Source: Bacillus sp. 123MFChir2 (GTDB lineage: Bacteria; Bacillota; Bacilli; Bacillales; Bacillaceae_G). Taken from it: 64,000 bases of DNA. Made by a program: the position numbers and the translations under genes. Numbering within the stretch: the stretch's first letter is position 1; each line of letters starts with the position of its first letter. The DNA lies in contig NZ_KB910935.1 of the NCBI RefSeq assembly GCF_000383235.1, forward strand, positions 1 to 64,000, in the 5' to 3' direction. The notes beneath the pieces are model-generated. The model was not told the origin of the DNA. It was given only the letters and a program-made list of their open reading frames with translations, and made no database searches. Positions 1 to 64,000 of this stretch are shown piece after piece.

Positions 1-179
1 CGAACGGGCGGCACTGCGTTGCGGCCATTATCGAGACAATATTTACTTTTCAGTTCCTCTAAAACAAAAGAAAAATCTACCATTTCATTAAATTGACGGA
101 GCATATTATCTTTTGGTATGACGATATCGTAAATCGCCATGAATGGGCTAAGGTTAAGAGATTGTTGTTTTGAAATCAT
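1..179 (-). CDS. IS1182-family transposase, N-terminal part (runs off window)
   Basis: The reverse strand reads an open frame from an ATG at 179 to the window edge. The 59 visible residues include YDIVIPKDNMLRQFNEMVDF and KYCLDNGRNAVPPVR, which I recognise as the start of IS1182-type DDE transposases. The reading frame is intact as far as it can be seen. It lies just beyond the cshA terminator, so the element landed in the intergenic space downstream of cshA. Whether the rest of the element is complete cannot be seen. Family call is from recalled sequence similarity. Confidence 0.85.
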   Translation of the reverse strand, partial: MISKQQSLNLSPFMAIYDIVIPKDNMLRQFNEMVDFSFVLEELKSKYCLDNGRNAVPPV

Positions 180-220
180 CCGAGACACCACCTAGAATTA
201 TTACAACTATTATACATGAA

Positions 221-265
221 AAAAACGAAAGCTTCCTCGATTTCATCGAGGAAGCTTTCGTTTTT
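221..265 (-). terminator. Rho-independent terminator of cshA
   Basis: A perfect 20-bp stem (221-240 with 246-265) and a 5-nt loop, with U-rich flank on both strands. On the reverse strand it ends the cshA transcript about 60 nt after the stop. It should also insulate the transposase gene from cshA. Confidence 0.9.
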
Positions 266-322
266 TCTATGAAGACTTTTTCAGTGGCCTCTTTCGAAAA
301 AGACTGTCTTTTTTGTATATAT

Positions 323-1885
323 TTAGTTAGATTGTGGTTTACGGCCTGTATGCTTTCTTTCTCCGCCGCGCCCTCTAGGAGCTCCAGAACGACCATCGCG
401 ACCTTCGCGTCCTTGACCTTCTCCTTTACGACCACCACGATTACGGTTACCATCACGGTTACGGCCACCTTCACGATTACGGTTACCTTCGCGGTTACCA
501 TCACGATAACCACCTCTTCCGTTGCCGTTTCCGCTGCCGTTTCTCTTTCTAGAACGATCTTTTGAAACTACCGGCGGTTCTGACGTTAAAGAAACTGGCG
601 TTGCATCCGGCTCTTTTGTCATCATTTTTAAAGCAGCTGCTACAACCGCTACAGAATCATGCTCTTCTAATAGCTCTTCCGCAATACGTTTGTAGTATGA
701 TAAGTTTTCACTTTCGATTGTACTTTGAAGTTTTTCAGCAATCAAACGTTGTTGTCCTTCTAAAGCTTCATCTAATGTTGGTGGATTCATACGATCCATT
801 TTACGTTTTGTTGTACGCTCAATATTCTTTAATTGTCCTGTTTCACGCGGTGTTACAAACAGCATCGCAAGACCTGTTTTACCTGCACGACCTGTACGAC
901 CAATACGGTGTACGTATGATTCAGGATCTTGTGGGATATCAAAGTTATATACGTGTGTTACACCTGAAATATCAAGTCCACGTGCTGCTACATCTGTCGC
1001 AACAAGAACTTCGATTGAACCTTCTTTAAATTTACGTAATACAGAAAGACGCTTCGCTTGTGTTAAATCACCATGAATTCCTTCCGCTGCATAGCCACGT
1101 AAGTTTAATGCTTCTGATAATTCATCAACACGGCGCTTTGTACGACCGAATACGATTGCAAGCTCTGGAGATTGAATATCTAATAAACGTGTTAACACGT
1201 CAAATTTCTTTTTCTCTTGCACTTCTACATAGAACTGCTGAATGTTTGGCATAGTTACTTCTTTCGCTTTAACCTTAATATGTTTAGGTTCGCTCATGAA
1301 GCGTTCCGCAATGCGACGGATTGGATCCGGCATTGTTGCTGAGAATAATAATGTTTGGTGTGTTTCAGGCACATCTGTTAAAATCGCTTCAATATCTTCA
1401 ATGAAGCCCATATTTAACATTTCATCTGCTTCATCAAGAACAACTGTCTCTACGTTTTGCAGACGAAGTGTTTTACGTTTAATATGATCTAAAATACGTC
1501 CTGGTGTACCAACAATAATGTGTGGACCTTTTTTCAACGCACGAATTTGACGGTTAATATCTTGACCACCATAGATTGGTAAAATGCGCACACGCTTATG
1601 TTGACCAATTTTGTATAACTCTTCACCTACTTGAATTGCTAATTCACGAGTTGGCGCGATAACGATACCTTGAACTGTATCTTGGCGTGTATTTACTTTT
1701 TCTAATAGTGGTAATCCAAATGCAGCTGTTTTCCCTGTACCCGTTTGAGCTTGACCAATGATGTCTACACCTTGTAAGGCTACTGGAATTGTTTCTGCCT
1801 GAATTGGTGTTGCCTCTTCAAACCCCATGCTTTCCACAGACTGTAACAAAGAATTGCTTAATCCTAACTCTCGAAATGTTGTCAA
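323..1885 (-). CDS. cshA: DEAD-box RNA helicase CshA
   Basis: ATP-dependent RNA helicase of the CshA type, acting in RNA decay, ribosome assembly and cold growth. Visible motifs: Q-motif in the first 30 residues, AQTGTGKT at 46-53, PTREL at 78-82, TPGR near 127, DEAD at 151-154, SAT at 182-184 and HRIGRTGR near residue 330. The C-terminus from about residue 445 is an Arg/Gly/Asn-rich tail of short repeats, a likely RNA-binding extension. Length (520 aa) fits the B. cereus group protein. Upstream genes on the same strand are murF and ddl, but about 580 bp and a likely terminator separate them. The open frames on the other strand over the tail are low-complexity shadows. Confidence 0.95.
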
Positions 1886-2110
1886 TTTTACTTCTCCTTT
1901 TCTATCTAAAATAGCCCAGATTATTCCTTCTTTTCATATTCACAGGATATCCAAGTAAGGTTGGGCTAAGTCTTCTTCAGACAAAATGCGTTATCAGCGC
2001 AAGATCGCCTGACAATTATAATAAAACTAGCTTTTGAAAAATGAATGTAACAAGTATACGCACTTTAAACATCCAAACGTAAAGCTAGACAAAAGTAGTC
2101 CCGAGACAAA

Positions 2111-2150
2111 TTTATCCCGCTATTCTTGGGCAGTAAAGCCCCAACTTCAA
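2111..2150 (-). repeat. Fragment of the GTGAAACTT-type intergenic repeat
   Basis: Read on the reverse strand this contains TTTACTGCCCAAGAATAGCG followed by GGATAAA. It matches the inner half of the copies at 5173-5227 and 42409-42463. The TAAAGTGAAA end is missing. Confidence 0.5.
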
Positions 2151-2202
2151 GCAATTATATTTAAATGGCAGGAGTAATCATCCTAGCTATTCATTCAAAA
2201 AA

Positions 2203-2230
2203 GACATTTTCCGTGTTCGTGGAAAATGCC
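2203..2230 (-). terminator. Possible terminator downstream of murF
   Basis: The stem CATTTTCC (2205-2212) pairs with GGAAAATG (2221-2228), and on the reverse strand a run of six T follows. It lies about 235 nt after the murF stop, so it may end the ddl-murF transcript. Confidence 0.55.
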
Positions 2231-2464
2231 CTTTCCCTTATGTTCACATATATAAACGGGCCTACATTTATCACAAAAATACTCTACAACGTTATTACAC
2301 CCTATCAATTATATGTTTTGTATGTGTAAAAAGCAAACCCAACTCTCCCCATATTTTATACATGAACTTTTCCATCTTCATCCTAGATTTTGAATCCCTT
2401 GATTGTAAGGGGTTCCAGTAATCAACTAATAGAGTAAACCGTATGCAAAGGCAACAAAGCCCTA

Positions 2465-3838
2465 TTACTTTATCATCGTAATAATTTCCTCTAACTTCAT
2501 GCCACGAGATGCTTTTACTAATACAACGTCTTTCACATCAATGACTTCTTTTAAATCTTTAACGAGTTCTTCTTTATTGTTATACGCCTTTACTCGTTCA
2601 TTAGGAAAATTAATTTTTGCGCCTTCTGCCATTTGTTCCCCGAGCGTACCGTACGTAAACACATATGCAATACGAGCTGGATCAATTAGTTTTCCAACTT
2701 CATAATGAAATTGCACTTCTTGGTCACCAAGCTCCAACATATCGCCAAGAACGAAAATTTTTTTAGAAAATCCATTTAATTCATTCATTAAATGGAACGC
2801 TGCTTCCATCGCTGTCGGACTCGCGTTATATGCATCATTAATTATTGTTAACCCAGCATCCGTCTTTACAACTTCCATACGCATGCCTGTCATTTTTAAA
2901 TTTACTAAACCTTGTTTCATTTCTTCCCATGTTACGCCAAAGAACTCAGCAACCGCCATTGATGCTAATGCGTTATATACATTATGTTTCCCAAGAACGG
3001 GCAAATAAAATACTACATCCTGCGCTTGATTCATTTTAAATTGCGTACCTGTTGCTTCCAATTTCACAGAAACTGGGTAGTAATCATTTGCTCTTGCATC
3101 ACCGAATGTAATTGTCTTTGCTGGTAAATTCATGCCTGGTACACGTGTAGTCAACAATGGCTCATCTCCGTTATAAACAAATACGCCATTATCTTGTAAA
3201 CCTGTCACAATTTCTAACTTCGCTTCAGCAATTGCATCACGAGAGCCTAAATCCATTAAATGCGCTTCTCCGATATTTGTAATAATCGCTGCATCAGGAC
3301 GAGCAAGCTTTGACAAAAATTCAATTTCACCACGACTCGACATACCCATTTCTAATACAGCTATTTCTGTATCTTCTTCTAAATTTAAAATGGTCAACGG
3401 AAGTCCAATATGGTTATTGAAATTCCCTTCTGTTTTTTGCACTTTAAATTTTGCTCCAAGCAAGCTTGTTACAATATCTTTCGTTGATGTTTTTCCGTTA
3501 CTCCCTGTTACACCAACAACCTTCACATTTAACTGATCACGATAGGTTTTCGCTAATGTTTGTAATGCTTGTAATGTGTCTTCCACAAAAATAACTGGTA
3601 TATTTTCTGGCGGGTTGGCCACACCTTTTTTCCATAGTGTTGCAACAGCACCATTTTCGATCGCTTCCCTCGCAAAAGTATGACCATCAAAACGTTCTCC
3701 TTGAATAGGAACATATAAATTCCCTTGTTCAATCTTTCTTGTATCAATGGAAACACCTTTTATCGCTATATCATGCCACTGCTCTGCTAAAGTTCCACAT
3801 ACCATTTTCTCAACTTGCTTCGCTGTTCGTTGTATCAT
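2465..3838 (-). CDS. murF: UDP-N-acetylmuramoyl-tripeptide--D-alanyl-D-alanine ligase
   Basis: Mur ligase that adds D-Ala-D-Ala to the UDP-MurNAc-tripeptide in the cytoplasm, the last cytoplasmic step of the peptidoglycan precursor. The ATP-binding loop GSNGKTS lies near residues 112-118, followed by the Mur central and C-terminal domains. Length of about 457 aa is normal. I chose the ATG at 3838 (MIQRTAKQVEK) because AAGGAG sits 8 nt upstream; the GTG three codons earlier overlaps that Shine-Dalgarno. It follows ddl on the same strand with 60 nt between them, consistent with supplying D-Ala-D-Ala and then using it. Confidence 0.95.
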   Translation of the reverse strand: MIQRTAKQVEKMVCGTLAEQWHDIAIKGVSIDTRKIEQGNLYVPIQGERFDGHTFAREAIENGAVATLWKKGVANPPENIPVIFVEDTLQALQTLAKTYRDQLNVKVVGVTGSNGKTSTKDIVTSLLGAKFKVQKTEGNFNNHIGLPLTILNLEEDTEIAVLEMGMSSRGEIEFLSKLARPDAAIITNIGEAHLMDLGSRDAIAEAKLEIVTGLQDNGVFVYNGDEPLLTTRVPGMNLPAKTITFGDARANDYYPVSVKLEATGTQFKMNQAQDVVFYLPVLGKHNVYNALASMAVAEFFGVTWEEMKQGLVNLKMTGMRMEVVKTDAGLTIINDAYNASPTAMEAAFHLMNELNGFSKKIFVLGDMLELGDQEVQFHYEVGKLIDPARIAYVFTYGTLGEQMAEGAKINFPNERVKAYNNKEELVKDLKEVIDVKDVVLVKASRGMKLEEIITMIK

Positions 3839-3864
3839 ACAAAACACTCCTTACAAGGAAGAAA

Positions 3865-3884
3865 CACTATTCATTTGAATAGTG
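3865..3884 (-). other. Palindromic hairpin between ddl and murF
   Basis: The 20-bp perfect palindrome CACTATTCATTTGAATAGTG lies in the 60-bp ddl-murF gap. It lacks a good T-run, so it may tune ddl:murF expression or stabilise mRNA ends rather than stop transcription. Confidence 0.5.
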
Positions 3885-3898
3885 CTTCTCCTTTCTTG

Positions 3899-4984
3899 TT
3901 AGATTGTATATTTAATTTTTTGTTTTTCTTCATGACGTTCAATCGCTAAGCGCACTAACTCTTGAATAAGCTCTGGATAGGCCAATCCTGTATTTTCCCA
4001 TAACAGAGGGAACATACTAAACGGCGTGAATCCTGGCATTGTATTTACTTCATTAATAAATACATCACCATCTTTCGTTAAGAAGAAATCTGCTCGCGTT
4101 AATCCCGCACCGTCTAAAGACTGAAATGCACGAATCGCATACTCTTTAATCTTCTCATATTCCGCTTCCTTAACTTCAGCAGGAATAACCATCGCCGTAT
4201 CGCCATCAATGTATTTTGATTTATAATCATAGAATTCTTTTTTAGCTACGATTTCACCTACAACCGAACATTTTGGTTCATCATTTCCTAATACACCAAC
4301 TTCCACTTCACGACCAACAATATTCTCTTCTACGATGATTTTACGATCGAATTGGAACGCTTCTTCAAATGCGCTCTCTAACTCAGCACAATTTTTACAT
4401 TTATTAATTCCAACGCTCGAGCCAAGATTTGCTGGTTTCACGAAACATGGATAGCCTAATGTTTCTTCCACTTTTTCATACGCTTCTGTGCGATTTTTCT
4501 CCCAAGCACTGCGAATGAACGAAACATATTTTGCTTGCGGTAAGCCCGCTTCCGCAAAAATATTTTTCATAATAACTTTATCCATACCTGCAGCTGATGC
4601 TAATACACCGTTCCCTACATATGGAATATTTATAAGTTCTAACAAACCTTGTACGGTTCCATCTTCACCATTTGGTCCATGTAATAACGGAAAGATTACA
4701 TCGAGTGCATTCTCTTTATCAGAAGCTGACATCGGGATAATCTCTGAACTTAATGACACAGGAGAAATCGCGTTCTCTTCTCCGTTCAATCGCAACGCTT
4801 GAACGCTGTTTATTTCACCTTCAATACGCTCACCGCGAATCCATTGTCCTTGTTCAGTAATATAAATTGGATGAACCTCAAATTTTTCTTGATCTAACGC
4901 TTTACTAACAGCAAGAGCCGTTTGTAAAGAAACTTGATGCTCCGCTGATTTCCCACCATATAATAAACCTAATTTAATTTTCAT
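3899..4984 (-). CDS. ddl: D-alanine--D-alanine ligase
   Basis: ATP-grasp enzyme joining two D-alanines for peptidoglycan synthesis in the cytoplasm. The start [20 protein letters not shown] is the typical N-terminal domain with the GGxSxEH loop. The centre contains [16 protein letters not shown] and [15 protein letters not shown], and the C-terminus has the metal/ATP region [18 protein letters not shown]. 361 aa is full length. It is followed by murF at 60 nt. A hairpin separates it from the MFS gene upstream, so ddl probably has its own promoter. Confidence 0.95.
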
Positions 4985-5029
4985 AATGAAATCACCCTAA
5001 TCGTTTGTTTTCATTTTTCTATTGTAGCA

Positions 5030-5067
5030 CTTTTTACGAAAATAGATAGTTCCTATTTTCGTAAAAG
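5030..5067 (-). terminator. Terminator between the MFS gene and ddl
   Basis: TACGAAAATAG pairs with CTATTTTCGTA across a 7-nt loop, flanked by T-runs on both sides. It ends transcripts from the MFS gene and separates them from ddl. Confidence 0.75.
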
Positions 5068-5172
5068 GCGAAACTGTCCACAAATAGTGAGATAGCCGCA
5101 TCGACATAATAATTTTTCTAGTTATATACCTAATAATATGAGAAAAAGAAGTTATTTGTGTATGATGAAAAC

Positions 5173-5227
5173 TTCATCCGGCTATTCATGGGCAGTAATA
5201 CTCCCAACTGATTAAAGTTTCACTTTA
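5173..5227 (-). repeat. GTGAAACTT-type intergenic repeat, copy at the MFS stop codon
   Basis: On the reverse strand it begins TAAAGTGAAACTTTAATCAG, then TTACTGCCCATGAATAGC. The first TAA is the stop codon of the MFS gene. Related copies lie at 6515-6546, 10495-10560, 13857-13913, 42409-42463, 50280-50430 and 53090-53134. Confidence 0.7.
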
Positions 5228-6499
5228 TGACGTTTGCTTTACCATGTTATCTTTTTGTTTTTGCTCTACAAGTCGATCTAATGATATGTAAACAAGTCCC
5301 GCTATCACACATCCGATCCCTAAAATCGTAAATAAAACGTGACCTAACAAACGATCGAGTAAAAAACCTCCAAGTAGCGGACCAAACGCATTACCTGTAA
5401 TCCATTGTAAGCTAGCCGCTCCCATATATGTACCTCGCAAATGCTCTGGTGCTAAATTTGCTACGAACGTCATTTGGACAGGAGACATAATCATTTCTCC
5501 CAATGTATAAATCGCATATACAATTAATAGCGTAACAAGAACTACAGTAGCACTTGCCCCCATTCCGCCAAACCATTTCGGAAGCCATCCGATTGCAAGA
5601 AGACCGATTCCAAATAACCAAGCACCATATAGCATCGTTTTTCCTACCGGTTTATCTGTCGCCCATTTCGAAATTTGAAATTGAAACAAAACCACCAAAA
5701 GTCCATTCATAGCCATTAAATAAGGATACGGATTATTCATTCCAAAGATCCCTTTCAGTTCATTGTCAAAATGAAGAGGAAGCATACCTTCTGTTTGCGA
5801 AAATCCCATTGAAATAACAATTCCAGCTAATAAATAAATCAGTAAAATTTTATCTTGCAACACAACTTTCCATACAGATTGTTTCGTCTCCTCTTCCTTA
5901 TTCATCTGTGTTATTGCATCTTTTGGCATTGTTTCTTGAATAAGTAGTAAAACGAGTAATGCATAGAAGAGCATAGAAGATGACGCAATCATAAAAATGA
6001 CATTTTTGGAAAGCACCGCAACTGAAGCACCTAGAATTGGTCCAATTGCTGCTCCGATATTATGCCCCATCCGCAGCAAACCGTATGCTTCTGTTCGCTT
6101 TTCAGGTTCTGTTACATCAGCTACCATCGCAGAAGCTGCTGGGTGGAACAACGAATTACTAAGCCCTAAACAAATGGATAGAATAGCATATGGTATAAAT
6201 CCATCTATAAATAAGAACCCTAGCATTAAAATTGCATTGCTAGCCATTGAAAATATCATAATTGGCTTCCTTCCATAAATATCGGCAATTCGGCCACCTA
6301 TAAGAGAACCAAAACTTGCCGCAATTGGAGACAATGCCATAATAATTCCTACTTGTAGCAACGAATCTACTTTATCTTTTAAATATAATGCAAAAAATGG
6401 CATTAACATCATCATCGCAATTCCATTTAACGTTTCGCCAATAAATCGAATCCAAACATTACGATCCATTTGCTTTAATTCTTGCCATGTTTTCTTCAT
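5225..6499 (-). CDS. MFS transporter (drug-efflux type)
   Basis: Twelve-helix major facilitator protein of about 424 aa. The loop between helices 2 and 3 reads GGRIADIYGRKPIM, the classic MFS motif A (GxxxDRxGRR-like), and EAYGLLRMGHNIGAAIGPIL lies in helix 5, as in drug:H+ antiporters. The substrate cannot be told from sequence. I chose the ATG at 6499 (MKKTWQELKQ) because a run of seven G precedes it at proper spacing; a 14-codon upstream extension has no ribosome-binding site. The stop codon is provided by an intergenic repeat. It stands alone between terminators. Confidence 0.85.
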   Translation of the reverse strand: MKKTWQELKQMDRNVWIRFIGETLNGIAMMMLMPFFALYLKDKVDSLLQVGIIMALSPIAASFGSLIGGRIADIYGRKPIMIFSMASNAILMLGFLFIDGFIPYAILSICLGLSNSLFHPAASAMVADVTEPEKRTEAYGLLRMGHNIGAAIGPILGASVAVLSKNVIFMIASSSMLFYALLVLLLIQETMPKDAITQMNKEEETKQSVWKVVLQDKILLIYLLAGIVISMGFSQTEGMLPLHFDNELKGIFGMNNPYPYLMAMNGLLVVLFQFQISKWATDKPVGKTMLYGAWLFGIGLLAIGWLPKWFGGMGASATVVLVTLLIVYAIYTLGEMIMSPVQMTFVANLAPEHLRGTYMGAASLQWITGNAFGPLLGGFLLDRLLGHVLFTILGIGCVIAGLVYISLDRLVEQKQKDNMVKQTS

Positions 6500-6514
6500 A
6501 TTCTCCCCCCCTTT

Positions 6515-6546
6515 TAGGCAGTAAGCGCCCAATCGGTTCAATAATC
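6515..6546 (-). repeat. GTGAAACTT-type repeat, degenerate copy
   Basis: On the reverse strand TAAAGTGAAGGTTTCGCTGG followed by GGCGCTTACTGCC. It matches the family at both ends but is diverged. It lies just upstream of the MFS start. Confidence 0.45.
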
Positions 6547-6620
6547 CAGCGAAACCTTCACTTTATCGACCAATTTTCATCTTATATCATTTTTCGAAAA
6601 ATGTAAATTTTCAAAAACAA

Positions 6621-6649
6621 AAGCCGTCCTTTTTCTAGGAACGGCTTTC
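6621..6649 (-). terminator. Terminator of the amino-acid permease gene
   Basis: On the reverse strand AAAGCCGTTCC pairs with GGACGGCTTT and is followed by TGTTTTTG. It lies at the 3' end of the permease gene. Confidence 0.85.
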
Positions 6650-6653
6650 AACT

Positions 6654-8069
6654 TTATAGATTAACTGTTTTTTCATCATCAGATTCTTTGTGTAATGCAC
6701 TATTCTTTCTGCTATATAAGAAATAGACTGCTATTCCAATTACCATCCAAATCCCAAAACTTTTCCATGTAATTGCCGGTAATTGAAGCATTAAATATAA
6801 ACAGAAAATCACTGTTAATGCTGGTAAAACTGGCACAAGCGGCACTTTAAATGCACGAGGTAAATCCGGATGTGTTTTGCGCATTACAATAACCGCAACT
6901 GCTACAAGTGCGAACGCAGATAGAGTTCCGATATTTACAAGGTGAGCTAACACACTTAAGTCAACAAGTCCTGAAATAAGCGCTGCTACAATCCCTGTTA
7001 TCCATGTATTTAAAAACGGTGTTTTAAACTTGGGATGTACTTTCGCAAAACGGTTCGGTAATAAACCGTCACGACTCATTGCATACGACACTCGGACTTG
7101 ACCATACATCATAACTAACATAACAGTTGTAATCCCTGTAATCGCACCTACTGAAATAATACCTGCTAAACCATCTTGTCCAATAAATTGAAGTGCAAAT
7201 GCTACTGGATCTGATATATTTAATTGTCCATACGGTACAATACCTGTTAAAATAAGCGAAACAGCAATGTACAAAACGGTACAAATTAATAACGATGCTA
7301 TAATACCAATCGGTAAATCACGCTGCGGACGTTTTACTTCTTCCGCCGCTGTTGAAACAGCATCAAAACCAATAAAAGCAAAAAATACCGTCGCTGCACC
7401 TACCATTACGCCATCGAAACCAAACGGCATGAATGGTGTCCAGTTTTCTGGTTTTACATACTTAAACCCAGCGAAGATGAACAATAGTACAACGGTTAAT
7501 TTAATAAATACCATAATATTATTTACACGAGCACTTTCACGAACACCTCGTGATAAAAGGATCGTCATAATTAAAATAATACAAACAGCTGGCAAATCGA
7601 TAATTCCACCTTTTCCTGCCCCAGGAGCAGAAGCTAAAATTGTTGGAATTTGAATTCCAAACCCCTTTAATAAAGACTGAAAGTAAGCGGACCATCCATT
7701 AGCAACAGCTGATGTCGCTAATAAGTACTCAAGCATTAAATCCCATCCAATTAAAAAGGCAAACACTTCTCCCATCGTTGCGTATGTATATGTATATACA
7801 CTACCAGATACCGGTACGCTAGAAGCAAATTCTGCATAGCAAAAGGCAGCAAAGGCACAAGCTAGCGCGGCTAATGCAAAAGATAAAATAATGGCAGGTC
7901 CAGAATGTTTCGCAGCAACTACCCCAGTCAAGACGAAAATACCTGTCCCAACAATTGCCCCTACCCCTAACATCGTTAAATCTAACGCTCCTAATGTTCG
8001 ATCTAATTTCTTCTGATTTCCCTCTTGCAACAATTGTGTAATCGGCTTTTTTTGAAAGATTTGCTTCAT
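6654..8069 (-). CDS. APC-superfamily amino-acid permease (YfnA/CAT-like)
   Basis: Integral membrane amino-acid transporter of about 471 aa with twelve or more predicted helices. The N-terminal region LGALDLTMLGVGAIVGTGIF carries the GxG(I/T)GxGIF signature of APC permeases. GFDAVSTAAEEVKRPQRDLP is typical of the cationic amino-acid transporter branch (YfnA, YhdG). The exact substrate is unknown. I placed the start at the ATG at 8069 (MKQIFQKKP), with GAGGTG 8 nt upstream; a GTG three codons earlier overlaps that site. Monocistronic, with its own terminator. Confidence 0.88.
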   Translation of the reverse strand: MKQIFQKKPITQLLQEGNQKKLDRTLGALDLTMLGVGAIVGTGIFVLTGVVAAKHSGPAIILSFALAALACAFAAFCYAEFASSVPVSGSVYTYTYATMGEVFAFLIGWDLMLEYLLATSAVANGWSAYFQSLLKGFGIQIPTILASAPGAGKGGIIDLPAVCIILIMTILLSRGVRESARVNNIMVFIKLTVVLLFIFAGFKYVKPENWTPFMPFGFDGVMVGAATVFFAFIGFDAVSTAAEEVKRPQRDLPIGIIASLLICTVLYIAVSLILTGIVPYGQLNISDPVAFALQFIGQDGLAGIISVGAITGITTVMLVMMYGQVRVSYAMSRDGLLPNRFAKVHPKFKTPFLNTWITGIVAALISGLVDLSVLAHLVNIGTLSAFALVAVAVIVMRKTHPDLPRAFKVPLVPVLPALTVIFCLYLMLQLPAITWKSFGIWMVIGIAVYFLYSRKNSALHKESDDEKTVNL

Positions 8070-8372
8070 ACTCAGCACCTCAACATTTATAATTTTCTGA
8101 AAATTTTAATATTTACACTCATTTTACTTATTTCACCTTTTTTCGTCAATAACTTAATGAGAAGTTTGTCCTTCCACCACTATTTTTCACGATCTAAAGT
8201 AGTGCGGTTCGTTATTGTATTATTAAGTAAAGCAAAATGAAAATCATAATAATGGTTTATATTTCTATATTTTTATATCATTTTACAAATATTTTTGGTA
8301 TTTTATATAAGTCGATTCCTTTATGAACACAAGCACACCCATCAAATGAGTGTGCTTGTTGTTCTTTACATC
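8070..8372. other. Intergenic region between hmgA and the permease gene
   Basis: About 300 bp, AT-rich. It holds the permease promoter region (not resolved) and a GC-rich hairpin at 8329-8359. Nothing else was recognised. Confidence 0.5.
8329..8359 (-). terminator. Terminator of the hpd-fahA-hmgA operon
   Basis: ACAAGCACACCCAT pairs with ATGAGTGTGCTTGT around a 3-nt loop, 14 nt after the hmgA stop codon. The T-run after it is weak. Confidence 0.7.
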
Positions 8373-9548
8373 TTATACGGTATATGTGCCTTGTTCTAGC
8401 CAGCTATACATGTATTGCTCATCTTCCATATCATGCGCATCTTTTATAACGCGCAGTGGCCGGAATGTATCAATCATAACCGCTAGTTCAATTGTTTCTT
8501 TTTTACCAAGACTAGCCTCTGTTTTCCCAGGGTGTGGTCCATGTGGAATACCGCTTGGATGAAGCGTAATAGACCCTTCCTCTACCCCTTTTCTGCTCAT
8601 AAAATTACCTTCTACATAATAGAGCACCTCATCACTATTTACATTACTATGATAATATGGTGCCGGTATTGCTTCTGGATGATAATCATATAGACGCGGA
8701 ACGAATGAGCAAACAACAAAGTTATGTCCCTCAAACGTTTGGTGTACTGGCGGCGGCTGATGAATACGTCCTGTAATTGGCTCAAAATCCTCAATATTAA
8801 ATACCCATGGATATAAATGTCCATCCCATCCAACAACATCTAAAGGATGATGTTGCAAAACATGTTTATGCATATATCCTCTAGATTTTGTCATTACAAC
8901 AAATTCACCTTTTTCATCGTACGTTTCCAACGTCTCTGGCCCACGGATATCACGCTCACAAAACGGACTATGTTCTAACAATTGTCCGTACTCATTGCGG
9001 TAATTACGAGGTGTTGTAATTTGACTATTTGCTTCAACAACGAGAAATTTTGATTCTCCCGCTTCAGGGATTACACGGTAAATCGTACCGATTGGAAGTA
9101 TAATATAATCTCCTTTTCGGTAATGAATCGCACCGAACATTGTCTCGATTTTTCCAGATCCATAATGAACAAATAGCATTTCATCTCCATCGCCATTACG
9201 ATAAAAATAGTCCATTTTTTCCGCCCCGTTTACAACCCCAATTAGTAAGTCTTCATTTCCTAATAGAAAATTCCTTCCGTTCACGGCATCTCCTATTTTT
9301 CTATATTCTTTCGTCCGAAAATGACGATGCGCTAACGCCACATCTTCTTCGTACTGCGCACGACAAGACCGTGCTAAAGAAGCATGCCCAACTTCTGTTG
9401 GCATGTAGTGGTGATACAAAATAGATTGCGTACCAGAAAAACCTTTCGTCCCCATAACTTGCTCACGATAGAGCGTTCCGTCTTGTTTACGAAACTGTAT
9501 ATGTCGTTTACGAGGAAGTTCCCCCATGCGACGATAATACATGTTCAT
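8373..9548 (-). CDS. hmgA: Homogentisate 1,2-dioxygenase
   Basis: Opens the ring of homogentisate in tyrosine/phenylalanine degradation; cytoplasmic Fe(II) enzyme of the cupin fold. The iron-ligand region is visible: YYHSNVNSDEVLYYVEGNF gives the H...E pair near residues 305-315, and HPSGIPHGPHPG supplies the next histidine. At 391 aa it is slightly shorter than proteobacterial enzymes but normal for Bacillus. The start at 9548 is not certain: MYYRRMGELP two codons later also has a G-rich site. The gene overlaps the end of fahA by 41 nt, implying translational coupling. Confidence 0.9.
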   Translation of the reverse strand: MNMYYRRMGELPRKRHIQFRKQDGTLYREQVMGTKGFSGTQSILYHHYMPTEVGHASLARSCRAQYEEDVALAHRHFRTKEYRKIGDAVNGRNFLLGNEDLLIGVVNGAEKMDYFYRNGDGDEMLFVHYGSGKIETMFGAIHYRKGDYIILPIGTIYRVIPEAGESKFLVVEANSQITTPRNYRNEYGQLLEHSPFCERDIRGPETLETYDEKGEFVVMTKSRGYMHKHVLQHHPLDVVGWDGHLYPWVFNIEDFEPITGRIHQPPPVHQTFEGHNFVVCSFVPRLYDYHPEAIPAPYYHSNVNSDEVLYYVEGNFMSRKGVEEGSITLHPSGIPHGPHPGKTEASLGKKETIELAVMIDTFRPLRVIKDAHDMEDEQYMYSWLEQGTYTV

Positions 9549-10467
9549 CCCCCGCTTCCTTTTCTGCTTTTACCGTATTACGCAATGTTCCTAAACTAGT
9601 AATTTTCAACTCTACCACATCGCCATCTTTCAGCCATCTCTCTGTTCCAAGTTCTAAAATACAGCCGCTTCCAACCGTACCAGAACCAAGTACATCCCCT
9701 GGATACAACGTAACATCTTGAGATGCTCGTTCTATCATTTCAGCAAACGTATAATAAATATCTTGAAATTTACCTTTTGACCATTGTTCACCATTAATAT
9801 AAGCTGTCATTTCTAAATTGTAACGATCCTCATTTCGATATATATCTAACTCATCTTTCGTCACAATATACGGCCCAAGCGATGTAGCAAAATCCTTTCC
9901 TTTTGCCGGTCCAAGTCCGACCTTCATTTCATGCGCTTGTAAATCTCTAGCGCTCCAATCATTCATAATACAATATCCGAAAATATATTCATGCGCTTGC
10001 TCGCGCGAAATATTTTTACCTTCTTTGCCAATGACACAAGCAATCTCTAATTCATAATCAAGTTTCTTCGTTGCGCCTGGACAAACAATAACTTCTTCCG
10101 GTCCGATAACAGCGCGATGATTCGTAAAATAGAAAACAGGAATATCATACCACTCTGGAACAATATCCAAACCACGGTTGCCACGCGCTGTCTTCACATG
10201 CTGTTCAAACGCATAAAAATCACGGATACTTCCCGGATTTGGTAAAGGTGCACAAAGCTCTACATCCGTAATATGATAAATCCCTCTCTCTGGCGTACCA
10301 ATCTTACTGATGATTTCCATATATTTATCGGATTTCTCTAAAAAAGAAATCATTGTGGACGGAAGTGCCCCATGGCTTGCTGTATGCATATCAATAACTT
10401 TGTCACCTTCAAGCCAGCCAGCTCGCATTTCTTGTGAAGGAAGACGAAATGTAATAAACTTCATCAT
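9508..10467 (-). CDS. fahA: Fumarylacetoacetate hydrolase family protein
   Basis: Likely fumarylacetoacetase, which splits fumarylacetoacetate to fumarate and acetoacetate in the last step of tyrosine breakdown. The FAH-fold metal site is visible in KKLDYELEIACVIGKEGKNI (E-x-E), followed by DWSARDLQ and KGKDFATSLGPYIV. About 319 aa. I placed the start at the tandem ATG ATG at 10467, preceded by GAGGAGAG; an upstream extension of 19 codons has no site. The 3' end overlaps hmgA by 41 nt in another frame. The context (hpd upstream, hmgA downstream) supports the role over a generic FAH protein. Confidence 0.88.
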   Translation of the reverse strand: MMKFITFRLPSQEMRAGWLEGDKVIDMHTASHGALPSTMISFLEKSDKYMEIISKIGTPERGIYHITDVELCAPLPNPGSIRDFYAFEQHVKTARGNRGLDIVPEWYDIPVFYFTNHRAVIGPEEVIVCPGATKKLDYELEIACVIGKEGKNISREQAHEYIFGYCIMNDWSARDLQAHEMKVGLGPAKGKDFATSLGPYIVTKDELDIYRNEDRYNLEMTAYINGEQWSKGKFQDIYYTFAEMIERASQDVTLYPGDVLGSGTVGSGCILELGTERWLKDGDVVELKITSLGTLRNTVKAEKEAGDEHVLSSHGGTSS

Positions 10468-10494
10468 TTTCTCTCCTCGCTTAAAAAGTAAAGC

Positions 10495-10560
10495 GCGGGA
10501 GGAAGGAGCATCTCTCCTAACCATTATCCCGCTCTAACAGACAGTAGAATTTTCACTTTA
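10495..10560 (-). repeat. GTGAAACTT-type repeat between hpd and fahA
   Basis: On the reverse strand TAAAGTGAAAATTCTACTG begins at the hpd stop codon (the repeat's TAA is the stop), followed by GCGGGATAATGG. GCGGGA (10495-10500) pairs with TCCCGC (10527-10532). It forms most of the 90-bp hpd-fahA gap. Confidence 0.6.
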
Positions 10561-11676
10561 CAGATTGCCGCGACGCGCCTGTTCTCTTTCAATCGATTCG
10601 AATAATGCTTTAAAATTCCCTTCACCAAATCCTCTTGATCCTTTACGCTGAATAATCTCAATAAATAAAGTTGGACGATCTACAATTGGCTTCGTGAAAA
10701 TTTGTAATAAGTATCCTTCATCATCACGATCCACAAGAATTTTTAGCTCTTTTAATTTTTCAATCTCTTCATCAATTTGACCAACACGTGCTGTTAACTC
10801 TTCATAATACGTATCTGGCGTATCTAAAAATTCAACACCATTTGTACGCAATGCGGAAACAGTTTTCACAATATCATTCGTTAATAACGCGAGGTGTTGT
10901 ACACCTGCTCCGTTATAGAACTCTAAATATTCCTGAATTTGTGATTTTCTTTTCCCTTCTGCTGGTTCATTGATTGGAAACTTAATACGGCTTCCATTCG
11001 TCATTACTTTCGACATTAATGCCGAATACTCTGTACTGATATCATCATCGTCAAAATGAATCATTTGCTTAAAGCCCATTACATTTTCATAATAACTTAC
11101 CCATTCTTCCATTTTTTCTACATTTCCAACAACATGATCAACAGCAACTAAACCTGTTTCTTCAAATGGAACAATAGATTCAAGTGGTTCATATCCTGGC
11201 ATAAACGCACCTTTATAATTTTTTCTTTCTACAAGTGTATGAATTGTATCGCCGTATGTGCCAATGACCGCTTTTTTAAGCGTTCCGTGTTCATCAGACA
11301 GCACTTCTGGCGGAGCAATTGCAACGGCACCACGCTTTACAGCTTCTGCGTACGCTTTCTCTACATCTTCTACTAGAAGTGCCACATCTTTTACACCATC
11401 ACCGTGCTGTTTTACAAACTCGGCAATGCGGCTATTTGTATTTAAAGCACCCGACACTACAAAACGCATATTTTTTTGTACAAGTACGTAAGATACTTTA
11501 TCGCGATTTCCTGTCTCTAAACCAGAATATGCAGCTATGCTAAACCCAAATGCTCTCGCAAGGTAATAACTTGTTTGTTTTGCATTACCGACATAAAATT
11601 CAAGATGATCAACATCACGTACTGGGAAAAAATCCTCCATCTGTGCTGCTAAAGTATCCATAGACTTTTGTTTCAT
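10558..11676 (-). CDS. hpd: 4-hydroxyphenylpyruvate dioxygenase
   Basis: Fe(II) enzyme converting 4-hydroxyphenylpyruvate to homogentisate, the entry to the ring-opening pathway encoded by fahA and hmgA downstream. Two vicinal-oxygen-chelate domains are visible, VDHLEFYVGNAKQTSYYLAR (residues about 22-41) and VAVDHVVGNVEKMEEWVSYY (about 178-197). The likely metal ligands are the His in VDHVVGNV, the His in VQHLALLT and the Glu in LFIEIIQRKGSRGFGEGNFK. 372 aa is the usual length. The ATG at 11676 is preceded by GGGGGATGAAG. First gene of the three-gene operon. Confidence 0.95.
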   Translation of the reverse strand: MKQKSMDTLAAQMEDFFPVRDVDHLEFYVGNAKQTSYYLARAFGFSIAAYSGLETGNRDKVSYVLVQKNMRFVVSGALNTNSRIAEFVKQHGDGVKDVALLVEDVEKAYAEAVKRGAVAIAPPEVLSDEHGTLKKAVIGTYGDTIHTLVERKNYKGAFMPGYEPLESIVPFEETGLVAVDHVVGNVEKMEEWVSYYENVMGFKQMIHFDDDDISTEYSALMSKVMTNGSRIKFPINEPAEGKRKSQIQEYLEFYNGAGVQHLALLTNDIVKTVSALRTNGVEFLDTPDTYYEELTARVGQIDEEIEKLKELKILVDRDDEGYLLQIFTKPIVDRPTLFIEIIQRKGSRGFGEGNFKALFESIEREQARRGNL

Positions 11677-11894
11677 AACTTCTTCATCCCCCTACAATAT
11701 AAATTTCTAATACCTTTCCCTAAAACCGTAAACGCTTCCTATTGCAAGAAAAAAATTGCACTACAATTTATTTTATCAATTTTAAATTTTCTATCTTTTC
11801 TGTCAAATACCTTCCTTTTTTTCACATAGAAAATTCGACTTTTTTCTATCTATCCCATCCAAAATAGCGTTTCCCTTACCCTATAAACCTAATG

Positions 11895-12005
11895 ACCAGG
11901 TACTCTCTTTCTCCCTTTGTTTTACTTCTATCCATGGTCATATGCTCTCGTCCACCTAAAAGAAAAGGGTTTTATGCCATTTTTTTAATTTGCATTTATA
12001 TAATA
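11895..12005 (+). repeat. bcr1-type repeat, degenerate and shortened
   Basis: Contains the recognisable tail CCACCTAAAAGAAAAGGG, TTTTATGCCA and AATTTGCATTTATATA, but the left half is diverged. Orientation is given as that of the copies ending in AATTTGCATCTATATA. Confidence 0.5.
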
Positions 12006-12013
12006 GCGAAATA

Positions 12014-12048
12014 AAAAAAGGAACTTCTTTTTTCGAAGTCCCTCTTGT
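12014..12048 (-). terminator. Terminator of the micropeptide array
   Basis: On the reverse strand GGGACTTC pairs with GAAGTTCC and is followed by seven T. It lies about 30 nt after the last peptide stop codon. Confidence 0.85.
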
Positions 12049-12076
12049 CTTTCACGTTCAAATTTATCTAATTAAA

Positions 12077-12187
12077 TTATACTAAAGCACTTGATAGAAA
12101 CATAATTAGTGCTGTTAAACCCATTGCTACTCCTGCTGATCCTAATAAGTCCGTTTTTGTTAATTGTAATACTTCTTTATTCTCCCT
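12077..12187 (-). pseudogene. Third micropeptide copy, start codon deleted
   Basis: The reverse strand encodes ENKEVLQLTKTDLLGSAG, then a hydrophobic stretch ending SSALV and a stop, over 90 percent like the two copies upstream. The ATG and the first codons are missing: the sequence runs from GGGAG straight into AATAAAGAAG, as if the segment between Shine-Dalgarno and codon 2 had been deleted. The nearest in-frame ATG would give only about 16 residues, so this copy is probably not translated as a full peptide. It is the last of three tandem units before the terminator. Confidence 0.75.
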
Positions 12188-12261
12188 TTAATAGATTTCT
12201 ATATGTACCTTGCATTTTGTAATAGTTTTCCGCTCTACTTCCTATACAAAATTACTTTGAA

Positions 12262-12372
12262 TTATACTAACGCACTTGCAAGAAATACGATTAATGCTGT
12301 TAACGCTGTTGCTACCCCCGCTGATCCTAATAAGTCCGTTTTTGTTAGTTGTAATACTTCTTTATTTTCCAT
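12262..12372 (-). CDS. Hydrophobic micropeptide, tandem copy 2 (36 aa)
   Basis: A 36-residue ORF with a strong Shine-Dalgarno (AAAGGAGAATGAGAGCA then ATG). The peptide has a polar N-terminus, MENKEVLQLTKTD, then one hydrophobic helix that includes ATALTALIVFLASALV. There is no signal peptidase site or double-glycine leader. It is nearly identical to the unit at 12426-12536 and resembles the peptides at 26635 and 27887 (T/N-K-x-D, then G, then a run containing LTA). Function unknown; a membrane micropeptide, bacteriocin-like peptide or type I toxin-like peptide are all possible. Confidence 0.8.
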   Translation of the reverse strand: MENKEVLQLTKTDLLGSAGVATALTALIVFLASALV

Positions 12373-12425
12373 TGCTCTCATTCTCCTTTTAATAAGATGT
12401 ATATATTCCGCTCGGTTTTTACAAA

Positions 12426-12536
12426 TTACACTAAAACACTTGATAGAAATACGATTAGTGCCGTTAATGCCGCTGCCGCTCCTGCTGATCCTAGTAAATC
12501 TGTTTTTGTTAGTTGTAATACTTCTTTATTTTCCAT
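12426..12536 (-). CDS. Hydrophobic micropeptide, tandem copy 1 (36 aa)
   Basis: First gene of the tandem array, 36 residues, start ATG at 12536 with AAAAAGGAGAATGAGAACA upstream. N-terminus MENKEVLQLTKTDLLGSAG, then a hydrophobic segment with AAAALTALIVFLSSVLV. About 125 nt upstream is an imperfect match to the promoter class that precedes the other micropeptides. The 53-bp gap to the next copy has no terminator, so the units form an operon. No homologue with known function comes to mind; the call rests on the tandem conservation, the ribosome-binding site and the terminator. Confidence 0.8.
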   Translation of the reverse strand: MENKEVLQLTKTDLLGSAGAAAALTALIVFLSSVLV

Positions 12537-12609
12537 TGTTCTCATTCTCCTTTTTTTATAAATATTTATATGTAATTAAAAATTTATGTCATCTTCAAGA
12601 AACAGTCTA

Positions 12610-12673
12610 TTCATAGTTTTTAACTTAACGTCACATTAAAACAATAACTGTAATGTTTGTAACACTAATGTAA
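12610..12673 (-). promoter_or_regulatory. Weak match to the TTACA-N4-TGTAA promoter class (micropeptide array)
   Basis: On the reverse strand TTACATTAGTGTTA (12673 to 12660) fits the inverted repeat at 9 of its 10 arm positions. At the fixed spacing seen elsewhere a TATGAA hexamer lies at 12615-12610. The intervening TGTAAG and GATRG positions are not conserved here (TTACAG and TTTAA instead). Membership is tentative. Confidence 0.45.
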
Positions 12674-12771
12674 CATAACTATTTTATTTAAGCAATAGCT
12701 CTATAAATTTATTACAAATTTTTTTAGGAATCTATAATAATACTATTATTTCCTTCCAATCTAGAAATCCA

Positions 12772-12926
12772 CTTTAATTTTTCGACATATAGATTGCTGT
12801 TATGCAGAGAAAAAGGGAACTTTACTCGCTTGCTATCTCTGGTTTTCACTACGCATGGCCAGTTTCCCTCGCCCACCGAAAAAGAAAAGGGTTTTTGTGT
12901 TAGTTTTTCAATTTGCATCTATATAT
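12772..12926 (+). repeat. bcr1-type repeat, internally shortened
   Basis: Starts near AATTTTTCGACATATAGATT and ends AATTTGCATCTATATATG, with the conserved CCACCGAAAAAGAAAAGGG block inside. The central GTGGCAG...CTGACC segment of the long copies is missing. It lies directly upstream of the HAD gene. Confidence 0.8.
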
Positions 12927-12986
12927 GTGTAACAGTTTCGATATACTGCGCAATTTAGTATGATGGAAAACGAAGAGGTGATCACT

Positions 12987-13856
12987 TTGAAATTAATCGC
13001 ACTTGATATGGATGGCACACTGTTATCATCCAATCTAGAAATCTCCAATGAAAATTTAAAAGCAATCAGAAATGCTGAAGAAGCAGGACACATCGTTATG
13101 ATTTGTTCCGGTAGAGCTAAAGAAGATATTTTAAAACTACTTGAGCAATACCAATTATCCCTTCCACTTGGGGCTAGTAATGGCGCAGTAGTATACGCTG
13201 ATGGAAAGGTCATTCACTCACGTACTTTAAAAAAAGATAAAGTATATGAAATTGCCAAGCAGCTCGAAGCGGAGGAGTTTCCGTATAAACTCTATACAAA
13301 CAAGGGTGTGTATGCACCATATAATTGGAAAGAACAAGTTACGAAATCTTTTCAACTAAACAAAGAGTCTCTTGACATTACAATTGAAGAAATTGAGCGA
13401 ATTACTGAAAAACAGCTAAAGGCTAACTTAATTACAACATTCCAAAGTATCGAAGATGTAATATCTGATTCAACTATTGAAATTTCCAAATTCTTTATCC
13501 TTACATTCAATAAAGATAATCGTACACAATTACTACAATCATTAGAAAAAGATGCAGCAGTAATGGTGACAGCATCTGCTCCAACAAACTTAGAAATTAT
13601 GGACAAACACGGGCATAAAGGCAACGGGTTACAAGAAATGGCAAAATACTTTCATATCCCTTTACAAGATACAATTGCCATTGGAGATAATTTTAATGAT
13701 GTACCGATGTTAGAAGTAGCTGGTTTGTCGATTGCAATGGGCAATGCAGAAAACGATGTCAAACAGCTCTGCAATATCGTAACAGCGACAAATGATGAGA
13801 ATGGTGTAGCTTACGCCATCCGGCAACATGTTTTACCTAAAACAATGCAGGGGTAA
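12987..13856 (+). CDS. Cof-type HAD-IIB family phosphatase
   Basis: Haloacid-dehalogenase phosphatase of the sugar/nucleotide phosphatase (Cof/YidA) group, about 289 aa. Motif I is LIALDMDGTLL at the N-terminus, motif II is in MICSGR, and motifs III/IV are in the C-terminal GDNFNDVPMLEVAGLSIAMG. I chose the TTG at 12987 because AGAGGTG lies 6-7 nt upstream and motif I then starts at residue 2-3; the ATGs at 12960/12963 have no ribosome-binding site. The physiological substrate cannot be inferred. The stop codon is followed at once by a GTGAAACTT-type repeat. Confidence 0.88.
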   Translation: MKLIALDMDGTLLSSNLEISNENLKAIRNAEEAGHIVMICSGRAKEDILKLLEQYQLSLPLGASNGAVVYADGKVIHSRTLKKDKVYEIAKQLEAEEFPYKLYTNKGVYAPYNWKEQVTKSFQLNKESLDITIEEIERITEKQLKANLITTFQSIEDVISDSTIEISKFFILTFNKDNRTQLLQSLEKDAAVMVTASAPTNLEIMDKHGHKGNGLQEMAKYFHIPLQDTIAIGDNFNDVPMLEVAGLSIAMGNAENDVKQLCNIVTATNDENGVAYAIRQHVLPKTMQG

Positions 13857-13913
13857 TAAAGTGAAACTTTAATCAGCGGAGGGGTTCCATCCTCCACTGA
13901 TTATTAGCCCTCA
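13857..13913 (+). repeat. GTGAAACTT-type repeat, directly after the HAD stop codon
   Basis: TAAAGTGAAACTTTAATCAG begins at the base after the HAD stop. It also contains a hairpin, ATCAGCGGAGG with CCTCCACTGAT, which could serve as a terminator. Confidence 0.7.
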
Positions 13914-13928
13914 CCAATACATACCAGC

Positions 13929-13966
13929 AGTTTATGTCAGGTTTTTAATTTGGATTTATATATATG
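13929..13966 (+). repeat. bcr1-type repeat, right-end fragment
   Basis: Only the terminal GTTTATGTCAGGTTTTTAAT and TTGGATTTATATATA part is present, as a truncated copy. Confidence 0.6.
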
Positions 13967-14034
13967 AAAATCTATTCTACTTTTTGTAAAACGAGCATAC
14001 AATAATAGCAGATTCTTAATAAAGGGGAGAAAAT

Positions 14035-14235
14035 ATGGACAAGTTATTCCTACACGTCTTGAACTATATTTGCTTAATGCTCGTTATATTAGGAGCATTA
14101 CTCTTATTCCCGTTCTTCCCGACGTTCGTCCTCTTTTTAGTGCTTACTTTCATGTTCGGGATTGCGATTATCATTTCACTTAGACCAATGAAGAAACAAG
14201 AAAAAGAAAGCAGAATGCAGCGTGCCGAGCTGTAA
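14035..14235 (+). CDS. Small membrane protein of unknown function (66 aa)
   Basis: ATG preceded by AAAGGGGAGAAAAT. The protein has two hydrophobic segments (about 8-28 and 30-48) and a charged C-terminus, KKQEKESRMQRAEL. I do not recognise a family. Its 3' end lies inside a hairpin that also serves as the terminator, and the lnr-like permease genes converge on it from the other side. Confidence 0.65.
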   Translation: MDKLFLHVLNYICLMLVILGALLLFPFFPTFVLFLVLTFMFGIAIIISLRPMKKQEKESRMQRAEL

Positions 14236-14250
14236 ATTCTGCTTTCTTTT
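14206..14250 (+). terminator. Terminator overlapping the end of the 66-aa gene
   Basis: GAAAGCAGAAT pairs with ATTCTGCTTTC, followed by TTTTTT. The stem starts inside the coding region. It lies at the convergent junction with the ABC permease gene. Confidence 0.8.
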
Positions 14251-14251
14251 T

Positions 14252-15397
14252 TCAATCATAACGTATTCTTGTTAAACCGATGGCAAAGAAGATAACAGCA
14301 AATAGAAGTAACACTCCAATATATCCTGTTATATCTGCCAGTCCTCCTCCTCTCGCAATTAATTCTGTAAAACCGCGCATTGCCCACGTTTGCGGGACAA
14401 AGTTGGCAATCTTTTGCATAAACTCCGGTTCTATTTCAATTGGCCAATACAGTCCGCTAATCATACAAGTTGAAATAATGACGATATTTCCTAATGCCGA
14501 TTGTTGCTCTGTGGTCTTCACAACACTGGCTAACAATAAGGCTAACCCAATGACAGCAAGTAATAGCACCGAAACAAGCGCAATAATCCCTAACATATCT
14601 CCCCACTGTACATCAAATAATAGATTCGTTAATATCATAAGTGCTCCAAATTGAACCCAACCGATTAAGAAGAATGAGAGAATATATCCAACTAATACTT
14701 GGGCTCTTGTAACAGGTGTTTCTAGCAAACGATGCCATACACCCATTTGCTTCGCTTTTAAGATTGTTCCTGTGCTACTGAGCATAACAATCATTACAAA
14801 TAAAATCGAAAATCCTGCTGCTCTAGCCGATACACCATTAATTGTTTTCTTTCCTGTTACAATAGATTCTTTGTGAATTTGAACAGTCTCTGCTTTCGTA
14901 TGAATGGTTTCGTACATTGTTTCCCAAGACTTTCCGCTATTTTGACTCCATACATTTGCTCCCTTTACTTCCACTTCCATCTTTTTTAGTGTATTTTGTA
15001 GCACGTGCTCTACAGAAGCACCGCCTGTAAAATCAGCACTAGATTGAAATAGAACTTTATTATTTTTCCCATCTAAAATTTGCCGTTGAAAATCTTTCCC
15101 GATTGTTACAATACCAGATGCCTTTTTATTTTCAATTTTCTTCTTTGCCTCTTCATATGATCCTTTTTCCACACTCACAAGATCGCTATGCGTTAATGAT
15201 TCATAATAAGAAGCTGACAATTTTGATTGATCTTCATCAACCAAAATAATTTTCACCTTATCATTACCACTTCCACCTAGAAGTCCACCAAAAATTAACG
15301 TAAAAATAATTGGCATACCTAACATTAGAAGATAACTTTGCGGCTTCATCAATATTTGCTTTAACTCTAATGAACAAATCGCCCAAATTTTTTTCAC
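14252..15397 (-). CDS. ABC-2 type permease (LnrN/YfiN-like)
   Basis: Membrane subunit of an ABC exporter, 381 aa: one N-terminal helix, a large extracellular domain (about 45-190), then five or six C-terminal helices including a LLLASVVKTTEQQSALGNIV region typical of ABC-2 permeases. Start is GTG at 15397 with GGAGGAGAAAGCA upstream. Last gene of the set, 12 nt after the other permease. Order kinase, regulator, ATPase, permease, permease matches B. subtilis lnrJKLMN (yfiJKLMN), which exports linearmycin-type polyenes; the substrate here is an inference. Confidence 0.85.
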   Translation of the reverse strand: MKKIWAICSLELKQILMKPQSYLLMLGMPIIFTLIFGGLLGGSGNDKVKIILVDEDQSKLSASYYESLTHSDLVSVEKGSYEEAKKKIENKKASGIVTIGKDFQRQILDGKNNKVLFQSSADFTGGASVEHVLQNTLKKMEVEVKGANVWSQNSGKSWETMYETIHTKAETVQIHKESIVTGKKTINGVSARAAGFSILFVMIVMLSSTGTILKAKQMGVWHRLLETPVTRAQVLVGYILSFFLIGWVQFGALMILTNLLFDVQWGDMLGIIALVSVLLLAVIGLALLLASVVKTTEQQSALGNIVIISTCMISGLYWPIEIEPEFMQKIANFVPQTWAMRGFTELIARGGGLADITGYIGVLLLFAVIFFAIGLTRIRYD

Positions 15398-15409
15398 TGC
15401 TTTCTCCTC

Positions 15410-16606
15410 CTATCTAGTACGTAACCGTAATGTTCCAATGATAACGGAAAGGATGCCAGCACTAGATAAACTTAAAATAATTGGTAGTAACGCCTGCCAA
15501 GACGTTCCTGACATAATATCTAGGAAACTCGTAAGCGCCCATTTATTTGGTGCAATATTAGCAAGCTTTTGCAATGCATCTGGAAATGCATAAATTGGTA
15601 ACATAGAGCCGCCTAATATTGCTAACAGTTGAATACCAATCCCTCCCATAACATCCGCCGTTTTTTCATCTCGAATAAATGCAGCAATCAGCATGGATAA
15701 TCCCGACACACAAATTGCATAGGAAACTCCCACTGCAATAAGCTGTGCAATGTCATCCCCCCAATTCACACCGAATACATAATGAGTTGCAATGACAAAT
15801 ACGCCAAATTGAATACACGCGAATAGTAATGTTCCAAAAAATTTACCTAACAAGATAAAATAAGAATTTGTCGGTGTCGTTAACAACCTTGCCAACGTTT
15901 CTGTTCTTTGTTCTCCTACAATTGATTTTGCACCAACTGTTACGTTATATAGAAGAAACATAACTAACATCGCTGCAGAATAATACTGCATAGCTACAAC
16001 TGTTTTCTTACCAATTGTGCCTGTTTTAATTCCATTTTCACTTGAAGTTGCAATAGCTGGTAGATCGGTTCCCATATTCTTTGCTACTTCTTGCACATTT
16101 CCTTGTTGAGATTGCGCCAGGTCTGTTACTACGCTCTTTGTAGCAATAGCTACCGTTTGCGCTCGTTCAGCAAAAGACTGAATGAATGAATCGACAATTT
16201 TTGCTTGTATGTCTTTGGCAGGATCAGTAAGCAGTTCAACTTCTTTTAGTTTTCCTTCTTGTATATGTTCACTCCACTGCTTCGGCAGTATAATCCCTAC
16301 ATCAACCCTCTTCTCTTTCAACATCTTTTCTAAGTCGGTTCGCGACGAAACTTTCTCGACCTTCACATCATCTTTTATTTCTTTTGCCTCCAATACATCT
16401 GTTCGAAACATAGTAGCAAACGTATCTTCATCTTCTTGATAGAATCCAATTACTGTTTTCGGTAATCCACCTTCATCTAGGACCGCACTTAAAGCTGACC
16501 CTAAAATAGCTGTTAATAAAAGCGGCATAAGCAACATCATCATGAAACCACGCCGATCCGTAAAACGTATCTTAAAATCTTTCCATGCGATAATAAAACT
16601 TTTCAT
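15410..16606 (-). CDS. ABC-2 type permease (LnrM/YfiM-like)
   Basis: Second membrane subunit, 398 aa, with the same architecture as its neighbour: N-terminal helix, long extracellular stretch (residues about 40-220) and C-terminal helices with LSMLIAAFIRDEKTADVMGG. Start ATG at 16606 with GGAGGAAAGAAT upstream. It lies 12 nt after the ATPase gene, so the three genes form one operon. Probably pairs with the other permease as a heterodimer around the ATPase. Confidence 0.85.
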   Translation of the reverse strand: MKSFIIAWKDFKIRFTDRRGFMMMLLMPLLLTAILGSALSAVLDEGGLPKTVIGFYQEDEDTFATMFRTDVLEAKEIKDDVKVEKVSSRTDLEKMLKEKRVDVGIILPKQWSEHIQEGKLKEVELLTDPAKDIQAKIVDSFIQSFAERAQTVAIATKSVVTDLAQSQQGNVQEVAKNMGTDLPAIATSSENGIKTGTIGKKTVVAMQYYSAAMLVMFLLYNVTVGAKSIVGEQRTETLARLLTTPTNSYFILLGKFFGTLLFACIQFGVFVIATHYVFGVNWGDDIAQLIAVGVSYAICVSGLSMLIAAFIRDEKTADVMGGIGIQLLAILGGSMLPIYAFPDALQKLANIAPNKWALTSFLDIMSGTSWQALLPIILSLSSAGILSVIIGTLRLRTR

Positions 16607-16618
16607 ATTCTTTCCTCC

Positions 16619-17551
16619 TTAATCACGAAGTGAACGACCAGTTAGTTGTAAAAAAAGTGCTTCTAGATTTGGTTCTTGTACTTCAAGCTTTGCAATTTGC
16701 ACACGATTTCCAACAACCTCTGAAACGACCATACCAACTGCATCACTATGTGTTAGAGCAATATCAATCGTATTTGAATCCTCATCCGTTACAATACGCT
16801 CTACAACAGGAAGTCCTTGTAATTTCTGCAATAATTCTTGATCGTAACGATTGACCTGTAGCTTCACCATGAAACCATCTGCAAGACGAGTACATAGTTC
16901 ACTTTTCGTTCCAAGCGCAATGACTTTTCCATGATCTACAATCGCAATGCGCTCACATAAATATTCGACTTCCTCCATGTAATGACTCGTATAAATAACT
17001 GTCATTCCCTTTTCATTTAACTTTTTCACTGTTTCTAAAATATGATTTCGTGATTGCGGGTCAATTCCAACTGTCGGTTCATCCATAATTAATAGTTCAG
17101 GTTCATGCATAAGTGCTGCACCAATATTTACACGGCGCTTCATACCGCCTGAAAATGTTTCAATCTTATCTTTCGTACGGTCTTCTAAACCAACATATGC
17201 TAGCACTTCATCCGCACGTTTCTTTGCTGCCGCTCCGCTAAGTCCGTACATTTTCCCCCAGAAAATTAAATTCTCTTTCGCCGAAAGTGTCGGATATAAA
17301 GCAATATCTTGCGGAACAACACCAATTTTTTGTTTCGTCTCCAACGGATGCTCTTTCACAGACTTTCCATCAACGCGTATATCCCCGCTATCATATGGAA
17401 AGAGCCCACAAATCATTGAAATTGTTGTTGATTTCCCTGCACCATTTGGACCAAGTAATCCAAATGTTTCTCCTTTTTCAATCGAAAATGACACACCTTT
17501 TACAACTTCTTTTTTTCCAAAGGATTTTGTAATATGATCTACGACTAACAT
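16619..17551 (-). CDS. ABC transporter ATP-binding protein (LnrL/YfiL-like)
   Basis: ATPase subunit of about 310 aa. Walker A GLLGPNGAGKSTT near residue 33, signature FSGGMKRRVNIGAAL near 137, Walker B LLIMDEPTVGIDPQSR near 157, then the H-loop in YTSHYMEEVEYL. The C-terminal 80 residues are the extension common in drug-export ATPases. Start ATG at 17551 with AAAGGGG 10 nt upstream. It begins the ABC operon; a terminator separates it from the regulator gene upstream. Confidence 0.92.
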   Translation of the reverse strand: MLVVDHITKSFGKKEVVKGVSFSIEKGETFGLLGPNGAGKSTTISMICGLFPYDSGDIRVDGKSVKEHPLETKQKIGVVPQDIALYPTLSAKENLIFWGKMYGLSGAAAKKRADEVLAYVGLEDRTKDKIETFSGGMKRRVNIGAALMHEPELLIMDEPTVGIDPQSRNHILETVKKLNEKGMTVIYTSHYMEEVEYLCERIAIVDHGKVIALGTKSELCTRLADGFMVKLQVNRYDQELLQKLQGLPVVERIVTDEDSNTIDIALTHSDAVGMVVSEVVGNRVQIAKLEVQEPNLEALFLQLTGRSLRD

Positions 17552-17641
17552 GTCGATTCAACCCCTTTAATGTAATCTCATTCTGATTGTAAAGGAATCC
17601 CCTCATCCTTCCATCTCTCTTTAGATAGAAAATACATAATA

Positions 17642-17668
17642 AAAAAGCAGCATAATCTGCTGCTTTTT
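17642..17668 (-). terminator. Terminator after the lnr-like response regulator gene
   Basis: AAAAAGCAGCA pairs perfectly with TGCTGCTTTTT. It separates the kinase/regulator pair from the ABC genes, so the two halves can be transcribed at different levels. Confidence 0.85.
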
Positions 17669-17689
17669 CATACTTATCTATGCCAAAAG

Positions 17690-18352
17690 TCATATGTACG
17701 CTGTCACACCGTACCGCACCGCAAAAATAGCTGCTTGTGTCCGGTCGCGAAGCTCCAATTTACTAATAATATTAGAGACGTGATTTTTTACCGTTCCTTC
17801 TGTAATAAATAGCTTCTCGGCAATTTCTTTATTATTTAATCCATATCCTAATTCCCGCAACACTTCCACTTCCCGTTCTGTTAACTGCTCTATTTGTTTT
17901 GGAGCGTGTTGCTCAGCAATGCTATCTACTTTCGTTCTCTTCAATTCTTTTACAATTTCTGCGGTCATATCTTGCGGGAGTACAACTCCCCCTGCATGCA
18001 CAGTCAAGATTGCTTGCACAATTGTATCTGTCGCCATATCTTTTAATAAATAGCCGCTTGCCCCTTGTTCAAGCGCTTCAAAAATAAGTTCACTATCATT
18101 AAACGTCGTCAACATTAGTACTTTTATATGAGGAAATCGCTCCCTTATTAAACGTGTTCCTTCTACACCGTTTGCACGCGGCATCCGAATATCCATTAAA
18201 ATGATTTCAGGCTGAAGTCGTTCGGCATTTTGCACAGCATCTTCTCCATCACTTGCAGTCCCAACTACTTCAAGTTCTGGACGTAAGTTTAATAACATCG
18301 CTAATCCATCACGAACTAACGACTGATCGTCAACAATCATAATTCGAATCAT
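17690..18352 (-). CDS. NarL/LuxR-family response regulator (LnrK-like)
   Basis: Two-component response regulator of 220 aa. Receiver domain at the N-terminus (MIVDDQSLVRDGLAMLL) with the phospho-acceptor Asp in LMDIRMPRANG, and a C-terminal LuxR-type helix-turn-helix (LTEREVEVLRELGYGLNNKE). The start ATG at 18352 overlaps the kinase stop codon as ATGA, so the two are translationally coupled. It likely controls the ABC operon just downstream, as LnrK does in B. subtilis. Confidence 0.92.
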   Translation of the reverse strand: MIRIMIVDDQSLVRDGLAMLLNLRPELEVVGTASDGEDAVQNAERLQPEIILMDIRMPRANGVEGTRLIRERFPHIKVLMLTTFNDSELIFEALEQGASGYLLKDMATDTIVQAILTVHAGGVVLPQDMTAEIVKELKRTKVDSIAEQHAPKQIEQLTEREVEVLRELGYGLNNKEIAEKLFITEGTVKNHVSNIISKLELRDRTQAAIFAVRYGVTAYI

Positions 18353-19542
18353 ACCGCTCCCCCTATTACCCACGTCTTTTCTCTTAGTGGGAACTCTACG
18401 TTTAATTGAAATCCCTTATCTTTTTCACTTTCAAACCGAATCATTCCTCCGCGTTCTTCTACACGTTCTTTCATATTAATAAGTCCAAAACCGGGATGCA
18501 CTTCATTTACGCCTGCTCCATCATCAGAAATGAATATGTGTACCTTTCCATCCAAGCAAGATAGTTTCATTTCACATGTATTTGCCTTACCATGACGTTT
18601 GGCATTTGTTAATGATTCCTGCATAATACGCAATATAATTGGGTGTAATGACAACGGAATGATGGCAGGATCACCATGCAATTTAAATGTCGTTCTCACA
18701 TTTGTTACATTCGAAAATTCATTTAACATCTGCTTAATATTACCGACTAAATCCCCTACATTCTCTTCTTCTTTCAAAGTTCGCACAGAGGCTCTCACCT
18801 CTTGCAACGACTTTTTCGCTAGCTCATGGCATGTTTGTAAAACTACTTCAGTCTGATTTGATTTTTGCTTCCATAATTCTTCAGCAAGCTGCAATTGAAC
18901 AAGTAACGCCGTCATATTATGACCTACCGTATCATGAATTTCACGTGCAATCTCATTTCGCTCTTTCACTGCCGTTAATTCTTCCACCTCTTTTGCATAT
19001 AGTTGCAACTGCTCATGCGCTTCTTGCAGCGCTTCATGTGATGAAGTCAATTTCTCATACTGTTCATCTACAGTTTGGCGAGCTAATGTTAGTTTTTTAA
19101 TTAACCCTCCAGTAAGAGCACTAAATACAACGAACATAAACGAAATAATATTGCCCCAAATTTCAAACGCTCCAAAATATTGATATGAATATATTAAAAT
19201 AGCAAACCAACAGAGAAAGAAAAATCCAATAAAAAAACGGGCTGTCACTTTCGAGCGAACATTAATAAATAAAGTTACCGCATCTACACCAAATAAGATT
19301 AAATACAAATCGTTATTTGGAAATAAAAATCCAAAGATAGTTGTTACAATCCCATTCAATAACAATATAAAAAACAACCGCCGCTCCCCGTTATGCGACA
19401 TCATAAGCAAACAATGATTCACAACATACATAAAACAAGCAGCACCAACAAATATTTGCAGCCCTAATTCTTCGTGCGGAATATGCAAAGCATACACAAC
19501 ACAAATGAGTACAAACATTAATAACCGGGTATATACTAACAC
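18349..19542 (-). CDS. Sensor histidine kinase (LnrJ-like, HisKA_3)
   Basis: 397-aa membrane kinase of the NarX/DegS type. The first about 150 residues form five or six hydrophobic helices; then comes a coiled-coil stretch, the HisKA_3 motif REIHDTVGHNMTALL with the phospho-His, and a C-terminal ATPase domain with SDDGAGVNEVHPGFGLINM. Start is GTG at 19542 with GAGGTG 7 nt upstream. It probably senses a membrane-active compound and phosphorylates the adjacent regulator. Confidence 0.9.
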   Translation of the reverse strand: MLVYTRLLMFVLICVVYALHIPHEELGLQIFVGAACFMYVVNHCLLMMSHNGERRLFFILLLNGIVTTIFGFLFPNNDLYLILFGVDAVTLFINVRSKVTARFFIGFFFLCWFAILIYSYQYFGAFEIWGNIISFMFVVFSALTGGLIKKLTLARQTVDEQYEKLTSSHEALQEAHEQLQLYAKEVEELTAVKERNEIAREIHDTVGHNMTALLVQLQLAEELWKQKSNQTEVVLQTCHELAKKSLQEVRASVRTLKEEENVGDLVGNIKQMLNEFSNVTNVRTTFKLHGDPAIIPLSLHPIILRIMQESLTNAKRHGKANTCEMKLSCLDGKVHIFISDDGAGVNEVHPGFGLINMKERVEERGGMIRFESEKDKGFQLNVEFPLREKTWVIGGAV

Positions 19543-19866
19543 ATGGTTTCACCTCGTATTCAAACAAAATATACATACTTCATATTTTTCCCGTCTTTAT
19601 CTCCTCCTTTTTTGGAATGGTAATTCTAAGGTTCATCATCAAAAGACGGGGGTGACATTTAGATAGATGTACACTCTACTCCGAGTGGACGCTTTCCGCA
19701 GGAGTCGCCACTCGGAGTAGAGTTTATTGAAAGTGATTCACTTTCAATAAACCAACCCCATGTTTCGATGACAAACCAATCTTAAACTTAAATTACAATA
19801 TAAGGAAATTAAAATCGTTTTATGTTAAAATGAAATTGTGATAAATATTTAAAGGAGAATGACCTT
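19543..19866. other. Intergenic region with two adjacent long palindromes
   Basis: About 320 bp between the kinase gene and the 63-aa gene. It holds the divergent promoter regions (not resolved) and the double palindrome at 19673-19751. Confidence 0.6.
19673..19751. repeat. Two abutting perfect inverted repeats
   Basis: First palindrome: ACTCTACTCCGAGTGG (19673-19688) with its exact complement at 19708-19723 and a 19-nt loop. Second: TTTATTGAAAGTGA (19723-19736) with its exact complement at 19738-19751 and a 1-nt loop. Together they could fold into a double hairpin. GC content of the first is higher than that of the flanks. Could be a remnant of a small mobile element or a strong bidirectional terminator. 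Confidence 0.75.
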
Positions 19867-20058
19867 ATGAATCTAAAACTTAAAAAACTATTAATTTTAT
19901 TGATTCCCTTATATATTATTCTCGTTTTATTTGATTATAACAATTATAACCAATTTAAATGGATCGAAAATATTATACAGTCATTATTTTTAATGGTTTT
20001 TTATGAATTTCTCATGTGGTTATTTTCTCCAAAAAAAGAATCAACCTCTAAAAATTAA
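19867..20058 (+). CDS. Small membrane protein of unknown function (63 aa)
   Basis: ATG at 19867 preceded by AAAGGAGAATGACCTT. Two hydrophobic segments (about 8-23 and 38-53) and a lysine/serine-rich C-terminus. No family recognised. It converges on the ABC-F gene with a shared terminator between them. Confidence 0.65.
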   Translation: MNLKLKKLLILLIPLYIILVLFDYNNYNQFKWIENIIQSLFLMVFYEFLMWLFSPKKESTSKN

Positions 20059-20121
20059 ACAGATTACGTGTAATATAACAACAAAGCGATGACTTAAATA
20101 AATTTATATATAAGAAATTTA

Positions 20122-20145
20122 AAAAGCTGGCATACACCAGCTTTT
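20122..20145. terminator. Bidirectional terminator between the 63-aa gene and the ABC-F gene
   Basis: AAAAGCTGG pairs with CCAGCTTTT, with U-rich flanks on both strands; overlaps the end of the ABC-F gene. Confidence 0.8.
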
Positions 20146-22009
20146 AATCCTTCATATCTATATTATCCTCTAAATCCTCATATAATTTTGTTCTTAATAA
20201 CTCTTTTCCCTCTTTTTCATGATGCAACTTCTCCAGCTCTGCAACATTTTTCGTTTTCGCCATTTGGCAGTCTATCTCGTATATGCTTTTCTCCACATTC
20301 ATAAGCTGCTCTTCCAGATCAATAATCTCCTTATTTATAGGCTTCGGCACAGCTGCTACTCGTTCCTGTTTCACAACGATTCGTTGTTCTGTTTCTCTTT
20401 TTTCTTGCCACTTTTCACGTGCCCAAGCATAATTCCCTGCAAATCCATATACGGTTTGATTATCCATCCAGTACGTTTTAGGAAACAATTTATTTAAGAA
20501 ATAACGGTCATGAGAAACAGCTAAAATCGTTCCATTATACTGTTCAAGCGCTTCTTCCAATACTTCCCTTGATTCAATATCAAGGTGATTTGTCGGTTCA
20601 TCAAGTACAAGAAAATTAATATCTTGATGCATGAGCTGGGCCAATCGTAACCGCATTCGTTCACCTCCGCTTAATTGATTCACCGTTTTAAATACAGCTG
20701 GTCCGTAGAATAGAAAGCGAGCAAGTATATGACGTGCTTCTCCTTCTGTTACTGCTACCTGCTCTCTAAACATTTCTAATACCGTTTGTTTACTGTTCAC
20801 ATTCATATGTTGAGACAAATAACCGAGCCTCACTCCGCTACCAATGCGAACTTCACCTATATCTGGATTCAGTTCTTGTAGTAATAATTTCAATAACGTT
20901 GTCTTTCCTGTACCGTTCCGTCCCACAATCGCAACACGCTCTTGAAAACGCACATGTAATTCTACATTTTGAAATAAAACACGTTCATCAAAATTCTTTC
21001 CCACTTCTTTCATAATCAAAACGTCTTTACCGCTGCGTTCCTGCCCTTCAAACTGAAGCCCCATTTGCTTATGCTCTAAGACTGGTTTCTTCAATTTCTC
21101 CATTCGCTCTAGAGCACGTTCCATATTGCGGGCACGTTTATGCAATCCCTCGTTTGGCGGATTCGCTTGATTGGCCCACTCCCTAAGCCTTTTAATAGCT
21201 TCTTTCATTTTCTTTACTTTCTTTTGTTGCTCTTGATATGCTTGAAACTCTTGTAATAACCTTTCTTCTTTCTCCTTTACAAACTGTGAATAGTTCGTAT
21301 GGTATACATGTACTTCCCCATCTTCTAAATCAAAAATCTTCGTTACGACTTCATCCAAGAAATAACGATCATGTGAAATCACAACGACTGTCCCACCGTA
21401 TTCCTTTAAAAATTGTTCAAGCCATTCCACTGCAAATAAATCTAAATGGTTCGTCGGTTCGTCTAGAAGCAATAAATCCGGCCTTTTAAGAAGCATATAT
21501 GCAAGACTCACTTTCGTCTGTTCACCGCCGCTTAGCTCCCTAAAATCGCGTAAAAATAATTCCGTCACTTGCAGTCCATTGGCCACTTTCATCATATTTG
21601 CTTCTATTTCATAACCACCTAAAAACGAAAACTGCTCCTGTATGTCTCCGTACTCCGCCATTATTCTTTCCGTAACGTTTACAGCCATCTTCTCTTCAAG
21701 TTCCCGCATCTTTCTTTCTAATGCTTGCTCTTTCGCAAATGCAGAACGTAATACATCATATACAGTCATTCCTTCAGTAAACTTCGGAATTTGGGCAACA
21801 TGACCCATCTGTGTACCCTTCTTCATATGAATCGCACCGCCATCCACATGTTCAATTCCCGTTAACAGTTGAAAAATTGTTGTTTTCCCACTGCCATTTC
21901 GGCCAACTAAGCCAATACGTTCACCTTTCTTTATTTCAAATGATATATTTTCAAATATGATATTTCCACCAAACGTCTTCGCTATATTATTTACACTACA
22001 AATCATCAT
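20144..22009 (-). CDS. ABC-F family ATPase (antibiotic-resistance type)
   Basis: Soluble protein of about 621 aa with two ABC domains and no membrane segment. First domain: GLVGRNGSGKTTIF, LSGGEQTKVSLAYML, LLLLDEPTNHLDLF. Second: AIVGRNGTGKTTLL, LSGGERMRLRLAQLM, FLVLDEPTNHLDIE. Between them lies a long charged linker, the arm that reaches the ribosomal peptidyl-transferase centre in Vga/Lsa/VmlR proteins. The tandem ATG at 22009 (MMICSVNNIAK) follows AAAGGAGT; an upstream in-frame extension has no site. A leader ORF and a terminator precede it, which supports a ribosome-protection role inducible by an antibiotic. Confidence 0.88.
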   Translation of the reverse strand: MMICSVNNIAKTFGGNIIFENISFEIKKGERIGLVGRNGSGKTTIFQLLTGIEHVDGGAIHMKKGTQMGHVAQIPKFTEGMTVYDVLRSAFAKEQALERKMRELEEKMAVNVTERIMAEYGDIQEQFSFLGGYEIEANMMKVANGLQVTELFLRDFRELSGGEQTKVSLAYMLLKRPDLLLLDEPTNHLDLFAVEWLEQFLKEYGGTVVVISHDRYFLDEVVTKIFDLEDGEVHVYHTNYSQFVKEKEERLLQEFQAYQEQQKKVKKMKEAIKRLREWANQANPPNEGLHKRARNMERALERMEKLKKPVLEHKQMGLQFEGQERSGKDVLIMKEVGKNFDERVLFQNVELHVRFQERVAIVGRNGTGKTTLLKLLLQELNPDIGEVRIGSGVRLGYLSQHMNVNSKQTVLEMFREQVAVTEGEARHILARFLFYGPAVFKTVNQLSGGERMRLRLAQLMHQDINFLVLDEPTNHLDIESREVLEEALEQYNGTILAVSHDRYFLNKLFPKTYWMDNQTVYGFAGNYAWAREKWQEKRETEQRIVVKQERVAAVPKPINKEIIDLEEQLMNVEKSIYEIDCQMAKTKNVAELEKLHHEKEGKELLRTKLYEDLEDNIDMKD

Positions 22010-22080
22010 CTTTTCCGTACTCCTTTCAACGTAAAAAAGCCATGAGTAAAGAACCTTACCCACAGCTTTCATTTCAAAAT

Positions 22081-22104
22081 AGAAAAAGGAACTACCATAG
22101 TTCC
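22081..22104 (-). terminator. Attenuator hairpin upstream of the ABC-F gene
   Basis: On the reverse strand GGAACTA pairs with TAGTTCC around a 3-nt loop and is followed by TTTTTCT. It sits between the leader ORF stop and the ABC-F start, so transcription must pass it to express the gene. Confidence 0.8.
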
Positions 22105-22141
22105 CTTTTCACACGTTTCTATAAAATGGGTGAAGAGACCT

Positions 22142-22276
22142 CTATCGTTCAATAGTTGTTATGAAATTGCTAAAAAAGGGCATACGTATCCCGTTAGCAA
22201 CTACACGATGAAAAATTGCACGACAAATGTAGATAAAATCTAAAAATTGCGTGCGCATAACTATAGAACGATTCAT
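22142..22276 (-). CDS. Leader peptide of the ABC-F gene (44 aa)
   Basis: ORF of 44 codons starting ATG at 22276 with GAAAGAGGTGAAAGAG upstream; sequence begins MNRSIVMRTQFLDFIYICRA. It is rich in hydrophobic and arginine residues and looks like no stable protein. The sequence around its start (CGTTCTATAGTT) can pair with its end (AACTATTGAACG), and two further hairpins lie inside the ORF, one of them (GGGATACGTATGCCC) followed by TTTTTT. This is the layout of ribosome-stalling attenuators seen upstream of antibiotic-induced ABC-F and methylase genes. Stalling has not been shown. Confidence 0.7.
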   Translation of the reverse strand: MNRSIVMRTQFLDFIYICRAIFHRVVANGIRMPFFSNFITTIER

Positions 22277-22430
22277 CTCTTTCACCTCTTTCGTACGGAA
22301 TTTTATACTTACCTTTTCATTATACTCCCCTAAAACACGTTTGGATAGTCATTTTTCTGAAAATAATGTAAATAGACATATTCATACATAAAAGACAGCT
22401 GTAATTCAAAAATAAAAGGAGGAATAACAC

Positions 22431-22508
22431 ATGATAGATATTGTAAAAACCGTTATTCACATTTTAGTTGATGCAAAACCAATCGTTGATGAAATTAATA
22501 ATGTATGA
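22431..22508 (+). CDS. Short amphipathic peptide (25 aa)
   Basis: ATG at 22431 with a strong AAAAGGAGGAATAACAC site, 25 codons beginning MIDIVKTVIHILVDAK and ending NNV, followed by a good terminator. The pattern of hydrophobic and charged residues fits an amphipathic helix with net negative charge. No family recognised. It differs from the K-x-D micropeptides elsewhere in the window. Could be a membrane-active peptide, a signalling peptide or a leader of an otherwise non-coding RNA. Confidence 0.6.
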   Translation: MIDIVKTVIHILVDAKPIVDEINNV

Positions 22509-22527
22509 AAAGATGACGAAAAAGGTA

Positions 22528-22571
22528 AAGACGAGATATCCTAAATCAAGCAGGGTATCTCGTCTTTGTTT
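22528..22571 (+). terminator. Terminator after the 25-aa peptide
   Basis: AGACGAGATATCCT pairs with AGGGTATCTCGTCT, followed by TTGTTTT. Shows that the peptide gene is its own short transcript. Confidence 0.85.
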
Positions 22572-22747
22572 TGCTCCACGGCAAATTGCTGTTGAAAATT
22601 TTTTTGTAATATACATGATTCTCTATCAGTTCCTCATGCGTACCTACATCTGTAATATTCCCGTTTTTCCTAATTCCACTATAAAGGATTTAAAATGCCT
22701 TTTCACGAATATGTACTAGTTGGAATATGACAAATAGGGGGAGAAAA

Positions 22748-23515
22748 ATGGAGACACAACAACAGTTATACTTTGTAAATCAGATTAGTCAACAAAAACC
22801 AAACAGCATGCAAAATAAAAAAACAACTTGCCCATTTTGCGATCACACACAACTAAGCGATATTTTAGAAACGGACGAAACAATTATTTGGCTGAAAAAT
22901 AAATATCCAACATTACAAAACACATTACAAACAGTCATTATTGAAACTAATAATTGTCATGATCATATTGCAACCTATACAAAAGAACATATGCGAAAGC
23001 TTATCCGATTTTCAGTCGGGCACTGGTTATCGTTAGAGCAAAGCGGAAAATTCCAATCTGTTATTTTATATAAAAACCATGGTCCTCTATCAGGGGGAAC
23101 AATCCACCATGCACACATGCAAATTATTGGTATGGAACAGGTCGACTATCGACAAAATATAAAAGTCGAACACTTCAAAGGAATTGTTGTAAGCAAAGAA
23201 CACGAAATCGAACTAAATATTTCTACTCATCCCATTATCGGGTTCACAGAGTTTAACATTCTAATAGAAAATATAACTCAAATTGACCTAATGGCCGATT
23301 ATATTCAAAAAACGGTACGCTACGTATTACACGATTTTCATAAACGATGTAATAGTTATAACATGTTCTTTTATAGCTTAGATGGTAACATTATATGTAA
23401 AATTGTTCCACGGTTTGTCGTTTCACCATTATATGTTGGCTATAACATCCCTCAAGTGTCTACACAATTACAAGCAGTAAAAGAACAGCTAGAAACATAT
23501 TTTACAGAAAAATAG
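22748..23515 (+). CDS. DUF4931 / GalT-like HIT-superfamily protein
   Basis: 255-aa protein resembling galactose-1-phosphate uridylyltransferase-type HIT proteins. A CPFCDH zinc-type motif lies near the N-terminus, and GGTIHHAHMQIIGMEQVD carries the H-x-H active-site pattern in the middle. The enzymatic role is not known. I chose the ATG at 22748 (METQQQLYF) because GGGGGAG precedes it; the frame is open seven codons further up. Monocistronic, ending in a terminator shared with the converging transglycosylase gene. Confidence 0.75.
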   Translation: METQQQLYFVNQISQQKPNSMQNKKTTCPFCDHTQLSDILETDETIIWLKNKYPTLQNTLQTVIIETNNCHDHIATYTKEHMRKLIRFSVGHWLSLEQSGKFQSVILYKNHGPLSGGTIHHAHMQIIGMEQVDYRQNIKVEHFKGIVVSKEHEIELNISTHPIIGFTEFNILIENITQIDLMADYIQKTVRYVLHDFHKRCNSYNMFFYSLDGNIICKIVPRFVVSPLYVGYNIPQVSTQLQAVKEQLETYFTEK

Positions 23516-23539
23516 AGTAGGTCATCAATCAGCCTACTC
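23515..23539. terminator. Bidirectional terminator at the DUF4931/transglycosylase junction
   Basis: GAGTAGG pairs with CCTACTC around an 11-nt loop; overlaps both gene ends. Confidence 0.75.
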
Positions 23540-24067
23540 TTTCATAACACCTTTATTTTGATAATACACATTCTCTAATCCAATATTATATTTCATATTT
23601 TTATCCGTCCACTCTGTTCCAAGAGTACCAGGCCAGCCGGATGTATTCGCTACATATTTAAGTAACTCAAATTCTGTTAACCCTTTTTCCATACCCCTTT
23701 TATACCCTTTTGCCAAATGAGGCATAGCAATTTCAGCATTTTTGCGCGGATCTTTTAACTCCTCATCGGTTAAATTCTCAGGAGCAAGTCCACCACCCCG
23801 GTGCAATTGAAACAACCCAAACGATGTCCCACGATCTCCAACAGCTCTTGGATTAAAACGACTCTCGTGCTCAGCAACTGTAAGAGGTATCCATTCTGGG
23901 AGATTATATTTCTTAGCCTCTTCGCTAATAATTTGTTTCATCTGTTTTGCTTCTTCTGAATCAACATAACTTGTTTGGCTTACAGGTTTTCCCGCACCTT
24001 CTGATTCGCCTCGAAAAAACATATATACTCCAAAAACAACTAAAAATCCTATAAAAAATTTCTTCAT
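23534..24067 (-). CDS. Lytic transglycosylase-like protein (SLT domain)
   Basis: 177-aa exported protein: N-terminal hydrophobic anchor (MKKFFIGFLVVFGVYMFF), then an SLT/lysozyme-like domain with the catalytic Glu in LTVAEHESRFNPRAVG and the motif GTSFGLFQLH. It likely cleaves the glycan strands of peptidoglycan outside the membrane. The open frame extends 46 codons upstream, but AGAGGTAATATAC directly precedes the ATG at 24067, so I start there. Confidence 0.85.
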   Translation of the reverse strand: MKKFFIGFLVVFGVYMFFRGESEGAGKPVSQTSYVDSEEAKQMKQIISEEAKKYNLPEWIPLTVAEHESRFNPRAVGDRGTSFGLFQLHRGGGLAPENLTDEELKDPRKNAEIAMPHLAKGYKRGMEKGLTEFELLKYVANTSGWPGTLGTEWTDKNMKYNIGLENVYYQNKGVMKE

Positions 24068-24239
24068 GTATATTACCTCTTCTTTCGCTGAAACTTGTCC
24101 CCTTTCAGCATTACGTATATACAACTCATTATCTATCATACCAAGAATATACAGCTCCAACATCCTTCTTAAGTCTGATTTTGCGATACAGAAGGTACGA
24201 AACAAATATAAAAATGGTAACTGAGTAGTTAACTTGGGT

Positions 24240-24998
24240 TTATATATTATAAAATTGAACCGTATTTTTATAGATCGTTTCCGCTACATCTTCAAGCGAT
24301 AGTCCTTTTATTTCACTTACACTCTTTAACACTTGTAAAATCATACTTGGATGCGTCATCTCATCAGTAAATTTCCACGGTCCATCCGTCTCTACCATAA
24401 TCTGTGATAACGGATAAAAAGCAGCAATATCTTTAATTTTTTCTTTGTATACAATGTCGGGGGTGACCGAAATATAATACCCATTCCTTATCATTTTTTC
24501 CATCGTTTGTTGACTTCCCTTAAACCAATGAAAATGAGCATGGCGTATTTGATAAGATTCAAGTAAATCACAAACGACTTCCGCATCATCGTATACAGCG
24601 TGTAATATGATTGGTAAATTATACTTTTTAGCCATATGTACAAATCTTTCTAGCATTTCAATATATGGCTCTAGCAACAATGCAGGATTTTCTTGGCGCA
24701 AATAATAAGGCAAACCAACTTCTCCAATCGCCGCAATACGATGCGCTTCTTTATCAATTAATTGACAAATTTTTTTGCATTGCTTAAAATCAACGTCTTG
24801 CTCGGGATGATACCCAAGAGCTGGATAAATAAATGAATAATTCTTCGCTAACTCCAATGTTTGCTGACAAGAATGATAATTCATCGACACCGCAATCAAC
24901 CCTGCTATTTCCTTCGCCTTTTGTATATCTTCAATTAACTGTAATTGCTCTTCTTTTTTATATTGATCCAAATGTATATGACTATCAATCCATTTCAT
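24240..24998 (-). CDS. TatD family metal-dependent hydrolase
   Basis: 253-aa amidohydrolase-fold protein. The metal site is visible: DSHIHLD at the N-terminus, IGEVGLPY (Glu), LHAVYDDAEVV (His), HAHFHWFKGS (His) and ETDGPW (Asp) near residue 210. TatD proteins are 3'-5' DNases or related hydrolases; this one belongs to a short variant and the substrate is unknown. Start ATG at 24998 (MKWIDSHIHLD) with GAGGTGG 5 nt upstream; a GTG three codons earlier overlaps this site. Confidence 0.88.
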   Translation of the reverse strand: MKWIDSHIHLDQYKKEEQLQLIEDIQKAKEIAGLIAVSMNYHSCQQTLELAKNYSFIYPALGYHPEQDVDFKQCKKICQLIDKEAHRIAAIGEVGLPYYLRQENPALLLEPYIEMLERFVHMAKKYNLPIILHAVYDDAEVVCDLLESYQIRHAHFHWFKGSQQTMEKMIRNGYYISVTPDIVYKEKIKDIAAFYPLSQIMVETDGPWKFTDEMTHPSMILQVLKSVSEIKGLSLEDVAETIYKNTVQFYNI

Positions 24999-25056
24999 TT
25001 CTACCACCTCTTCCTGACATTGTATGTAAACCTATCTTCATTTTTAAACTTACATT

Positions 25057-25262
25057 TATATATATAAATGTAAGTTTACTTTTTAACATCTAATTCGCTG
25101 CTGTGCAGAACAAAACATGGCCGCTACTTGCTGTCTATCCTTGTTTTAAACGTTGCATGTGGCAGGAAAAGGAGCTGACCGCCTCTATGCATGGCCAGTT
25201 GCTCTCGCCCACCGAAAAAGAAAAGGGTTTTTATGTTAGTTTTTCAATTTGCATCTATATAG
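25057..25262 (+). repeat. bcr1-type repeat, long copy
   Basis: Contains CTAATTCGCTGCTGTGCAGAA, GTTGCATGTGGCAGGAAAAG, CATGGCCAGTTGCTCTCGCC and the end CAATTTGCATCTATATA. Very similar to the inverted copy at 33186-33358. Short open frames across it are not genes. Confidence 0.85.
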
Positions 25263-25294
25263 TACAACTTTCTAAAACATATATAAAATAAAAA

Positions 25295-25318
25295 AACAAG
25301 AAGGATCGCCTTCTTGTT
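25295..25318 (-). terminator. Terminator of the 36-aa micropeptide gene at 25329
   Basis: AACAAGAAGG pairs perfectly with CCTTCTTGTT around a 4-nt loop and is followed on the reverse strand by seven T. Confidence 0.9.
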
Positions 25319-25328
25319 CATTTATTTA

Positions 25329-25439
25329 TTAAACAATAAAGTTTGTAATTATATCAAAAATCCCAATACATACAATCGCAACACCAAAGTAGCTAAAATA
25401 CTCTACTAATGGAAACTTAACTACTTCTTCTTTTTGCAT
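25329..25439 (-). CDS. Hydrophobic micropeptide (36 aa)
   Basis: ATG at 25439 with AAGGGAGATAAGTGAG upstream; 36 codons, beginning MQKEEVVKFPLVEYFSYFG and ending in one hydrophobic helix with FDIITNFIV. A short acidic/basic N-terminus and a single membrane span, no signal peptidase site. The helix sequence differs from the K-x-D peptides, but the promoter belongs to the same class (box at 25538-25551, -10 CATAAT at 25488-25493). Independent transcript with its own terminator. Function unknown. Confidence 0.75.
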   Translation of the reverse strand: MQKEEVVKFPLVEYFSYFGVAIVCIGIFDIITNFIV

Positions 25440-25487
25440 CTCACTTATCTCCCTTCTATAATCTCCCTAACTTTTATATCTGTTTCT

Positions 25488-25551
25488 ATTATGAAAAAAA
25501 TATGACAAAAGAGCCATTGAATTTGCTTACGTAAACCTTACATTTTTGTAA
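25488..25551 (-). promoter_or_regulatory. TTACA-N4-TGTAA class promoter of the 25329 micropeptide
   Basis: On the reverse strand: TTACAAAAATGTAA (25551 to 25538), 6 nt, CGTAAG, 7 nt, AATGG, exactly 20 nt, then CATAAT (25493 to 25488). Spacing is identical to the promoters at 26500-26563, 27681-27744, 25667-25730, 26450-26513 and 52577-52640. Confidence 0.8.
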
Positions 25552-25556
25552 GATAG

Positions 25557-25662
25557 AAAAATAGTCCCACCTCTTTTGAGATGAGACCCACATGTAGTTG
25601 GTTGTTAATCCTTTTCATCACATTATTGATTCAAACAGAAAGATGTATTTCATTCTTTCTGC
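25557..25662 (-). ncRNA. Putative short transcript without a clear ORF
   Basis: A promoter of the micropeptide class (25667-25730, reverse strand) and a terminator (25564-25587 with a T-rich tail to 25556) bracket about 105 nt. No ORF with a properly spaced ribosome-binding site lies between. It may be a small RNA, or a micropeptide gene whose coding part was deleted. The -10 hexamer is TATACT, so transcription is plausible. Confidence 0.4.
25564..25587 (-). terminator. Terminator of the short transcript
   Basis: GTCTCATCTC pairs (with wobbles) with GAGGTGGGAC around AAAA, followed on the reverse strand by TATTTTT. Confidence 0.75.
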
Positions 25663-25666
25663 TTTT

Positions 25667-25730
25667 AGTATAGGTCATACTTGCAGCCGCAACTATCGAA
25701 TTACATTACACGTACCTTACAGTATTGTAA
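25667..25730 (-). promoter_or_regulatory. TTACA-N4-TGTAA class promoter upstream of the short transcript
   Basis: Reverse strand: TTACAATACTGTAA (25730 to 25717), 6 nt, TGTAAT, 7 nt, GATAG (25697 to 25693), 20 nt, TATACT (25672 to 25667). Same architecture as the other class members. Confidence 0.75.
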
Positions 25731-25825
25731 TATGTCGTAATCACTCAGCTATAAATTTCATTTAGAAGTTTGGCAAGGGGTATGATTCCAGTGAAAATAC
25801 GCCCCTTATTACCTATAGAATGTTA

Positions 25826-26009
25826 TTTTCATTTTTCAGCATATAGGTTGCTGCCATGAAGATAAAAATGGACCTACACCTTACCTTGCTACCTTTCTTT
25901 GTTTTAAAACTTTGTGCGTGGCAGAAAAAGGCCCTGACTGTTACTATGCACGGCCAGACGCTCTCGTCCTCCCCAAAAAAGAAAGGGGTTTTTATGTCAG
26001 TTTTTCATA
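25826..26009 (+). repeat. bcr1-type repeat, right end truncated
   Basis: Contains CATATAGGTTGCTGCCATGA, GTGCGTGGCAGAAAAAGGCC and CATGCACGGCCAGACGCTCT; the terminal AATTTGCATCTATATA is missing after GTCAGTTTTTCA. Confidence 0.75.
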
Positions 26010-26042
26010 GAGTGACTGAGTAGTTACACTATGTCTTTCTTT

Positions 26043-26408
26043 TTATTGTATCGTTAAAAGTTTCCCTCTCGCATTGAGCGGAATATCTTCTTTATCTATT
26101 TCAACTAACCTCTCAGCATAACGCCCTTTAGCGATTATTTCCAATGGTTCGTTTTGTTTTAACATTTTTTGAATCGTTTTTGTAATCTTCTGTTCCCGTC
26201 CATCTTCATCGTATCCAACAAACTCATATTCATACCAGCCATCCCCAATATGTTGACCAATACCTTTTACGACTGTGTAATACGCTTTCGTTTGATAAAA
26301 CGGATTATATTTATCAATTACTGGACCAAGCTTTGTTGGTAATAGTAAGACAACGACAGCAATACTAGCAAGTACCCCCAAAAATACACGTCTCTGTATT
26401 TTTCCCAC
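26043..26408 (-). CDS. YxeA family (DUF1093) protein
   Basis: 121-aa protein with an N-terminal hydrophobic segment (RVFLGVLASIAVVVLLLPT), then a small beta-rich domain with NPFYQTKAYYTVVKGIGQHI and GYDEDGREQKITKTI, which I recognise as the YxeA family. In B. subtilis yxeA lies in the yxdLM-yxeA operon controlled by the BceR-like regulator YxdJ. Start is GTG at 26408 with AAGGGGGG upstream. The promoter at 26450-26513 shares its box with the divergent micropeptide promoter, which fits control by a YxdJ-type regulator. Confidence 0.8.
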   Translation of the reverse strand: MGKIQRRVFLGVLASIAVVVLLLPTKLGPVIDKYNPFYQTKAYYTVVKGIGQHIGDGWYEYEFVGYDEDGREQKITKTIQKMLKQNEPLEIIAKGRYAERLVEIDKEDIPLNARGKLLTIQ

Positions 26409-26449
26409 TTTGGTTTCCCCCCTTGCACTTTATACGTAACCTTTCTCTC

Positions 26450-26513
26450 AGTTTAGAGAAAAAAAGAAACGCCTACCATTGAACTGCCTTACACTTCTAT
26501 TACAAAAATGTAA
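26450..26513 (-). promoter_or_regulatory. TTACA-N4-TGTAA class promoter of the yxeA-like gene
   Basis: Reverse strand: TTACATTTTTGTAA (26513 to 26500), 6 nt, TGTAAG, 7 nt, AATGG, 20 nt, TAAACT (26455 to 26450). The inverted repeat is shared with the divergent promoter at 26500-26563, but each side has its own TGTAAG and G/AATGG elements. Confidence 0.8.
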
Positions 26514-26563
26514 GCTTTCTGTAAGCTAACTCGATGGTTAAAGCGCCCCTGTTTTCGTACAAT
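26500..26563 (+). promoter_or_regulatory. TTACA-N4-TGTAA class promoter of the 26635 micropeptide
   Basis: TTACAAAAATGTAA (26500-26513), 6 nt, TGTAAG, 7 nt, GATGG (26533-26537), 20 nt, TACAAT (26558-26563). Confidence 0.85.
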
Positions 26564-26634
26564 GAAATCAGAAACAAGGCAGCAACAAATAAAAACCTGT
26601 TTCTACTAAATCAAACAAGTAAGGAGAGATTATA

Positions 26635-26739
26635 ATGGAAAGCCAAATGACTTTTAACAAATTTGATTACGCTGGGCTTGCTAGCGGCGCGGCTCTTCTT
26701 ACAGCATTCATTTACGTTGCCGCAGTGATTCTTATATAA
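26635..26739 (+). CDS. Hydrophobic micropeptide, K-x-D family (34 aa)
   Basis: ATG at 26635 with AAGGAGAGATTATA upstream; 34 codons. N-terminus MESQMTFNKFDYAGLASG, then one hydrophobic helix containing ALLTAFIYVAAVILI. It is a close relative of the peptide at 27887 and shares the N/T-K-x-D...G...LTA pattern with the tandem array at 12262-12536. Own promoter, about 70-nt leader and a terminator shared with plsC. Function unknown; a membrane-inserted regulatory or protective peptide seems possible. Confidence 0.85.
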   Translation: MESQMTFNKFDYAGLASGAALLTAFIYVAAVILI

Positions 26740-26776
26740 TTTTGTGTCCCCTTTCCCCTTATATAGATAAATTTGA

Positions 26777-26806
26777 AAAGACGACCTTCTATGCCAGGTC
26801 GTCTTT
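26777..26806. terminator. Bidirectional terminator between the micropeptide and plsC
   Basis: AAAAGACGACCT pairs with AGGTCGTCTTTT. Confidence 0.85.
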
Positions 26807-26817
26807 TCCTATTACTA

Positions 26818-27426
26818 TTATGCTGTTTTATCTTCTTGCAACGTTTCTTTTAACTGTGTAAACGTCTCATTTAATTTTTCTGTCATCAATTGCATCACTT
26901 CTTTACGATCCATCTGTGCTGACTGCTCCACTTGAATCGGGTCACCAAAAATTAATTGCGCTCTTTTTCCGCGAAACAATTCTTTTAAACTGTTAGGCCC
27001 AACGTATGCAGCCGGAACTAATGGAACATTAGAACGAAAGGCAATTGTAACTGCTCCAGCTTTCAATGAAGTCGCTTCTGCTGATCTCGTTCCACTCGGA
27101 AAAATCCCAACAACCTTTCCTTCTTTTAATAACCTAGATGGAATTTTCAGCGTACTCGGTCCCGGATTTTCACGGTCAACCGGAAATGCATTTACGCCCT
27201 TAAAAAACCAATTTCCAAATTTACTTTCAAACAATTCCTTTTTGGCCATATAGTAAATTTTTGTCGGTAACATCCCCGTTGCTAACATGACGACATCCAT
27301 CCAACTTGTATGAGTACAAGCTACCACATATGCTCCGTTTTGCGGTAATTTTTCTCTTCCATATACTTCCACTTTTCCAAATGTTTTAAATATATATTTC
27401 AACAGCCTTACAATGAATGTATACAT
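26818..27426 (-). CDS. plsC: 1-acyl-sn-glycerol-3-phosphate acyltransferase
   Basis: Membrane-associated enzyme that acylates lysophosphatidate to phosphatidate in phospholipid synthesis. 202 aa. Catalytic block CTHTSWMDVV (HX4D) near residue 37 and the substrate motif FPSGTRSAE near 109; KGVNAFPVDREN fits block II. Start ATG at 27426 with AAGGGAACAGGTCGA upstream. Single gene flanked by two micropeptide loci. Confidence 0.9.
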   Translation of the reverse strand: MYTFIVRLLKYIFKTFGKVEVYGREKLPQNGAYVVACTHTSWMDVVMLATGMLPTKIYYMAKKELFESKFGNWFFKGVNAFPVDRENPGPSTLKIPSRLLKEGKVVGIFPSGTRSAEATSLKAGAVTIAFRSNVPLVPAAYVGPNSLKELFRGKRAQLIFGDPIQVEQSAQMDRKEVMQLMTEKLNETFTQLKETLQEDKTA

Positions 27427-27468
27427 TCGACCTGTTCCCTTCTACAATTTAATTTTTATAACTGTATT

Positions 27469-27611
27469 TATATAAATTCAATTTGACTTTCCCACACACA
27501 AGTCGCCACCATGCTGAACAAAAAGTAGCCTATACTTGCCTTCTCTCTTTGTTTAAACATTGCCTGTGGCAAAAAAGGGTTTTATGCCAGTTTTTGAATT
27601 TGATTTATATA
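27469..27611 (+). repeat. bcr1-type repeat, internally shortened
   Basis: Begins TTATATAAATTCAATTTGAC and ends GAATTTGATTTATATATT; the CCACCGAAAAAG and CATGGCCAG parts are deleted (GTGGCAAAAAAGGGTTTTAT joins the halves). Confidence 0.7.
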
Positions 27612-27680
27612 TTTTTAATTATAACACTAAGTATTAATAGTTGGTAATAAAATTAAGTGACAATTTTTAAAATCTTTTCC

Positions 27681-27744
27681 TTACAAAACTGTAATTCTAA
27701 TGTAAGCTAACTCGATAGTTACTTTCTTATACCTGTCATATACT
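27681..27744 (+). promoter_or_regulatory. TTACA-N4-TGTAA class promoter of the 27887 micropeptide
   Basis: TTACAAAACTGTAA (27681-27694), 6 nt, TGTAAG, 7 nt, GATAG (27714-27718), 20 nt, TATACT (27739-27744). The leader from here to the ATG is about 135 nt, longer than in the sister gene. Confidence 0.85.
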
Positions 27745-27886
27745 TAAAGCAGCAACAGGGCAACACAAATACATCGAAAAGGCACTCACATACTAAACAT
27801 GGATAGCAACTACAATGCAGCTCGTGTTTCCCCCTACCGATGCAAAAATGGTTGCTACTACATTACATAAGTAAGGAGAGATAACT

Positions 27887-27988
27887 ATGAACAACATTAC
27901 CTTTAACAAATTTGATTACATGGGACTTGTAAGCGGTGCGGCTCTTCTTACAGCAGTTATTTACGCACTCGCACATGTCCTTGTATAA
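27887..27988 (+). CDS. Hydrophobic micropeptide, K-x-D family (33 aa)
   Basis: ATG at 27887 with AAGGAGAGATAACT upstream; 33 codons beginning MNNITFNKFDYMGLVSG with a helix containing ALLTAVIYALAHVLV. About 65 percent identical by eye to the peptide at 26635. Own promoter of the shared class, own terminator. Function unknown. Confidence 0.85.
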   Translation: MNNITFNKFDYMGLVSGAALLTAVIYALAHVLV

Positions 27989-28012
27989 CCCCCTTCCCCT
28001 TTATATAAATGA

Positions 28013-28050
28013 AAAGTGCTGCTTGTAATTCTACAAGCAGCACTTTTCAT
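28013..28050. terminator. Bidirectional terminator after the micropeptide
   Basis: AAAAGTGCTGCTTGTA pairs with TACAAGCAGCACTTTT; overlaps the end of the molybdate regulator gene. Confidence 0.85.
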
Positions 28051-28976
28051 TTTGTTTCATATATAATTTCACCTGTTTTACTTATATCATAACCACCAAT
28101 AGCACGCAATTCATTGTGAAATTCAGGAGACTGCAATACCTCTTTTACTGTTTCAATCAGCTCAATATTTTCTCCTGTCTTTAAAATCACTAAATCGTAA
28201 CGTTCTTGTATAAGTGGAACAAAATCTACATTTACAATTTGGGCTACTTTTTCTGTCCCTACTCCTACATCAGCCTTTCCATTTGCAACTTGAGAAGCAA
28301 TGCCAATATGATTTGATTCTTCCCAATTGTAACCACAAATGCCCATTTTCGATATTCCATTTATACGCAATTGTTCATCGACAAGAACACGAATACCAGA
28401 TCCTCTTTCCCTATTTACAAATTGAATGGATGGATTACATAAATCATTCCATGTCTTTATTTGTTTCGGATTTCCTTTTTTCACATAAAAACCTGATGTT
28501 CTTGATAATAAATTCATAACAATGCAAGGCTGTCCAACTAAAATTCGTTTTACATACGGAATGTTGTATTCTCCCGTATCCCCATCGAACAAATGAAGAC
28601 TAACAATGTCTCCTTTTCCTTGATACATCTGAACCAAACTTGTTAAACTCCCTTGATACGCCCGCAATATATTAGAAGCTTTCAAACGGCTCTCTACATG
28701 TTTCGTTAACATATCTAAAGATAAATCTTGTCCACTGATAATACAAGAATCAGATTTACTAGGCGGATTCATTACTTGTATAGATGAAGAAACTACCTGT
28801 ACTTTTCCTGTTTTCATCTCTGTAATATATTGCTCTAAATCACTTGCATCAACACGCATTTGCCTACCAACTCGATAAGAGGGCAATTCACCTTTTTTAA
28901 TCAAATCATACACTGTTAACTTCGATACTTTTAACCGCTTCGCTACTTCTTCTGTTGTGTAGGAATGATGATCCAT
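28047..28976 (-). CDS. Excisionase-type HTH plus periplasmic-binding-like domain regulator (molybdate)
   Basis: 309-aa cytoplasmic regulator. Residues 1-55 form a MerR/excisionase-type HTH (YTTEEVAKRLKVSKLTVYDL, RVGRQMRVDASDLEQYI); residues about 85-300 form a PBP-like ligand-binding domain without a signal peptide. It is divergent from modA, so it probably senses molybdate or tungstate and controls modAB. ATG at 28976 with GAGGAATCGGTTT upstream. The ligand is an inference from gene context and domain order. Confidence 0.8.
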   Translation of the reverse strand: MDHHSYTTEEVAKRLKVSKLTVYDLIKKGELPSYRVGRQMRVDASDLEQYITEMKTGKVQVVSSSIQVMNPPSKSDSCIISGQDLSLDMLTKHVESRLKASNILRAYQGSLTSLVQMYQGKGDIVSLHLFDGDTGEYNIPYVKRILVGQPCIVMNLLSRTSGFYVKKGNPKQIKTWNDLCNPSIQFVNRERGSGIRVLVDEQLRINGISKMGICGYNWEESNHIGIASQVANGKADVGVGTEKVAQIVNVDFVPLIQERYDLVILKTGENIELIETVKEVLQSPEFHNELRAIGGYDISKTGEIIYETK

Positions 28977-29077
28977 AAACCGATTCCTCGCTTTCTGCCT
29001 TCATTGTAACAAAAATAACCGTTTTGCTTCTATTTATTTTCACTATCGTGAGAAAAATCACAACATAACTAATTATA

Positions 29078-29113
29078 ACTATTTATAATTAAATATATTT
29101 AGTTATAATTAAA
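29078..29113. promoter_or_regulatory. Inverted-repeat operator in the modA/regulator intergenic region
   Basis: TAATTATAACTA (starting about 29079) and TAGTTATAATTA (ending about 29112) are exact inverse complements flanking an AT-rich centre just upstream of modA. A likely binding site for the divergent HTH-PBP regulator. Confidence 0.6.
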
Positions 29114-29141
29114 CTAGGGGGAAAAGAAGGGAGAAATGAAA

Positions 29142-29942
29142 ATGAACAAGTACATATTTCGCGTTACGTGCAGTATTTTACTCACACTACTTCTCGTAAT
29201 CAGTACGGGGTGTACAAGCACAAATAAACAAGAAAAAACAACAGCTAAAGAAGAAAAAATTGAACTTACCATTTCTGCAGCAGCTAGTTTACAAGATGCA
29301 TTAAAAGAGATTCAAACACAATATGAAAAGAAAGAACCAAATATAAAGCTCTCATTTAACTTCGACGGTTCTGGCAAGCTGCAACAGCAAATTGAACAAG
29401 GAGCTCCTGTTGATTTATTCTTCTCTGCCGCAGAAGATAAATTTCAAACACTCGTAACGAAAGGACTTATTGATCAGAAAGAAGGAAAAAATCTACTCGG
29501 CAATGAGCTAGTATTAGTTGTTCCTAAAGATAGTAATCTAAAAAATTTTCAATCGTTAAAAGATGAGCAAGTAACAAAAATCGCACTAGGTACACCTGAA
29601 TCCGTTCCAGCTGGAAAATACGCAAAAGAGGCGCTTACTCATTTAAATCTTTGGAACGACCTTCAAAATAAAGTTGTATACACAAAAGATGTGCGCCAAG
29701 TATTAACATACGTAGAAACAGGAAACGTGAATGCAGGGATTGTTTATAAAACAGACGCCCTTATTTCAAAAAGAGTAAAAATTACTACTACAGCACAGGC
29801 GAATTCACACGAACCAATCCGCTATCCATTAGGTATCGTAAAAGCAACGAAACATAAAAAAGAGGCAACTGCTTTTTATGAATATTTACAGTCTAAAGAC
29901 GCTATAGCCATCTTTAAAAAATATGGTTTTACAGTGCTGTAA
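29142..29942 (+). CDS. modA: Molybdate ABC transporter substrate-binding lipoprotein
   Basis: 266-aa exported lipoprotein that binds molybdate outside the membrane. Signal peptide with lipobox STGC, then the ModA pattern LTISAAASLQDALKEIQTQY, NFDGSGKLQQQIEQGAPVDL and GNVNAGIVYKTDA. I chose the ATG at 29142 (MNKYIF), 8 nt after AAGGGAG; the ATG two codons earlier is too close. modB follows after 8 nt. Confidence 0.92.
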   Translation: MNKYIFRVTCSILLTLLLVISTGCTSTNKQEKTTAKEEKIELTISAAASLQDALKEIQTQYEKKEPNIKLSFNFDGSGKLQQQIEQGAPVDLFFSAAEDKFQTLVTKGLIDQKEGKNLLGNELVLVVPKDSNLKNFQSLKDEQVTKIALGTPESVPAGKYAKEALTHLNLWNDLQNKVVYTKDVRQVLTYVETGNVNAGIVYKTDALISKRVKITTTAQANSHEPIRYPLGIVKATKHKKEATAFYEYLQSKDAIAIFKKYGFTVL

Positions 29943-29950
29943 TTGTAACT

Positions 29951-30625
29951 ATGATATTTGATACATTTTGGTCACCTATCATTCTTTCACTAAAAGTTGC
30001 TGCACTTTCTACGATCATTGTGATGGTATTCGGAACGATAATTGGCCGTGTTTTAGCCCGATCCTCGAAGCGCTATAAAATTTTATTAGAAACCATTTTT
30101 CTACTGCCGATGGTACTTCCGCCCACAGTAATAGGATTTTTCCTCATTATTATTTTTGGAAAAAACAGCCCCCTTGGTCAGTGGATTGAAACCTTGTTTA
30201 AACAATCGATTATGTTTACATCTTGGGCTGCTGTGATTGCTGCAACTGTAGTTGCATTTCCGCTTATGTACCAATCAGCGAAAACGGGCTTCATCATTGC
30301 CAATGAACAAATTGAAGACGGAGCTAGAGACCTCGGAGCAAATGAATTACAAGTGTTCTTACATGTAACATTACCACTCGCGTTCCCTTCTCTACTAGGC
30401 GGAATGATTTTAAGTTTCGTCCGCGCTCTAGGGGAATTTGGTGCAACGCTTATGTTCGCTGGTAATATTCCCGGTAAAACACAAACGATTCCAACCGCAA
30501 TTTATATGGCAATTGATGCAAGCAACATGCCACTTGCCTGGGCACTCGTTCTTACAACTGTCGGTATGTCAATTGTCTTTTTATTGCTCATTCAATTTAT
30601 CAATAAAAAAATAACATCTGTTTAA
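29951..30625 (+). CDS. modB: Molybdate ABC transporter permease
   Basis: 224-aa membrane permease with five or six helices. The EAA-type loop for ATPase contact is DGARDLGANELQVFLHVTLP, and RALGEFGATLMFAGNIPG is the hallmark of ModB/CysT permeases. It lies 8 nt after modA. No modC ATPase gene follows: a strong terminator comes directly after the stop codon. Confidence 0.92.
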   Translation: MIFDTFWSPIILSLKVAALSTIIVMVFGTIIGRVLARSSKRYKILLETIFLLPMVLPPTVIGFFLIIIFGKNSPLGQWIETLFKQSIMFTSWAAVIAATVVAFPLMYQSAKTGFIIANEQIEDGARDLGANELQVFLHVTLPLAFPSLLGGMILSFVRALGEFGATLMFAGNIPGKTQTIPTAIYMAIDASNMPLAWALVLTTVGMSIVFLLLIQFINKKITSV

Positions 30626-30655
30626 CAGTAGCTTTCGACAAAGCTACTGTTTTTT
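30625..30655 (+). terminator. Terminator after modB
   Basis: AACAGTAGCTTT pairs with AAAGCTACTGTT followed by TTTTAT. Confidence 0.85.
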
Positions 30656-30662
30656 ATATGAT

Positions 30663-30863
30663 GTAAATACAAATTGAAAAACAAACATAAACGCCCGTTT
30701 CTTTTTCAGATGAGCGAGAGAATCTGGCCATGCATAGAAGCGGTCAGGGCCTTTTCCTGCCACGTACGATGGTAAAACAAAGAGAGAAAGCGAGGGTGCG
30801 GTCACTTTGTTCTTTTACATAGCAACGACTTATATGTTGAAAAATCAAAATGGATGTATATAT
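30663..30863 (-). repeat. bcr1-type repeat, long copy, inverted
   Basis: Begins AAATACAAATTGAAAAACAA and contains GAGCGAGAGAATCTGGCCAT, CAGGGCCTTTTCCTGCCACG and CAACGACTTATATGTTGAAA. Confidence 0.8.
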
Positions 30864-30927
30864 TTCCCGCGAAATAAGATGAAAATATGCCTTCCTTGTA
30901 GAATGATAGAAGAAAAGGAGGAATTTC

Positions 30928-31416
30928 ATGTACAATCAAACACTTTGCTTTATAAAAAAAGGGAATGAAATATTAATGCTAAATCGAGAAAAATCACCGC
31001 TGCAAGGCTTGTGGAATGGTGTTGGTGGAAAAATGATAGAAACCGAAACACCAATGGCATGCATTCTACGTGAAATTGAAGAAGAGACAGGACTATATTT
31101 AACAGAGCAAGAAGTCACCTATAAAGGAACATTATCATGGACAATCGACAATACAAGTTCAAGTGGATTGTACCTGTTTACCACTAATCTCCCAGCTCAT
31201 ACTTCTTATCACACGCCGAAAAAAGTAGCTGAAGGTATTTTAGATTGGAAGCACATTTCTTGGATTTTATCTAACGAAAATAGAGGAATAAACTCTTTAA
31301 CAAAGTATTTTTTACCCACGGTTTTACAAGAAGAAGGCGTATATGACCATACTTCTGTTTTCCACAATAATCAGATTGTGCACTATGAACAAAGGGAACA
31401 TGTAAATGCAAAATAG
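30928..31416 (+). CDS. Nudix hydrolase (8-oxo-dGTP diphosphatase-like)
   Basis: 162-aa MutT-type Nudix protein. The Nudix box GX5EX7REUXEEXGU is complete in GGKMIETETPMACILREIEE followed by ETGL, at about residues 35-58. N-terminus resembles oxidised-nucleotide hydrolases (LNREKSPLQGLWNGVGG). Substrate not proven. ATG at 30928 with AAAAGGAGGAATTTC. Ends in a terminator. Confidence 0.85.
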   Translation: MYNQTLCFIKKGNEILMLNREKSPLQGLWNGVGGKMIETETPMACILREIEEETGLYLTEQEVTYKGTLSWTIDNTSSSGLYLFTTNLPAHTSYHTPKKVAEGILDWKHISWILSNENRGINSLTKYFLPTVLQEEGVYDHTSVFHNNQIVHYEQREHVNAK

Positions 31417-31438
31417 CCTCTTTAGCGGAGGCTATTTT
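31410..31438. terminator. Terminator between the Nudix and acetyltransferase genes
   Basis: AAATAGCCTC pairs with GAGGCTATTT, followed by TTC; serves both convergent genes. Confidence 0.8.
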
Positions 31439-31439
31439 T

Positions 31440-31982
31440 CTATATATTTCGGCAATACCGGTAAGATACGGCCGGTTCTTCTTCTGTACTTCCTTGATTC
31501 GGACGTTCAGATTGCTTTACAAATCCTTTTGCTTCATAAAAGGGAATTCCCTTTTCATTCCCCTCGGCAACCGACACCCACTGCTCTACAATCCCTTTTT
31601 CTTTTTGAATTTCTGTAAAATAATCTACTAACAATGTGCCGATTCCTTCTCTTCTTCGACTCGGATCTAAATAGAGGACAAAAATCTCTCCACAATTTTC
31701 ACCCGTTGTTCCTCCACCAATCGCCCCTACAACTTGCCCGTTTTCAAGTGCAACGAACCATCCATACCAATTTTCGTTATTCGTCAGTACTTCTTTATGA
31801 ATACGCTCATGATTATAGTATTCTTCAATGACACGATCGATATATTCCTGACTATGCAAACCTTCATATGTCGCTAGCCATCCATCTGTACAAACCTTGG
31901 CAATCCCTTCGACATGACTTATATCTGCTCTTACCACTTGAATCTTATTTGTTTTCTGTTCTTGCAATACATAACCTTCCAC
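31440..31982 (-). CDS. GNAT family N-acetyltransferase
   Basis: 180-aa acetyltransferase. The acetyl-CoA-binding motif A is visible as LYLDPSRRREGIGTLLVDYF near residue 105, preceded by the beta-strand GQVVGAIGGG. Substrate unknown. The start is uncertain: GTG at 31982 has AAAGGGG about 12 nt upstream; a nearby TTG is another option. Monocistronic. Confidence 0.8.
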   Translation of the reverse strand: MEGYVLQEQKTNKIQVVRADISHVEGIAKVCTDGWLATYEGLHSQEYIDRVIEEYYNHERIHKEVLTNNENWYGWFVALENGQVVGAIGGGTTGENCGEIFVLYLDPSRRREGIGTLLVDYFTEIQKEKGIVEQWVSVAEGNEKGIPFYEAKGFVKQSERPNQGSTEEEPAVSYRYCRNI

Positions 31983-32331
31983 AGCTTACATCCCCTTTAT
32001 ATTCTATTTTCCCCGTACTCCATCAATTTAAATGGATAAAAAATCCAAATTTTTATAATTTATTATATCTTCAAATTCCCACATAAACTATTACAATTTT
32101 CATATTCATAGAAATATACATTCTATTTGAATTTACTTTCTAAAAGAGACTCTTTCCTGTTATTATATGAAGGTGCCAAAAAAGGAGATATGAAAACGCG
32201 TTTATATAATGACTGCGTTCTCCTTATAAACATCACTACTTCATCGTTTTAACGATCACTTCTTAAGTGGAAAATTACCAATCATTAGAACTACATATAT
32301 TTTATTGCTATAACAAGAAGGGAGTCTTGTA
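31983..32331. other. Intergenic region upstream of glcU
   Basis: About 350 bp, AT-rich. It contains a GGAGATATGAAAACGC segment that could start a 20-codon leader ORF, and a facing GCGTTCTCC that can pair with it. ATGAAAACGCGTTTA is a two-mismatch resemblance to a CcpA cre site. No firm feature. Confidence 0.35.
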
Positions 32332-33183
32332 ATGGACATTTTATTAGCACTTCTTCCTGCATTAGCATGGGGAAACGTTTTATTAGTAAGTGTAAAAATG
32401 GGCGGCGGTGCATATAGCCAAACGGTAGGTATGACAATTGGCGCTCTATTCTTCGCAACAATTATGTATGCATTTACAACACCAGCACTATCTTTAACTA
32501 TATTAATTATTGGCTTTATTTCAGGTTTATTTTGGGCTTTAGGACAAGTTAATCAATTAAAAACAGTTCAAACATTAGGCGTTTCAACAACAGTTACCAT
32601 TTCAACAGGCATGCAGCTTGTAGCTACTTCTATCTTTGGGGTTATTGCCTTTCATGAATGGACAACTACTACTACAATCATTATGGGAACGATTGCAATT
32701 CTCTTAATCGTAGTCGGTGTTGTTTTTACTTCTTTAGATGATAAAGAAAATGCACAACCGCAGGGACAATTGAAAAAAGGGTTACTGACTCTAATTGTTT
32801 CGACTGTCGGTTATTTTATGTATGTAATCATTATTCGTTGGTACAATATTGATGGCTGGTCTGCTATTTTACCTCAAGCAGTTGGTATGTTTGTTGGAGC
32901 AGTTGTACTGACATTTAAGCATAAACCATTTAACAAATATGCAATTCGTAATATCTTATCTGGTCTACTCTGGGGAACAGGGAACCTATTCTTACTTCTT
33001 TCCTTACCACGAGTTGGCGTTGCAACAAGCTTCTCATTATCTCAAACAGGGATTGTCATCTCAACGTTTGGTGCAATTGTCTTCTTAGGTGAAAAGAAAA
33101 CAAAACGTCAAATGGTATTTATCGCGCTTGGTAGTGCTTTAATTATTGGCGGGGCTGTTCTACTTGGTTTGGCAAAAGCTTAA
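32332..33183 (+). CDS. glcU: Glucose uptake protein, GRP transporter family
   Basis: 283-aa protein of ten hydrophobic helices in the DMT-related GRP family. The start MDILLALLPALAWGNVLLVS and the conserved inner part FWALGQVNQLKTVQTLGVST fit GlcU/RhaT-like sugar uptake proteins. Start ATG at 32332 with AAGGGAGTCTTGTA upstream. Monocistronic; a bcr1 copy begins right after the stop. Confidence 0.9.
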   Translation: MDILLALLPALAWGNVLLVSVKMGGGAYSQTVGMTIGALFFATIMYAFTTPALSLTILIIGFISGLFWALGQVNQLKTVQTLGVSTTVTISTGMQLVATSIFGVIAFHEWTTTTTIIMGTIAILLIVVGVVFTSLDDKENAQPQGQLKKGLLTLIVSTVGYFMYVIIIRWYNIDGWSAILPQAVGMFVGAVVLTFKHKPFNKYAIRNILSGLLWGTGNLFLLLSLPRVGVATSFSLSQTGIVISTFGAIVFLGEKKTKRQMVFIALGSALIIGGAVLLGLAKA

Positions 33184-33185
33184 TG

Positions 33186-33358
33186 ATATATAGATGCAAA
33201 TTGAAAAACTAACATAAAAACCCTTTTCTTTTTTGATGAGCGAGAGCAACTGGCCATGCATAGAGGTGGTCAGTTCCTTTTCCTGCCACATGCAAAGTTT
33301 AAAACAAAGATAGACAGCAAGTAGCGGCCATGTTTTGTTCTGCATAGCAACGACTGGT
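33186..33358 (-). repeat. bcr1-type repeat, long copy, inverted
   Basis: Begins TATATAGATGCAAATTGAAA and ends GCATAGCAACGACTGG. Nearly identical over long stretches to the direct copy at 25057-25262. A run of eight C follows at 33361, at the junction with the next mosaic piece. Confidence 0.85.
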
Positions 33359-34136
33359 GCCCCCCCCTATCAATATTATATTTAGGCCCATCTATTATCT
33401 TTCCATCCTGTACTGTAAACTCATAATAAAATTGATTACCTGGACAATAACTTATATAAAACATTACACAAAGTATAAATTACTTATCATTGATGAAATT
33501 GGTTATTTGCCAATCAATCCAGAGGATGCAAAATTGTTTTTTCAGTTAATTAATTGATATGCGTTATGAAAAACGTAGTACGATTCTAACTACCAATGTC
33601 AATTTCAAATTGTGGTATGAAGTTTTTTAAGACACAAAAATAGCTAACGCCATATTGGATCGTGTATTACATCACGCCACAGTCGTTAGCATTGTTGGAA
33701 AATTTTATTGAATGAAGGATCATTTTAATAAAAAGAATGAGTAATTTTGTACATCCTTAGACAAGCAAAAGTGTACATGTTTAGGTTGACAATTACACCA
33801 AAGGGTGAAATCTGCCTGAAATGAATCTGAATTCATTCATAAATTGTTTGGATTAGCTGTTTAACCTCTCCACTAACAGAATATTGCCGTTCTATGTTTC
33901 TGGTAAAGTATTTTTGCACCAGAAAAGTTTTTGTACTTAGGGGTAGTGAAAATTCTTAATTTGATTGTTCTCCAAAACGAAAAAAATAAGCTTTTTTCTT
34001 ACAAATTAGTACAAAATTTTGTTCTGGGGGTAGTTGCATTGTCTTAGCTCGATAGCGATGGGCGGTACCCCAGGAAGAAGTGTTTTAACATACTTAAAAA
34101 TATGTTCACTAAAATTATGAATATTTCTCATATATA
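33359..34136. other. Mosaic of insertion-sequence debris downstream of asnO
   Basis: About 780 bp with no intact gene: an unrecognised coding-like fragment on the reverse strand (about 33362-33464), the istB remnant, a likely IS21-type end near 33745-33800, and an AT-rich stretch to 34136 with a GC-richer piece (GATAGCGATGGGCGGTACCC) that may derive from another IS. Confidence 0.5.
33462..33735 (+). pseudogene. Remnant of IS21-family istB (transposition ATPase)
   Basis: Translating across stops and frames gives KLLIIDEIGYLPINPEDAKL, RYEKRSTILTTNVNF, IANAILDRVLHHATVVSIVG and MKDH, which is the Walker B to C-terminal half of IstB. The N-terminal half with Walker A is gone and stop codons interrupt the frame. 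Downstream, TTGACAATTACACC and ACAAGCAAAAGTGTACATG look like an IS21-type terminal repeat region. Non-functional. Confidence 0.8.
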
Positions 34137-36020
34137 TTACCTTACAGTTTCGTGAAATATACTTGTATTAAACTTATGTTCTATATAGATTTGATACCAT
34201 ACCATAAATGATAAAACTGTCCAAATTTTACGGCTATAATCTCCTTTTCCAATACAGTGTGCTTCGAGCAATTTTAAAACGTATTGCCTATTAATTAAAT
34301 GATCAGTCTGACTTTCTGTAATAATAGTTACAGCCCAATCATACATTTCATTCTTTAGCCAATGACGAATTGGTACAGGAAAACCTAGTTTTTTACGTTT
34401 TAGCACATGATTCGGAACAATGTCTTTTACTGCTTCTCGTAGAAGAAATTTTGTTGTGCCATTTGCAATTTTTAAATCATCTGGGATCTTTGATGCAACA
34501 TCGAACACTTCTTTATCTAAAAATGGAACGCGAAGTTCTAAGGAGTGCGCCAATGTCATTCTATCTGCCTTTACAAGTATATCACCACGCAACCAGGTAA
34601 ACATATCAATATATTGCATCTTGCTTACATCATTATAAGAACGTATTTCATTGTACAAAGGTTTGGTAATGTCCGTGTAGTTTACAGCATTACTGTAGTT
34701 TTGCATAAGCTCTACTTTTTCACTTTCTCTGAAAATTTTTGCATTTCCATAATAACGCTCTTCGATGGGCATACAGCCACGTTCAATGAAACTTTTTCCT
34801 TTGAAATCTGTTTGTAATGCACCACTCAATGCTTTTAAAGCGCGTTTTCCTGATGATGGAATATACTGAAATAACTTTAATGAATTCGGTTCACGATAAA
34901 TATTATAACCACCGAATAATTCATCAGCCCCTTCACCAGATAAAACCACCTTGACATGCTTACGTGCTTCTTTTGCTACAAAATATAACGGAACAGCGGC
35001 TGGATCCGCCAATGGGTCGTCCATATGCCACATAATTTTTGGAAATTCATTCATAAATTCTTCTGGCGTTACAAGAACGCTATAATTTTTCACATTGAGT
35101 TTGTCTGCTGTTTCCTTTGCTATATCAATTTCACTAAAACCTTCATGTTCAAAACCTACAGAGAATGTCAATAAATTAGGATTAAACTCTTTTGCAATAG
35201 ATACAACGATTGAGGAGTCGATCCCCCCAGATAAAAAGGATCCAACGGGAACATCGCTTCGCATATGCAATTTTACAGAATCATATAATACATCACGAAT
35301 ATTTTTGATATGATCCTCTTTTGATACATCAGAAGCATTGAAATATGGCTTCCAGTAGCGATGGAAGGAAATTTCTTTCCCAGGTTCCTTAACAAAATAG
35401 TGTCCTGGTTCTAGCTTATTAATCGCTTCATTTAAAGATTGTGGTTCTGGTGCATATTGATAAGTAAAATAATGATGTAGAGATGAAATATTTATACCTT
35501 TATCTCTCAATGCATAGAGAATGCTTTTCTTTTCAGAGGCAAAATAAATCATCTCTTCTTCTTGTGCAATAAACAATGGTTTAATACCAAAATGATCACG
35601 TGCACCGAATAAGCGCTTTTCTTCACGATCCCAAATTACAAATGCAAACATGCCGCGCAAGTAATCTACACACTTTTCCTTCATTTTTGCATATAAAGCG
35701 ATTAGTACTTCTGTATCTGATTGTGTTGAAAATGTAGCCCCTTTTTCCAAGAGCATATTTCGAAGTTCTACATAGTTATAAATTTCGCCATTAAAAATAA
35801 TTACATATCGCTCATTTTCATATGTCAATGGCTGATGACCAGCCTTTAAGTCAATAATACTCAAGCGACGGAAACCAAATTGTACATGTTCATCGCGGAA
35901 ATAGCCTTCATCATCTGGACCACGGTGATGAATAATTGAATTCATCATCTCAAACTGTACAATATCCTCAGTTGAAAATTCCCTAGGTCTATCATATAAG
36001 CAACCTACAAAGCCACACAT
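34137..36020 (-). CDS. asnO: Glutamine-hydrolysing asparagine synthase (AsnO/AsnB-like)
   Basis: 627-aa class II glutamine amidotransferase plus synthetase. Cys2 is the glutaminase nucleophile in MCGFVGCLYD; FNGEIYNYVELR completes the N-terminal domain. The ATP-binding loop SGGIDSSIVVSIA lies near residue 267, and VVLSGEGADELFGGYNIYR follows. It converts aspartate and glutamine to asparagine and glutamate. Start ATG at 36020 with AGAGAGAAGG upstream. Its neighbours are IS debris and a second methylglyoxal synthase. Amidation of another carboxylate, as in wall-modifying paralogues, is possible. Confidence 0.85.
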   Translation of the reverse strand: MCGFVGCLYDRPREFSTEDIVQFEMMNSIIHHRGPDDEGYFRDEHVQFGFRRLSIIDLKAGHQPLTYENERYVIIFNGEIYNYVELRNMLLEKGATFSTQSDTEVLIALYAKMKEKCVDYLRGMFAFVIWDREEKRLFGARDHFGIKPLFIAQEEEMIYFASEKKSILYALRDKGINISSLHHYFTYQYAPEPQSLNEAINKLEPGHYFVKEPGKEISFHRYWKPYFNASDVSKEDHIKNIRDVLYDSVKLHMRSDVPVGSFLSGGIDSSIVVSIAKEFNPNLLTFSVGFEHEGFSEIDIAKETADKLNVKNYSVLVTPEEFMNEFPKIMWHMDDPLADPAAVPLYFVAKEARKHVKVVLSGEGADELFGGYNIYREPNSLKLFQYIPSSGKRALKALSGALQTDFKGKSFIERGCMPIEERYYGNAKIFRESEKVELMQNYSNAVNYTDITKPLYNEIRSYNDVSKMQYIDMFTWLRGDILVKADRMTLAHSLELRVPFLDKEVFDVASKIPDDLKIANGTTKFLLREAVKDIVPNHVLKRKKLGFPVPIRHWLKNEMYDWAVTIITESQTDHLINRQYVLKLLEAHCIGKGDYSRKIWTVLSFMVWYQIYIEHKFNTSIFHETVR

Positions 36021-36220
36021 GCTGTTACCTTCTCTCTAAAAAATTCCTTTTACAAAATATCACCTTAGATATGAACAAAGATAAAGTAATCCTTACCATA
36101 AATTTTGAGTAAAGCAAGGATATTCGTTCTTTTATAACATATTGAAGGCACTATTTTGATTTATGTAGTTTGTTAGCACTAACTCTACAAATATAACCAT
36201 CTTTAACGTGTTAATTGAGT

Positions 36221-36607
36221 TTATCCAGCAACTGAAATAGATGGTTGTTCTAAAGCATGAATGAGTACTTTTGCTGTTTCAACATTAGTAGCAAGCGGTA
36301 CTTTATATACATCACATAATCTCATCAGGGCTGATACATCAGGTTCATGTGGATGTGCAGTTAATGGATCTCTTAAAAAAACAACAAAATCAATTAATTT
36401 TTTTGTTATTAATGTACCGATTTCTTGATCGCCACCATATGGACCAGACTGAAGACATTTAATTGTTAAACCAGTAGCTGCATTTATTTTCTTCCCTGTT
36501 GTTCCAGTTGCCAACAAGTAATGTCCCTCTAAGATTGATTTATATTTTTTCACAAGTTGAATCATTTCGTTCTTTTGATTATCGTGAGCAATTAGTGCTA
36601 TTTGCAT
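36221..36607 (-). CDS. Methylglyoxal synthase-like protein
   Basis: 128 aa with the full MGS pattern: [42 protein letters not shown], and [20 protein letters not shown] with the catalytic Asp and His positions kept. Converts dihydroxyacetone phosphate to methylglyoxal. The usual Bacillus mgsA is in the dapB operon, which is not here, and this sequence looks diverged from it, so it is likely a paralogue. ATG at 36607 with GGGAGGCTTGCTAT. About 200 bp upstream of asnO on the same strand. Confidence 0.85.
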
Positions 36608-37432
36608 ATAGCAAGCCTCCCAATGTTTTGGATATAACCTAATATATTTGCCAATTCCATCATTTTACTTAGTTAATCTTTTCACATAGATATAAAAAGT
36701 TGATAGTTATAATTATTTAAATAATATTGGATTTCCTGAAACATAATCTTTATTCCAAACATTCAACTTATAAACAATACAAGGGTTTTACAAGTACACC
36801 CCATTAATTTTTTCACAATAAGACATATTTGCTATTTTAAAATATAAATAACTTTACAAACGTGTTTATATTTTAAAATAGCGTATTCAAATTGATTAAC
36901 GATAAATTATTTCATGTCTTTTCCATAATCATATATATTTACGAGGCATTTTGAGATGTTAATACTATTATTTTCACATTCTAATATTAATAATTCTTCT
37001 TTCCTCTCAAGCACATATGTGTGCGATATAGAAATTGTTCCTCCCTCCTTAAAACATGAATATTACGAATATTCATTGCGTAATATTTCACAGTCTCTTT
37101 TGTTGGGGTACGGCCACGATTACTTCTTTATTGAGCCACTCATCAATTTTTATAGTTTTCGAGGCATTTTACTATACCGAATACAAAAAACTATAAAAAT
37201 GGGATTATAAATTACATTTTTCTTTAGTGACTCCAAAAGAAAGGAATCGTTTCCATACACCTTGTCGATCCACTCAACTACCTGATATTAGCATATTTTC
37301 ATTTAAATGTATATTGATAACTAATTAATATTTTGCAAAAGAAAAAACATTATGCTTTATCTAAATAATCCTTAGACTGTAAGTTTCTAATGCTGTATAT
37401 CTGTGCAAATTGCTCAAAATCAATTATAAAAA
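36608..37432. other. AT-rich intergenic region with a long hairpin
   Basis: About 825 bp. It contains the 18-bp inverted repeat at 36831-36882. An open frame of 84 codons at 36956-37210 lacks a ribosome-binding site and any recognisable domain. No supported gene. Confidence 0.5.
36831..36882. repeat. 18-bp perfect inverted repeat
   Basis: GCTATTTTAAAATATAAA (36831-36848) and its exact complement at 36865-36882, 16-nt loop. AT-rich, without a clear T-run; may be a weak terminator or small mobile-element remnant. Confidence 0.6.
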
Positions 37433-37951
37433 TTAGATTAGTGCTTCAACTAAGCTTTTTCCAAACTCTTTAGCACCATCCGGACCATCACTGGTTATAA
37501 TGTCATTATGGGCAATAACATGTTTTGCAATATATTCTACATTATTATCTTTCAATGCATTAATCATCACATCTACTGGATAACATGTTGCTTGTCGTCC
37601 GGAAAGTAAACCAGTTTGAGCTATTACAACGGATCCGGCACAAATTCCTGTTACAAGAACTTTCTGCTCATAAGCTTGCTTCAAATAACTTATCAAAATT
37701 TGATTTCCCCATAGATAATCTATAGTGCCAGAACCACCAATAACAGCTATAATATCATAATCATTTACTGGAACTTCAGAGAAAATAACTTCTGCTTTTG
37801 TCTTCCCTTGATTGTCTCCTGTAATTTCACCAATTTTGGTGCTTGCAATCGTCACTTTAACTCCTGCATTTTCTAATACTTCTTGGGGATGAAATAATTC
37901 ATCTTCATTAAAGCGATCTGATGGTATAATAAATAATGCGTTTTTATTCAT
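37433..37951 (-). CDS. DJ-1/PfpI family protein
   Basis: 172-aa flavodoxin-like-fold protein. The nucleophile elbow is VTGICAGSVVIAQTG with the reactive Cys near residue 100; AVIGGSGTIDYLW is the preceding loop. Family members act in thiol/carbonyl stress (glyoxalase III, deglycase, protease claims vary). Divergent from an HxlR-type regulator gene with a 144-bp shared promoter region, so it is likely the regulator's target. Confidence 0.85.
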   Translation of the reverse strand: MNKNALFIIPSDRFNEDELFHPQEVLENAGVKVTIASTKIGEITGDNQGKTKAEVIFSEVPVNDYDIIAVIGGSGTIDYLWGNQILISYLKQAYEQKVLVTGICAGSVVIAQTGLLSGRQATCYPVDVMINALKDNNVEYIAKHVIAHNDIITSDGPDGAKEFGKSLVEALI

Positions 37952-37997
37952 TGTGTGTTTATCTCCTCTAAATAAAAAATAATTTTAAGCCTGAATA

Positions 37998-38069
37998 TAG
38001 TTTAACCTCGATTATTCACACTGTGAAGACTGCACTTTTTTGTACGAAGGTTACCAAAAAGTTACTATT
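37998..38069. promoter_or_regulatory. HxlR divergon control region 1
   Basis: Contains TTTAACCTCGATT, the palindrome TTCACACTGTGAA, and TTTTTTGTACGAAGGTTACC. AACCTCG and CGAAGGTT form a wide inverted repeat. A 70-bp block closely similar to this is repeated at 39942-40012 before the second regulator copy. Confidence 0.7.
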
Positions 38070-38095
38070 GCAAGAAGACAAGGAGTTAAGAAGAT

Positions 38096-38485
38096 ATGTC
38101 AGATACATTACGGGAAGAAATTAAACAGAAGATATTAAATGGTGATTTTAATTGTGAAAAAGAACTGACTTTGTCTGTATTTAGCGGGAAGTGGAAAGTG
38201 GTTATTTTGTGGCACCTTGGTGTAGAAGGACCACACCGCTTTAGTGACCTTCAAAGACTTTTCCCTAAAATATCTCACAAAATATTAACTAATCAGTTAC
38301 GTGAACTTACAGAAGATGAAATTATTTGCCGAAAAGTTTTCCCAGAGTCTCCTCCAAAAGTTGAGTACTCTATGACTAAACTTGGAATGACTCTGCTACC
38401 TATAATTGAAATGATGTATGATTGGGGAAAAAAACGAATGGTAGAAATTAAAGAAGAATTAGGTTCTTTAGAATCGACAGATTAA
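38096..38485 (+). CDS. HxlR-family transcriptional regulator
   Basis: 129-aa winged-helix regulator. Conserved pattern: [54 protein letters not shown] and [15 protein letters not shown]. The Cys in FNCEKELT near residue 19 sits where YodB/HxlR-type sensors carry a reactive cysteine, so electrophile sensing is plausible. ATG at 38096 with AAGGAGTTAAGAAGAT. Divergent from the DJ-1/PfpI gene. Confidence 0.88.
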
Positions 38486-38613
38486 TAAACTGACAATTCT
38501 ACACCTAAAGATATTACAAACAAAGAAATAAACTACTCCAAACGATAAAATTGAGGAATTTCCACTTTTTTTATATCGAATATAGTCTAGTGTTTTCAAA
38601 ATAAAATACAATC

Positions 38614-38672
38614 ATTAAAATATCAAAAACCCTTAATTTCGATCAAGAAGCAGGGGTTTTTGACATTTTAAT
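38614..38672 (+). terminator. Terminator of the first HxlR gene
   Basis: ATTAAAATATCAAAAACCC pairs with GGGTTTTTGACATTTTAAT (two mismatches), a long stem about 130 nt after the stop codon. Confidence 0.7.
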
Positions 38673-39120
38673 AGACTTAGGGAAATGAATACTTATTCAA
38701 GAAAAGCTACTTGTTAGGTGAAAAAATATTTATCTAGTTGATGGGAATGCGGCTGTATCCCTATATCTAAAGACTTTTCCTCTTGCGTCCTGAATTTTTC
38801 CAACTTTCATTTACATCGTCGAACAACCGATATACTGATGAGGAACAAATACTGGCTGTTCGCTGACAACTAGTGTAGCTTGCAAAACCGCCAATGCAAT
38901 CGTTCTTTAATACATCATTTATTATATATAGAGACGTTATAAGGGGATTTCCCCCTAATTCACCCCTAGCCTCACTTCTCTCAACATGAGGGGGAAAAAC
39001 AAACGAAAAGAAATAAAAACTTATAATATAACAGAAGCATGAGAAGAATCAAACATTCTTAGTGATAAATAAACTAAAATCTTGTTTGTCTCAGACATTA
39101 CCTCATTATAAGAAGTAGAC

Positions 39121-39159
39121 AACACGAAAACCCCTTAGCGTCCAAGGGGTTTTCGTGTT
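39121..39159. terminator. Terminator of the SDR gene
   Basis: AACACGAAAACCCCTT pairs perfectly with AAGGGGTTTTCGTGTT around 7 nt. Confidence 0.85.
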
Positions 39160-39166
39160 GTCCTTT

Positions 39167-39883
39167 TTATGGATTAGTAGATAAAAGACTAGCATTCTTC
39201 ACAAAAATACGTGGATGTAGTTTTAATTGAGCTACCATGTATTCCGCCAAATCATCTGCTTGCATTACTTTCTCTGGGTTACCATCGGTTAAGTTTAATT
39301 CTATCGCCATATCCGTTGCAACTGTACTTGGTGTCAATGCATTTACACGTATATTATGTTTTCTTACTTCGTACATTAAAGACTCTGTTAAACCAAGTAC
39401 TGCAAATTTAGAAGCACTATATGCACTTGTAACAGCTGCCCCTTTTTGTCCTGCAGTAGATGAGATATTAATAATATCACCATATTGCTGATTAATCATA
39501 TCTGGTAATACTGCTCTTATTACGTTGTATACACCCATTACGTTTACTTGCATAATATTTTCCCAAGTTTCAGGACTAAGATCCAAGAAACCACCAAATT
39601 CACTAATACCAGCACTGTTAATTAAAATATCTAACGCGCCTAATTCAGATTTAATAACATCAACGGCTTTGTATACAGATTCTAAATCTTTTACATCTGC
39701 AGCTGCAATGCTTACTTCTACATTATATTCTTTTAGCTCGTCTGCAACCTTTTCTAAGTTTGCTAGTGTACGACCAACTAAACCAATTTTTACTCCTTCT
39801 TTCGCAAGTGCAATTGCTGTCGCACGCCCTATGCCTCTTCCAGCACCAGTAATTAACGCTGTTTTTCCTTGTAATGATTGCAT
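39167..39883 (-). CDS. Short-chain dehydrogenase (3-ketoacyl-ACP reductase-like)
   Basis: 238-aa SDR enzyme. Cofactor loop [12 protein letters not shown] near residue 12, [10 protein letters not shown] near 86, catalytic Ser in [12 protein letters not shown] and YSASK near residue 154. FabG-like, but the substrate is unknown; position beside an HxlR-type regulator suggests a stress-inducible oxidoreductase. I chose the ATG at 39883 ([15 protein letters not shown]), with AAGGGA upstream. Divergent from the truncated HxlR copy. Confidence 0.88.
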
Positions 39884-39941
39884 GATTATCATCCCTTCGC
39901 TTACTATCTATAAAAAATTTCTCTTTAAGATTAACCATAGT

Positions 39942-40012
39942 TAGTTTAACCTTGATTTTCAACACTGTAAATAATGCACTTTTTTGTACGAAGGTTACCA
40001 AAATGTTACTAT
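39942..40012. promoter_or_regulatory. HxlR divergon control region 2
   Basis: Block with TTTAACCTTGATT and TTTTTTGTACGAAGGTTACC, matching 37998-38069 over about 70 bp. The central palindrome is degenerate here (TTCAACACTGTAA). Confidence 0.65.
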
Positions 40013-40048
40013 ATATTAGATATACAAAAATAAGGAAGATTGAAATCT

Positions 40049-40264
40049 ATGTCAGATACATTAAGGGAGGAAATTAAAAATAAAATATTAAATGGTGATT
40101 TTAACTGTGAAAAAGAACTTACCTTATCAATTTTTAATGGCAAGTGGAAAGTTGTTATTTTATGTCACTTAGGTTTTGAAGGAGTGCATCGCTTTAGTGA
40201 TCTCCAAAGACTGTTTCCTAAAGTATCTCATAATAGACCTCACCATACATGCCCATCAACTTAA
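40049..40264 (+). pseudogene. HxlR-family regulator, truncated by an IS231 end
   Basis: Begins [20 protein letters not shown], almost identical to the intact regulator at 38096, and runs through [15 protein letters not shown]. It then enters CATGCCCATCAACTTAAGAA, an IS231-type inverted repeat, and stops after 71 codons instead of about 129. The second half of the winged helix is missing. Probably non-functional, leaving the SDR gene under the intact paralogue or unregulated. Confidence 0.85.
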
Positions 40265-40844
40265 GAAATAATTGCTCCCCAAAACGAAAAAAGTGAGCCG
40301 AACTCTTATGAATAAATGTGAAAGAAGTAAAGGTAAATGACGTACAATCTATGCTGTTTCCAATATTAATTTGGGCAGCTGATGTTTTTCCTTGATGAAC
40401 AATTTCATAGTCTATTCCCATTTCATATTCTCCAGGATGACTTCCACTTAACACCCATCCTTTCGGTAATCCTTTTTGCATTGAAACGCCCTCCCTTTCT
40501 ATATAAAATGATTGAAAATACGTCCGATACCTTTTCGGTGGTAAATGAAACATGCCTTTAAATGCTCTAGTAAATGCTTCTTGTGAGGAAAACCCATACT
40601 GCACTGCAATATCTAATACAGATCGATTTGTCATCACTAATGCCTGCGCTGCATATGTTAATCGTCTCTTCCGAATATATGAGTTGACGCTCATTCCAAT
40701 ATTATCTTGAAAAACCCGATGAAAATGATACATAGACATAGCACAATAAGAAGCTACTTCTTCTAAAGTCAGTTCTTCCTCAATATGCTTTTCCATATAA
40801 TCAATTGCACGTTTTAATAGTTCACCATACCTCTGCACACTCAT
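40218..40844 (-). CDS. AraC-family regulator with altered C-terminus
   Basis: About 208 aa. The N-terminal AraC DNA-binding domain is complete: two helix-turn-helix motifs in LTLEEVASYCAMSMYHFHRV and SVLDIAVQYGFSSQEAFTRA. After MGIDYEIVHQGKTSA, the start of the effector domain, the frame runs into sequence tied to the IS231 end (HFFRFGEQLFLKLMGMYGEV), so the ligand-binding part is lost. Start ATG at 40844 or the GTG at 40838, after AAGGAGG. May still bind DNA. Confidence 0.7.
   Translation of the reverse strand: MSVQRYGELLKRAIDYMEKHIEEELTLEEVASYCAMSMYHFHRVFQDNIGMSVNSYIRKRRLTYAAQALVMTNRSVLDIAVQYGFSSQEAFTRAFKGMFHLPPKRYRTYFQSFYIEREGVSMQKGLPKGWVLSGSHPGEYEMGIDYEIVHQGKTSAAQINIGNSIDCTSFTFTSFTFIHKSSAHFFRFGEQLFLKLMGMYGEVYYEIL
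40248..40390. mobile_element. IS231 terminal fragment (one inverted repeat plus adjacent sequence)
   Basis: CATGCCCATCAACTTAAGAA at 40248-40267 matches the terminal inverted repeat I recall for IS231 (IS4 family). Only this end is present; the transposase and the opposite end are missing. The element cuts both the second HxlR gene and the AraC gene, so an IS231 insertion followed by an adjacent deletion is the simplest explanation. The right limit is approximate. Confidence 0.75.
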
Positions 40845-40994
40845 CATCCCTCCTTGCATTTCCAATTTAACATAAATATTTCATCTATTTTTTGATTTAA
40901 ATTGCGATATTTGGAAAAACAATCACTTTCTCTTACATAAAAAGATAAATATTGGAAAAACTTTATTTGAAAACAACTAAGGAGGCTTTACAAA

Positions 40995-41456
40995 ATGAGA
41001 ATCTTATTTTCAATCCTTTTAGCATTCATGCTATTACCTGCAATGACAGGCTGTACACCTAAGAAACAGGATACAACTACTGATAAGAAAACGACAGAAG
41101 GCGGAAAACAAGCAGCTAACCAAGATTTAAAATTAAGCTTTAATGAATTTGATTTAAAAGCAAACTACAAAGATACAAAGAAAGACTACGAAGCTGACTA
41201 TAAACATAAAACAGCGAGTGACAAGCCTGAGGTAAAATTAGAAGATCGTAAAACAAATGAAAAGCTAGCTGGAGATGAAGCATTAACAAAGCTCACTCCA
41301 CTCTTACAACAACTAAAATTTGATAAAGACACAAAAGATGAAGATGTCATTAATCAAGTAGTAGATGTATTCCAACTAGACAAAGATTATGAAAAATTCG
41401 ACTTAGAAGTTGTCTTTACAGATGGAACGAAAAAAGAATATAAAATGCCAAAGTAA
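40995..41456 (+). CDS. YusW-like lipoprotein
   Basis: 153-aa exported lipoprotein: signal peptide with lipobox AMTGC, a lysine/threonine-rich linker, then a domain with LKLSFNEFDLKANYKDTKKD and FDLEVVFTDGTKKEYKMPK resembling YusW-type proteins. Function unknown. ATG at 40995 with AAGGAGGCTTTACAAA upstream. Ends in a terminator. Confidence 0.8.
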   Translation: MRILFSILLAFMLLPAMTGCTPKKQDTTTDKKTTEGGKQAANQDLKLSFNEFDLKANYKDTKKDYEADYKHKTASDKPEVKLEDRKTNEKLAGDEALTKLTPLLQQLKFDKDTKDEDVINQVVDVFQLDKDYEKFDLEVVFTDGTKKEYKMPK

Positions 41457-41516
41457 AAGGTGAACTCTAAAAGTACACCTTTATGTATCATGAAAATCCG
41501 AACAGATAGAAATAAA

Positions 41517-41552
41517 GTAGCCCTTTTAACTTTCGTCTAAAGGGCTACTTTA
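41517..41552. terminator. Terminator between the YusW-like gene and the 78-aa gene
   Basis: AGTAGCCCTTT pairs with AAAGGGCTACT, followed by TTATAATTTTTTT. Confidence 0.85.
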
Positions 41553-41560
41553 TAATTTTT

Positions 41561-41797
41561 TTATTCTTCATTAAAACATTTTTTATGAAATCTTTTCCCA
41601 TCCATTTTGTTATAATACACTTCATATTTCTCTCTCGTAGTTGGATCAAAGTATATTTCTCCTGTAAATAAATATCCAGTTGGCACCTCTGTACCATGAT
41701 TATCTTGTAATCTTTTATCTTTTCTCTTAGCCATTAGTAAAATAATAAGGAAAATAATGATTTGTACACAAAAGTATATTACAATACCTTTCCACAT
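41561..41797 (-). CDS. Small membrane protein of unknown function (78 aa)
   Basis: One N-terminal helix (VIYFCVQIIIFLIILLMA), then a soluble tail with GEIYFDPTTREKYEVYYN and a C-terminal HKKC. It starts 1 nt after the stop of the YbjQ-family gene, so the two are coupled. No family recognised. Confidence 0.7.
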   Translation of the reverse strand: MWKGIVIYFCVQIIIFLIILLMAKRKDKRLQDNHGTEVPTGYLFTGEIYFDPTTREKYEVYYNKMDGKRFHKKCFNEE

Positions 41798-41798
41798 A

Positions 41799-42122
41799 CT
41801 ATTCAGCCTTTTCTACAATAACAGCTGTACCGTACGCTACAATCTCACTCATATTATGACTTAAGCTTCCTGAATCAAAACGAACCATAATAATTGCGTT
41901 TGCTCCCATTGCTGCGGCATTTTCAACCATGCGATCTAACGCATACTTTCTTGCGTCCTCAAGCATCTCTGTATACTGTAAAATCTCTCCTCCAAATAAC
42001 CCTTTGAATGCAGCCATAATATCTTTCCCTAATCCTCTTGCTCGCACTGTTAATCCAAATACCGTTCCTAACGTCTGTTTCACTTCATAACCTGGTAAAC
42101 CCTCCGTTGTTACAACAATCAT
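41799..42122 (-). CDS. YbjQ family (UPF0145) heavy-metal-binding domain protein
   Basis: 107-aa soluble protein with the UPF0145 pattern: MIVVTTEGLPGYEVKQTLGT, VFGLTVRARGLGKDI and MGANAIIMVRFDSG. Function is unknown in the family. I placed the start at the ATG at 42122, preceded by AAGGGG; the frame is open 18 codons upstream without support. First gene of a two-gene operon with the 78-aa membrane protein. Confidence 0.85.
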   Translation of the reverse strand: MIVVTTEGLPGYEVKQTLGTVFGLTVRARGLGKDIMAAFKGLFGGEILQYTEMLEDARKYALDRMVENAAAMGANAIIMVRFDSGSLSHNMSEIVAYGTAVIVEKAE

Positions 42123-42207
42123 TTCATTCAACCCCTTCATTATTATTATCATTATTGATAATAATAATGTATGCAAAGAATGTCAAACATTCTTCAATTC
42201 CGATTAA

Positions 42208-42405
42208 ATATATAAATCCAATTTATTTTTTACATATAGATTGCTACCATGAAAAAAGGAACCTGCACTTGTTTGCTCTTTTGGGTTTTCGCTGCGCATG
42301 TGGCAGAAATAGGCCCCGACCAATTCTACGCATGGCCAGTTGCTCTCGCCCACCGAAAAAGAAAAGGGTTTTTATGTTAGGTTTTCAATTTGCATCTATA
42401 TATTT
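42208..42405 (+). repeat. bcr1-type repeat, long copy
   Basis: Begins TATATAAATCCAATTTATTT and ends CAATTTGCATCTATATATTT; contains GCATGTGGCAGAAATAGGCC and CATGGCCAGTTGCTCTCGCC. Confidence 0.85.
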
Positions 42406-42408
42406 ATA

Positions 42409-42463
42409 AAGTAAAACTTTAATCAGTGGGGGGTCTTATTGCCCACAAATAGCGGGATAAACT
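42409..42463 (+). repeat. GTGAAACTT-type repeat
   Basis: TAAAGTAAAACTTTAATCAG then TTATTGCCCACAAATAGC and GGGATAAAC. It abuts the bcr1 copy to its left. Confidence 0.7.
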
Positions 42464-42485
42464 AACTAGATACACCTTATGAAAT

Positions 42486-42515
42486 AAAAAATAACTTTGT
42501 TTGAAAACAAAGTTA
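42486..42515 (-). terminator. Terminator of the 174-aa lipoprotein gene
   Basis: AAATAACTTTGTTT pairs with AACAAAGTTATTT around a short loop, overlapping the stop codon region. Confidence 0.85.
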
Positions 42516-43037
42516 TTTGGCTGCCTTCTCTTCTTTCTTAAAGCGGTTATAATAATTAACTGCTGTAGACAGGTGCACCTCAATATCGCGAATGAATGAA
42601 GAGTCTTCTTCTTTCGCTACGCGTTCTAATTTTTTCATCGCTTGTTCGGTTTCGTTTAAAAAACCTGCGTATAATTCATTTTCTCTTTCTTTTGACTTTG
42701 GAACTCGAATTTCTTTACGCACATTTTCAATATCCGCTAACGTATTATCTGTTAATTTTTGTACGTCTTCTTTAAACTTTGGGAGTTTCATTGCCTTCCC
42801 AGACTCCTCTTCCGCTTTTTTCCAAAGCTTCATAGCCTCATTTACTTCATTATTAATTTTGTCTTCATATTGACTATGTACAGATTGATACACTTTCAGA
42901 TCTTCAGAATTGTCTTCTTTATGATTTTTTTGCTCTACTTTTTCTTTCGTTTCTTGTTTTGCTTCTTTATTACTAGTACATCCGGTTAATAGTAATGCAC
43001 TACTAAGCAGAATCGCGCCCCAAGCTTTTTGCTTCAT
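42513..43037 (-). CDS. Lipoprotein of unknown function (174 aa)
   Basis: Signal peptide with lipobox LLTGC near residue 20, then a charged, mostly helical domain rich in Lys and Glu (EVNEAMKLWKKAEEESGKAM, ELYAGFLNETEQAMKKLERV). No family recognised with certainty; likely membrane-anchored outside the cell. ATG at 43037 preceded by AAAAGGAGCAGTTTAAA. Monocistronic. Confidence 0.75.
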   Translation of the reverse strand: MKQKAWGAILLSSALLLTGCTSNKEAKQETKEKVEQKNHKEDNSEDLKVYQSVHSQYEDKINNEVNEAMKLWKKAEEESGKAMKLPKFKEDVQKLTDNTLADIENVRKEIRVPKSKERENELYAGFLNETEQAMKKLERVAKEEDSSFIRDIEVHLSTAVNYYNRFKKEEKAAK

Positions 43038-43136
43038 TTTAAACTGCTCCTTTTGTTCACTGTATGTCTTCTATCATTATTATAGCGATAACAAGTAAAA
43101 ATTCACACGTATCTGCTCTCATTTCTACTTACAGCC

Positions 43137-43154
43137 ATATTGTGTTCACAATAT
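43137..43154. promoter_or_regulatory. Palindromic operator candidate
   Basis: ATATTGTGTTCACAATAT is a perfect 18-bp inverted repeat in the region between two divergent secreted-protein genes. It resembles the half-sites of Crp/Fnr- or Rex-type operators, but the spacing does not fit either exactly. Confidence 0.4.
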
Positions 43155-43266
43155 CGTCACTTTATCCACTACATGCTAAAGCGCTTAAATTAACCAGGAT
43201 AAAACAAATAAAGTAATACAAACTAACAATAGAACGTTTATGTAAATCAAAAAGGAGAAGATACCC

Positions 43267-43914
43267 ATGAAAAAGCTATTCGTGAAATTCACACTGCTCG
43301 TTATGACTTGTACTTTCCTTTTGTCACCAATAAAAGTGGGCGCAGAAGAAAATGTACGTATCCAAAATCCGTGCCCTAGCCAATCCGCAATACAACTAAA
43401 AGATGATTTAAGAAGACTTTGGATTGACCATACAATATGGACAAGGAATTATATTATAAGCGCCTTAGCAGGACTGAAAGATCAAGAAAAGGTATTAGCA
43501 AGACTATTAAAAAACCAAGATGATATTGGAAATGCAATAAAGCCATATTATGGGGAAGCAGCTGGTAATAAGCTTGCTAAACTATTAAGAGAACACATTC
43601 TCCTTGCAGGAAAAGTAGTAGGCGCGGCAAAAAGCGGTAATCAAGCAAATTTAAAAATGTTTAACACAGAGTGGTATAAAAATGCTGATGACATCGCTCA
43701 GTTTCTTAGCAGCGCCAATCCAAATTGGTCAAATGCTGCATTAAAAGACCTATTGTATACACATTTAAAATTTGTTACAAATGAGGCTGTAGCCAGAATT
43801 AAAAAAGATTGGGACGCAGATATTCTCGCTTACGACAAAGGTGAAGACCATATTATTACAATGGCTGATACCCTTACAGAAGGTATTATCAAGCAATTTC
43901 CAAATAAGTTTTAA
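43267..43914 (+). CDS. Secreted helical protein of unknown function (215 aa)
   Basis: N-terminal signal peptide (MKKLFVKFTLLVMTCTFLLS, cleavage likely after VGAEE), then an all-helical domain with LRRLWIDHTIWTRNYIISAL and FNTEWYKNADDIAQFLSSAN. I recall similar Bacillus proteins annotated only as hypothetical (some mis-named). Function unknown. ATG at 43267 with AAAAAGGAGAAGATACCC upstream. Confidence 0.75.
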   Translation: MKKLFVKFTLLVMTCTFLLSPIKVGAEENVRIQNPCPSQSAIQLKDDLRRLWIDHTIWTRNYIISALAGLKDQEKVLARLLKNQDDIGNAIKPYYGEAAGNKLAKLLREHILLAGKVVGAAKSGNQANLKMFNTEWYKNADDIAQFLSSANPNWSNAALKDLLYTHLKFVTNEAVARIKKDWDADILAYDKGEDHIITMADTLTEGIIKQFPNKF

Positions 43915-43915
43915 C

Positions 43916-43956
43916 AAACTAAAACTCTTTCATAATTATGAAGGAGCTTTAGTTTT
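43916..43956 (+). terminator. Terminator of the 215-aa secreted protein gene
   Basis: AACTAAAACTC pairs with GAGCTTTAGTT (one mismatch), with further pairing of TTCA and TGAA, followed by TTTCG. Confidence 0.75.
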
Positions 43957-43967
43957 TCGTCTGTTAT

Positions 43968-44109
43968 TGTATATCCATTTTAATTTTCCGACATATAAGT
44001 CGCTGCTATGCAGAATACAAAATGACCGTTTCTATGCGTGGCCAGTTGCTCTTGCCCACCGAAAAAGAAAAGGGCTTTTATGTTAGGTTTTCAATTTGCA
44101 TCTATATAT
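43968..44109 (+). repeat. bcr1-type repeat, internally shortened
   Basis: Begins TATCCATTTTAATTTTCCGA, ends CAATTTGCATCTATATATGG. Middle segment is deleted as in the 12772-12926 copy. Confidence 0.8.
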
Positions 44110-44115
44110 GGCAGT

Positions 44116-44628
44116 TCAATACTTAAATTGCGGTTCTGTTTGCAAGTAATACCCATTTCTAACATGTCCTACCCAGTTCGCAAAGAATTCTCTCCATGAA
44201 ACACTGTTAAAAAATGCGTCTATAGATTGTGTTTCAGAATTCCAGTCTAATATTAAAAAGGGGGCATTTCCTAACTGCCAAATCCCTCTATTAACATCCG
44301 TTCCAGTTTCTCGAATTAATAATAATGGTAATCCATATTGATAACCCATCGATGGTTCGATTTGTGAAAACGGAGTCCCTTCCCAAAATGGTGTTTGTGG
44401 TTCAAACGGCCCAACATTTGTTCTTAAACCTTGAACAAAAAATCTTTGAAAATTGACCGCTACTAATCCATAACTAGATAATATCATTCTCCGTATACTT
44501 GTTAATGGCGCTTCAGGATATTGATCACTTCGGGGGATTGTACGAGGAAACAGAAGAGCTTGTTCAATTTCTATAATGAGTCGATCTAAAAATTGTTGTT
44601 GCAGTTGATTTAAAGTATTTACTGTACG
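44116..44628 (-). pseudogene. Unrecognised protein, 5' end replaced by the IS605 element
   Basis: An open frame on the reverse strand reads from about 44628 (YSRTVNTLNQLQQQFLDRLI) to a stop at 44116, about 170 residues, with well-formed protein sequence such as GYQYGLPLLLIRETGTDVNR and FFNSVSWREFFANWVGHVRN. No start codon with a ribosome-binding site exists: an in-frame TAA lies immediately upstream at the IS boundary. An internal ATG at 44487 would give 123 aa. Family not recognised. Probably the original N-terminus was lost when the IS inserted. Confidence 0.6.
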
Positions 44629-44799
44629 TGAATAACCCCCTCCTTATTCACCTTATAATCTGATTGAAGAAGGAGCTTCCTGTTTCATAGACCGTTGCAT
44701 AGACCGTTGCATAGCGGGGTGTCTCACTGCGTCTTACACAGTCTCCACAGGCGTGGATTATACTGTTCGGACATAACCTTGCCCTACAGTTTATAGATT

Positions 44800-45917
44800 T
44801 TAGTTTGTGGCAAGCAATTCTTCTAATCCTTTTTGTAAGATGTTCCGGCTCGCGTTATAGTCTCTATCCAATACCGTTCCACACTTTGTACAAATGTGAG
44901 TACGAATAGAGAGAGACTTCTTCACACGATTCCCACAAACAGAACAGTCTTGTGAAGTATACTTTGGTTCTACTTTGATGAGTACACCACCATGATTTTC
45001 GCATTTGTAAACAAGCATGTTTCGAAACATCCCCCACCCAGCATCAGAAATGGACTTCGATAAATTTCTATTTTTAACCATGTTACGAATGTTCAAATTT
45101 TCTACAGCGATAACGGAATACTCTTTTGCTAGATTGTAACTGAGTTTATGAAGAAAATCTCTGCGCTGGTTCGCTACTTTTTCATGTAGCTTGCGAACAC
45201 GCTCGACTTGTTTCATGAAGTTAGCAGAACCTTTTTTTTCTTAGAAAGTTTTTGCTGTGCTTTCTGTAGCTGTTTTTCTTTTTCACGGAGAAATCTAGGG
45301 TTTTCAAACTCTAAACCATTAGAAAGAACAGCATACTTATGTAGTCCCACGTCAATTCCTATCGCACGATTGGTATCGATATCAGATGGTACCACTTGTC
45401 TTTCGACACTGAAAATAGCGTACCATCTTTTCCCTTGACGTTTGAGGATTAGTTGCTTGATTGTTTCTTCGAGTGGTCTATGAAGTAGGATATCTATTTC
45501 TCCCAATTTTTTATTGTATAACTTACCGTTATCAGAAAAAGACATAGCATAGCGATGCTTTCCATTTGGTTTGAATCCAAATTGCGGAAACGTCATACTA
45601 TTGTAGTCTTTATACTTTTTCTGTTTTGGATACTTTGCATCTTTACAAAAGAAATGATCAAACGCTTTTTTCAGACGTATAAAAACTTCTTGCAAAGGCT
45701 GAGAAGGCATTTCTTTTAGAAAAGGATACGTCTTCTTGTCCAATGTAAGTTGTCTTTGCATATCATAACGATTGTAATTTTCTTTGTTTTCCTTATATTT
45801 CCGTTCTTTGTCTAGCAAGGCAGAATTGTAGGTTTGACGACAATATTGTAGCCAACGATCTAACATTTCTTTTTGTGCTTCTGTTGGAAAGATTTCATAT
45901 TTTTGATTCAACAACAT
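44800..45917 (-). pseudogene. tnpB: TnpB RNA-guided nuclease gene with a -1 frameshift in an A8 tract
   Basis: First part (45917-45213): LLNQKYEIFPTEAQKEMLDR to GIDVGLHKYAVLSNGL with the first catalytic Asp, ending KLSKKKKVLLTS. Second part (45216-44800) starts MKQVERVRKLHEKVANQRRD and carries AVENLNI (Glu), the zinc motif CSVCG...CTKCG and DRDYNASRNIL (Asp). The two join perfectly (KKKKGSANFMKQVER) if one A is added to the run of eight A at 45232-45239. All three RuvC residues are present overall. A sequencing error, true loss, or -1 slippage on A AAA AAG are the options. Confidence 0.85.
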
Positions 45918-45932
45918 TGTCATCACCTCCCA

Positions 45933-45998
45933 TTAGTTATGTCCTTGTGTTTCGATGTATTGTTTTAGAACTTTTAATGGTGTACCGCCTACAGTCAG
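45933..45998 (-). pseudogene. tnpA (Y1 transposase) C-terminal remnant
   Basis: The reverse strand reads LTVGGTPLKVLKQYIETQGHN then stop, which matches the C-terminus of IS200/IS605 TnpA. Nothing of the catalytic HUH/Tyr part remains upstream. The element cannot move by itself. Confidence 0.7.
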
Positions 45999-46029
45999 CA
46001 AACAATAACTTTGAGACTAAAAGCATTCT

Positions 46030-46215
46030 TTACATAAATTCTGTCTGACTGAAGAAAATTCCTTTTTCATTCCTTGACGAAGGAAAATTCTTTCGAAAAT
46101 ATATTAAAAACACAGGAATTCGAAAAGCTTGATCAATTGCCTGCTGCAGCTTTGCAGAATGATAGACACCTTGTTCAGTATTTATATAAGGACTACCATT
46201 CACGTTTTCTTCCAT
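46030..46215 (-). CDS. Short protein of unknown function, possibly truncated (61 aa)
   Basis: ATG at 46215 with AAGGAAGGAGAGATACTA. Begins MEENVNGSPYINTEQGVYHS and ends SQTEFM just before the tnpA remnant. It may be the 5' part of a gene interrupted by the IS605-type element. Family not recognised. Confidence 0.45.
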   Translation of the reverse strand: MEENVNGSPYINTEQGVYHSAKLQQAIDQAFRIPVFLIYFRKNFPSSRNEKGIFFSQTEFM

Positions 46216-46482
46216 TAGTATCTCTCCTTCCTTTTTGTTAATTAGTATATGTAATTAAAAAAAGAAAGTTTGCACACCCTCAAGTCGCAAAAGCAAGGAA
46301 ATCTATTCCTATTGATTGAAAAATTGTGAAATAAAGTATTTTTATAATTGGTATAACATTTCGTTCGTTTCAAAAGCAATCGGCTTATATGCCTTATATA
46401 GTTTTCACAAGAACCGCAGCAAAGAATTGCAACAAATACCATCAACTTTATTCAAAGAAGGATAGCTGCGGGAATACACTAA
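46216..46482. other. Intergenic region downstream of dctP
   Basis: About 270 bp, AT-rich, no supported feature except the dctP terminator at its right edge. Confidence 0.4.
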
Positions 46483-46484
46483 AA

Positions 46485-46512
46485 AAACTATCCACCTATC
46501 GTGGATAGTTCC
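46485..46512 (-). terminator. Terminator of dctP
   Basis: AACTATCCA pairs with TGGATAGTT around 8 nt, with a T-run on both sides. Confidence 0.85.
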
Positions 46513-46525
46513 TTTTATTTATGCA

Positions 46526-47815
46526 TTATACGGCTTCCTTCGCCCCTGTTAATGCTTTTATATCAGAAACAGCCTCGGCATGCTTTGCTTCATCAAATTC
46601 ATTTTCACTCTTCGCAACAACAATTGTCGCAATCCCGTTTCCAATTAAGTTTACGATGGCTCTTCCTTCACTCATAAAGCGATCGACCCCAAGAAGTAAA
46701 GCTAATCCTTCTAAAGGAATAACCTTTAACGCAGCTAACGTAGACGCTAATACAATAAATCCACTTCCTGTCACACCTGCAGCACCTTTAGACGTTAACA
46801 TAAGTACTAAAATAATGGTAACTTGCTGTCCAATTGTTAAGTCGATACCAAATACTTGTGCTAAAAAGACAACTGCCATGGATAAATAAATAGATGTACC
46901 ATCAAGATTAAAGGAATAACCTGTTGGAATAACAAGACCAACAACGGATTTTGAACAGCCATATCGCTCCATCTTATTCATCATTCTTGGTAATACAGAT
47001 TCAGAAGAACTTGTTCCTAATACAATTAATATCTCGTCTCGAATGAACTTTAAATAATTCCATAAACTAAATCCATACATCTTACAAATAATATTTAAAA
47101 TAACAAAAACGAATAAGAACATCGTTACATATACCGACATCATTAATTTCCCAAGTGGTACAAGCGAAGCAAGTCCAAAGTGACCGATTGTATATGCCAT
47201 AGCACCAAATGCCCCGATCGGTGCTGCTTTCATTACATAGCCAATAATTTTAAAGAATACGTGTGAAAGTTTGTCTAAGAAATCAATGACTGAGTTTCCT
47301 TTTTCTCCAAGAGCCGCTAACCCTACACCAAATAAAATAGAAAAGAATAATACTTGTAAAATATCACCTTTCGCAAATGCATCAACCATATTAGACGGAA
47401 CGATATGGGTTACAAACTCAATCCAGTTAATACCATGTCCTCCGTTTTGCGTATACTTTGATACGTCTCCTTTTGCAAGCTCATTAAAGTTAAGGCCTTC
47501 TCCTGGCTTCATCACATTTACAACAATTAAACCAACAATAAGTGCAAAGGTTGTCACTACCTCAAAATAAATAAGAGCTTTTCCACCGACCTTACCAACC
47601 TTTTTCATATCTCCCATTTTGGCAATGCCGAGTACAATTGTTAAGAAAATAATCGGTGCGATTACCATTTTTACAGCATTGATAAATGTGTCGCCTATCG
47701 GCTTCATTTCTTTACCAACACTTGGCCAAAGTAATCCAACTAACACCCCAAGTACAATAGCCGCTAATACTTGAAAGGTTAAATTTTTAAAGAGTCGTTT
47801 CACCTTTCTTCTCAC
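46526..47815 (-). CDS. dctP: C4-dicarboxylate:H+ symporter (DAACS family)
   Basis: 429-aa membrane symporter. KRLFKNLTFQVLAAIVLGVL starts helix 1; LGTSSSESVLPRMM is the serine-rich reentrant loop; GYSFNLDGTSIYLSMAVVFL and GAAGVTGSGFIVLASTLAAL are the substrate-binding helices. The DctA/DctP type is supported by the adjacent dctS-dctR two-component pair and dctB. Imports succinate, fumarate and malate. ATG at 47815 follows a weak GGGGAGTGAGAAGAAAGGTG region. A cre-like site lies 45 nt upstream. Confidence 0.92.
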   Translation of the reverse strand: MRRKVKRLFKNLTFQVLAAIVLGVLVGLLWPSVGKEMKPIGDTFINAVKMVIAPIIFLTIVLGIAKMGDMKKVGKVGGKALIYFEVVTTFALIVGLIVVNVMKPGEGLNFNELAKGDVSKYTQNGGHGINWIEFVTHIVPSNMVDAFAKGDILQVLFFSILFGVGLAALGEKGNSVIDFLDKLSHVFFKIIGYVMKAAPIGAFGAMAYTIGHFGLASLVPLGKLMMSVYVTMFLFVFVILNIICKMYGFSLWNYLKFIRDEILIVLGTSSSESVLPRMMNKMERYGCSKSVVGLVIPTGYSFNLDGTSIYLSMAVVFLAQVFGIDLTIGQQVTIILVLMLTSKGAAGVTGSGFIVLASTLAALKVIPLEGLALLLGVDRFMSEGRAIVNLIGNGIATIVVAKSENEFDEAKHAEAVSDIKALTGAKEAV

Positions 47816-47859
47816 TCCCCTAATTTCTCTAAATTTTCCAGATGTTTATTTCTAACATA

Positions 47860-47874
47860 ATGATAGCGTTTACA
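47860..47874 (-). promoter_or_regulatory. Candidate CcpA cre site upstream of dctP
   Basis: ATGATAGCGTTTACA fits the cre consensus WTGNAANCGNWNNCW with one mismatch. It lies between dctR and dctP. Catabolite repression of dctP through CcpA is known in B. subtilis. Confidence 0.6.
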
Positions 47875-47925
47875 CGAAAAAGTGAGAAGTTTATGGTCAT
47901 AACGAATATTTTGTTCATTTTGGTC

Positions 47926-48624
47926 TTAACTTTTCGTTTCTCGAAACACATAACGATTAATTGGTCTTCCAACTCCGCCATACTGAACTGCCAAATGAAT
48001 GACACCTTTTTTTTCTAAATAATCTAAGTAACGACGAGCTGTCACTCTAGCTATTCCAATGGCACGCGCCACATCTTCAGCCGAACGAGGTTCTTCTTGC
48101 TGTTTTGCATACGTTACAATTTCATTTAATGTAAACTCATTTAAACCTTTTGGTAAATTGCTCAACGTTCTCTCCGAGCGCCCAGAATATAATAATAAAT
48201 CTAGCTGCTCCTGCGAAATAGATCCAGAATCTCTTAAACTTATTCTATATTGGCGATACTTCTCTAACGCTTGTTGGATGCGATGCAATTTAAAAGGTTT
48301 AATAATATAATCTATCGCTCCATTTTGCAGCATGAGTTTAATTGTTTCCCTATCTTTAGCAGCAGAAACAACAATTACATCCGTTTCTAATTGTTGTTTT
48401 CGAAATTCCTGCAATACTTGAATACCATCCTTTTTCGGCATAAAGATATCCAAAATAACAAGATCTGGATTCATTTTTTTTACAAAGCGAATCCCCTCCT
48501 CACCATTGCTGGCGATAGCAATTACTTGAAACCCCTTTACACTTTTTATAAACTCTTTATTTACTTCCTGAACCATTGGATCATCTTCTATTAGCACTAC
48601 TTTAAATTTCTCTTTATACGCCAT
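47926..48624 (-). CDS. dctR: Two-component response regulator DctR
   Basis: About 232 aa, CitB/DcuR type. Receiver VVLIEDDPMVQEVNKEFIKS with the phospho-acceptor Asp in LVILDIFMPKKDG, and a C-terminal HTH ending in RPINRYVFRE. Start ATG at 48624 (MAYKEKFKVVLIEDD) overlaps the end of dctS by 11 nt; the longer open frame upstream lies inside dctS. Activates dctP in response to dicarboxylates. Confidence 0.92.
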   Translation of the reverse strand: MAYKEKFKVVLIEDDPMVQEVNKEFIKSVKGFQVIAIASNGEEGIRFVKKMNPDLVILDIFMPKKDGIQVLQEFRKQQLETDVIVVSAAKDRETIKLMLQNGAIDYIIKPFKLHRIQQALEKYRQYRISLRDSGSISQEQLDLLLYSGRSERTLSNLPKGLNEFTLNEIVTYAKQQEEPRSAEDVARAIGIARVTARRYLDYLEKKGVIHLAVQYGGVGRPINRYVFRETKS

Positions 48625-50215
48625 ACAATTCCGCCTCCATCCCCATTGGAAAAGTAATGATAAAGCTAGTTCCTTCACCTTCAAAAGATGAAATTCTAAT
48701 TTCTCCTCTTCCTTTTTCAACAATTTGTTTTACTAGAAAAAGACCATAACCTGTCCCGTCACGTTTATTCACAGTAAACCCTTTTTCATATAGCCTTGGT
48801 AAATGTTCTTCTTGTATCCCGCATCCATTATCTTCAATTAAAATCGCGCACACATCTTCTGACTGCTCAATACTAATATCAATTCTTTTATTCGTTGCCT
48901 CAATTTGTTCAAATGACCCAAATGCGTTTTCTATTAAATTACCTAATAATACAACAAAATCATGGTGATCTAATTGATACGGAAAGGCCTCTAAATAACT
49001 ATTTTGATCAACATTCACTTGAATTCCGAGCTCTTTTCCTCTGCTTATTTTACTTAAAAGAAGCCCTGCAACGGCATCATTTTTAATTGTCTCATTTAAA
49101 AAGTTTGCTACGTTCTCCTGTTCTTCTGAAGTGTTATAGGCAAGTTGCAATGCCTTGTCAGCCTTACCGAGCTGAATTAAGCCTGCAATTGTATGAAGTT
49201 TATTCATATGCTCATGACTTTGCACACGCAGTGCCTCAACAAAGTTCTTCACCCCAGTTAATTCTTCCGCAAGCTTCGTTACCTCCGTACGATCTTGGAA
49301 AATTGCCACAGCTCCGATTAATTCATGATCCTTCTTAATCGGTATACGATTGCTTAAAATGACCTTGCCACTTACTTTTATCTCTTCATTATATACCGCT
49401 TGATTTTTCTCCACGATTTCCGGGAGCCTTGTATCCTGTAATATTTTACGAATAGGCTGTCCGACAACGTCTCCATTGACATGAAAAACTTGCTTCGCTT
49501 TCTCGTTAAAAACCGTAATCATTTCTTGATTATCAATGGCAATCACCCCTTCATTCATGGAATGAAAGGTCGCTGTCCTTTCTTCGAGTATTCTTTTAAT
49601 CTCATATGGTTCGAGCTGAAACATCTGCTTTTTTATATGATTAGCGAGCATTAACGAACCTATCAATCCTAGTATTAACATTAAGATGACTATGAAAAGA
49701 ATTTCTCCCTTTAATTCACTCATAATCTCAAAGAAGTTTGGTATTTTATTTCCTACAACAACAACGCCAATTTGGTTTAAATTTTGATCTTTAATGGGCA
49801 TAAAAGCTCGAATTAAAGTACCCATTTCTCCCTTTGCCTTTGAAAAATAAATATGTTCTGCAAACGCCGCCTCTTCATCTGCTCCTTTCGAACGTTTTCC
49901 AATCATTTCTTTCACGGGATGCGAATATCGGACTCGTTCCATATTCATGACGACAATATAATCTGTTTCATTAATGACTCTAATATTTTCAATCACAGAA
50001 TTTAATATCATCCATCCATTTTTTTCTTGAAGTGACTTCTTTACATCTGACATTTCTGCTACCGTTCGCGCTGTATTCATAGAACGAATTCTTAATTCTT
50101 TCTCTTCCTTTTGCTGAATATTGGCGACGATAATCCCGCCACCAATCATAAGTGAAACAATAACAACTGCATAAGAAAGAATCGTAATCTTCCAACGTAT
50201 TGGTAAATCCCTCAC
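48614..50215 (-). CDS. dctS: Sensor histidine kinase DctS (CitA/DcuS type)
   Basis: 533-aa membrane kinase: two helices (about 10-30 and 172-194) flank an extracytoplasmic PAS sensor domain, then a cytoplasmic PAS (VIAIDNQEMITVFNEKAKQV), the phospho-His motif QSHEHMNKLHTIAGLIQLGK and an ATPase domain (IEDNGCGIQEEHLPRLYEKG). I chose the GTG at 50215 (MRDLPIRWK) since AAAGGAG lies 8 nt upstream; the earlier GTG overlaps that site. Confidence 0.9.
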   Translation of the reverse strand: MRDLPIRWKITILSYAVVIVSLMIGGGIIVANIQQKEEKELRIRSMNTARTVAEMSDVKKSLQEKNGWMILNSVIENIRVINETDYIVVMNMERVRYSHPVKEMIGKRSKGADEEAAFAEHIYFSKAKGEMGTLIRAFMPIKDQNLNQIGVVVVGNKIPNFFEIMSELKGEILFIVILMLILGLIGSLMLANHIKKQMFQLEPYEIKRILEERTATFHSMNEGVIAIDNQEMITVFNEKAKQVFHVNGDVVGQPIRKILQDTRLPEIVEKNQAVYNEEIKVSGKVILSNRIPIKKDHELIGAVAIFQDRTEVTKLAEELTGVKNFVEALRVQSHEHMNKLHTIAGLIQLGKADKALQLAYNTSEEQENVANFLNETIKNDAVAGLLLSKISRGKELGIQVNVDQNSYLEAFPYQLDHHDFVVLLGNLIENAFGSFEQIEATNKRIDISIEQSEDVCAILIEDNGCGIQEEHLPRLYEKGFTVNKRDGTGYGLFLVKQIVEKGRGEIRISSFEGEGTSFIITFPMGMEAELYGV

Positions 50216-50279
50216 ACTTGGCACTCCTTTCCCCTAAAAGCATCTTTACGAATAGAAATCTTCTAGGTATGCTTACAAT

Positions 50280-50430
50280 AAAGTGAAACTTCCATCAGTG
50301 ACACATTTCTCACTGATGGTTAGTTGAACCAATCGGGCTTTTACGGACAGTTTTCTCCCACCTAACTTCCTTGCTTCTCTCTGAATCCTGGGGTGGGGGC
50401 TTACTGCCCGTTAATAGCGAGATAACTACT
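50280..50430 (+). repeat. GTGAAACTT-type repeat, long variant
   Basis: AAAGTGAAACTTCCATCAGT, an internal hairpin (ATCAGTGA with TCACTGAT), then GGGGGCTTACTGCCCGTTAA and TAGCGAGATAACT. About 150 bp between the outer motifs, longer than the other copies, as if a second piece is inserted. Confidence 0.6.
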
Positions 50431-50447
50431 TCAAAAGGAGAACGACG

Positions 50448-51515
50448 ATGAAAAAAGCAGCTACCTTTATACTCCTTTTCACCATTTCTATTGCAAACGC
50501 TTTATTTTTTTATTATCAGAGTCACCCTCCTCAAAATGAACTATCATATGACGATGACCAAGAAGGACTAAACGACCAAATCGTCTTTAAATTTAGTCAT
50601 GTTGTTGCAGAAAACACACCAAAGGGACTTGCTGCTAACAAACTTGCGGAACTCGTGAATGAAAAATCAAATGGTAAAATAAAAATAGAGGTCTTCCCTA
50701 ACGGAAGTTTACATTCTGATATAGAAGAATTTCGCGCTTTAAAATCCGGACAAGTACAAATGATTGCTCCTTCCACATCAAAACTCGGAACGTTCTCCCC
50801 TGAATGGGGTGTACTTGATTTACCATTTGCTTTTTCAAATTATGAAGCCTTACAAGAAGGCTTAAAAGGAAAAATTGGGGAACAATTACTTCAATCCTTA
50901 CAAAAAGATGGAATAAAAGGGCTTGCCCACTGGTCCAACGGCTTTAAGCAACTCACGTCAAACAAAGGACCTATTTATACACCAAAAGATATACAAGGAC
51001 AATCTTTTCGCATTATGCAAAGTAATGTCATCCAATCCCAATTCGATTTATTAAAGGTTAAATCGCATCAAGATTCATTCAATTCTACATATCAATTAAT
51101 TGAATCAGGAAAAGTTGACGGTGAAGAAAATACCATTTCAAATATCTACTCTAAAAAATTCTATAACGTTCAAAACTATTTGACAATTAGTAATCATGGA
51201 TATTTAGGATACGTTGTCATGATGGATCAAAAAACTTGGAATCAACAAACAAAAAAAACAAAGCAAATATTAGCGGAAGCCATGCAAGAAACTACCGCTT
51301 GGAATGATCAACAAGCCGCACAAATAAATAAAGAACAACTTGAACTTATTAAACAAAATTCATCGATTCAGATTCATGAACTAAACAATGAACAACGAAA
51401 AGATTGGGAAACCGCACTATTACCTATATATGATAAACTTGCTCCTACGATTGGAGAAGATTTGGTTGAAGAGTTGAAGGAATTACAGCGAAAATATCGT
51501 GTGCAGGGGTCATAA
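50448..51515 (+). CDS. dctB: Dicarboxylate-binding protein DctB (DctP-type TRAP solute receptor fold)
   Basis: 355-aa exported solute-binding protein: N-terminal hydrophobic anchor (ATFILLFTISIANALFFYY), then the TRAP-SBP pattern FKFSHVVAENTPKGLAANKL, EFRALKSGQVQMIAPSTSKL and FRIMQSNVIQSQFDLLKVKS. No TRAP membrane subunits are adjacent. In B. subtilis DctB works with DctS as a co-sensor. ATG at 50448 with AAAAGGAGAACGACG. Divergent from dctS. Confidence 0.9.
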   Translation: MKKAATFILLFTISIANALFFYYQSHPPQNELSYDDDQEGLNDQIVFKFSHVVAENTPKGLAANKLAELVNEKSNGKIKIEVFPNGSLHSDIEEFRALKSGQVQMIAPSTSKLGTFSPEWGVLDLPFAFSNYEALQEGLKGKIGEQLLQSLQKDGIKGLAHWSNGFKQLTSNKGPIYTPKDIQGQSFRIMQSNVIQSQFDLLKVKSHQDSFNSTYQLIESGKVDGEENTISNIYSKKFYNVQNYLTISNHGYLGYVVMMDQKTWNQQTKKTKQILAEAMQETTAWNDQQAAQINKEQLELIKQNSSIQIHELNNEQRKDWETALLPIYDKLAPTIGEDLVEELKELQRKYRVQGS

Positions 51516-51537
51516 TTGCCAAACTAGTAAAATAAAG

Positions 51538-51577
51538 AATCCGCCCTTTCTTTCACTGACTCAAGAAAGGACGGATT
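51538..51577. terminator. Terminator between dctB and the CPBP protease gene
   Basis: AATCCGCCCTTTCTT pairs with AAGAAAGGACGGATT (one mismatch). Confidence 0.85.
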
Positions 51578-51608
51578 AAACTTATATCGATAGATTAGTT
51601 TGATAATC

Positions 51609-52526
51609 CTAGTTGCTTATATCAATATTTTTCATGAAATACCATTTTGGATTTTTTTTGTGCAATTTTATTAAATAATATACACAGAAAACAAGCGCTA
51701 TTGCTGAGATGATAAGATAAGCCTTCTCCTGATAAGCCCCCATGTTAGCATTAGCATAGAATAAATGCTCGCTCCCCATACTGTCGTCATTAAATTTAAA
51801 CAGCGTCTCAGATGCGTTATAAACCCCATGAATTATCATGCTTTTATATATGGAATTACTATCAACAGCAACTAAAAATAATAACAATCCCAGACAAAGA
51901 GCATACGTCAAAAATATTGGACTAAATCCCCCAAAGGAATGCATGAGAGAAAATAGAATAGAAGTGAAAAGAAAAACAAATAAAAGATTGTATTTTTTCA
52001 CGAGCCATTTCGTTAAAAACCCTCTAAAAACAAGTTCCTCTGCGCCGCCCTGGATAAGATAAGTAACAAAACATAATAAAACATATGGATAAACATTAAA
52101 ATTAGAGATCTGTTCTGTAAATCCGATTTGAACATTAAACATAAGAGCGTAAATATAAATACCTACAAAATTGATAAACAGACCAATTGCTATCCCACTA
52201 AATATATTCGTCATAACCTTATGTGACCGGTCTCTTGTAAATCCTATATTCGAAATCGGGTTCTTAAATATGTAAACATACACTAACAACAGCATCCATA
52301 TTCCAATAAAAGTACGAATGACTCCTCCAAAACGATATGCAGAACTGGTTTTTGGAATTAGATCTTGGATAGATTGAAGCGACATGCTCACTATTGCTTG
52401 CGTTCCATAAAAGAGAGCCATTATACCAATACTGCATAGTAGAAGATATACCAAACTAGGTATTTTATCGACAAATTTATTACCATTTTTGCCTACTTTA
52501 CTTTTAAACATCCATAAATTTTCCAC
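51609..52526 (-). CDS. CPBP (Abi/CAAX-type) intramembrane metalloprotease
   Basis: 305-aa protein with about eight hydrophobic helices. The CPBP motifs are present: GGAEELVFRGFLTKWL (EExxxR) near residue 164, LMHSFGGF (His) near 198, and IIHGVYNASE (HxxxN) near 236. Such proteases act in bacteriocin self-immunity, peptide maturation or pheromone release. Start is GTG at 52526 with AGGGAG 8 nt upstream. Its promoter is of the micropeptide class, and it is divergent from the SCIFF peptide gene. Confidence 0.88.
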   Translation of the reverse strand: MENLWMFKSKVGKNGNKFVDKIPSLVYLLLCSIGIMALFYGTQAIVSMSLQSIQDLIPKTSSAYRFGGVIRTFIGIWMLLLVYVYIFKNPISNIGFTRDRSHKVMTNIFSGIAIGLFINFVGIYIYALMFNVQIGFTEQISNFNVYPYVLLCFVTYLIQGGAEELVFRGFLTKWLVKKYNLLFVFLFTSILFSLMHSFGGFSPIFLTYALCLGLLLFLVAVDSNSIYKSMIIHGVYNASETLFKFNDDSMGSEHLFYANANMGAYQEKAYLIISAIALVFCVYYLIKLHKKNPKWYFMKNIDISN

Positions 52527-52576
52527 ACATTAATCTCCCTATAAATTATTTTTTAATTATTACTTCATAAGCTTTT

Positions 52577-52640
52577 ATTATCAGATTGAAATAACAAATA
52601 AGCTATCTAATAACCTTACATAAAGATGACAGTTTTGTAA
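52577..52640 (-). promoter_or_regulatory. TTACA-N4-TGTAA class promoter of the CPBP protease gene
   Basis: Reverse strand: TTACAAAACTGTCA (52640 to 52627), 6 nt, TGTAAG, 7 nt, GATAG (52607 to 52603), 20 nt, GATAAT (52582 to 52577). One mismatch in the inverted repeat; otherwise the architecture is that of the micropeptide promoters. Confidence 0.8.
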
Positions 52641-52779
52641 GATGATTCATTTTTAAGCGTATCCCGGTTGATCCTCATACCTATCAAGTTAAACTTATGT
52701 AAGAATGTTTCGCACTCTCAAAACACCACGAATGATTGACGTAAATCAAAGGTGTTGTTAAAATTATTACTGGAATTAA

Positions 52780-52857
52780 TGTGAAAGTAATCACAAAGTT
52801 TAATTATTAATGTGAACCAATTCACAAAGTGTACTTTTTAATGTGAAATCATTCACA
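52780..52857 (+). promoter_or_regulatory. Three Fnr/Crp-type boxes upstream of the SCIFF precursor
   Basis: TGTGAAAGTAATCACA (52780-52795), TGTGAACCAATTCACA (52811-52826) and TGTGAAATCATTCACA (52842-52857). All fit TGTGA-N6-TCACA, the site of Fnr in Bacillus. Centres are exactly 31 bp apart, three helical turns, so bound dimers would lie on one face. The third box is 37 bp from the start codon and may overlap the core promoter. Confidence 0.85.
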
Positions 52858-52894
52858 AATATTAACCTTACTTTTTAAAAAGGAGTTATACGTC

Positions 52895-53044
52895 ATGAAA
52901 AGAATCGTAACACTTAGCACTCGCAAACTAATGGATACAGTAAAACATGGTGGATGTGGTGCATGCCAAACATCTTGCCAATCCGCTTGCAAAACGTCTT
53001 GCGGAGTTGCAAATCAAAAGTGTGAAAACACAATGAACAGATAG
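52895..53044 (+). CDS. SCIFF (six cysteines in forty-five residues) RiPP precursor
   Basis: 49-residue peptide with ATG at 52895 and AAAAAGGAGTTATACGTC upstream. N-terminal leader MKRIVTLSTRKLMDTVKHGG, then the core CGACQTSCQSACKTSCGVAN and KCEN. Cysteines at 21, 24, 28, 32, 36 and 43, each of the first ones preceding a potential thioether partner (Thr/Ser/Ala). This is the TIGR03973-type SCIFF peptide, precursor of a ranthipeptide with sulfur-to-carbon crosslinks. The maturase follows 115 nt downstream, behind a terminator. Known mainly from Clostridia. Confidence 0.92.
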   Translation: MKRIVTLSTRKLMDTVKHGGCGACQTSCQSACKTSCGVANQKCENTMNR

Positions 53045-53059
53045 GAAACAAGACACGTA

Positions 53060-53095
53060 CCGCCCAGCTGCTTCCCAGATGGGCGGCCATTTTTA
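53060..53095 (+). terminator. Terminator/attenuator between SCIFF precursor and maturase
   Basis: CCGCCCA pairs with TGGGCGG around a 13-nt loop, followed by CCATTTTTA. Partial read-through would give much more precursor than enzyme, a common arrangement in RiPP operons. Confidence 0.8.
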
Positions 53096-53134
53096 TCCCG
53101 TATTAACAAGTATAACGGAAGTTTCACTTTATAC
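53090..53134 (-). repeat. GTGAAACTT-type repeat, short copy
   Basis: On the reverse strand TAAAGTGAAACTTCCGTTAT and then ACGGGATAAAA. It lies between the SCIFF precursor and the maturase. Confidence 0.5.
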
Positions 53135-53143
53135 ATAAAAGGA

Positions 53144-53158
53144 GCTTGATTATCAAGT
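53144..53158 (+). promoter_or_regulatory. Hairpin in the Shine-Dalgarno spacer of the maturase gene
   Basis: AAAAGGAG at 53137-53144 is 14 nt from the ATG, too far for good initiation. CTTGATTATCAAG (53145-53157) in between is self-complementary and would shorten the effective spacing if folded. It may tune translation. Confidence 0.4.
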
Positions 53159-54565
53159 ATGATTCATCAATATAAACTAAACGGTTATAACATCGTGCTC
53201 GATACCTATAGTGGATCGGTACATGTTGTCGACGATCTCGCCTATGAAATTATTGCGCTTTATGAGACTACGCCTTCGGAAGCAATCGTAACAATGGTGC
53301 TAGAAAAATACGCACATGATGCAGGCATCTCTGAACAAGACATTCGAGAAACAATCGCAGATATTGAAGAGTTGAAAAATGATGGACAACTCTTTACTGA
53401 GGATAAATATAAGAATCTATCAATTGATTTAAGAAATCGCCAAACCTATGTAAAGGCCCTTTGTCTCAATGTTGCACATACATGTAACCTATCATGCGAA
53501 TACTGCTTTGCCAGCCAAGGAAAATACAACGGAAACAGAGCGATCATGAGCTATGAGGTTGGCAAAAAAGCTATCGACTATTTATTAGAAAACTCCGGTC
53601 ATCACCGAAACCTCGACATTGACTTCTTTGGCGGAGAACCGCTCATGGCCTGGAAAGTTGTTAAACAAATTGTCACTTACGCAAGAAGCAAAGAAAAAGA
53701 GTACAAAAAGAAATTCCGCTTCACCTTCACTACAAATGGGATGCTCTTAAATGATGAGGTCACTGATTTCTTAAATAAGGAAATGTATAACGTCGTATTA
53801 AGTCTTGATGGCAGAAAAGAAGTTCACGATCACCTGCGTAAAACAGTAACTGGAAAGGGAAGTTACGATTATATCGTTCCGAAGTTCCAGGAATTCATCG
53901 AAAAGCGTGGAGATAAAGAATACTATGTGCGTGGAACCTACACCCACAACAACGTCGACTTCACCAATGACATTTTTCATATCGCAGATCTTGGTTTTGA
54001 CAAGCTCTCGATGGAACCGGTTATCTGTGACCCTCGGGAACCATATGCGCTCACCGAAAAGGACCTACAGGAGATTTACAACCAGTACGAAATTCTCGCC
54101 AAGGAAATGCTAAAGCGTGAGGAAGAAGGTAATGGCTTCACCTTCTATCACTACATGCTCGATCTCTCTGAAGGCCCTTGCATCCAAAAGAGAATTTCAG
54201 GATGCGGCTCTGGAACCGAATATCTCGCTGTCACACCATGGGGTGAACTCTTTCCTTGCCACCAGTTCGTCGGGGATCAAGAATACAGTATGGGAAACGT
54301 CTGGGATGGCATTACAAAACAAGAGACGCAGTGCCAATTTAAAGAAAGCAACTGCTATTCTAAGCCGGAATGTCAGAACTGCTGGGCGAAGCTTTACTGC
54401 AGCGGTGGCTGCCCTGCCAATGCGCTGCACGCAACCGGCTCTATCAATGGAATCTACGATTTCAGTTGTGACATCTTCCGTAAGAGAGTCGAATGTTCCA
54501 TGATGGTTAAAGTAACTGAATCCATGAGAGCTATGGAAAAGAACGAACAAGTAGCGGCTGAATAA
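53159..54565 (+). CDS. SCIFF radical SAM maturase (thioether-forming, SPASM)
   Basis: 468-aa radical SAM/SPASM enzyme. Residues 1-90 form a RiPP-recognition-like N-terminal domain; the radical SAM cluster is CNLSCEYC (CX3CX2C) near residue 107; GGEPLMAWKVVKQIV follows. The C-terminus has many cysteines (CGSGTEYLAVTPWGELFPC, CQNCWAKLYCSGGCP, CDIF), ligands for two auxiliary 4Fe-4S clusters. It likely installs cysteine-to-alpha-carbon thioethers in the SCIFF peptide. ATG at 53159; an in-frame TGA lies 12 nt upstream. GC content looks higher than in neighbours, consistent with transfer. Confidence 0.92.
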   Translation: MIHQYKLNGYNIVLDTYSGSVHVVDDLAYEIIALYETTPSEAIVTMVLEKYAHDAGISEQDIRETIADIEELKNDGQLFTEDKYKNLSIDLRNRQTYVKALCLNVAHTCNLSCEYCFASQGKYNGNRAIMSYEVGKKAIDYLLENSGHHRNLDIDFFGGEPLMAWKVVKQIVTYARSKEKEYKKKFRFTFTTNGMLLNDEVTDFLNKEMYNVVLSLDGRKEVHDHLRKTVTGKGSYDYIVPKFQEFIEKRGDKEYYVRGTYTHNNVDFTNDIFHIADLGFDKLSMEPVICDPREPYALTEKDLQEIYNQYEILAKEMLKREEEGNGFTFYHYMLDLSEGPCIQKRISGCGSGTEYLAVTPWGELFPCHQFVGDQEYSMGNVWDGITKQETQCQFKESNCYSKPECQNCWAKLYCSGGCPANALHATGSINGIYDFSCDIFRKRVECSMMVKVTESMRAMEKNEQVAAE

Positions 54566-54576
54566 GTACAAAAATA

Positions 54577-54616
54577 TAATAAGAGGCTGGTATTTATGCT
54601 CAGCCTCTTATTATAT
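54577..54616. terminator. Bidirectional terminator between the maturase and PAP2 genes
   Basis: TATAATAAGAGGCTG pairs with CAGCCTCTTATTATA. Confidence 0.85.
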
Positions 54617-54630
54617 TTATGCTTGTATAC

Positions 54631-55230
54631 TCAAAATCCCTTTGATTTGTTTTTAGATGGTAAAACATGTTGCTCTACTCTTTCATATAGGGTAAGCAGT
54701 GTTGTGATAAAAGAAAACTTCGGTACGAACCAATACGAAAATAACGCTGAAATACATCCTATTAAAGCCCCTATCGTAACATCAAAAGGATAATGAACGC
54801 CTACCCAAATACGAGAGATTGCTACACAAAACGCAAGTATAAGCCATAACCATCCCGTCTTTTTACGAACAAGCCAAAATGAAAAACAAATTGAAAAAAA
54901 GAGAATCGTATGGTCACTAGGAAATGAATTATCTACAGCATGGTCGACAAGTTTATTAACATCCGGCAACACCGCAAACGGTTGATAATTGAAATAAAAT
55001 TTCCCTGCTATTTTTCCAATCACCTCCGCAATTACAAAAGCAATCATCGCCTGAATAACCATCATCCTACCTTTTCTGGACCCGGTAAACCAATAAACGA
55101 TAATAATTAAGCATAAAATATATACCATATATTCCGCAAAAAATACCATGGCTGAGTTTAAGAACGAATATTGTTTACCTAAATCATTAATTGCTCGAAA
55201 AACATCAATATTGAATTGAGAAAAAGACAT
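54631..55230 (-). CDS. PAP2-type undecaprenyl-diphosphatase (BcrC-like)
   Basis: About 199 aa with five or six helices. PAP2 motifs C2 and C3 are clear: NSFPSDHTILF and SRIWVGVHYPFD. Motif C1, normally KX6RP, reads GKFYFNYQPF, with Gln at the Arg position. Recycles undecaprenyl diphosphate and gives bacitracin tolerance in BcrC homologues. I chose the ATG at 55230 (MSFSQFNID), with AAAGGAGGGG upstream. Confidence 0.85.
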   Translation of the reverse strand: MSFSQFNIDVFRAINDLGKQYSFLNSAMVFFAEYMVYILCLIIIVYWFTGSRKGRMMVIQAMIAFVIAEVIGKIAGKFYFNYQPFAVLPDVNKLVDHAVDNSFPSDHTILFFSICFSFWLVRKKTGWLWLILAFCVAISRIWVGVHYPFDVTIGALIGCISALFSYWFVPKFSFITTLLTLYERVEQHVLPSKNKSKGF

Positions 55231-55584
55231 TTTCAAACCCCTCCTTTATCGTAAGGCGATAGACTGATTGCCATATACCTTCTTGTATGCCTCTCATTAT
55301 TATTATCGAAAAAAAGGTTTAAATGGGACTTAACTACTCCTTAACTATTTCTTAATTAAGAAATAGAAAATGTAATTGCAGAAGCCTATTTCTTCACAGG
55401 AAATAAAAAAACACGAGGAAAAGTACTTCTTCCTCATGCGAAAACACCATTAAAATAACAACCAGAGCATCATGAATGGTTTAAACTGTCCCTTACAACT
55501 TTTGAATACGAAGTGTAATTCAAAAGTTGTGGTAAAATAAAAAAACTTTATACATTTAAATTCCATAAAGGAGGAGATTTAATC
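55231..55584. other. Intergenic region with two palindromes
   Basis: About 350 bp. Contains the 22-bp palindrome CTATTTCTTAATTAAGAAAT plus AG at 55345-55366 and a 13-bp inverted repeat ACAACTTTTGAAT (55495-55507 with 55518-55530). No gene seen. Confidence 0.5.
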
Positions 55585-56091
55585 TTGAACCCAATTCATG
55601 ATCATCTTAAAGAAGATTTAAACATTTTATTCGTCGGCTTTAATCCAAGTATTCGCTCAAGTGAGACAGGACATCACTTCGCCAATCCCAATAACCGCTT
55701 TTGGAAAATTCTCTATGAAGCAGGATTAACCCCCAAAAAATATGATGCTTCGGAAGATTATAAATTGTTGGATCTAAATATGGGTCTTACAAACATAGTA
55801 GCAAGACCAACTAAGGCAGCGGATGAAATTACAAAAGAAGAGTATAAAGAAGGAAAAGAGATTTTAAAACAAAAAATTATACGGTTAAAACCAAAAGTAG
55901 TCTGTTTTGTTGGGAAAGGTGTTTATCAGGAATATAGTGGACAAAAAGTAGCCCCCTGGGGACAGCAGTCTGAACCATTCATATCTGGAACAATTGACTT
56001 TGTTGCGCCATCCTCAAGCGGATTAGTAAGAATGAGACTTGAAGAAATTGTAGGGATTTATAAGCAGCTTGCTAAATTAGTATATAAATAA
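55585..56091 (+). CDS. Mug-type mismatch-specific DNA glycosylase
   Basis: 168-aa uracil-DNA-glycosylase-fold protein. ILFVGFNPSIRSSETGHHFA carries the GINPG-like active-site motif (here GFNPS), and SGLVRM matches the second motif NPSGL. Excises uracil or thymine from G:U/G:T mismatches. Start is a TTG at 55585 with AAAGGAGGAG about 12 nt upstream; no ATG is in frame. Followed by gene remnants. Confidence 0.85.
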   Translation: MNPIHDHLKEDLNILFVGFNPSIRSSETGHHFANPNNRFWKILYEAGLTPKKYDASEDYKLLDLNMGLTNIVARPTKAADEITKEEYKEGKEILKQKIIRLKPKVVCFVGKGVYQEYSGQKVAPWGQQSEPFISGTIDFVAPSSSGLVRMRLEEIVGIYKQLAKLVYK

Positions 56092-56144
56092 AACATCGAC
56101 GGGTAGGCAAGCCCATCCGATTTTTATTTAATCCTCCTACATTT

Positions 56145-56459
56145 TTATTGCACCTTCGTTCCGATGACCACGCTGGCATCCAACTCTTCAAAACTAGCCA
56201 ACTGCGTTATCAACCCATTACGAGTGAATATCTCGACAGTATGCGGCGCCTGCCGCTCACTCGTCTCAACAAGCAGATACCCGCCAGGTGCCAGCCAAAA
56301 CGGCGTCATAGCCGCAGAAATAAGCAACCGGGCCTCATCTTCGGCGAAAACACAACCAGCGGCCTGAAGCCTGTTAACGATCATTGTATAAATGGTGTCC
56401 CCATAAAAACTACCACATTCGGATTTCTCAAGGTTCAAAGATGCTTTCCTTGAATCCAT
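56145..56459 (-). pseudogene. Internally deleted putative protein N5-glutamine methyltransferase
   Basis: 104-aa open frame joining two ends of a PrmC-like family (TIGR03704). The N-part VNRLQAAGCVFAEDEARLLI is the usual helical start. The C-part APGGYLLVETSERQAPHTVE, DASVVIGTK is the usual end. The SAM-binding core and the catalytic NPPY motif, about 150 residues, are missing between residues 52 and 54. The junction is in frame, so a short protein could be made but without activity. GC content is higher than in the flanks. Confidence 0.75.
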
Positions 56460-56607
56460 AACATCCCCCTCCTGCCCATCTTCACATTCTACTCATTAGA
56501 TTAGTGGCTTACATTGCCATTCAGTTTAACCCTCTTTCTAGTCTAAAACTTTAGTTTCTATCTGAAAGTTGGAGCTAGAATTTTTCTTATTACGCTTTAC
56601 AAAAAAA

Positions 56608-56649
56608 CACTAAAAGAGATGTCATCATGATACCTCTTTTAGTGTTTTT
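56608..56649 (-). terminator. Terminator of the VOC gene
   Basis: ACACTAAAAGAG pairs with CTCTTTTAGTGT, flanked by A/T runs on both sides. Confidence 0.85.
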
Positions 56650-56660
56650 AATTCTGTGAT

Positions 56661-57041
56661 TTACTTTTTTTCCATTACTGCAAAATAATTATTTTCATGA
56701 TCAGCAAAGTTAAATACTCTACCAGAAGGCATGCTTACAATTTCTCCGACTGTAATTTTTTTATCCGATAAGTCTTTATATAACTGATCGAGATTTTCTG
56801 TAAAGAACATCAGCGAAGGTGTACCAAGATTTAATTCAGGCTGCATTTTAGCAATTAGTTCCTTATTATGAAGAATGATACTCGTCCCCGCTTCCTTTAC
56901 TGGAGAAATTTCAATCCATCTGAACCCTTGGCCATTATCTTCTTCAGAAACTACATGAAACCCTACTTTTTCTGTCCAAAATTGCACTGCCTCATCTTGG
57001 TTATTTACATATAACATAATTTGACCGACTTTATTAATCAT
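56661..57041 (-). CDS. VOC family (glyoxalase/bleomycin-resistance) protein
   Basis: 126-aa single vicinal-oxygen-chelate domain. KVGQIMLYVNNQDEAVQFWT and VGFHVV form the first half; LMFFTENLDQLYKDL and SGRVFNFADHENNYFAVME the second. Metal-ligand positions are not obvious enough to assign a reaction. Start ATG at 57041, with no strong ribosome-binding site. Monocistronic. Confidence 0.8.
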   Translation of the reverse strand: MINKVGQIMLYVNNQDEAVQFWTEKVGFHVVSEEDNGQGFRWIEISPVKEAGTSIILHNKELIAKMQPELNLGTPSLMFFTENLDQLYKDLSDKKITVGEIVSMPSGRVFNFADHENNYFAVMEKK

Positions 57042-57096
57042 TTACCATACCCACTTTCTTTCATTTTGGTTAATATTGATTTTTTCATTTAACATT

Positions 57097-57276
57097 TCAT
57101 GTAACTTCTAATACCTTTGGAACATGAAGCCCACATGAATAAGCGTATTCTTGTTTCTTTGCCTCGTATAAAGATTCTGTGCTTGGAAAGTGTTATTTAA
57201 ACACTTTTACAATTTTATTATCACAAAGATATATCTTGGCTGTATTCCCTATAGCTATCGGATCACCTAGGTTCAA
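57097..57276 (-). pseudogene. Aminoglycoside phosphotransferase-like remnant (N-terminus)
   Basis: From a TTG at 57276 (GGAGAGAAAATAA upstream) the reverse strand reads LNLGDPIAIGNTAKIYLCDN and KIVKVFK, then a stop; after it the same frame continues as STESLYEAKKQEYAYSCGLH and VPKVLEVT, then a second stop. This is the N-lobe of an APH/choline-kinase-type fold. The rest, including the catalytic loop, is absent. Confidence 0.7.
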
Positions 57277-57471
57277 TTATTTTCTCTCCTTAAAATAAAT
57301 TACAATAGTGCCAAATTCGATGTAGTGATAGTGAAATCCTTCTGCTGCTAGACTGCCCTTTTAATTAATGAAAAAGAATCCATTTGATTAATCAAAATGG
57401 ATTCTTTTTCAGCAAATTTAAGTTTCGATTTTATAAAAAAGATCTAATCATTTTCTTTTTACCATAAAAAT

Positions 57472-57499
57472 CCCCTTTAGATAATCGTATCTAAAGGGG
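57472..57499 (-). terminator. Terminator of mqo
   Basis: CCCCTTTAGATA pairs with TATCTAAAGGGG around 4 nt and is followed on the reverse strand by ATTTTTA. A near-identical hairpin is at 63636-63663. Confidence 0.85.
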
Positions 57500-57549
57500 G
57501 AAGACATCGTGACTTTATTTCAAATCTACAGCTTCTGTTACAAATATCT

Positions 57550-59055
57550 TTAAGAATTAACAACAGACCGTTCTTCTTCGCTTAAACCAAGCGTCTGCGC
57601 TGTTGAAGTAGAAATTTCTTGGAAAAGCTCTGGGTTTTCCACTAGTGACACGCCATAAGAAGGAATCATTTCTTTTATTTTCGATTCCCACTCTTTCATA
57701 CGTTGTGGGAAGCATTTTTCTAATACCTCAAGCATAACGTGAACAGCAGTAGAAGCACCCGGAGAAGCACCGAGTAATGCAGCTACCGAGCCATCAGCGG
57801 CACTAACAACTTCCGTACCAAATTGAAGTGTTCCTTTGCCACTTGCAGTATCTTTGATAACTTGCACACGTTGGCCTGCTACTACCATACCCCAATCTTC
57901 GCTTTTTGCGTTTGGGATAAACTCGCGTAATTCTTCCATGCGTTTTTCATTTGATAACATAACTTGTTGGATCAAATATTTTGTCAATCCCATCTCTTTT
58001 ACGCCTGCTGCCAACATAGTCAAGACGTTATTCGGTTTTACAGAACCTATCAAATCAAAATTTGAACCAGTTTTTAAGAACTTTGGTGTGAAGCCGGCAA
58101 ACGGTCCAAACAACAATGTTTTCTTGTTGTCGATATATCTTGTATCAAGATGCGGAACAGACATTGGTGGAGCACCAACCTTAGCTTTACCATATACTTT
58201 TGCATGGTGCTGTGTTATAACTTCCGGATTGTTACATACCATAAATAATCCGCTTACCGGAAATCCTCCAATATGTTTTGACTCAGGAATACCAGTTTTT
58301 TGTAGTAAAGGCAGACTTCCACCCCCACCGCCAATGAAAACAAATTTCGCAGTATGATATTCGATTTTGCCGCTATCGATATCATGCACCTTCACTTCCC
58401 ATGAACCATCGCTAGTACGTTTAATATCCTGAACACTATGCTTGTAGTTTACCTCGACGTTTTTACTCTGTAAGTGATTAAACAACATACGTGTTAACGC
58501 ACCAAAGTTAACATCCGTTCCAGAGTCGATTTTCGTTGCTGCCATCGGTTCATTCGATGTACGACCTTCCATAATAAGCGGAATCCATTCCTTCAGCTTT
58601 TCATGATCATCAGAAAATTCCATCCCTTGAAATAGGGAATTTTTTGAAAGCGCTTCAAAACGTCTTTTCAAAAATGTTACATTTTTTTCTCCTTGTACTA
58701 AACTCATATGAGGTATTGGCATGATAAAGTCCTGTGGATTACGAATCAGCTTGCTTTTTACAAGATAAGACCAAAACTGTCTTGAAAGCTGAAACTGTTC
58801 ATTAATTTTTATAGCTTTGCTAATATCTACAGATCCGTCAGATTTTTCGGATGTATAGTTAAGCTCACACAGCGCAGCATGGCCCGTACCCGCATTATTC
58901 CATTCGTTAGAGCTTTCTTCTCCCGCGCTTGCGAGTTTCTCAAACACCTTGATTTCCCATTCAGGTACTAATTCTTTCAGTAATGAGCCTAAAGTCGCAC
59001 TCATAACTCCGGCACCAATTAAGATAACGTCTGTTTTCTTCTGCATTTTGCTCAT
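57550..59055 (-). CDS. mqo: Malate:quinone oxidoreductase
   Basis: Membrane-associated FAD enzyme oxidising malate to oxaloacetate with quinone, about 501 aa. FAD-binding loop [17 protein letters not shown] at the N-terminus; [18 protein letters not shown] is the signature of Mqo; [20 protein letters not shown] follows in the middle. I chose the ATG at 59055 (MSKMQKKTD), with GAGGAAGG 5 nt upstream. Monocistronic. Confidence 0.93.
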
Positions 59056-60001
59056 GATAACCTTCCTCATCCCCTATATTTACAAAAAAGAGTTGGCGCT
59101 CCTGCTTAGATGTTACAAAAAGCAATGCGCCACCTAGACCCCACCTAGGAACACACCTTTTCTGTCTCAACTATAACCGTTCATATTCTATTATAATTAT
59201 TTACAAGGTAAAATATCTACTGTTATCTGATAATTATAAACTATTTAAAGCTGTTTAAAAAGGAAGAATTTCATCTATAAGGCCCTAACTCAGCTTCTTG
59301 CAAGGGTTAAGACTTTCGTTTACCGTTACTTGTGGTATGGTTCTCAGCAGTTAATAGTTTGGAGTAAAGTCTGATTCTTCTCCGCTTATGTTATGTGACG
59401 TATAATTTTACGAAAAGTCCTAGGACAGATAAACGTGCCCTAGAGATTTTGATTTATATGACATTTTTTACTATATAAATCCAAATTAAAAACCTGACAT
59501 AAACCACTTTTCTTTTTAGATGGCCCTAAGCGTCTGGCCGTGCGTAGAAGCGGTCATGGTCTTTTTCTGCCACGTGCGAAGTTCAAACAAAGAGAGAACG
59601 AAAGTAGCAGGTTATTTTTTGTTTAGCATGGCCGCGACTTGTGTGTTGGAAAGTCAAGTTGGATTTATATATAACGGAAATATCGGTTTCAATATAAACT
59701 TTGCTAGAAAGCCTCTCTTCTACTTTTCCATTTGTAGCACTTTTGACAGTTCAGCATTCATTAATAGTTCAAGGAGTTCCCCTTCGATTATCGCCATCCT
59801 TTTAATGAACAATTAGACACCTTAATTTTACTATATTCCTTTATACTCAGATTGAGCATACAATTTGATGGAATTAGGACAAACTTTATACTGTCTCATA
59901 AAATGTGCTTTTTAACATCCACCTGGATGGTGCAAGATACTAGAAAAAGGGGCAGGATAGGTTAAGAATAGTTTTTGAAGAACGAACTTGGAGGAGGATT
60001 A
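59056..60001. other. Long intergenic region with a bcr1 copy
   Basis: About 950 bp upstream of mqo. It contains the bcr1 copy at 59474-59681; the open frame of 98 codons at 59520-59816 is mostly repeat sequence. No other gene seen. Confidence 0.5.
59474..59681 (-). repeat. bcr1-type repeat, long copy, inverted
   Basis: Begins ATATAAATCCAAATTAAAAA and contains AGCGTCTGGCCGTGCGTAGA, GGTCTTTTTCTGCCACGTGC and ends CAAGTTGGATTTATATATAA. Confidence 0.85.
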
Positions 60002-60118
60002 ATGAAGGCAATTGTGTATGCAAAATACGGTCCACCCGACGTTCTTCAGTTGAAAGAGATAAAAAAAACTACTCCTAAGGACAATGGCAAAATAAAGGTT
60101 TTGGTCAACCTTTTATAA
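60002..60118 (+). pseudogene. Zinc-type alcohol dehydrogenase/quinone oxidoreductase, N-terminal remnant
   Basis: ATG at 60002 with a strong GGAGGAGGATTA site. 38 codons starting [20 protein letters not shown], the typical N-terminus of MDR-family oxidoreductases (about 320 aa when intact), then KVLVNLL and a stop. Everything after the first strand pair is missing. A hairpin GCAGTCAC with GTGACTGC follows at once (60120-60148). Confidence 0.75.
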
Positions 60119-60119
60119 A

Positions 60120-60148
60120 GCAGTCACAGTAGTAATTTTGTGACTGCC
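60120..60148 (+). terminator. Hairpin after the dehydrogenase remnant
   Basis: GCAGTCAC pairs with GTGACTGC; weak T-run (CATTGTT). May be the original terminator of the lost gene. Confidence 0.6.
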
Positions 60149-60310
60149 ATTGTTAACTAAATGAAAATTGAAACACTCTCTAACAATATTAACCTCTTAC
60201 TGATAGTAAAAAATCGGTTACCTACTTTTTGTTTTTCTTGACATAAAAAGAGGAAATTCCTCAGCCAGTTTTCCATGGCTTTTGGGACAGCTCCTCTAAT
60301 CTCTAATCCT

Positions 60311-61156
60311 TTAACTGATAGAAAACTTGTTCAATTTTGCCTCAGTACCAAGCATGACAGTGTTAAGCTCATTCCCTCGGCTATCTTTTCCCCTTCTGAA
60401 ATATAGACTGCGTAAAAAATTCTTGCTGTTCACGCGAGCAATCACCTGACTGCGACTCCTCGGCAAATTGCAGCATTGCGCTAAGCCGCTAATCCAATCA
60501 GCGATTTCTTGATGTGGAAGTAACTCTTTGTCAATCATCGTATCCACGATGTTGACCAACCGCTCATCATCCTCATCGCTAAAAATGTGTCTACCATTAT
60601 GAAGCATGCCAGAAATAGCAACAAGAACCTCACGCAGCATTGCGATGCTGCTCTCCTCGCACTGCACCAACTCGACAAAAACATCCGCACCGTGAGACGC
60701 GCTGTGAGCCCAGCCTCCTACTGAAAGGTAACCTCGCAGATCCTTCTCCTCTTTATAATAACGGAGCATTGTATGCATTAGTTGCTCAATTTCCGCTTGA
60801 TTGAAAAATGGATTCTGTCTGTGACGTTGCACAATCAAAACGATAGGCAAGGCAGAGAACGTCCTCGTAAAAACTGACTGATCATCCTCGCTGCCAATAT
60901 TATAGAACAAATGGTTCTCATCAGTCAGAACCGTTAAAAGGCTACGCAATTCCTCTTCACTGAACCTATTCTCTTCCTTAATCCACATATAAAACATCGG
61001 ATAAATCAGGTTATCCCGTAATTCTGGCTGAGGATCGCCAATGTATTGAAGTAACAAAGGTAAGAAATCTTGATGCTGCTCACCTTCGCGTAACTGATAC
61101 CCATCCTTCTCAATTCTTTGCAAATCCAGCATCAATTTGGTCCTTGTGTCGCTCAT
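60311..61156 (-). CDS. DUF2785 domain protein
   Basis: 281-aa soluble, mainly helical protein. Regions such as ELRDNLIYPMFYMWI, DLRGYLSVGGWAHSASHGAD and DWISGLAQCCNLPRSRSQVI fit the DUF2785 family as I recall it. Function unknown. GC-richer codon use than the neighbours hints at transfer from another firmicute. ATG at 61156 with GGGATGGGGAAATGAGCGACAC upstream is near the true start. Lies 108 nt downstream of the S9 peptidase gene. Confidence 0.75.
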   Translation of the reverse strand: MSDTRTKLMLDLQRIEKDGYQLREGEQHQDFLPLLLQYIGDPQPELRDNLIYPMFYMWIKEENRFSEEELRSLLTVLTDENHLFYNIGSEDDQSVFTRTFSALPIVLIVQRHRQNPFFNQAEIEQLMHTMLRYYKEEKDLRGYLSVGGWAHSASHGADVFVELVQCEESSIAMLREVLVAISGMLHNGRHIFSDEDDERLVNIVDTMIDKELLPHQEIADWISGLAQCCNLPRSRSQVIARVNSKNFLRSLYFRRGKDSRGNELNTVMLGTEAKLNKFSIS

Positions 61157-61264
61157 TTCCCCATCCCTCTCATCATTCGTTCTATTTGGTCACTTGTTTT
61201 TCCAGCAAAAAACAAGCGCTAAATATGAAAAAAAGCTTCCTTATGTATCCTGTAAGGATATCCA

Positions 61265-63280
61265 TTATAAAACCCTAAAATCTTTCATACTTTCTCCAAG
61301 AATATGGTGTGAAAACCATATCAAATTCTGCTTCATAATAGCTACATTAATTCCTGGCTGGTCAGAACTATATTTCATTCCTTTAAATATAATTAATTCT
61401 GTATCAACTTCCATATCTCTTAACCCTTGATATAGCTCATATGCATTTGGAGTTGGAATTCTTGCGTCCTTTTCGCCATGTTGGATTAAGGTGGGAGTAC
61501 AGGCTGATTTAATATATGTCATTGGTGATGTTTTAGTATATATCTCTGGATCATTCCATGGATTATTTCCTAAATGCATCCTAATAAAGTAAGGTATATC
61601 TGTATTTACATAATGGGTACTCCAATTCGTAATTCCACCTCCAACTGAAATAGCTTTAAATCTACTACTAAATGTGGAACAGAAAGCTGATATATATCCC
61701 CCGTTGCTCCATCCCATAACCCCTACTCTATCTTTATCTGCAATCCCTTTGTCAACTAGTTTATCCACTCCAGATATAACATCATCGTAGTCAGAAATTC
61801 CTAGTTTTCTATAGTTTGCTTTTAAGAATTCATTACCATAACCAGAACTTCCCCTGTAGTTTGGTTCTAAAACTATAAAGCCTTTTTCGATAAACTGTTC
61901 AATAGGATATTTCTCATTAAAACAGCCTGAAAATATTGGAAAGGATGCAAAGGCCGGACCACCATGGATTACCACTAATAAGGGATATTGTTTATTTGCG
62001 TCAAACTCTACTGGGGTCGATAAAACACCCTCTATCTCAAGACCATCACTACTTTTCCATGAGATTATTTCCCTGTTACTTTTAAGCTTTCCTTTGAAAA
62101 AGCTATTTTCATTCGTTATTTTTTTATCTTCTAAATAGATTTCAAAGGTTTCATTTGTTATAGCCTTATTATAGGATATATGATTTCCATCCCTTGTTAT
62201 AGAAGCATCCATTATAAAGCTATCTACTTTTTCGCTTAACATTTCCACAGTGCCATCCTCAGATAGCAACCCAATAAGATAATTAGTTTTATCCTGCCAT
62301 CTAATTAAAATTCCCTTAGCTGTCCACCGTAATGGAATAACCGTACTATCAAAATCTGTTAAAGGTTGAATTAGCTCTCCATTATTAATATCATATATCT
62401 CTAATGTACTGTCTTGTATATGAGTCTTATAGTAATCCTTCTCCCTTATGCTTGCTGAGTAACATATTTTGCTGCCTTCAGGAGAAAAGCAAACGCTCCC
62501 TCCCAACAACCTATCTATATTCATCTTTTGTAGCTCTCCAGTTTTAATATCTAGTATGTATAGATCTCCATTCATATAATCTCCCATATCCCGGCTTGGT
62601 GTAGCCATAAATACAACCTTTTTCCCATCATTTGAAATATCAAATTCATGGATATGAAAATCCTTCCCATCAGTTAGTTGATAAACAACGCTATTTTCGT
62701 TTTCATCTTTATATTTATTGGAATCATCTGAATTCACTAGAGGTTCGTATTTATTATTTTGTATTACTTTTTCTATTTCAATGTAATATAAACAATGATT
62801 CTCGTATTCCTTACCTATATGGTGGAAATCCCCATATAGTTCCTTACGTTTCTTTATCACCTCAGATTCTTTTGAATGTGCAACATAATAAAAACCCTTG
62901 CCAGTAGGCTCCCATTTAAATTTACTAACCCCTTCTTTTTCATCAGTAATTTGAACCCCGCCATAACCATCTATTGACTTAACAAAGATCTGATTCTTCT
63001 TATGATCCCCGTCACCAACTGGGCTAAGGTATGCGATATTCCCAGAATCTGGAGACCATAATGGGTATGTACTATCTATATCCCTAGTTGTTAATGGGTA
63101 ACTCTGCTCCTTATTTTTTTCATATATCCATACATGATTCCTATATGTATTGTCTTTCCAGTTAGCTGTCTTCTTAACAAATGCTACGTTTTTGCCATCA
63201 TCACTTATGTTTGTACCTGATAAGGTTGGTAATGAAATACTCTCTTCTATACTTAGATATGCTTTTTCATTCATTTTCAT
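61265..63280 (-). CDS. S9 family (prolyl oligopeptidase-type) peptidase, catalytic His doubtful
   Basis: 671-aa protein: N-terminal beta-propeller (about 1-400, with repeats such as STYPLWSPDSGNIAYLSP) and C-terminal alpha/beta-hydrolase domain. Nucleophile Ser in GVMGWSNGGYISAF near residue 514, Asp in HGEKDARIP near 600. The place where relatives carry the His (GMxH) reads FKGMKYSSDQPG, that is Tyr (codon TAT, 61370-61372). Start ATG at 63280 with AAGGGGGTCTATTA. It overlaps the tnsA remnant by 14 nt. Confidence 0.85.
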   Translation of the reverse strand: MKMNEKAYLSIEESISLPTLSGTNISDDGKNVAFVKKTANWKDNTYRNHVWIYEKNKEQSYPLTTRDIDSTYPLWSPDSGNIAYLSPVGDGDHKKNQIFVKSIDGYGGVQITDEKEGVSKFKWEPTGKGFYYVAHSKESEVIKKRKELYGDFHHIGKEYENHCLYYIEIEKVIQNNKYEPLVNSDDSNKYKDENENSVVYQLTDGKDFHIHEFDISNDGKKVVFMATPSRDMGDYMNGDLYILDIKTGELQKMNIDRLLGGSVCFSPEGSKICYSASIREKDYYKTHIQDSTLEIYDINNGELIQPLTDFDSTVIPLRWTAKGILIRWQDKTNYLIGLLSEDGTVEMLSEKVDSFIMDASITRDGNHISYNKAITNETFEIYLEDKKITNENSFFKGKLKSNREIISWKSSDGLEIEGVLSTPVEFDANKQYPLLVVIHGGPAFASFPIFSGCFNEKYPIEQFIEKGFIVLEPNYRGSSGYGNEFLKANYRKLGISDYDDVISGVDKLVDKGIADKDRVGVMGWSNGGYISAFCSTFSSRFKAISVGGGITNWSTHYVNTDIPYFIRMHLGNNPWNDPEIYTKTSPMTYIKSACTPTLIQHGEKDARIPTPNAYELYQGLRDMEVDTELIIFKGMKYSSDQPGINVAIMKQNLIWFSHHILGESMKDFRVL

Positions 63281-63515
63281 TAATAGACCCCCTTGTAATG
63301 TCTAGTAATCTAATTTGTTCAATATCAACTGTTAATAAAAAGTCCGTTGTCATAACAATTGGATCGCCTGTTTTGGGATCAGCTGGGTGTTTAATCCCAA
63401 GCTCTTCTTGTGGTAATAAAGGAATTTGTTCACGAATGCCTGAAACAACATCAGAAAATTCAGTTAAATAAAAGTAGTTCCGTTCCAAATCTGATAAAAA
63501 CTCATGTTATTTGGC
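63267..63515 (-). pseudogene. TnsA-like (Tn7-type) endonuclease remnant
   Basis: The reverse strand reads HEFLSDLERNYFYLTEFSDV, VSGIREQIPLLPQEELGIKH, PADPKTGDPIVMTTDFLLTV, which matches the catalytic N-terminal domain of TnsA endonucleases. About nine residues between LLP and EELGIKH appear to be deleted and the C-terminal domain is absent. No start codon with a site; an in-frame stop lies upstream. The preceding stretch (63520-63640) reads as another degenerate fragment (YPPLNALEDGAFFRKYVKRY). Non-functional transposition gene debris. Confidence 0.7.
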
Positions 63516-63831
63516 GGTTTTTATACCTTTTAACGTATTTCCGAAAGAAGGCTCCATCTTCAAGAGCGTTAAGTGGTGGGTAATTAACTCCACTTATCAA
63601 TTTTAGATGTTCTTTTTCTTTTCGACACAAAAACACCCCTTTAGATAATCATATCTAAAGGGGTAAAACGGTGCAAGGTGTAGGATTAAAATAAAGTTCA
63701 ATCAAAAGATTGCTACAAACGTTGATTTTATAATAGAAGAAACCTATGTGTTTTGAAAAAAGATTGATCAAAATGCTTGGGTTTAGTTTTGGATTGCTAA
63801 AATTTTTATAAAAAAGATTGATTAAAAAGAT
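63489..63831. other. Region upstream of the tnsA remnant
   Basis: About 340 bp: a coding-like fragment on the reverse strand (63520-63640), the hairpin at 63636-63663 and an AT-rich stretch without features. Confidence 0.45.
63636..63663. terminator. Hairpin, second copy of the mqo-type terminator
   Basis: CCCCTTTAGATA pairs with TATCTAAAGGGG; one base of the loop differs from the copy at 57472-57499. Flanking bases AAAACA and TAAAAC differ. Confidence 0.7.
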
Positions 63832-64000
63832 CTTTGTAAGGTATTTTCAATTTGAATAGGAACATGAATACGGTCTCTCGCTACTACTGTATCCTCGTAA
63901 ACAATATAGCATTCTACGAAATGATCTCCATTAAAATTAGCAGGTTCTGTACGCTTTTCGACTCCCTTTATTATTTGCCCTCGAATACAATTTCTACGAA
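63832..64000 (-). CDS. C-terminal part of an unrecognised protein (runs off window)
   Basis: The reverse strand is open from the window edge to a stop at 63832: GQIIKGVEKRTEPANFNGDH, FVECYIVYEDTVVARDRIHV and PIQIENTLQRSF. Reads as natural protein sequence, but I cannot assign a family. Orientation is the same as the tnsA remnant and the S9 peptidase. Confidence 0.5.

What the first reader, a model, noticed from the sequence alone, without database searches (positions are those of the whole stretch)
25488..52640. Repeated promoter class with fixed geometry drives micropeptides, a YxeA-family gene and a membrane protease
Six promoters share the same layout: inverted repeat TTACA-N4-TGTAA, 6 nt, TGTAAG, 7 nt, GATRG (or AATGG), exactly 20 nt, then a -10 hexamer. 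Members (box start to -10): 25551-25488 (-), 25730-25667 (-), 26513-26450 (-), 26500-26563 (+), 27681-27744 (+), 52640-52577 (-). Spacing is identical base for base in all six. Downstream genes are three micropeptides, a YxeA-family protein, a CPBP protease and one transcript without an ORF. The box has the form reported for BceR-type regulators (TNACA-N4-TGTAA), and yxeA belongs to the YxdJ regulon in B. subtilis. Together this suggests a membrane-stress or antimicrobial-peptide regulon with a micropeptide output that I do not know to be described. The regulator is not in this window.
Basis: partly seen in the sequence, partly recalled or inferred. Interest (0 to 1): 0.9.

Follow-up and report, generated by a model that had tools for sequence, protein, structure and literature searches.

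The report
Bce-type antibiotic-stress promoters driving micropeptides
Six promoters in this stretch match a control switch that, in many other Gram-positive bacteria, sits in front of pumps against peptide antibiotics; here it seems to switch on tiny membrane peptides and other small proteins whose role is not known.

Summary
In detail: six promoters at the stated coordinates share one fixed geometry. A matrix trained on 120 sites from other genomes scores them 35.9-45.2 bits; the next place in the window scores 3.2, the best of 200 random windows 15.7. In 397 genomes of the order of Bacillus sonorensis the 38-nt core gives 71 places, its reversed control none. In foreign sites chosen without the -10, TANNNT lies exactly at +58 in 106 of 119. 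The first gene is a BceA-like ABC ATPase behind 121 of 187 distinct sites; of 58 other first genes, 9 are YxeA-family. New are the outputs (two DUF3948 micropeptides, a 36-aa peptide, a CPBP protein, a ~100-nt ORF-less transcript), the density, and one palindrome serving two divergent promoters (0 of 186 foreign sites). Binding, induction and peptide function are inferred; two searches found no genome of the window's own group.

The parts
26500..26513 (.). Palindrome TTACAAAAATGTAA shared by two divergent promoters
   Evidence: matrix score 45.2 bits rightwards and 35.9 leftwards; best reverse score among 186 foreign sites 14.7
26500..26563 (+). Bce-type promoter of DUF3948 micropeptide 1, -10 TACAAT
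   Evidence: exact match to the 38-nt pattern; 45.2 bits
26450..26513 (-). Bce-type promoter of the YxeA-family gene, -10 TAAACT
   Evidence: exact match to the pattern; 35.9 bits, lowest of the six
27681..27744 (+). Bce-type promoter of DUF3948 micropeptide 2, -10 TATACT
   Evidence: exact match to the pattern; 41.4 bits
25488..25551 (-). Bce-type promoter of the 36-aa peptide, -10 CATAAT
   Evidence: one mismatch (CGTAAG); 43.0 bits
25667..25730 (-). Bce-type promoter of the ORF-less transcript, -10 TATACT
   Evidence: one mismatch (TGTAAT); 43.8 bits
52577..52640 (-). Bce-type promoter of the CPBP gene, -10 GATAAT
   Evidence: one mismatch (TGTCA); 38.7 bits
26635..26739 (+). DUF3948 micropeptide 1, 34 aa, one hydrophobic stretch
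   Evidence: PF13134 E 4.2e-10, 39.6 bits against cut-off 25; TAAGGAGAG upstream
27887..27988 (+). DUF3948 micropeptide 2, 33 aa
   Evidence: PF13134 E 5.3e-13, 48.9 bits; TAAGGAGAG upstream
25329..25439 (-). 36-aa hydrophobic peptide ORF, no known family
   Evidence: 0 Pfam families; AGAAGGGAG upstream; terminator 25319-25294
26043..26408 (-). YxeA-family (DUF1093) protein, 121 aa
   Evidence: PF06486 E 1.9e-11; TIGR01655 52.2 bits against cut-off 29.65
51609..52526 (-). CPBP (Rce1-like) intramembrane protease homologue, 305 aa
   Evidence: PF02517 E 3.5e-15, 56.5 bits against cut-off 22.4
25556..25661 (-). Predicted ~100-nt transcript without a convincing ORF, two hairpins
   Evidence: fold -26.9 kcal/mol, z -2.95, 2 of 200 shuffles as good; terminator 25588-25563
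25294..25319 (-). Intrinsic terminator after the 36-aa ORF

Best explanation
The six promoters belong to the promoter class that OmpR-family response regulators of the BceR/PsdR/YxdJ type activate. Proposed mechanism: a Bce-type sensor (ABC transporter plus short histidine kinase, encoded elsewhere in the genome) detects a peptide antibiotic at the membrane and phosphorylates its regulator. A regulator dimer binds the TTACA-N4-TGTAA palindrome; further subunits occupy the TGTAAG repeat and the weak repeat around RATRG, each 11 bp further on, which places them against a poor -35 region and recruits RNA polymerase to the -10 at +58. The output is a membrane-protection set: two DUF3948 single-helix micropeptides, a 36-aa hydrophobic peptide, a YxeA-family protein, a CPBP protein and a short RNA. 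One palindrome (26500-26513) fires in both directions, so YxeA and a DUF3948 peptide are made together. Shown here: geometry, significance, membership of the promoter class by sequence and by genomic company. Inferred: binding, phosphorylation, the inducing signal, and what the micropeptides do. My best guess for them is small membrane modulators of the Bce sensor-transporter or of membrane properties, by analogy with YsaD.
For: A matrix from 120 foreign sites separates the six (35.9-45.2 bits) from everything else in the window (3.2) and from 200 random windows (15.7). The -10, which was not in the query, is a TANNNT hexamer at +58 in 106 of 119 foreign sites with enough room. 71 places in 397 genomes of the order of B. 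sonorensis against 0 for the reversed control. A BceA-like ATPase is the first gene in 121 of 187 sites; of 58 other first genes 9 are YxeA-family, 5 Transgly, 2 BacA/UppP and 2 PAP2, which suits envelope and bacitracin-type functions. Short hydrophobic ORFs also follow the promoter elsewhere (L066 71 aa, L081 68 aa, L076 54 aa, L191 46 aa, L168 42 aa). The regulator on locus L103, upstream of a BceA site, is closest in the PDB to 5dcl/5dcm 'PhoB family transcriptional regulator', which I recall as the lantibiotic-resistance regulator NsrR. Literature, seen as passages: GraR orthologues VirR and BceR bind inverted repeats, and point mutations in the GraR repeat strongly lower expression and abolish induction by colistin (PMC3128592). 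The core TTACnA-N4-GTnAG of the ApsR/PsdR consensus (PMC10858260) fits 3 of the 6 boxes letter for letter (26500+, 25551-, 25730-; compared by eye). The YxeA-like YsaD appears to modulate a Bce-like module in L. lactis (PMC7438565).
Against: No genome of the window's own group was found: no relative of its YxeA in genome contigs, DUF3948 in only 1 of 397 genomes of the order searched and that a borderline hit, and the window's own genome is not held. So the regulon could not be counted in its own genome and no orthologous promoter was compared. No OmpR-type regulator was found in the window. The palindrome core of the published ApsR/PsdR consensus fails at 3 of the 6 boxes. The first set of foreign sites is a capped scan with related MAGs, not a census, and 27 of its 121 sites lie on loci without any Bce-module match. 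In the one report of DUF3948 expression that I found, five adjacent copies rise most on loss of a plasmid at 37 C, not on peptide antibiotics (PMC10196113). The non-ATPase first genes include families with no obvious antibiotic link (a PAF-AH-like hydrolase, 9 of 58; YccF, 6 of 58).
Confidence: 0.87

Rival explanations
1. The sites are WalR (YycF) sites: WalR binds direct repeats of the form TGTWAH-N5-TGTWAH (recalled), and TGTAAG-N5-TGTAAG has the same 11-bp step.
For: Four of the seven TGTWAN-N5-TGTWAN repeats in the window are sites of this class. WalR is also OmpR-family and active at the envelope (recalled).
Against: The recalled WalR consensus excludes G at the sixth base, whereas G is the usual base here (97 of 121 at the first repeat; at the second it was fixed by the query). 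The upstream TTACA half and the -10 at this spacing are not part of it; the three other window repeats have neither. Two of the six sites do not fit the repeat pattern at all. First genes elsewhere are BceA-like ATPases, YxeA, UppP and others, and no wall-hydrolase family of the kind expected of WalR (recalled) is among the 25 of 32 families shown.
Confidence: 0.05
2. The promoters belong to another OmpR-family system of the group that shares the Bce-type box but answers a different signal (for example heat, growth phase or a plasmid-encoded regulator), so the outputs are not a peptide-antibiotic response.
For: In B. [quoted passage not shown] No OmpR-type regulator found in the window.
Against: Across the foreign sites the class is dominated by promoters of BceA-like genes (121 of 187), and plasmid loss may act through the envelope (inference).
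Confidence: 0.12
3. Chance or duplication artefact: AT-rich sequence plus gene duplication gives apparent regularity.
For: Two of six promoters are probably duplicated with their genes, and two share one palindrome.
Against: The matrix came from other genomes and still isolates all six; the reversed control is 0 in 397 genomes.
Confidence: 0.01

Closest known systems
[quoted passage not shown]
   Same: Same kind of box as recalled for BceR (TNACA-N4-TGTAA); the promoter geometry here is the one found before BceA-like genes in 121 of 187 foreign sites; a YxeA-family target
   Different: Targets here are stand-alone micropeptides, a CPBP gene and an RNA; no Bce transporter or regulator found in the window; one palindrome serves two promoters. 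The B. subtilis promoters themselves were not compared
YsaDCB/TCS-G of Lactococcus lactis (PMC7438565, passages)
   Same: A YxeA-family (TIGR01655) secreted peptide under a Bce-like regulator
   Different: There the YxeA-like gene is in the transporter operon and appears to modulate its signalling; here it stands alone, divergent from a DUF3948 gene
GraR operator of Staphylococcus aureus (PMC3128592, passages)
   Same: Inverted repeat upstream of -35, regulator orthologous to BceR and VirR, several non-transporter targets
   Different: Consensus ACAAA TTTGT; that paper failed to find significant direct repeats upstream of mprF, vraFG and dlt
ApsR/PsdR promoters of Lacticaseibacillus paracasei (PMC10858260, passages)
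   Same: Core of the consensus AnnTTACnAnnnnGTnAG corresponds to the palindrome here (letter for letter in 3 of 6 boxes)
   Different: Promoters named there are PderA, PmprF, PdltA and PpsdA
DUF3948 gene cluster of B. cereus G9241 (PMC10196113, section 8)
   Same: Same peptide family, adjacent copies
   Different: Five copies; promoters not described in the section read; response reported to plasmid loss

Membership tests
BceR/PsdR/YxdJ-type regulated promoter | Inverted repeat of the TNACA-N4-TGTAA kind upstream of the -35 (consensus recalled and given in the finding) | tested here: met
   5 of 6 sites exact, 1 with TGTCA
BceR/PsdR/YxdJ-type regulated promoter | Same full geometry as promoters of BceA-like genes in other genomes, including the -10 position | tested here: met
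BceR/PsdR/YxdJ-type regulated promoter | Regulator binds and peptide antibiotics induce | not testable with these tools
   needs footprinting and reporter assays
Bce-type detoxification module (regulator, kinase, BceAB transporter in one locus) | OmpR-family regulator, BceS-type kinase and BceAB-type transporter encoded together | tested here: not met
   No OmpR-type regulator among 56 window ORFs scanned. The window is therefore not filed as a Bce module, only its promoters as targets of one
YxeA family (TIGR01655 / DUF1093) | Score above curated cut-off | tested here: met
   52.2 against 29.65 bits; 44.8 against 26.3 bits
DUF3948 (PF13134), the two ORFs 26635-26739 and 27887-27988 | Score above curated cut-off | tested here: met
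   39.6 and 48.9 against 25 bits; no NCBIfam match
DUF3948 (PF13134), the 36-aa ORF 25329-25439 | Score above curated cut-off | tested here: not met
   no Pfam match; not filed as a member
CPBP / Rce1-like intramembrane proteases | Score above curated cut-off of PF02517 | tested here: met
   56.5 against 22.4 bits; three NCBIfam CPBP models match below their cut-offs; catalytic residues and activity not tested
WalR (YycF) regulon | TGTWAH-N5-TGTWAH (recalled) | tested here: not met
   sixth base is usually G (97 of 121); four of six sites fit even the looser TGTWAN form

The most novel reading that the evidence does not exclude
A Bce-type peptide-antibiotic response in this bacterial group has been extended to a battery of single-helix micropeptides (DUF3948 and a 36-aa orphan) and a small RNA, wired by dense copies of one promoter, among them a symmetrical one-palindrome, two-way promoter that couples YxeA and a micropeptide. 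The micropeptides would be a so far undescribed effector or feedback arm of Bce-type sensing.
Probability: 0.55. Interest if true: 0.72.

Novelty: new variant of a known kind. Interest (0 to 1): 0.6.

Why it matters
DUF3948 peptides have no known function according to the one paper section I read (PMC10196113), and only two papers in the searched library mention the family. Placing them under a Bce-type promoter gives a testable role: part of the defence against membrane- or lipid-II-directed peptides. The promoter model derived here (palindrome, 11-bp repeats, -10 at +58, with a TGAAAG sub-class mostly at +59) can be used to look for Bce-type regulons in Firmicutes genomes, including targets that stand alone and would be missed by looking next to bceAB. 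The two-way promoter is a simple natural test of how one regulator-binding palindrome can serve two start sites.

Tried and rejected
Whole-genome scan of the window's own genome: not possible, no genome held. Close relatives: the window's YxeA found none in genome contigs or viral contigs, and in plasmids only 9 Enterococcus, Staphylococcus and Lactococcus records at 32-37% identity. The DUF3948 peptide found no plasmid, and the divergent promoter region with the DUF3948 gene found no plasmid or phage. A viral-contig pattern scan gave a single hit, L128, of which only the ORF list was looked at. The single DUF3948 hit in 397 genomes (L127, 24.7 bits) has no TTACA-N4-TGTAA box in the 3.1 kb held.

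Rejected lead: enterocin AS-48 induces BC0223 and BC0227 in B. cereus ATCC 14579 (PMC2774856). I thought these might be genes of this window by counting from a recalled locus tag. BC0235 and BC0244 are named YdaL and AppD/OppD elsewhere (PMC9912610), and I recognised neither among the translations I had printed; I did not search the window for them. The mapping is not supported and is not used.

Rfam: nothing at gathering score in the window; the seven weak hits at 24900-28600 are below their families' thresholds. Coding test on the two DUF3948 copies: 3 synonymous and 9 non-synonymous codon changes in 31 codons (stop included), differences by codon position 6, 5, 10, which is inconclusive about selection. 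Papers by Dintner 2011, Fang 2017, Joseph 2004 and de Been 2008 are known to me by recall or as citations only; a DOI that I recalled for Fang 2017 was not held. Claims of no prior report rest only. Papers seen: PMC10196113 (a passage and section 8); PMC10858260, PMC4773095, PMC7864038, PMC7438565, PMC3968067, PMC2774856, PMC4118872, PMC9912610, PMC12484072, PMC3128592 (passages); PMC3169574 (searched for BC02 locus tags, none found); the others only as search listings.


Full report
Observation. The six promoters were read from the sequence. With position 0 at the first T of TTACA, the elements are TTACA (0-4), TGTAA (9-13), TGTAAG (20-25), RATRG (33-37) and the -10 hexamer (58-63). Three sites match the 38-nt pattern TTACA-N4-TGTAA-N6-TGTAAG-N7-RATRG exactly (26500+, 26513-, 27681+), and three have one mismatch (25551-, 25730-, 52640-). 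All six -10 hexamers match TATAAT at four or more bases at +58. Two promoters, 26513- and 26500+, share one palindrome. The two DUF3948 promoters are 83% identical over 41 nt and their genes 77% over 93 nt, so that pair is probably a duplication.

Is it more than chance? The bare inverted repeat with up to one mismatch is only modestly enriched in the window (12 against 5.45 expected, none of 100 shuffles reaching 12). The full pattern is different. By their titles nearly all are Firmicutes; I see two exceptions, MAGs labelled Bacteroidales (L040) and Collinsella (L090). Because the scan stopped at a limit, this is a convenience sample with several related MAGs, not a census. A 65-column matrix was built from 120 of these sites, identical sequences counted once and the columns fixed by the query softened with 15% background. 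It scores the six window sites 35.9, 38.7, 41.4, 43.0, 43.8 and 45.2 bits. The next best place in the window scores 3.2, and the highest score in 200 second-order random windows is 15.7. In 397 genomes of the order of G001 (the genome of L026, Bacillus sonorensis; so presumably Bacillales) the pattern with up to one mismatch gives 71 places in 59 genomes; the control columns (pattern read backwards) are 0 throughout the table. No genome there has more than four; the window alone has six in 64 kb, five of them within 2.3 kb. That comparison is loose, because the window's own group was not found in the sample and clades differ in their preferred box.

The -10 was not part of any query that ran. 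In the first set a TANNNT hexamer starts exactly at +58 in 106 of 119 sites with enough downstream sequence. In the second set (72 sites; 66 after removal of six that repeat the first set) sites that do not have TGA in the third half have it at +58 in 21 of 28, and sites with TGAAAG have it at +59 in 26 of 38 and at +58 in 12 of 38. So there are two spacing sub-classes, and the window belongs to the first. The repeats TGTAAG (9) and TGTAAG (20) and a weak repeat starting at 31 are 11 bp apart, the usual step for OmpR-family regulators (recalled); the upstream TTACA is the inverted partner of the first.

What lies behind the promoter elsewhere. Merging both sets gave 187 distinct sites. The longest ORF starting within 350 nt downstream of the -10 is a BceA-like ATPase (phmmer score over 40 against the L103 protein) in 121 of 187. 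Other ABC ATPases could pass that score, but the N-termini printed read alike. Six sites had no ORF of 20 aa in the DNA held. Of the other 60, two (L017, L029) are short BceA fragments and were left out of the next scan. The remaining 58 were scanned with Pfam: PAF-AH-like hydrolase 9, DUF1093/YxeA 9, YccF 6, Transgly 5, BacA/UppP 2, PAP2 2, and single hits to an FtsX-type permease, a response regulator and others; 32 families in all, of which the output shows 25. In the first set, 47 of 121 sites lie on a locus (at most 8 kb) that matches all four of BceA, BceB, kinase and regulator of L103, and 27 of 121 on a locus that matches none. Those matches used E below 1e-5 against single proteins, so they can include other ABC ATPases, kinases and regulators; the counts for first genes are cleaner. 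Short hydrophobic ORFs also occur as the longest ORF behind the promoter (L066, L081, L076, L191, L168), so a small-protein output may not be unique to this window.

The window's own genes. 26635-26739 and 27887-27988 are DUF3948. 26043-26408 is a YxeA-family protein by Pfam and NCBIfam. 51609-52526 is Rce1-like/CPBP, weakly matching three NCBIfam CPBP models below their cut-offs. The 36-aa ORF 25329-25439 has no Pfam family. By eye each ORF has an SD-like stretch before it. The transcript from 25730- would run about 100 nt to a terminator at 25588-25563; it folds into two main hairpins with z -2.95, one of them the terminator, and its internal ORFs lack a clear SD. No OmpR-type regulator was found: of 56 ORFs scanned (of 94 of at least 80 aa), two have receiver domains, one with a LuxR-type and one with a DpiA-type output domain. 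That the window comes from the B. cereus group is my inference from DUF3948 and gene content (recalled); no call names it.

Two-way promoter. For each of 186 foreign sites with room (of 187) I scored the same palindrome in the opposite direction; the best was 14.7 bits, against 35.9 in the window. Forward scores of foreign sites are high by construction, so only the reverse scores are informative. Thus 0 of 186 share the arrangement, which ties YxeA to a DUF3948 peptide. Whether it is common in the window's own species group could not be tested.

Mechanism. The simplest reading is activation by a phosphorylated BceR-type regulator bound to the palindrome and the downstream repeats beside a poor -35, with polymerase at the fixed -10. 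Support from the literature, all seen as passages: the GraR orthologues VirR and BceR bind inverted repeats, and point mutations in the GraR repeat strongly diminish expression and abolish colistin induction (PMC3128592). The core of the ApsR/PsdR consensus (PMC10858260) fits three of the six boxes letter for letter. BceAB-like transporters act as peptide sensors of such modules (PMC10858260; PMC12484072). YsaD, of the YxeA family, appears to modulate such a module (PMC7438565). YxdJK-YxdLM-YxeA is linked to LL-37 (PMC7438565; PMC3968067). The regulator in L103, upstream of a BceA site, is closest among solved structures to 5dcl/5dcm, which I recall as NsrR; the NsrR paper was seen in passages (PMC4773095).

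Against. Nothing here shows binding or induction. The one expression report on DUF3948 that I found links five adjacent copies to loss of plasmid pBCX01 at 37 C (PMC10196113 section 8), which is not a peptide-antibiotic signal. The group's own genomes were not found, so conservation of these promoters is untested. Some first genes elsewhere, such as the PAF-AH-like hydrolase and YccF, have no evident role in peptide-antibiotic defence.

Verdict. New are the micropeptide and RNA outputs, their density and the two-way promoter. I rate it a new variant of a known kind.

Noticed in passing
52895-54565 (+): A six-cysteine SCIFF ranthipeptide (TIGR03973, 78.6 bits against cut-off 50) with its radical-SAM maturase (TIGR03974, 748 bits against 425), divergent from the Bce-type CPBP gene.
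   Followed up: partly
25085-25255, 25885-26007, 27512-27602, 11927-11995, 12849-12919, 30667-30838, 33193-33353, 42296-42396, 44023-44102, 59479-59640: About ten copies, whole or partial (about 70-170 nt), of one repeat on both strands of the window, 74-94% identical to the first copy. Possibly one of the B. cereus-group repeat families (recalled, untested); no Rfam match at gathering score.
   Followed up: partly
44800-45216 and 45213-45926 (-): An IS605 OrfB/TnpB-like gene split over two ORFs, the downstream one with a Cas12f1-like TNB domain. Described only.
   Followed up: no
L121-L195: In the order of B. sonorensis a TGAAAG sub-class of the promoter mostly has its -10 one base further (+59 in 26 of 38, +58 in 12 of 38), so spacing co-varies with the third half-site.
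   Followed up: partly
L035, L039, L049, L062, L065, L072, L079, L097, L106, L120: In ten Paenibacillus loci the same promoter precedes a protein of about 500 aa with the same N-terminus; nine members of the scanned set match PAF-acetylhydrolase. A possible unstudied member of the Bce-type response.
   Followed up: no
L024, L077, L093, L098, L099, L100: In six Firmicutes MAGs (five clostridial by title or name, one labelled Erysipelotrichaceae) the promoter precedes a YccF-family inner-membrane protein, starting 130-146 nt after the -10.
   Followed up: no
54631-55236 (-): A PAP2-superfamily protein lies near the CPBP gene; PAP2 genes follow the promoter class in two other genomes, but the matrix scan shows no such site at this one.
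   Followed up: no
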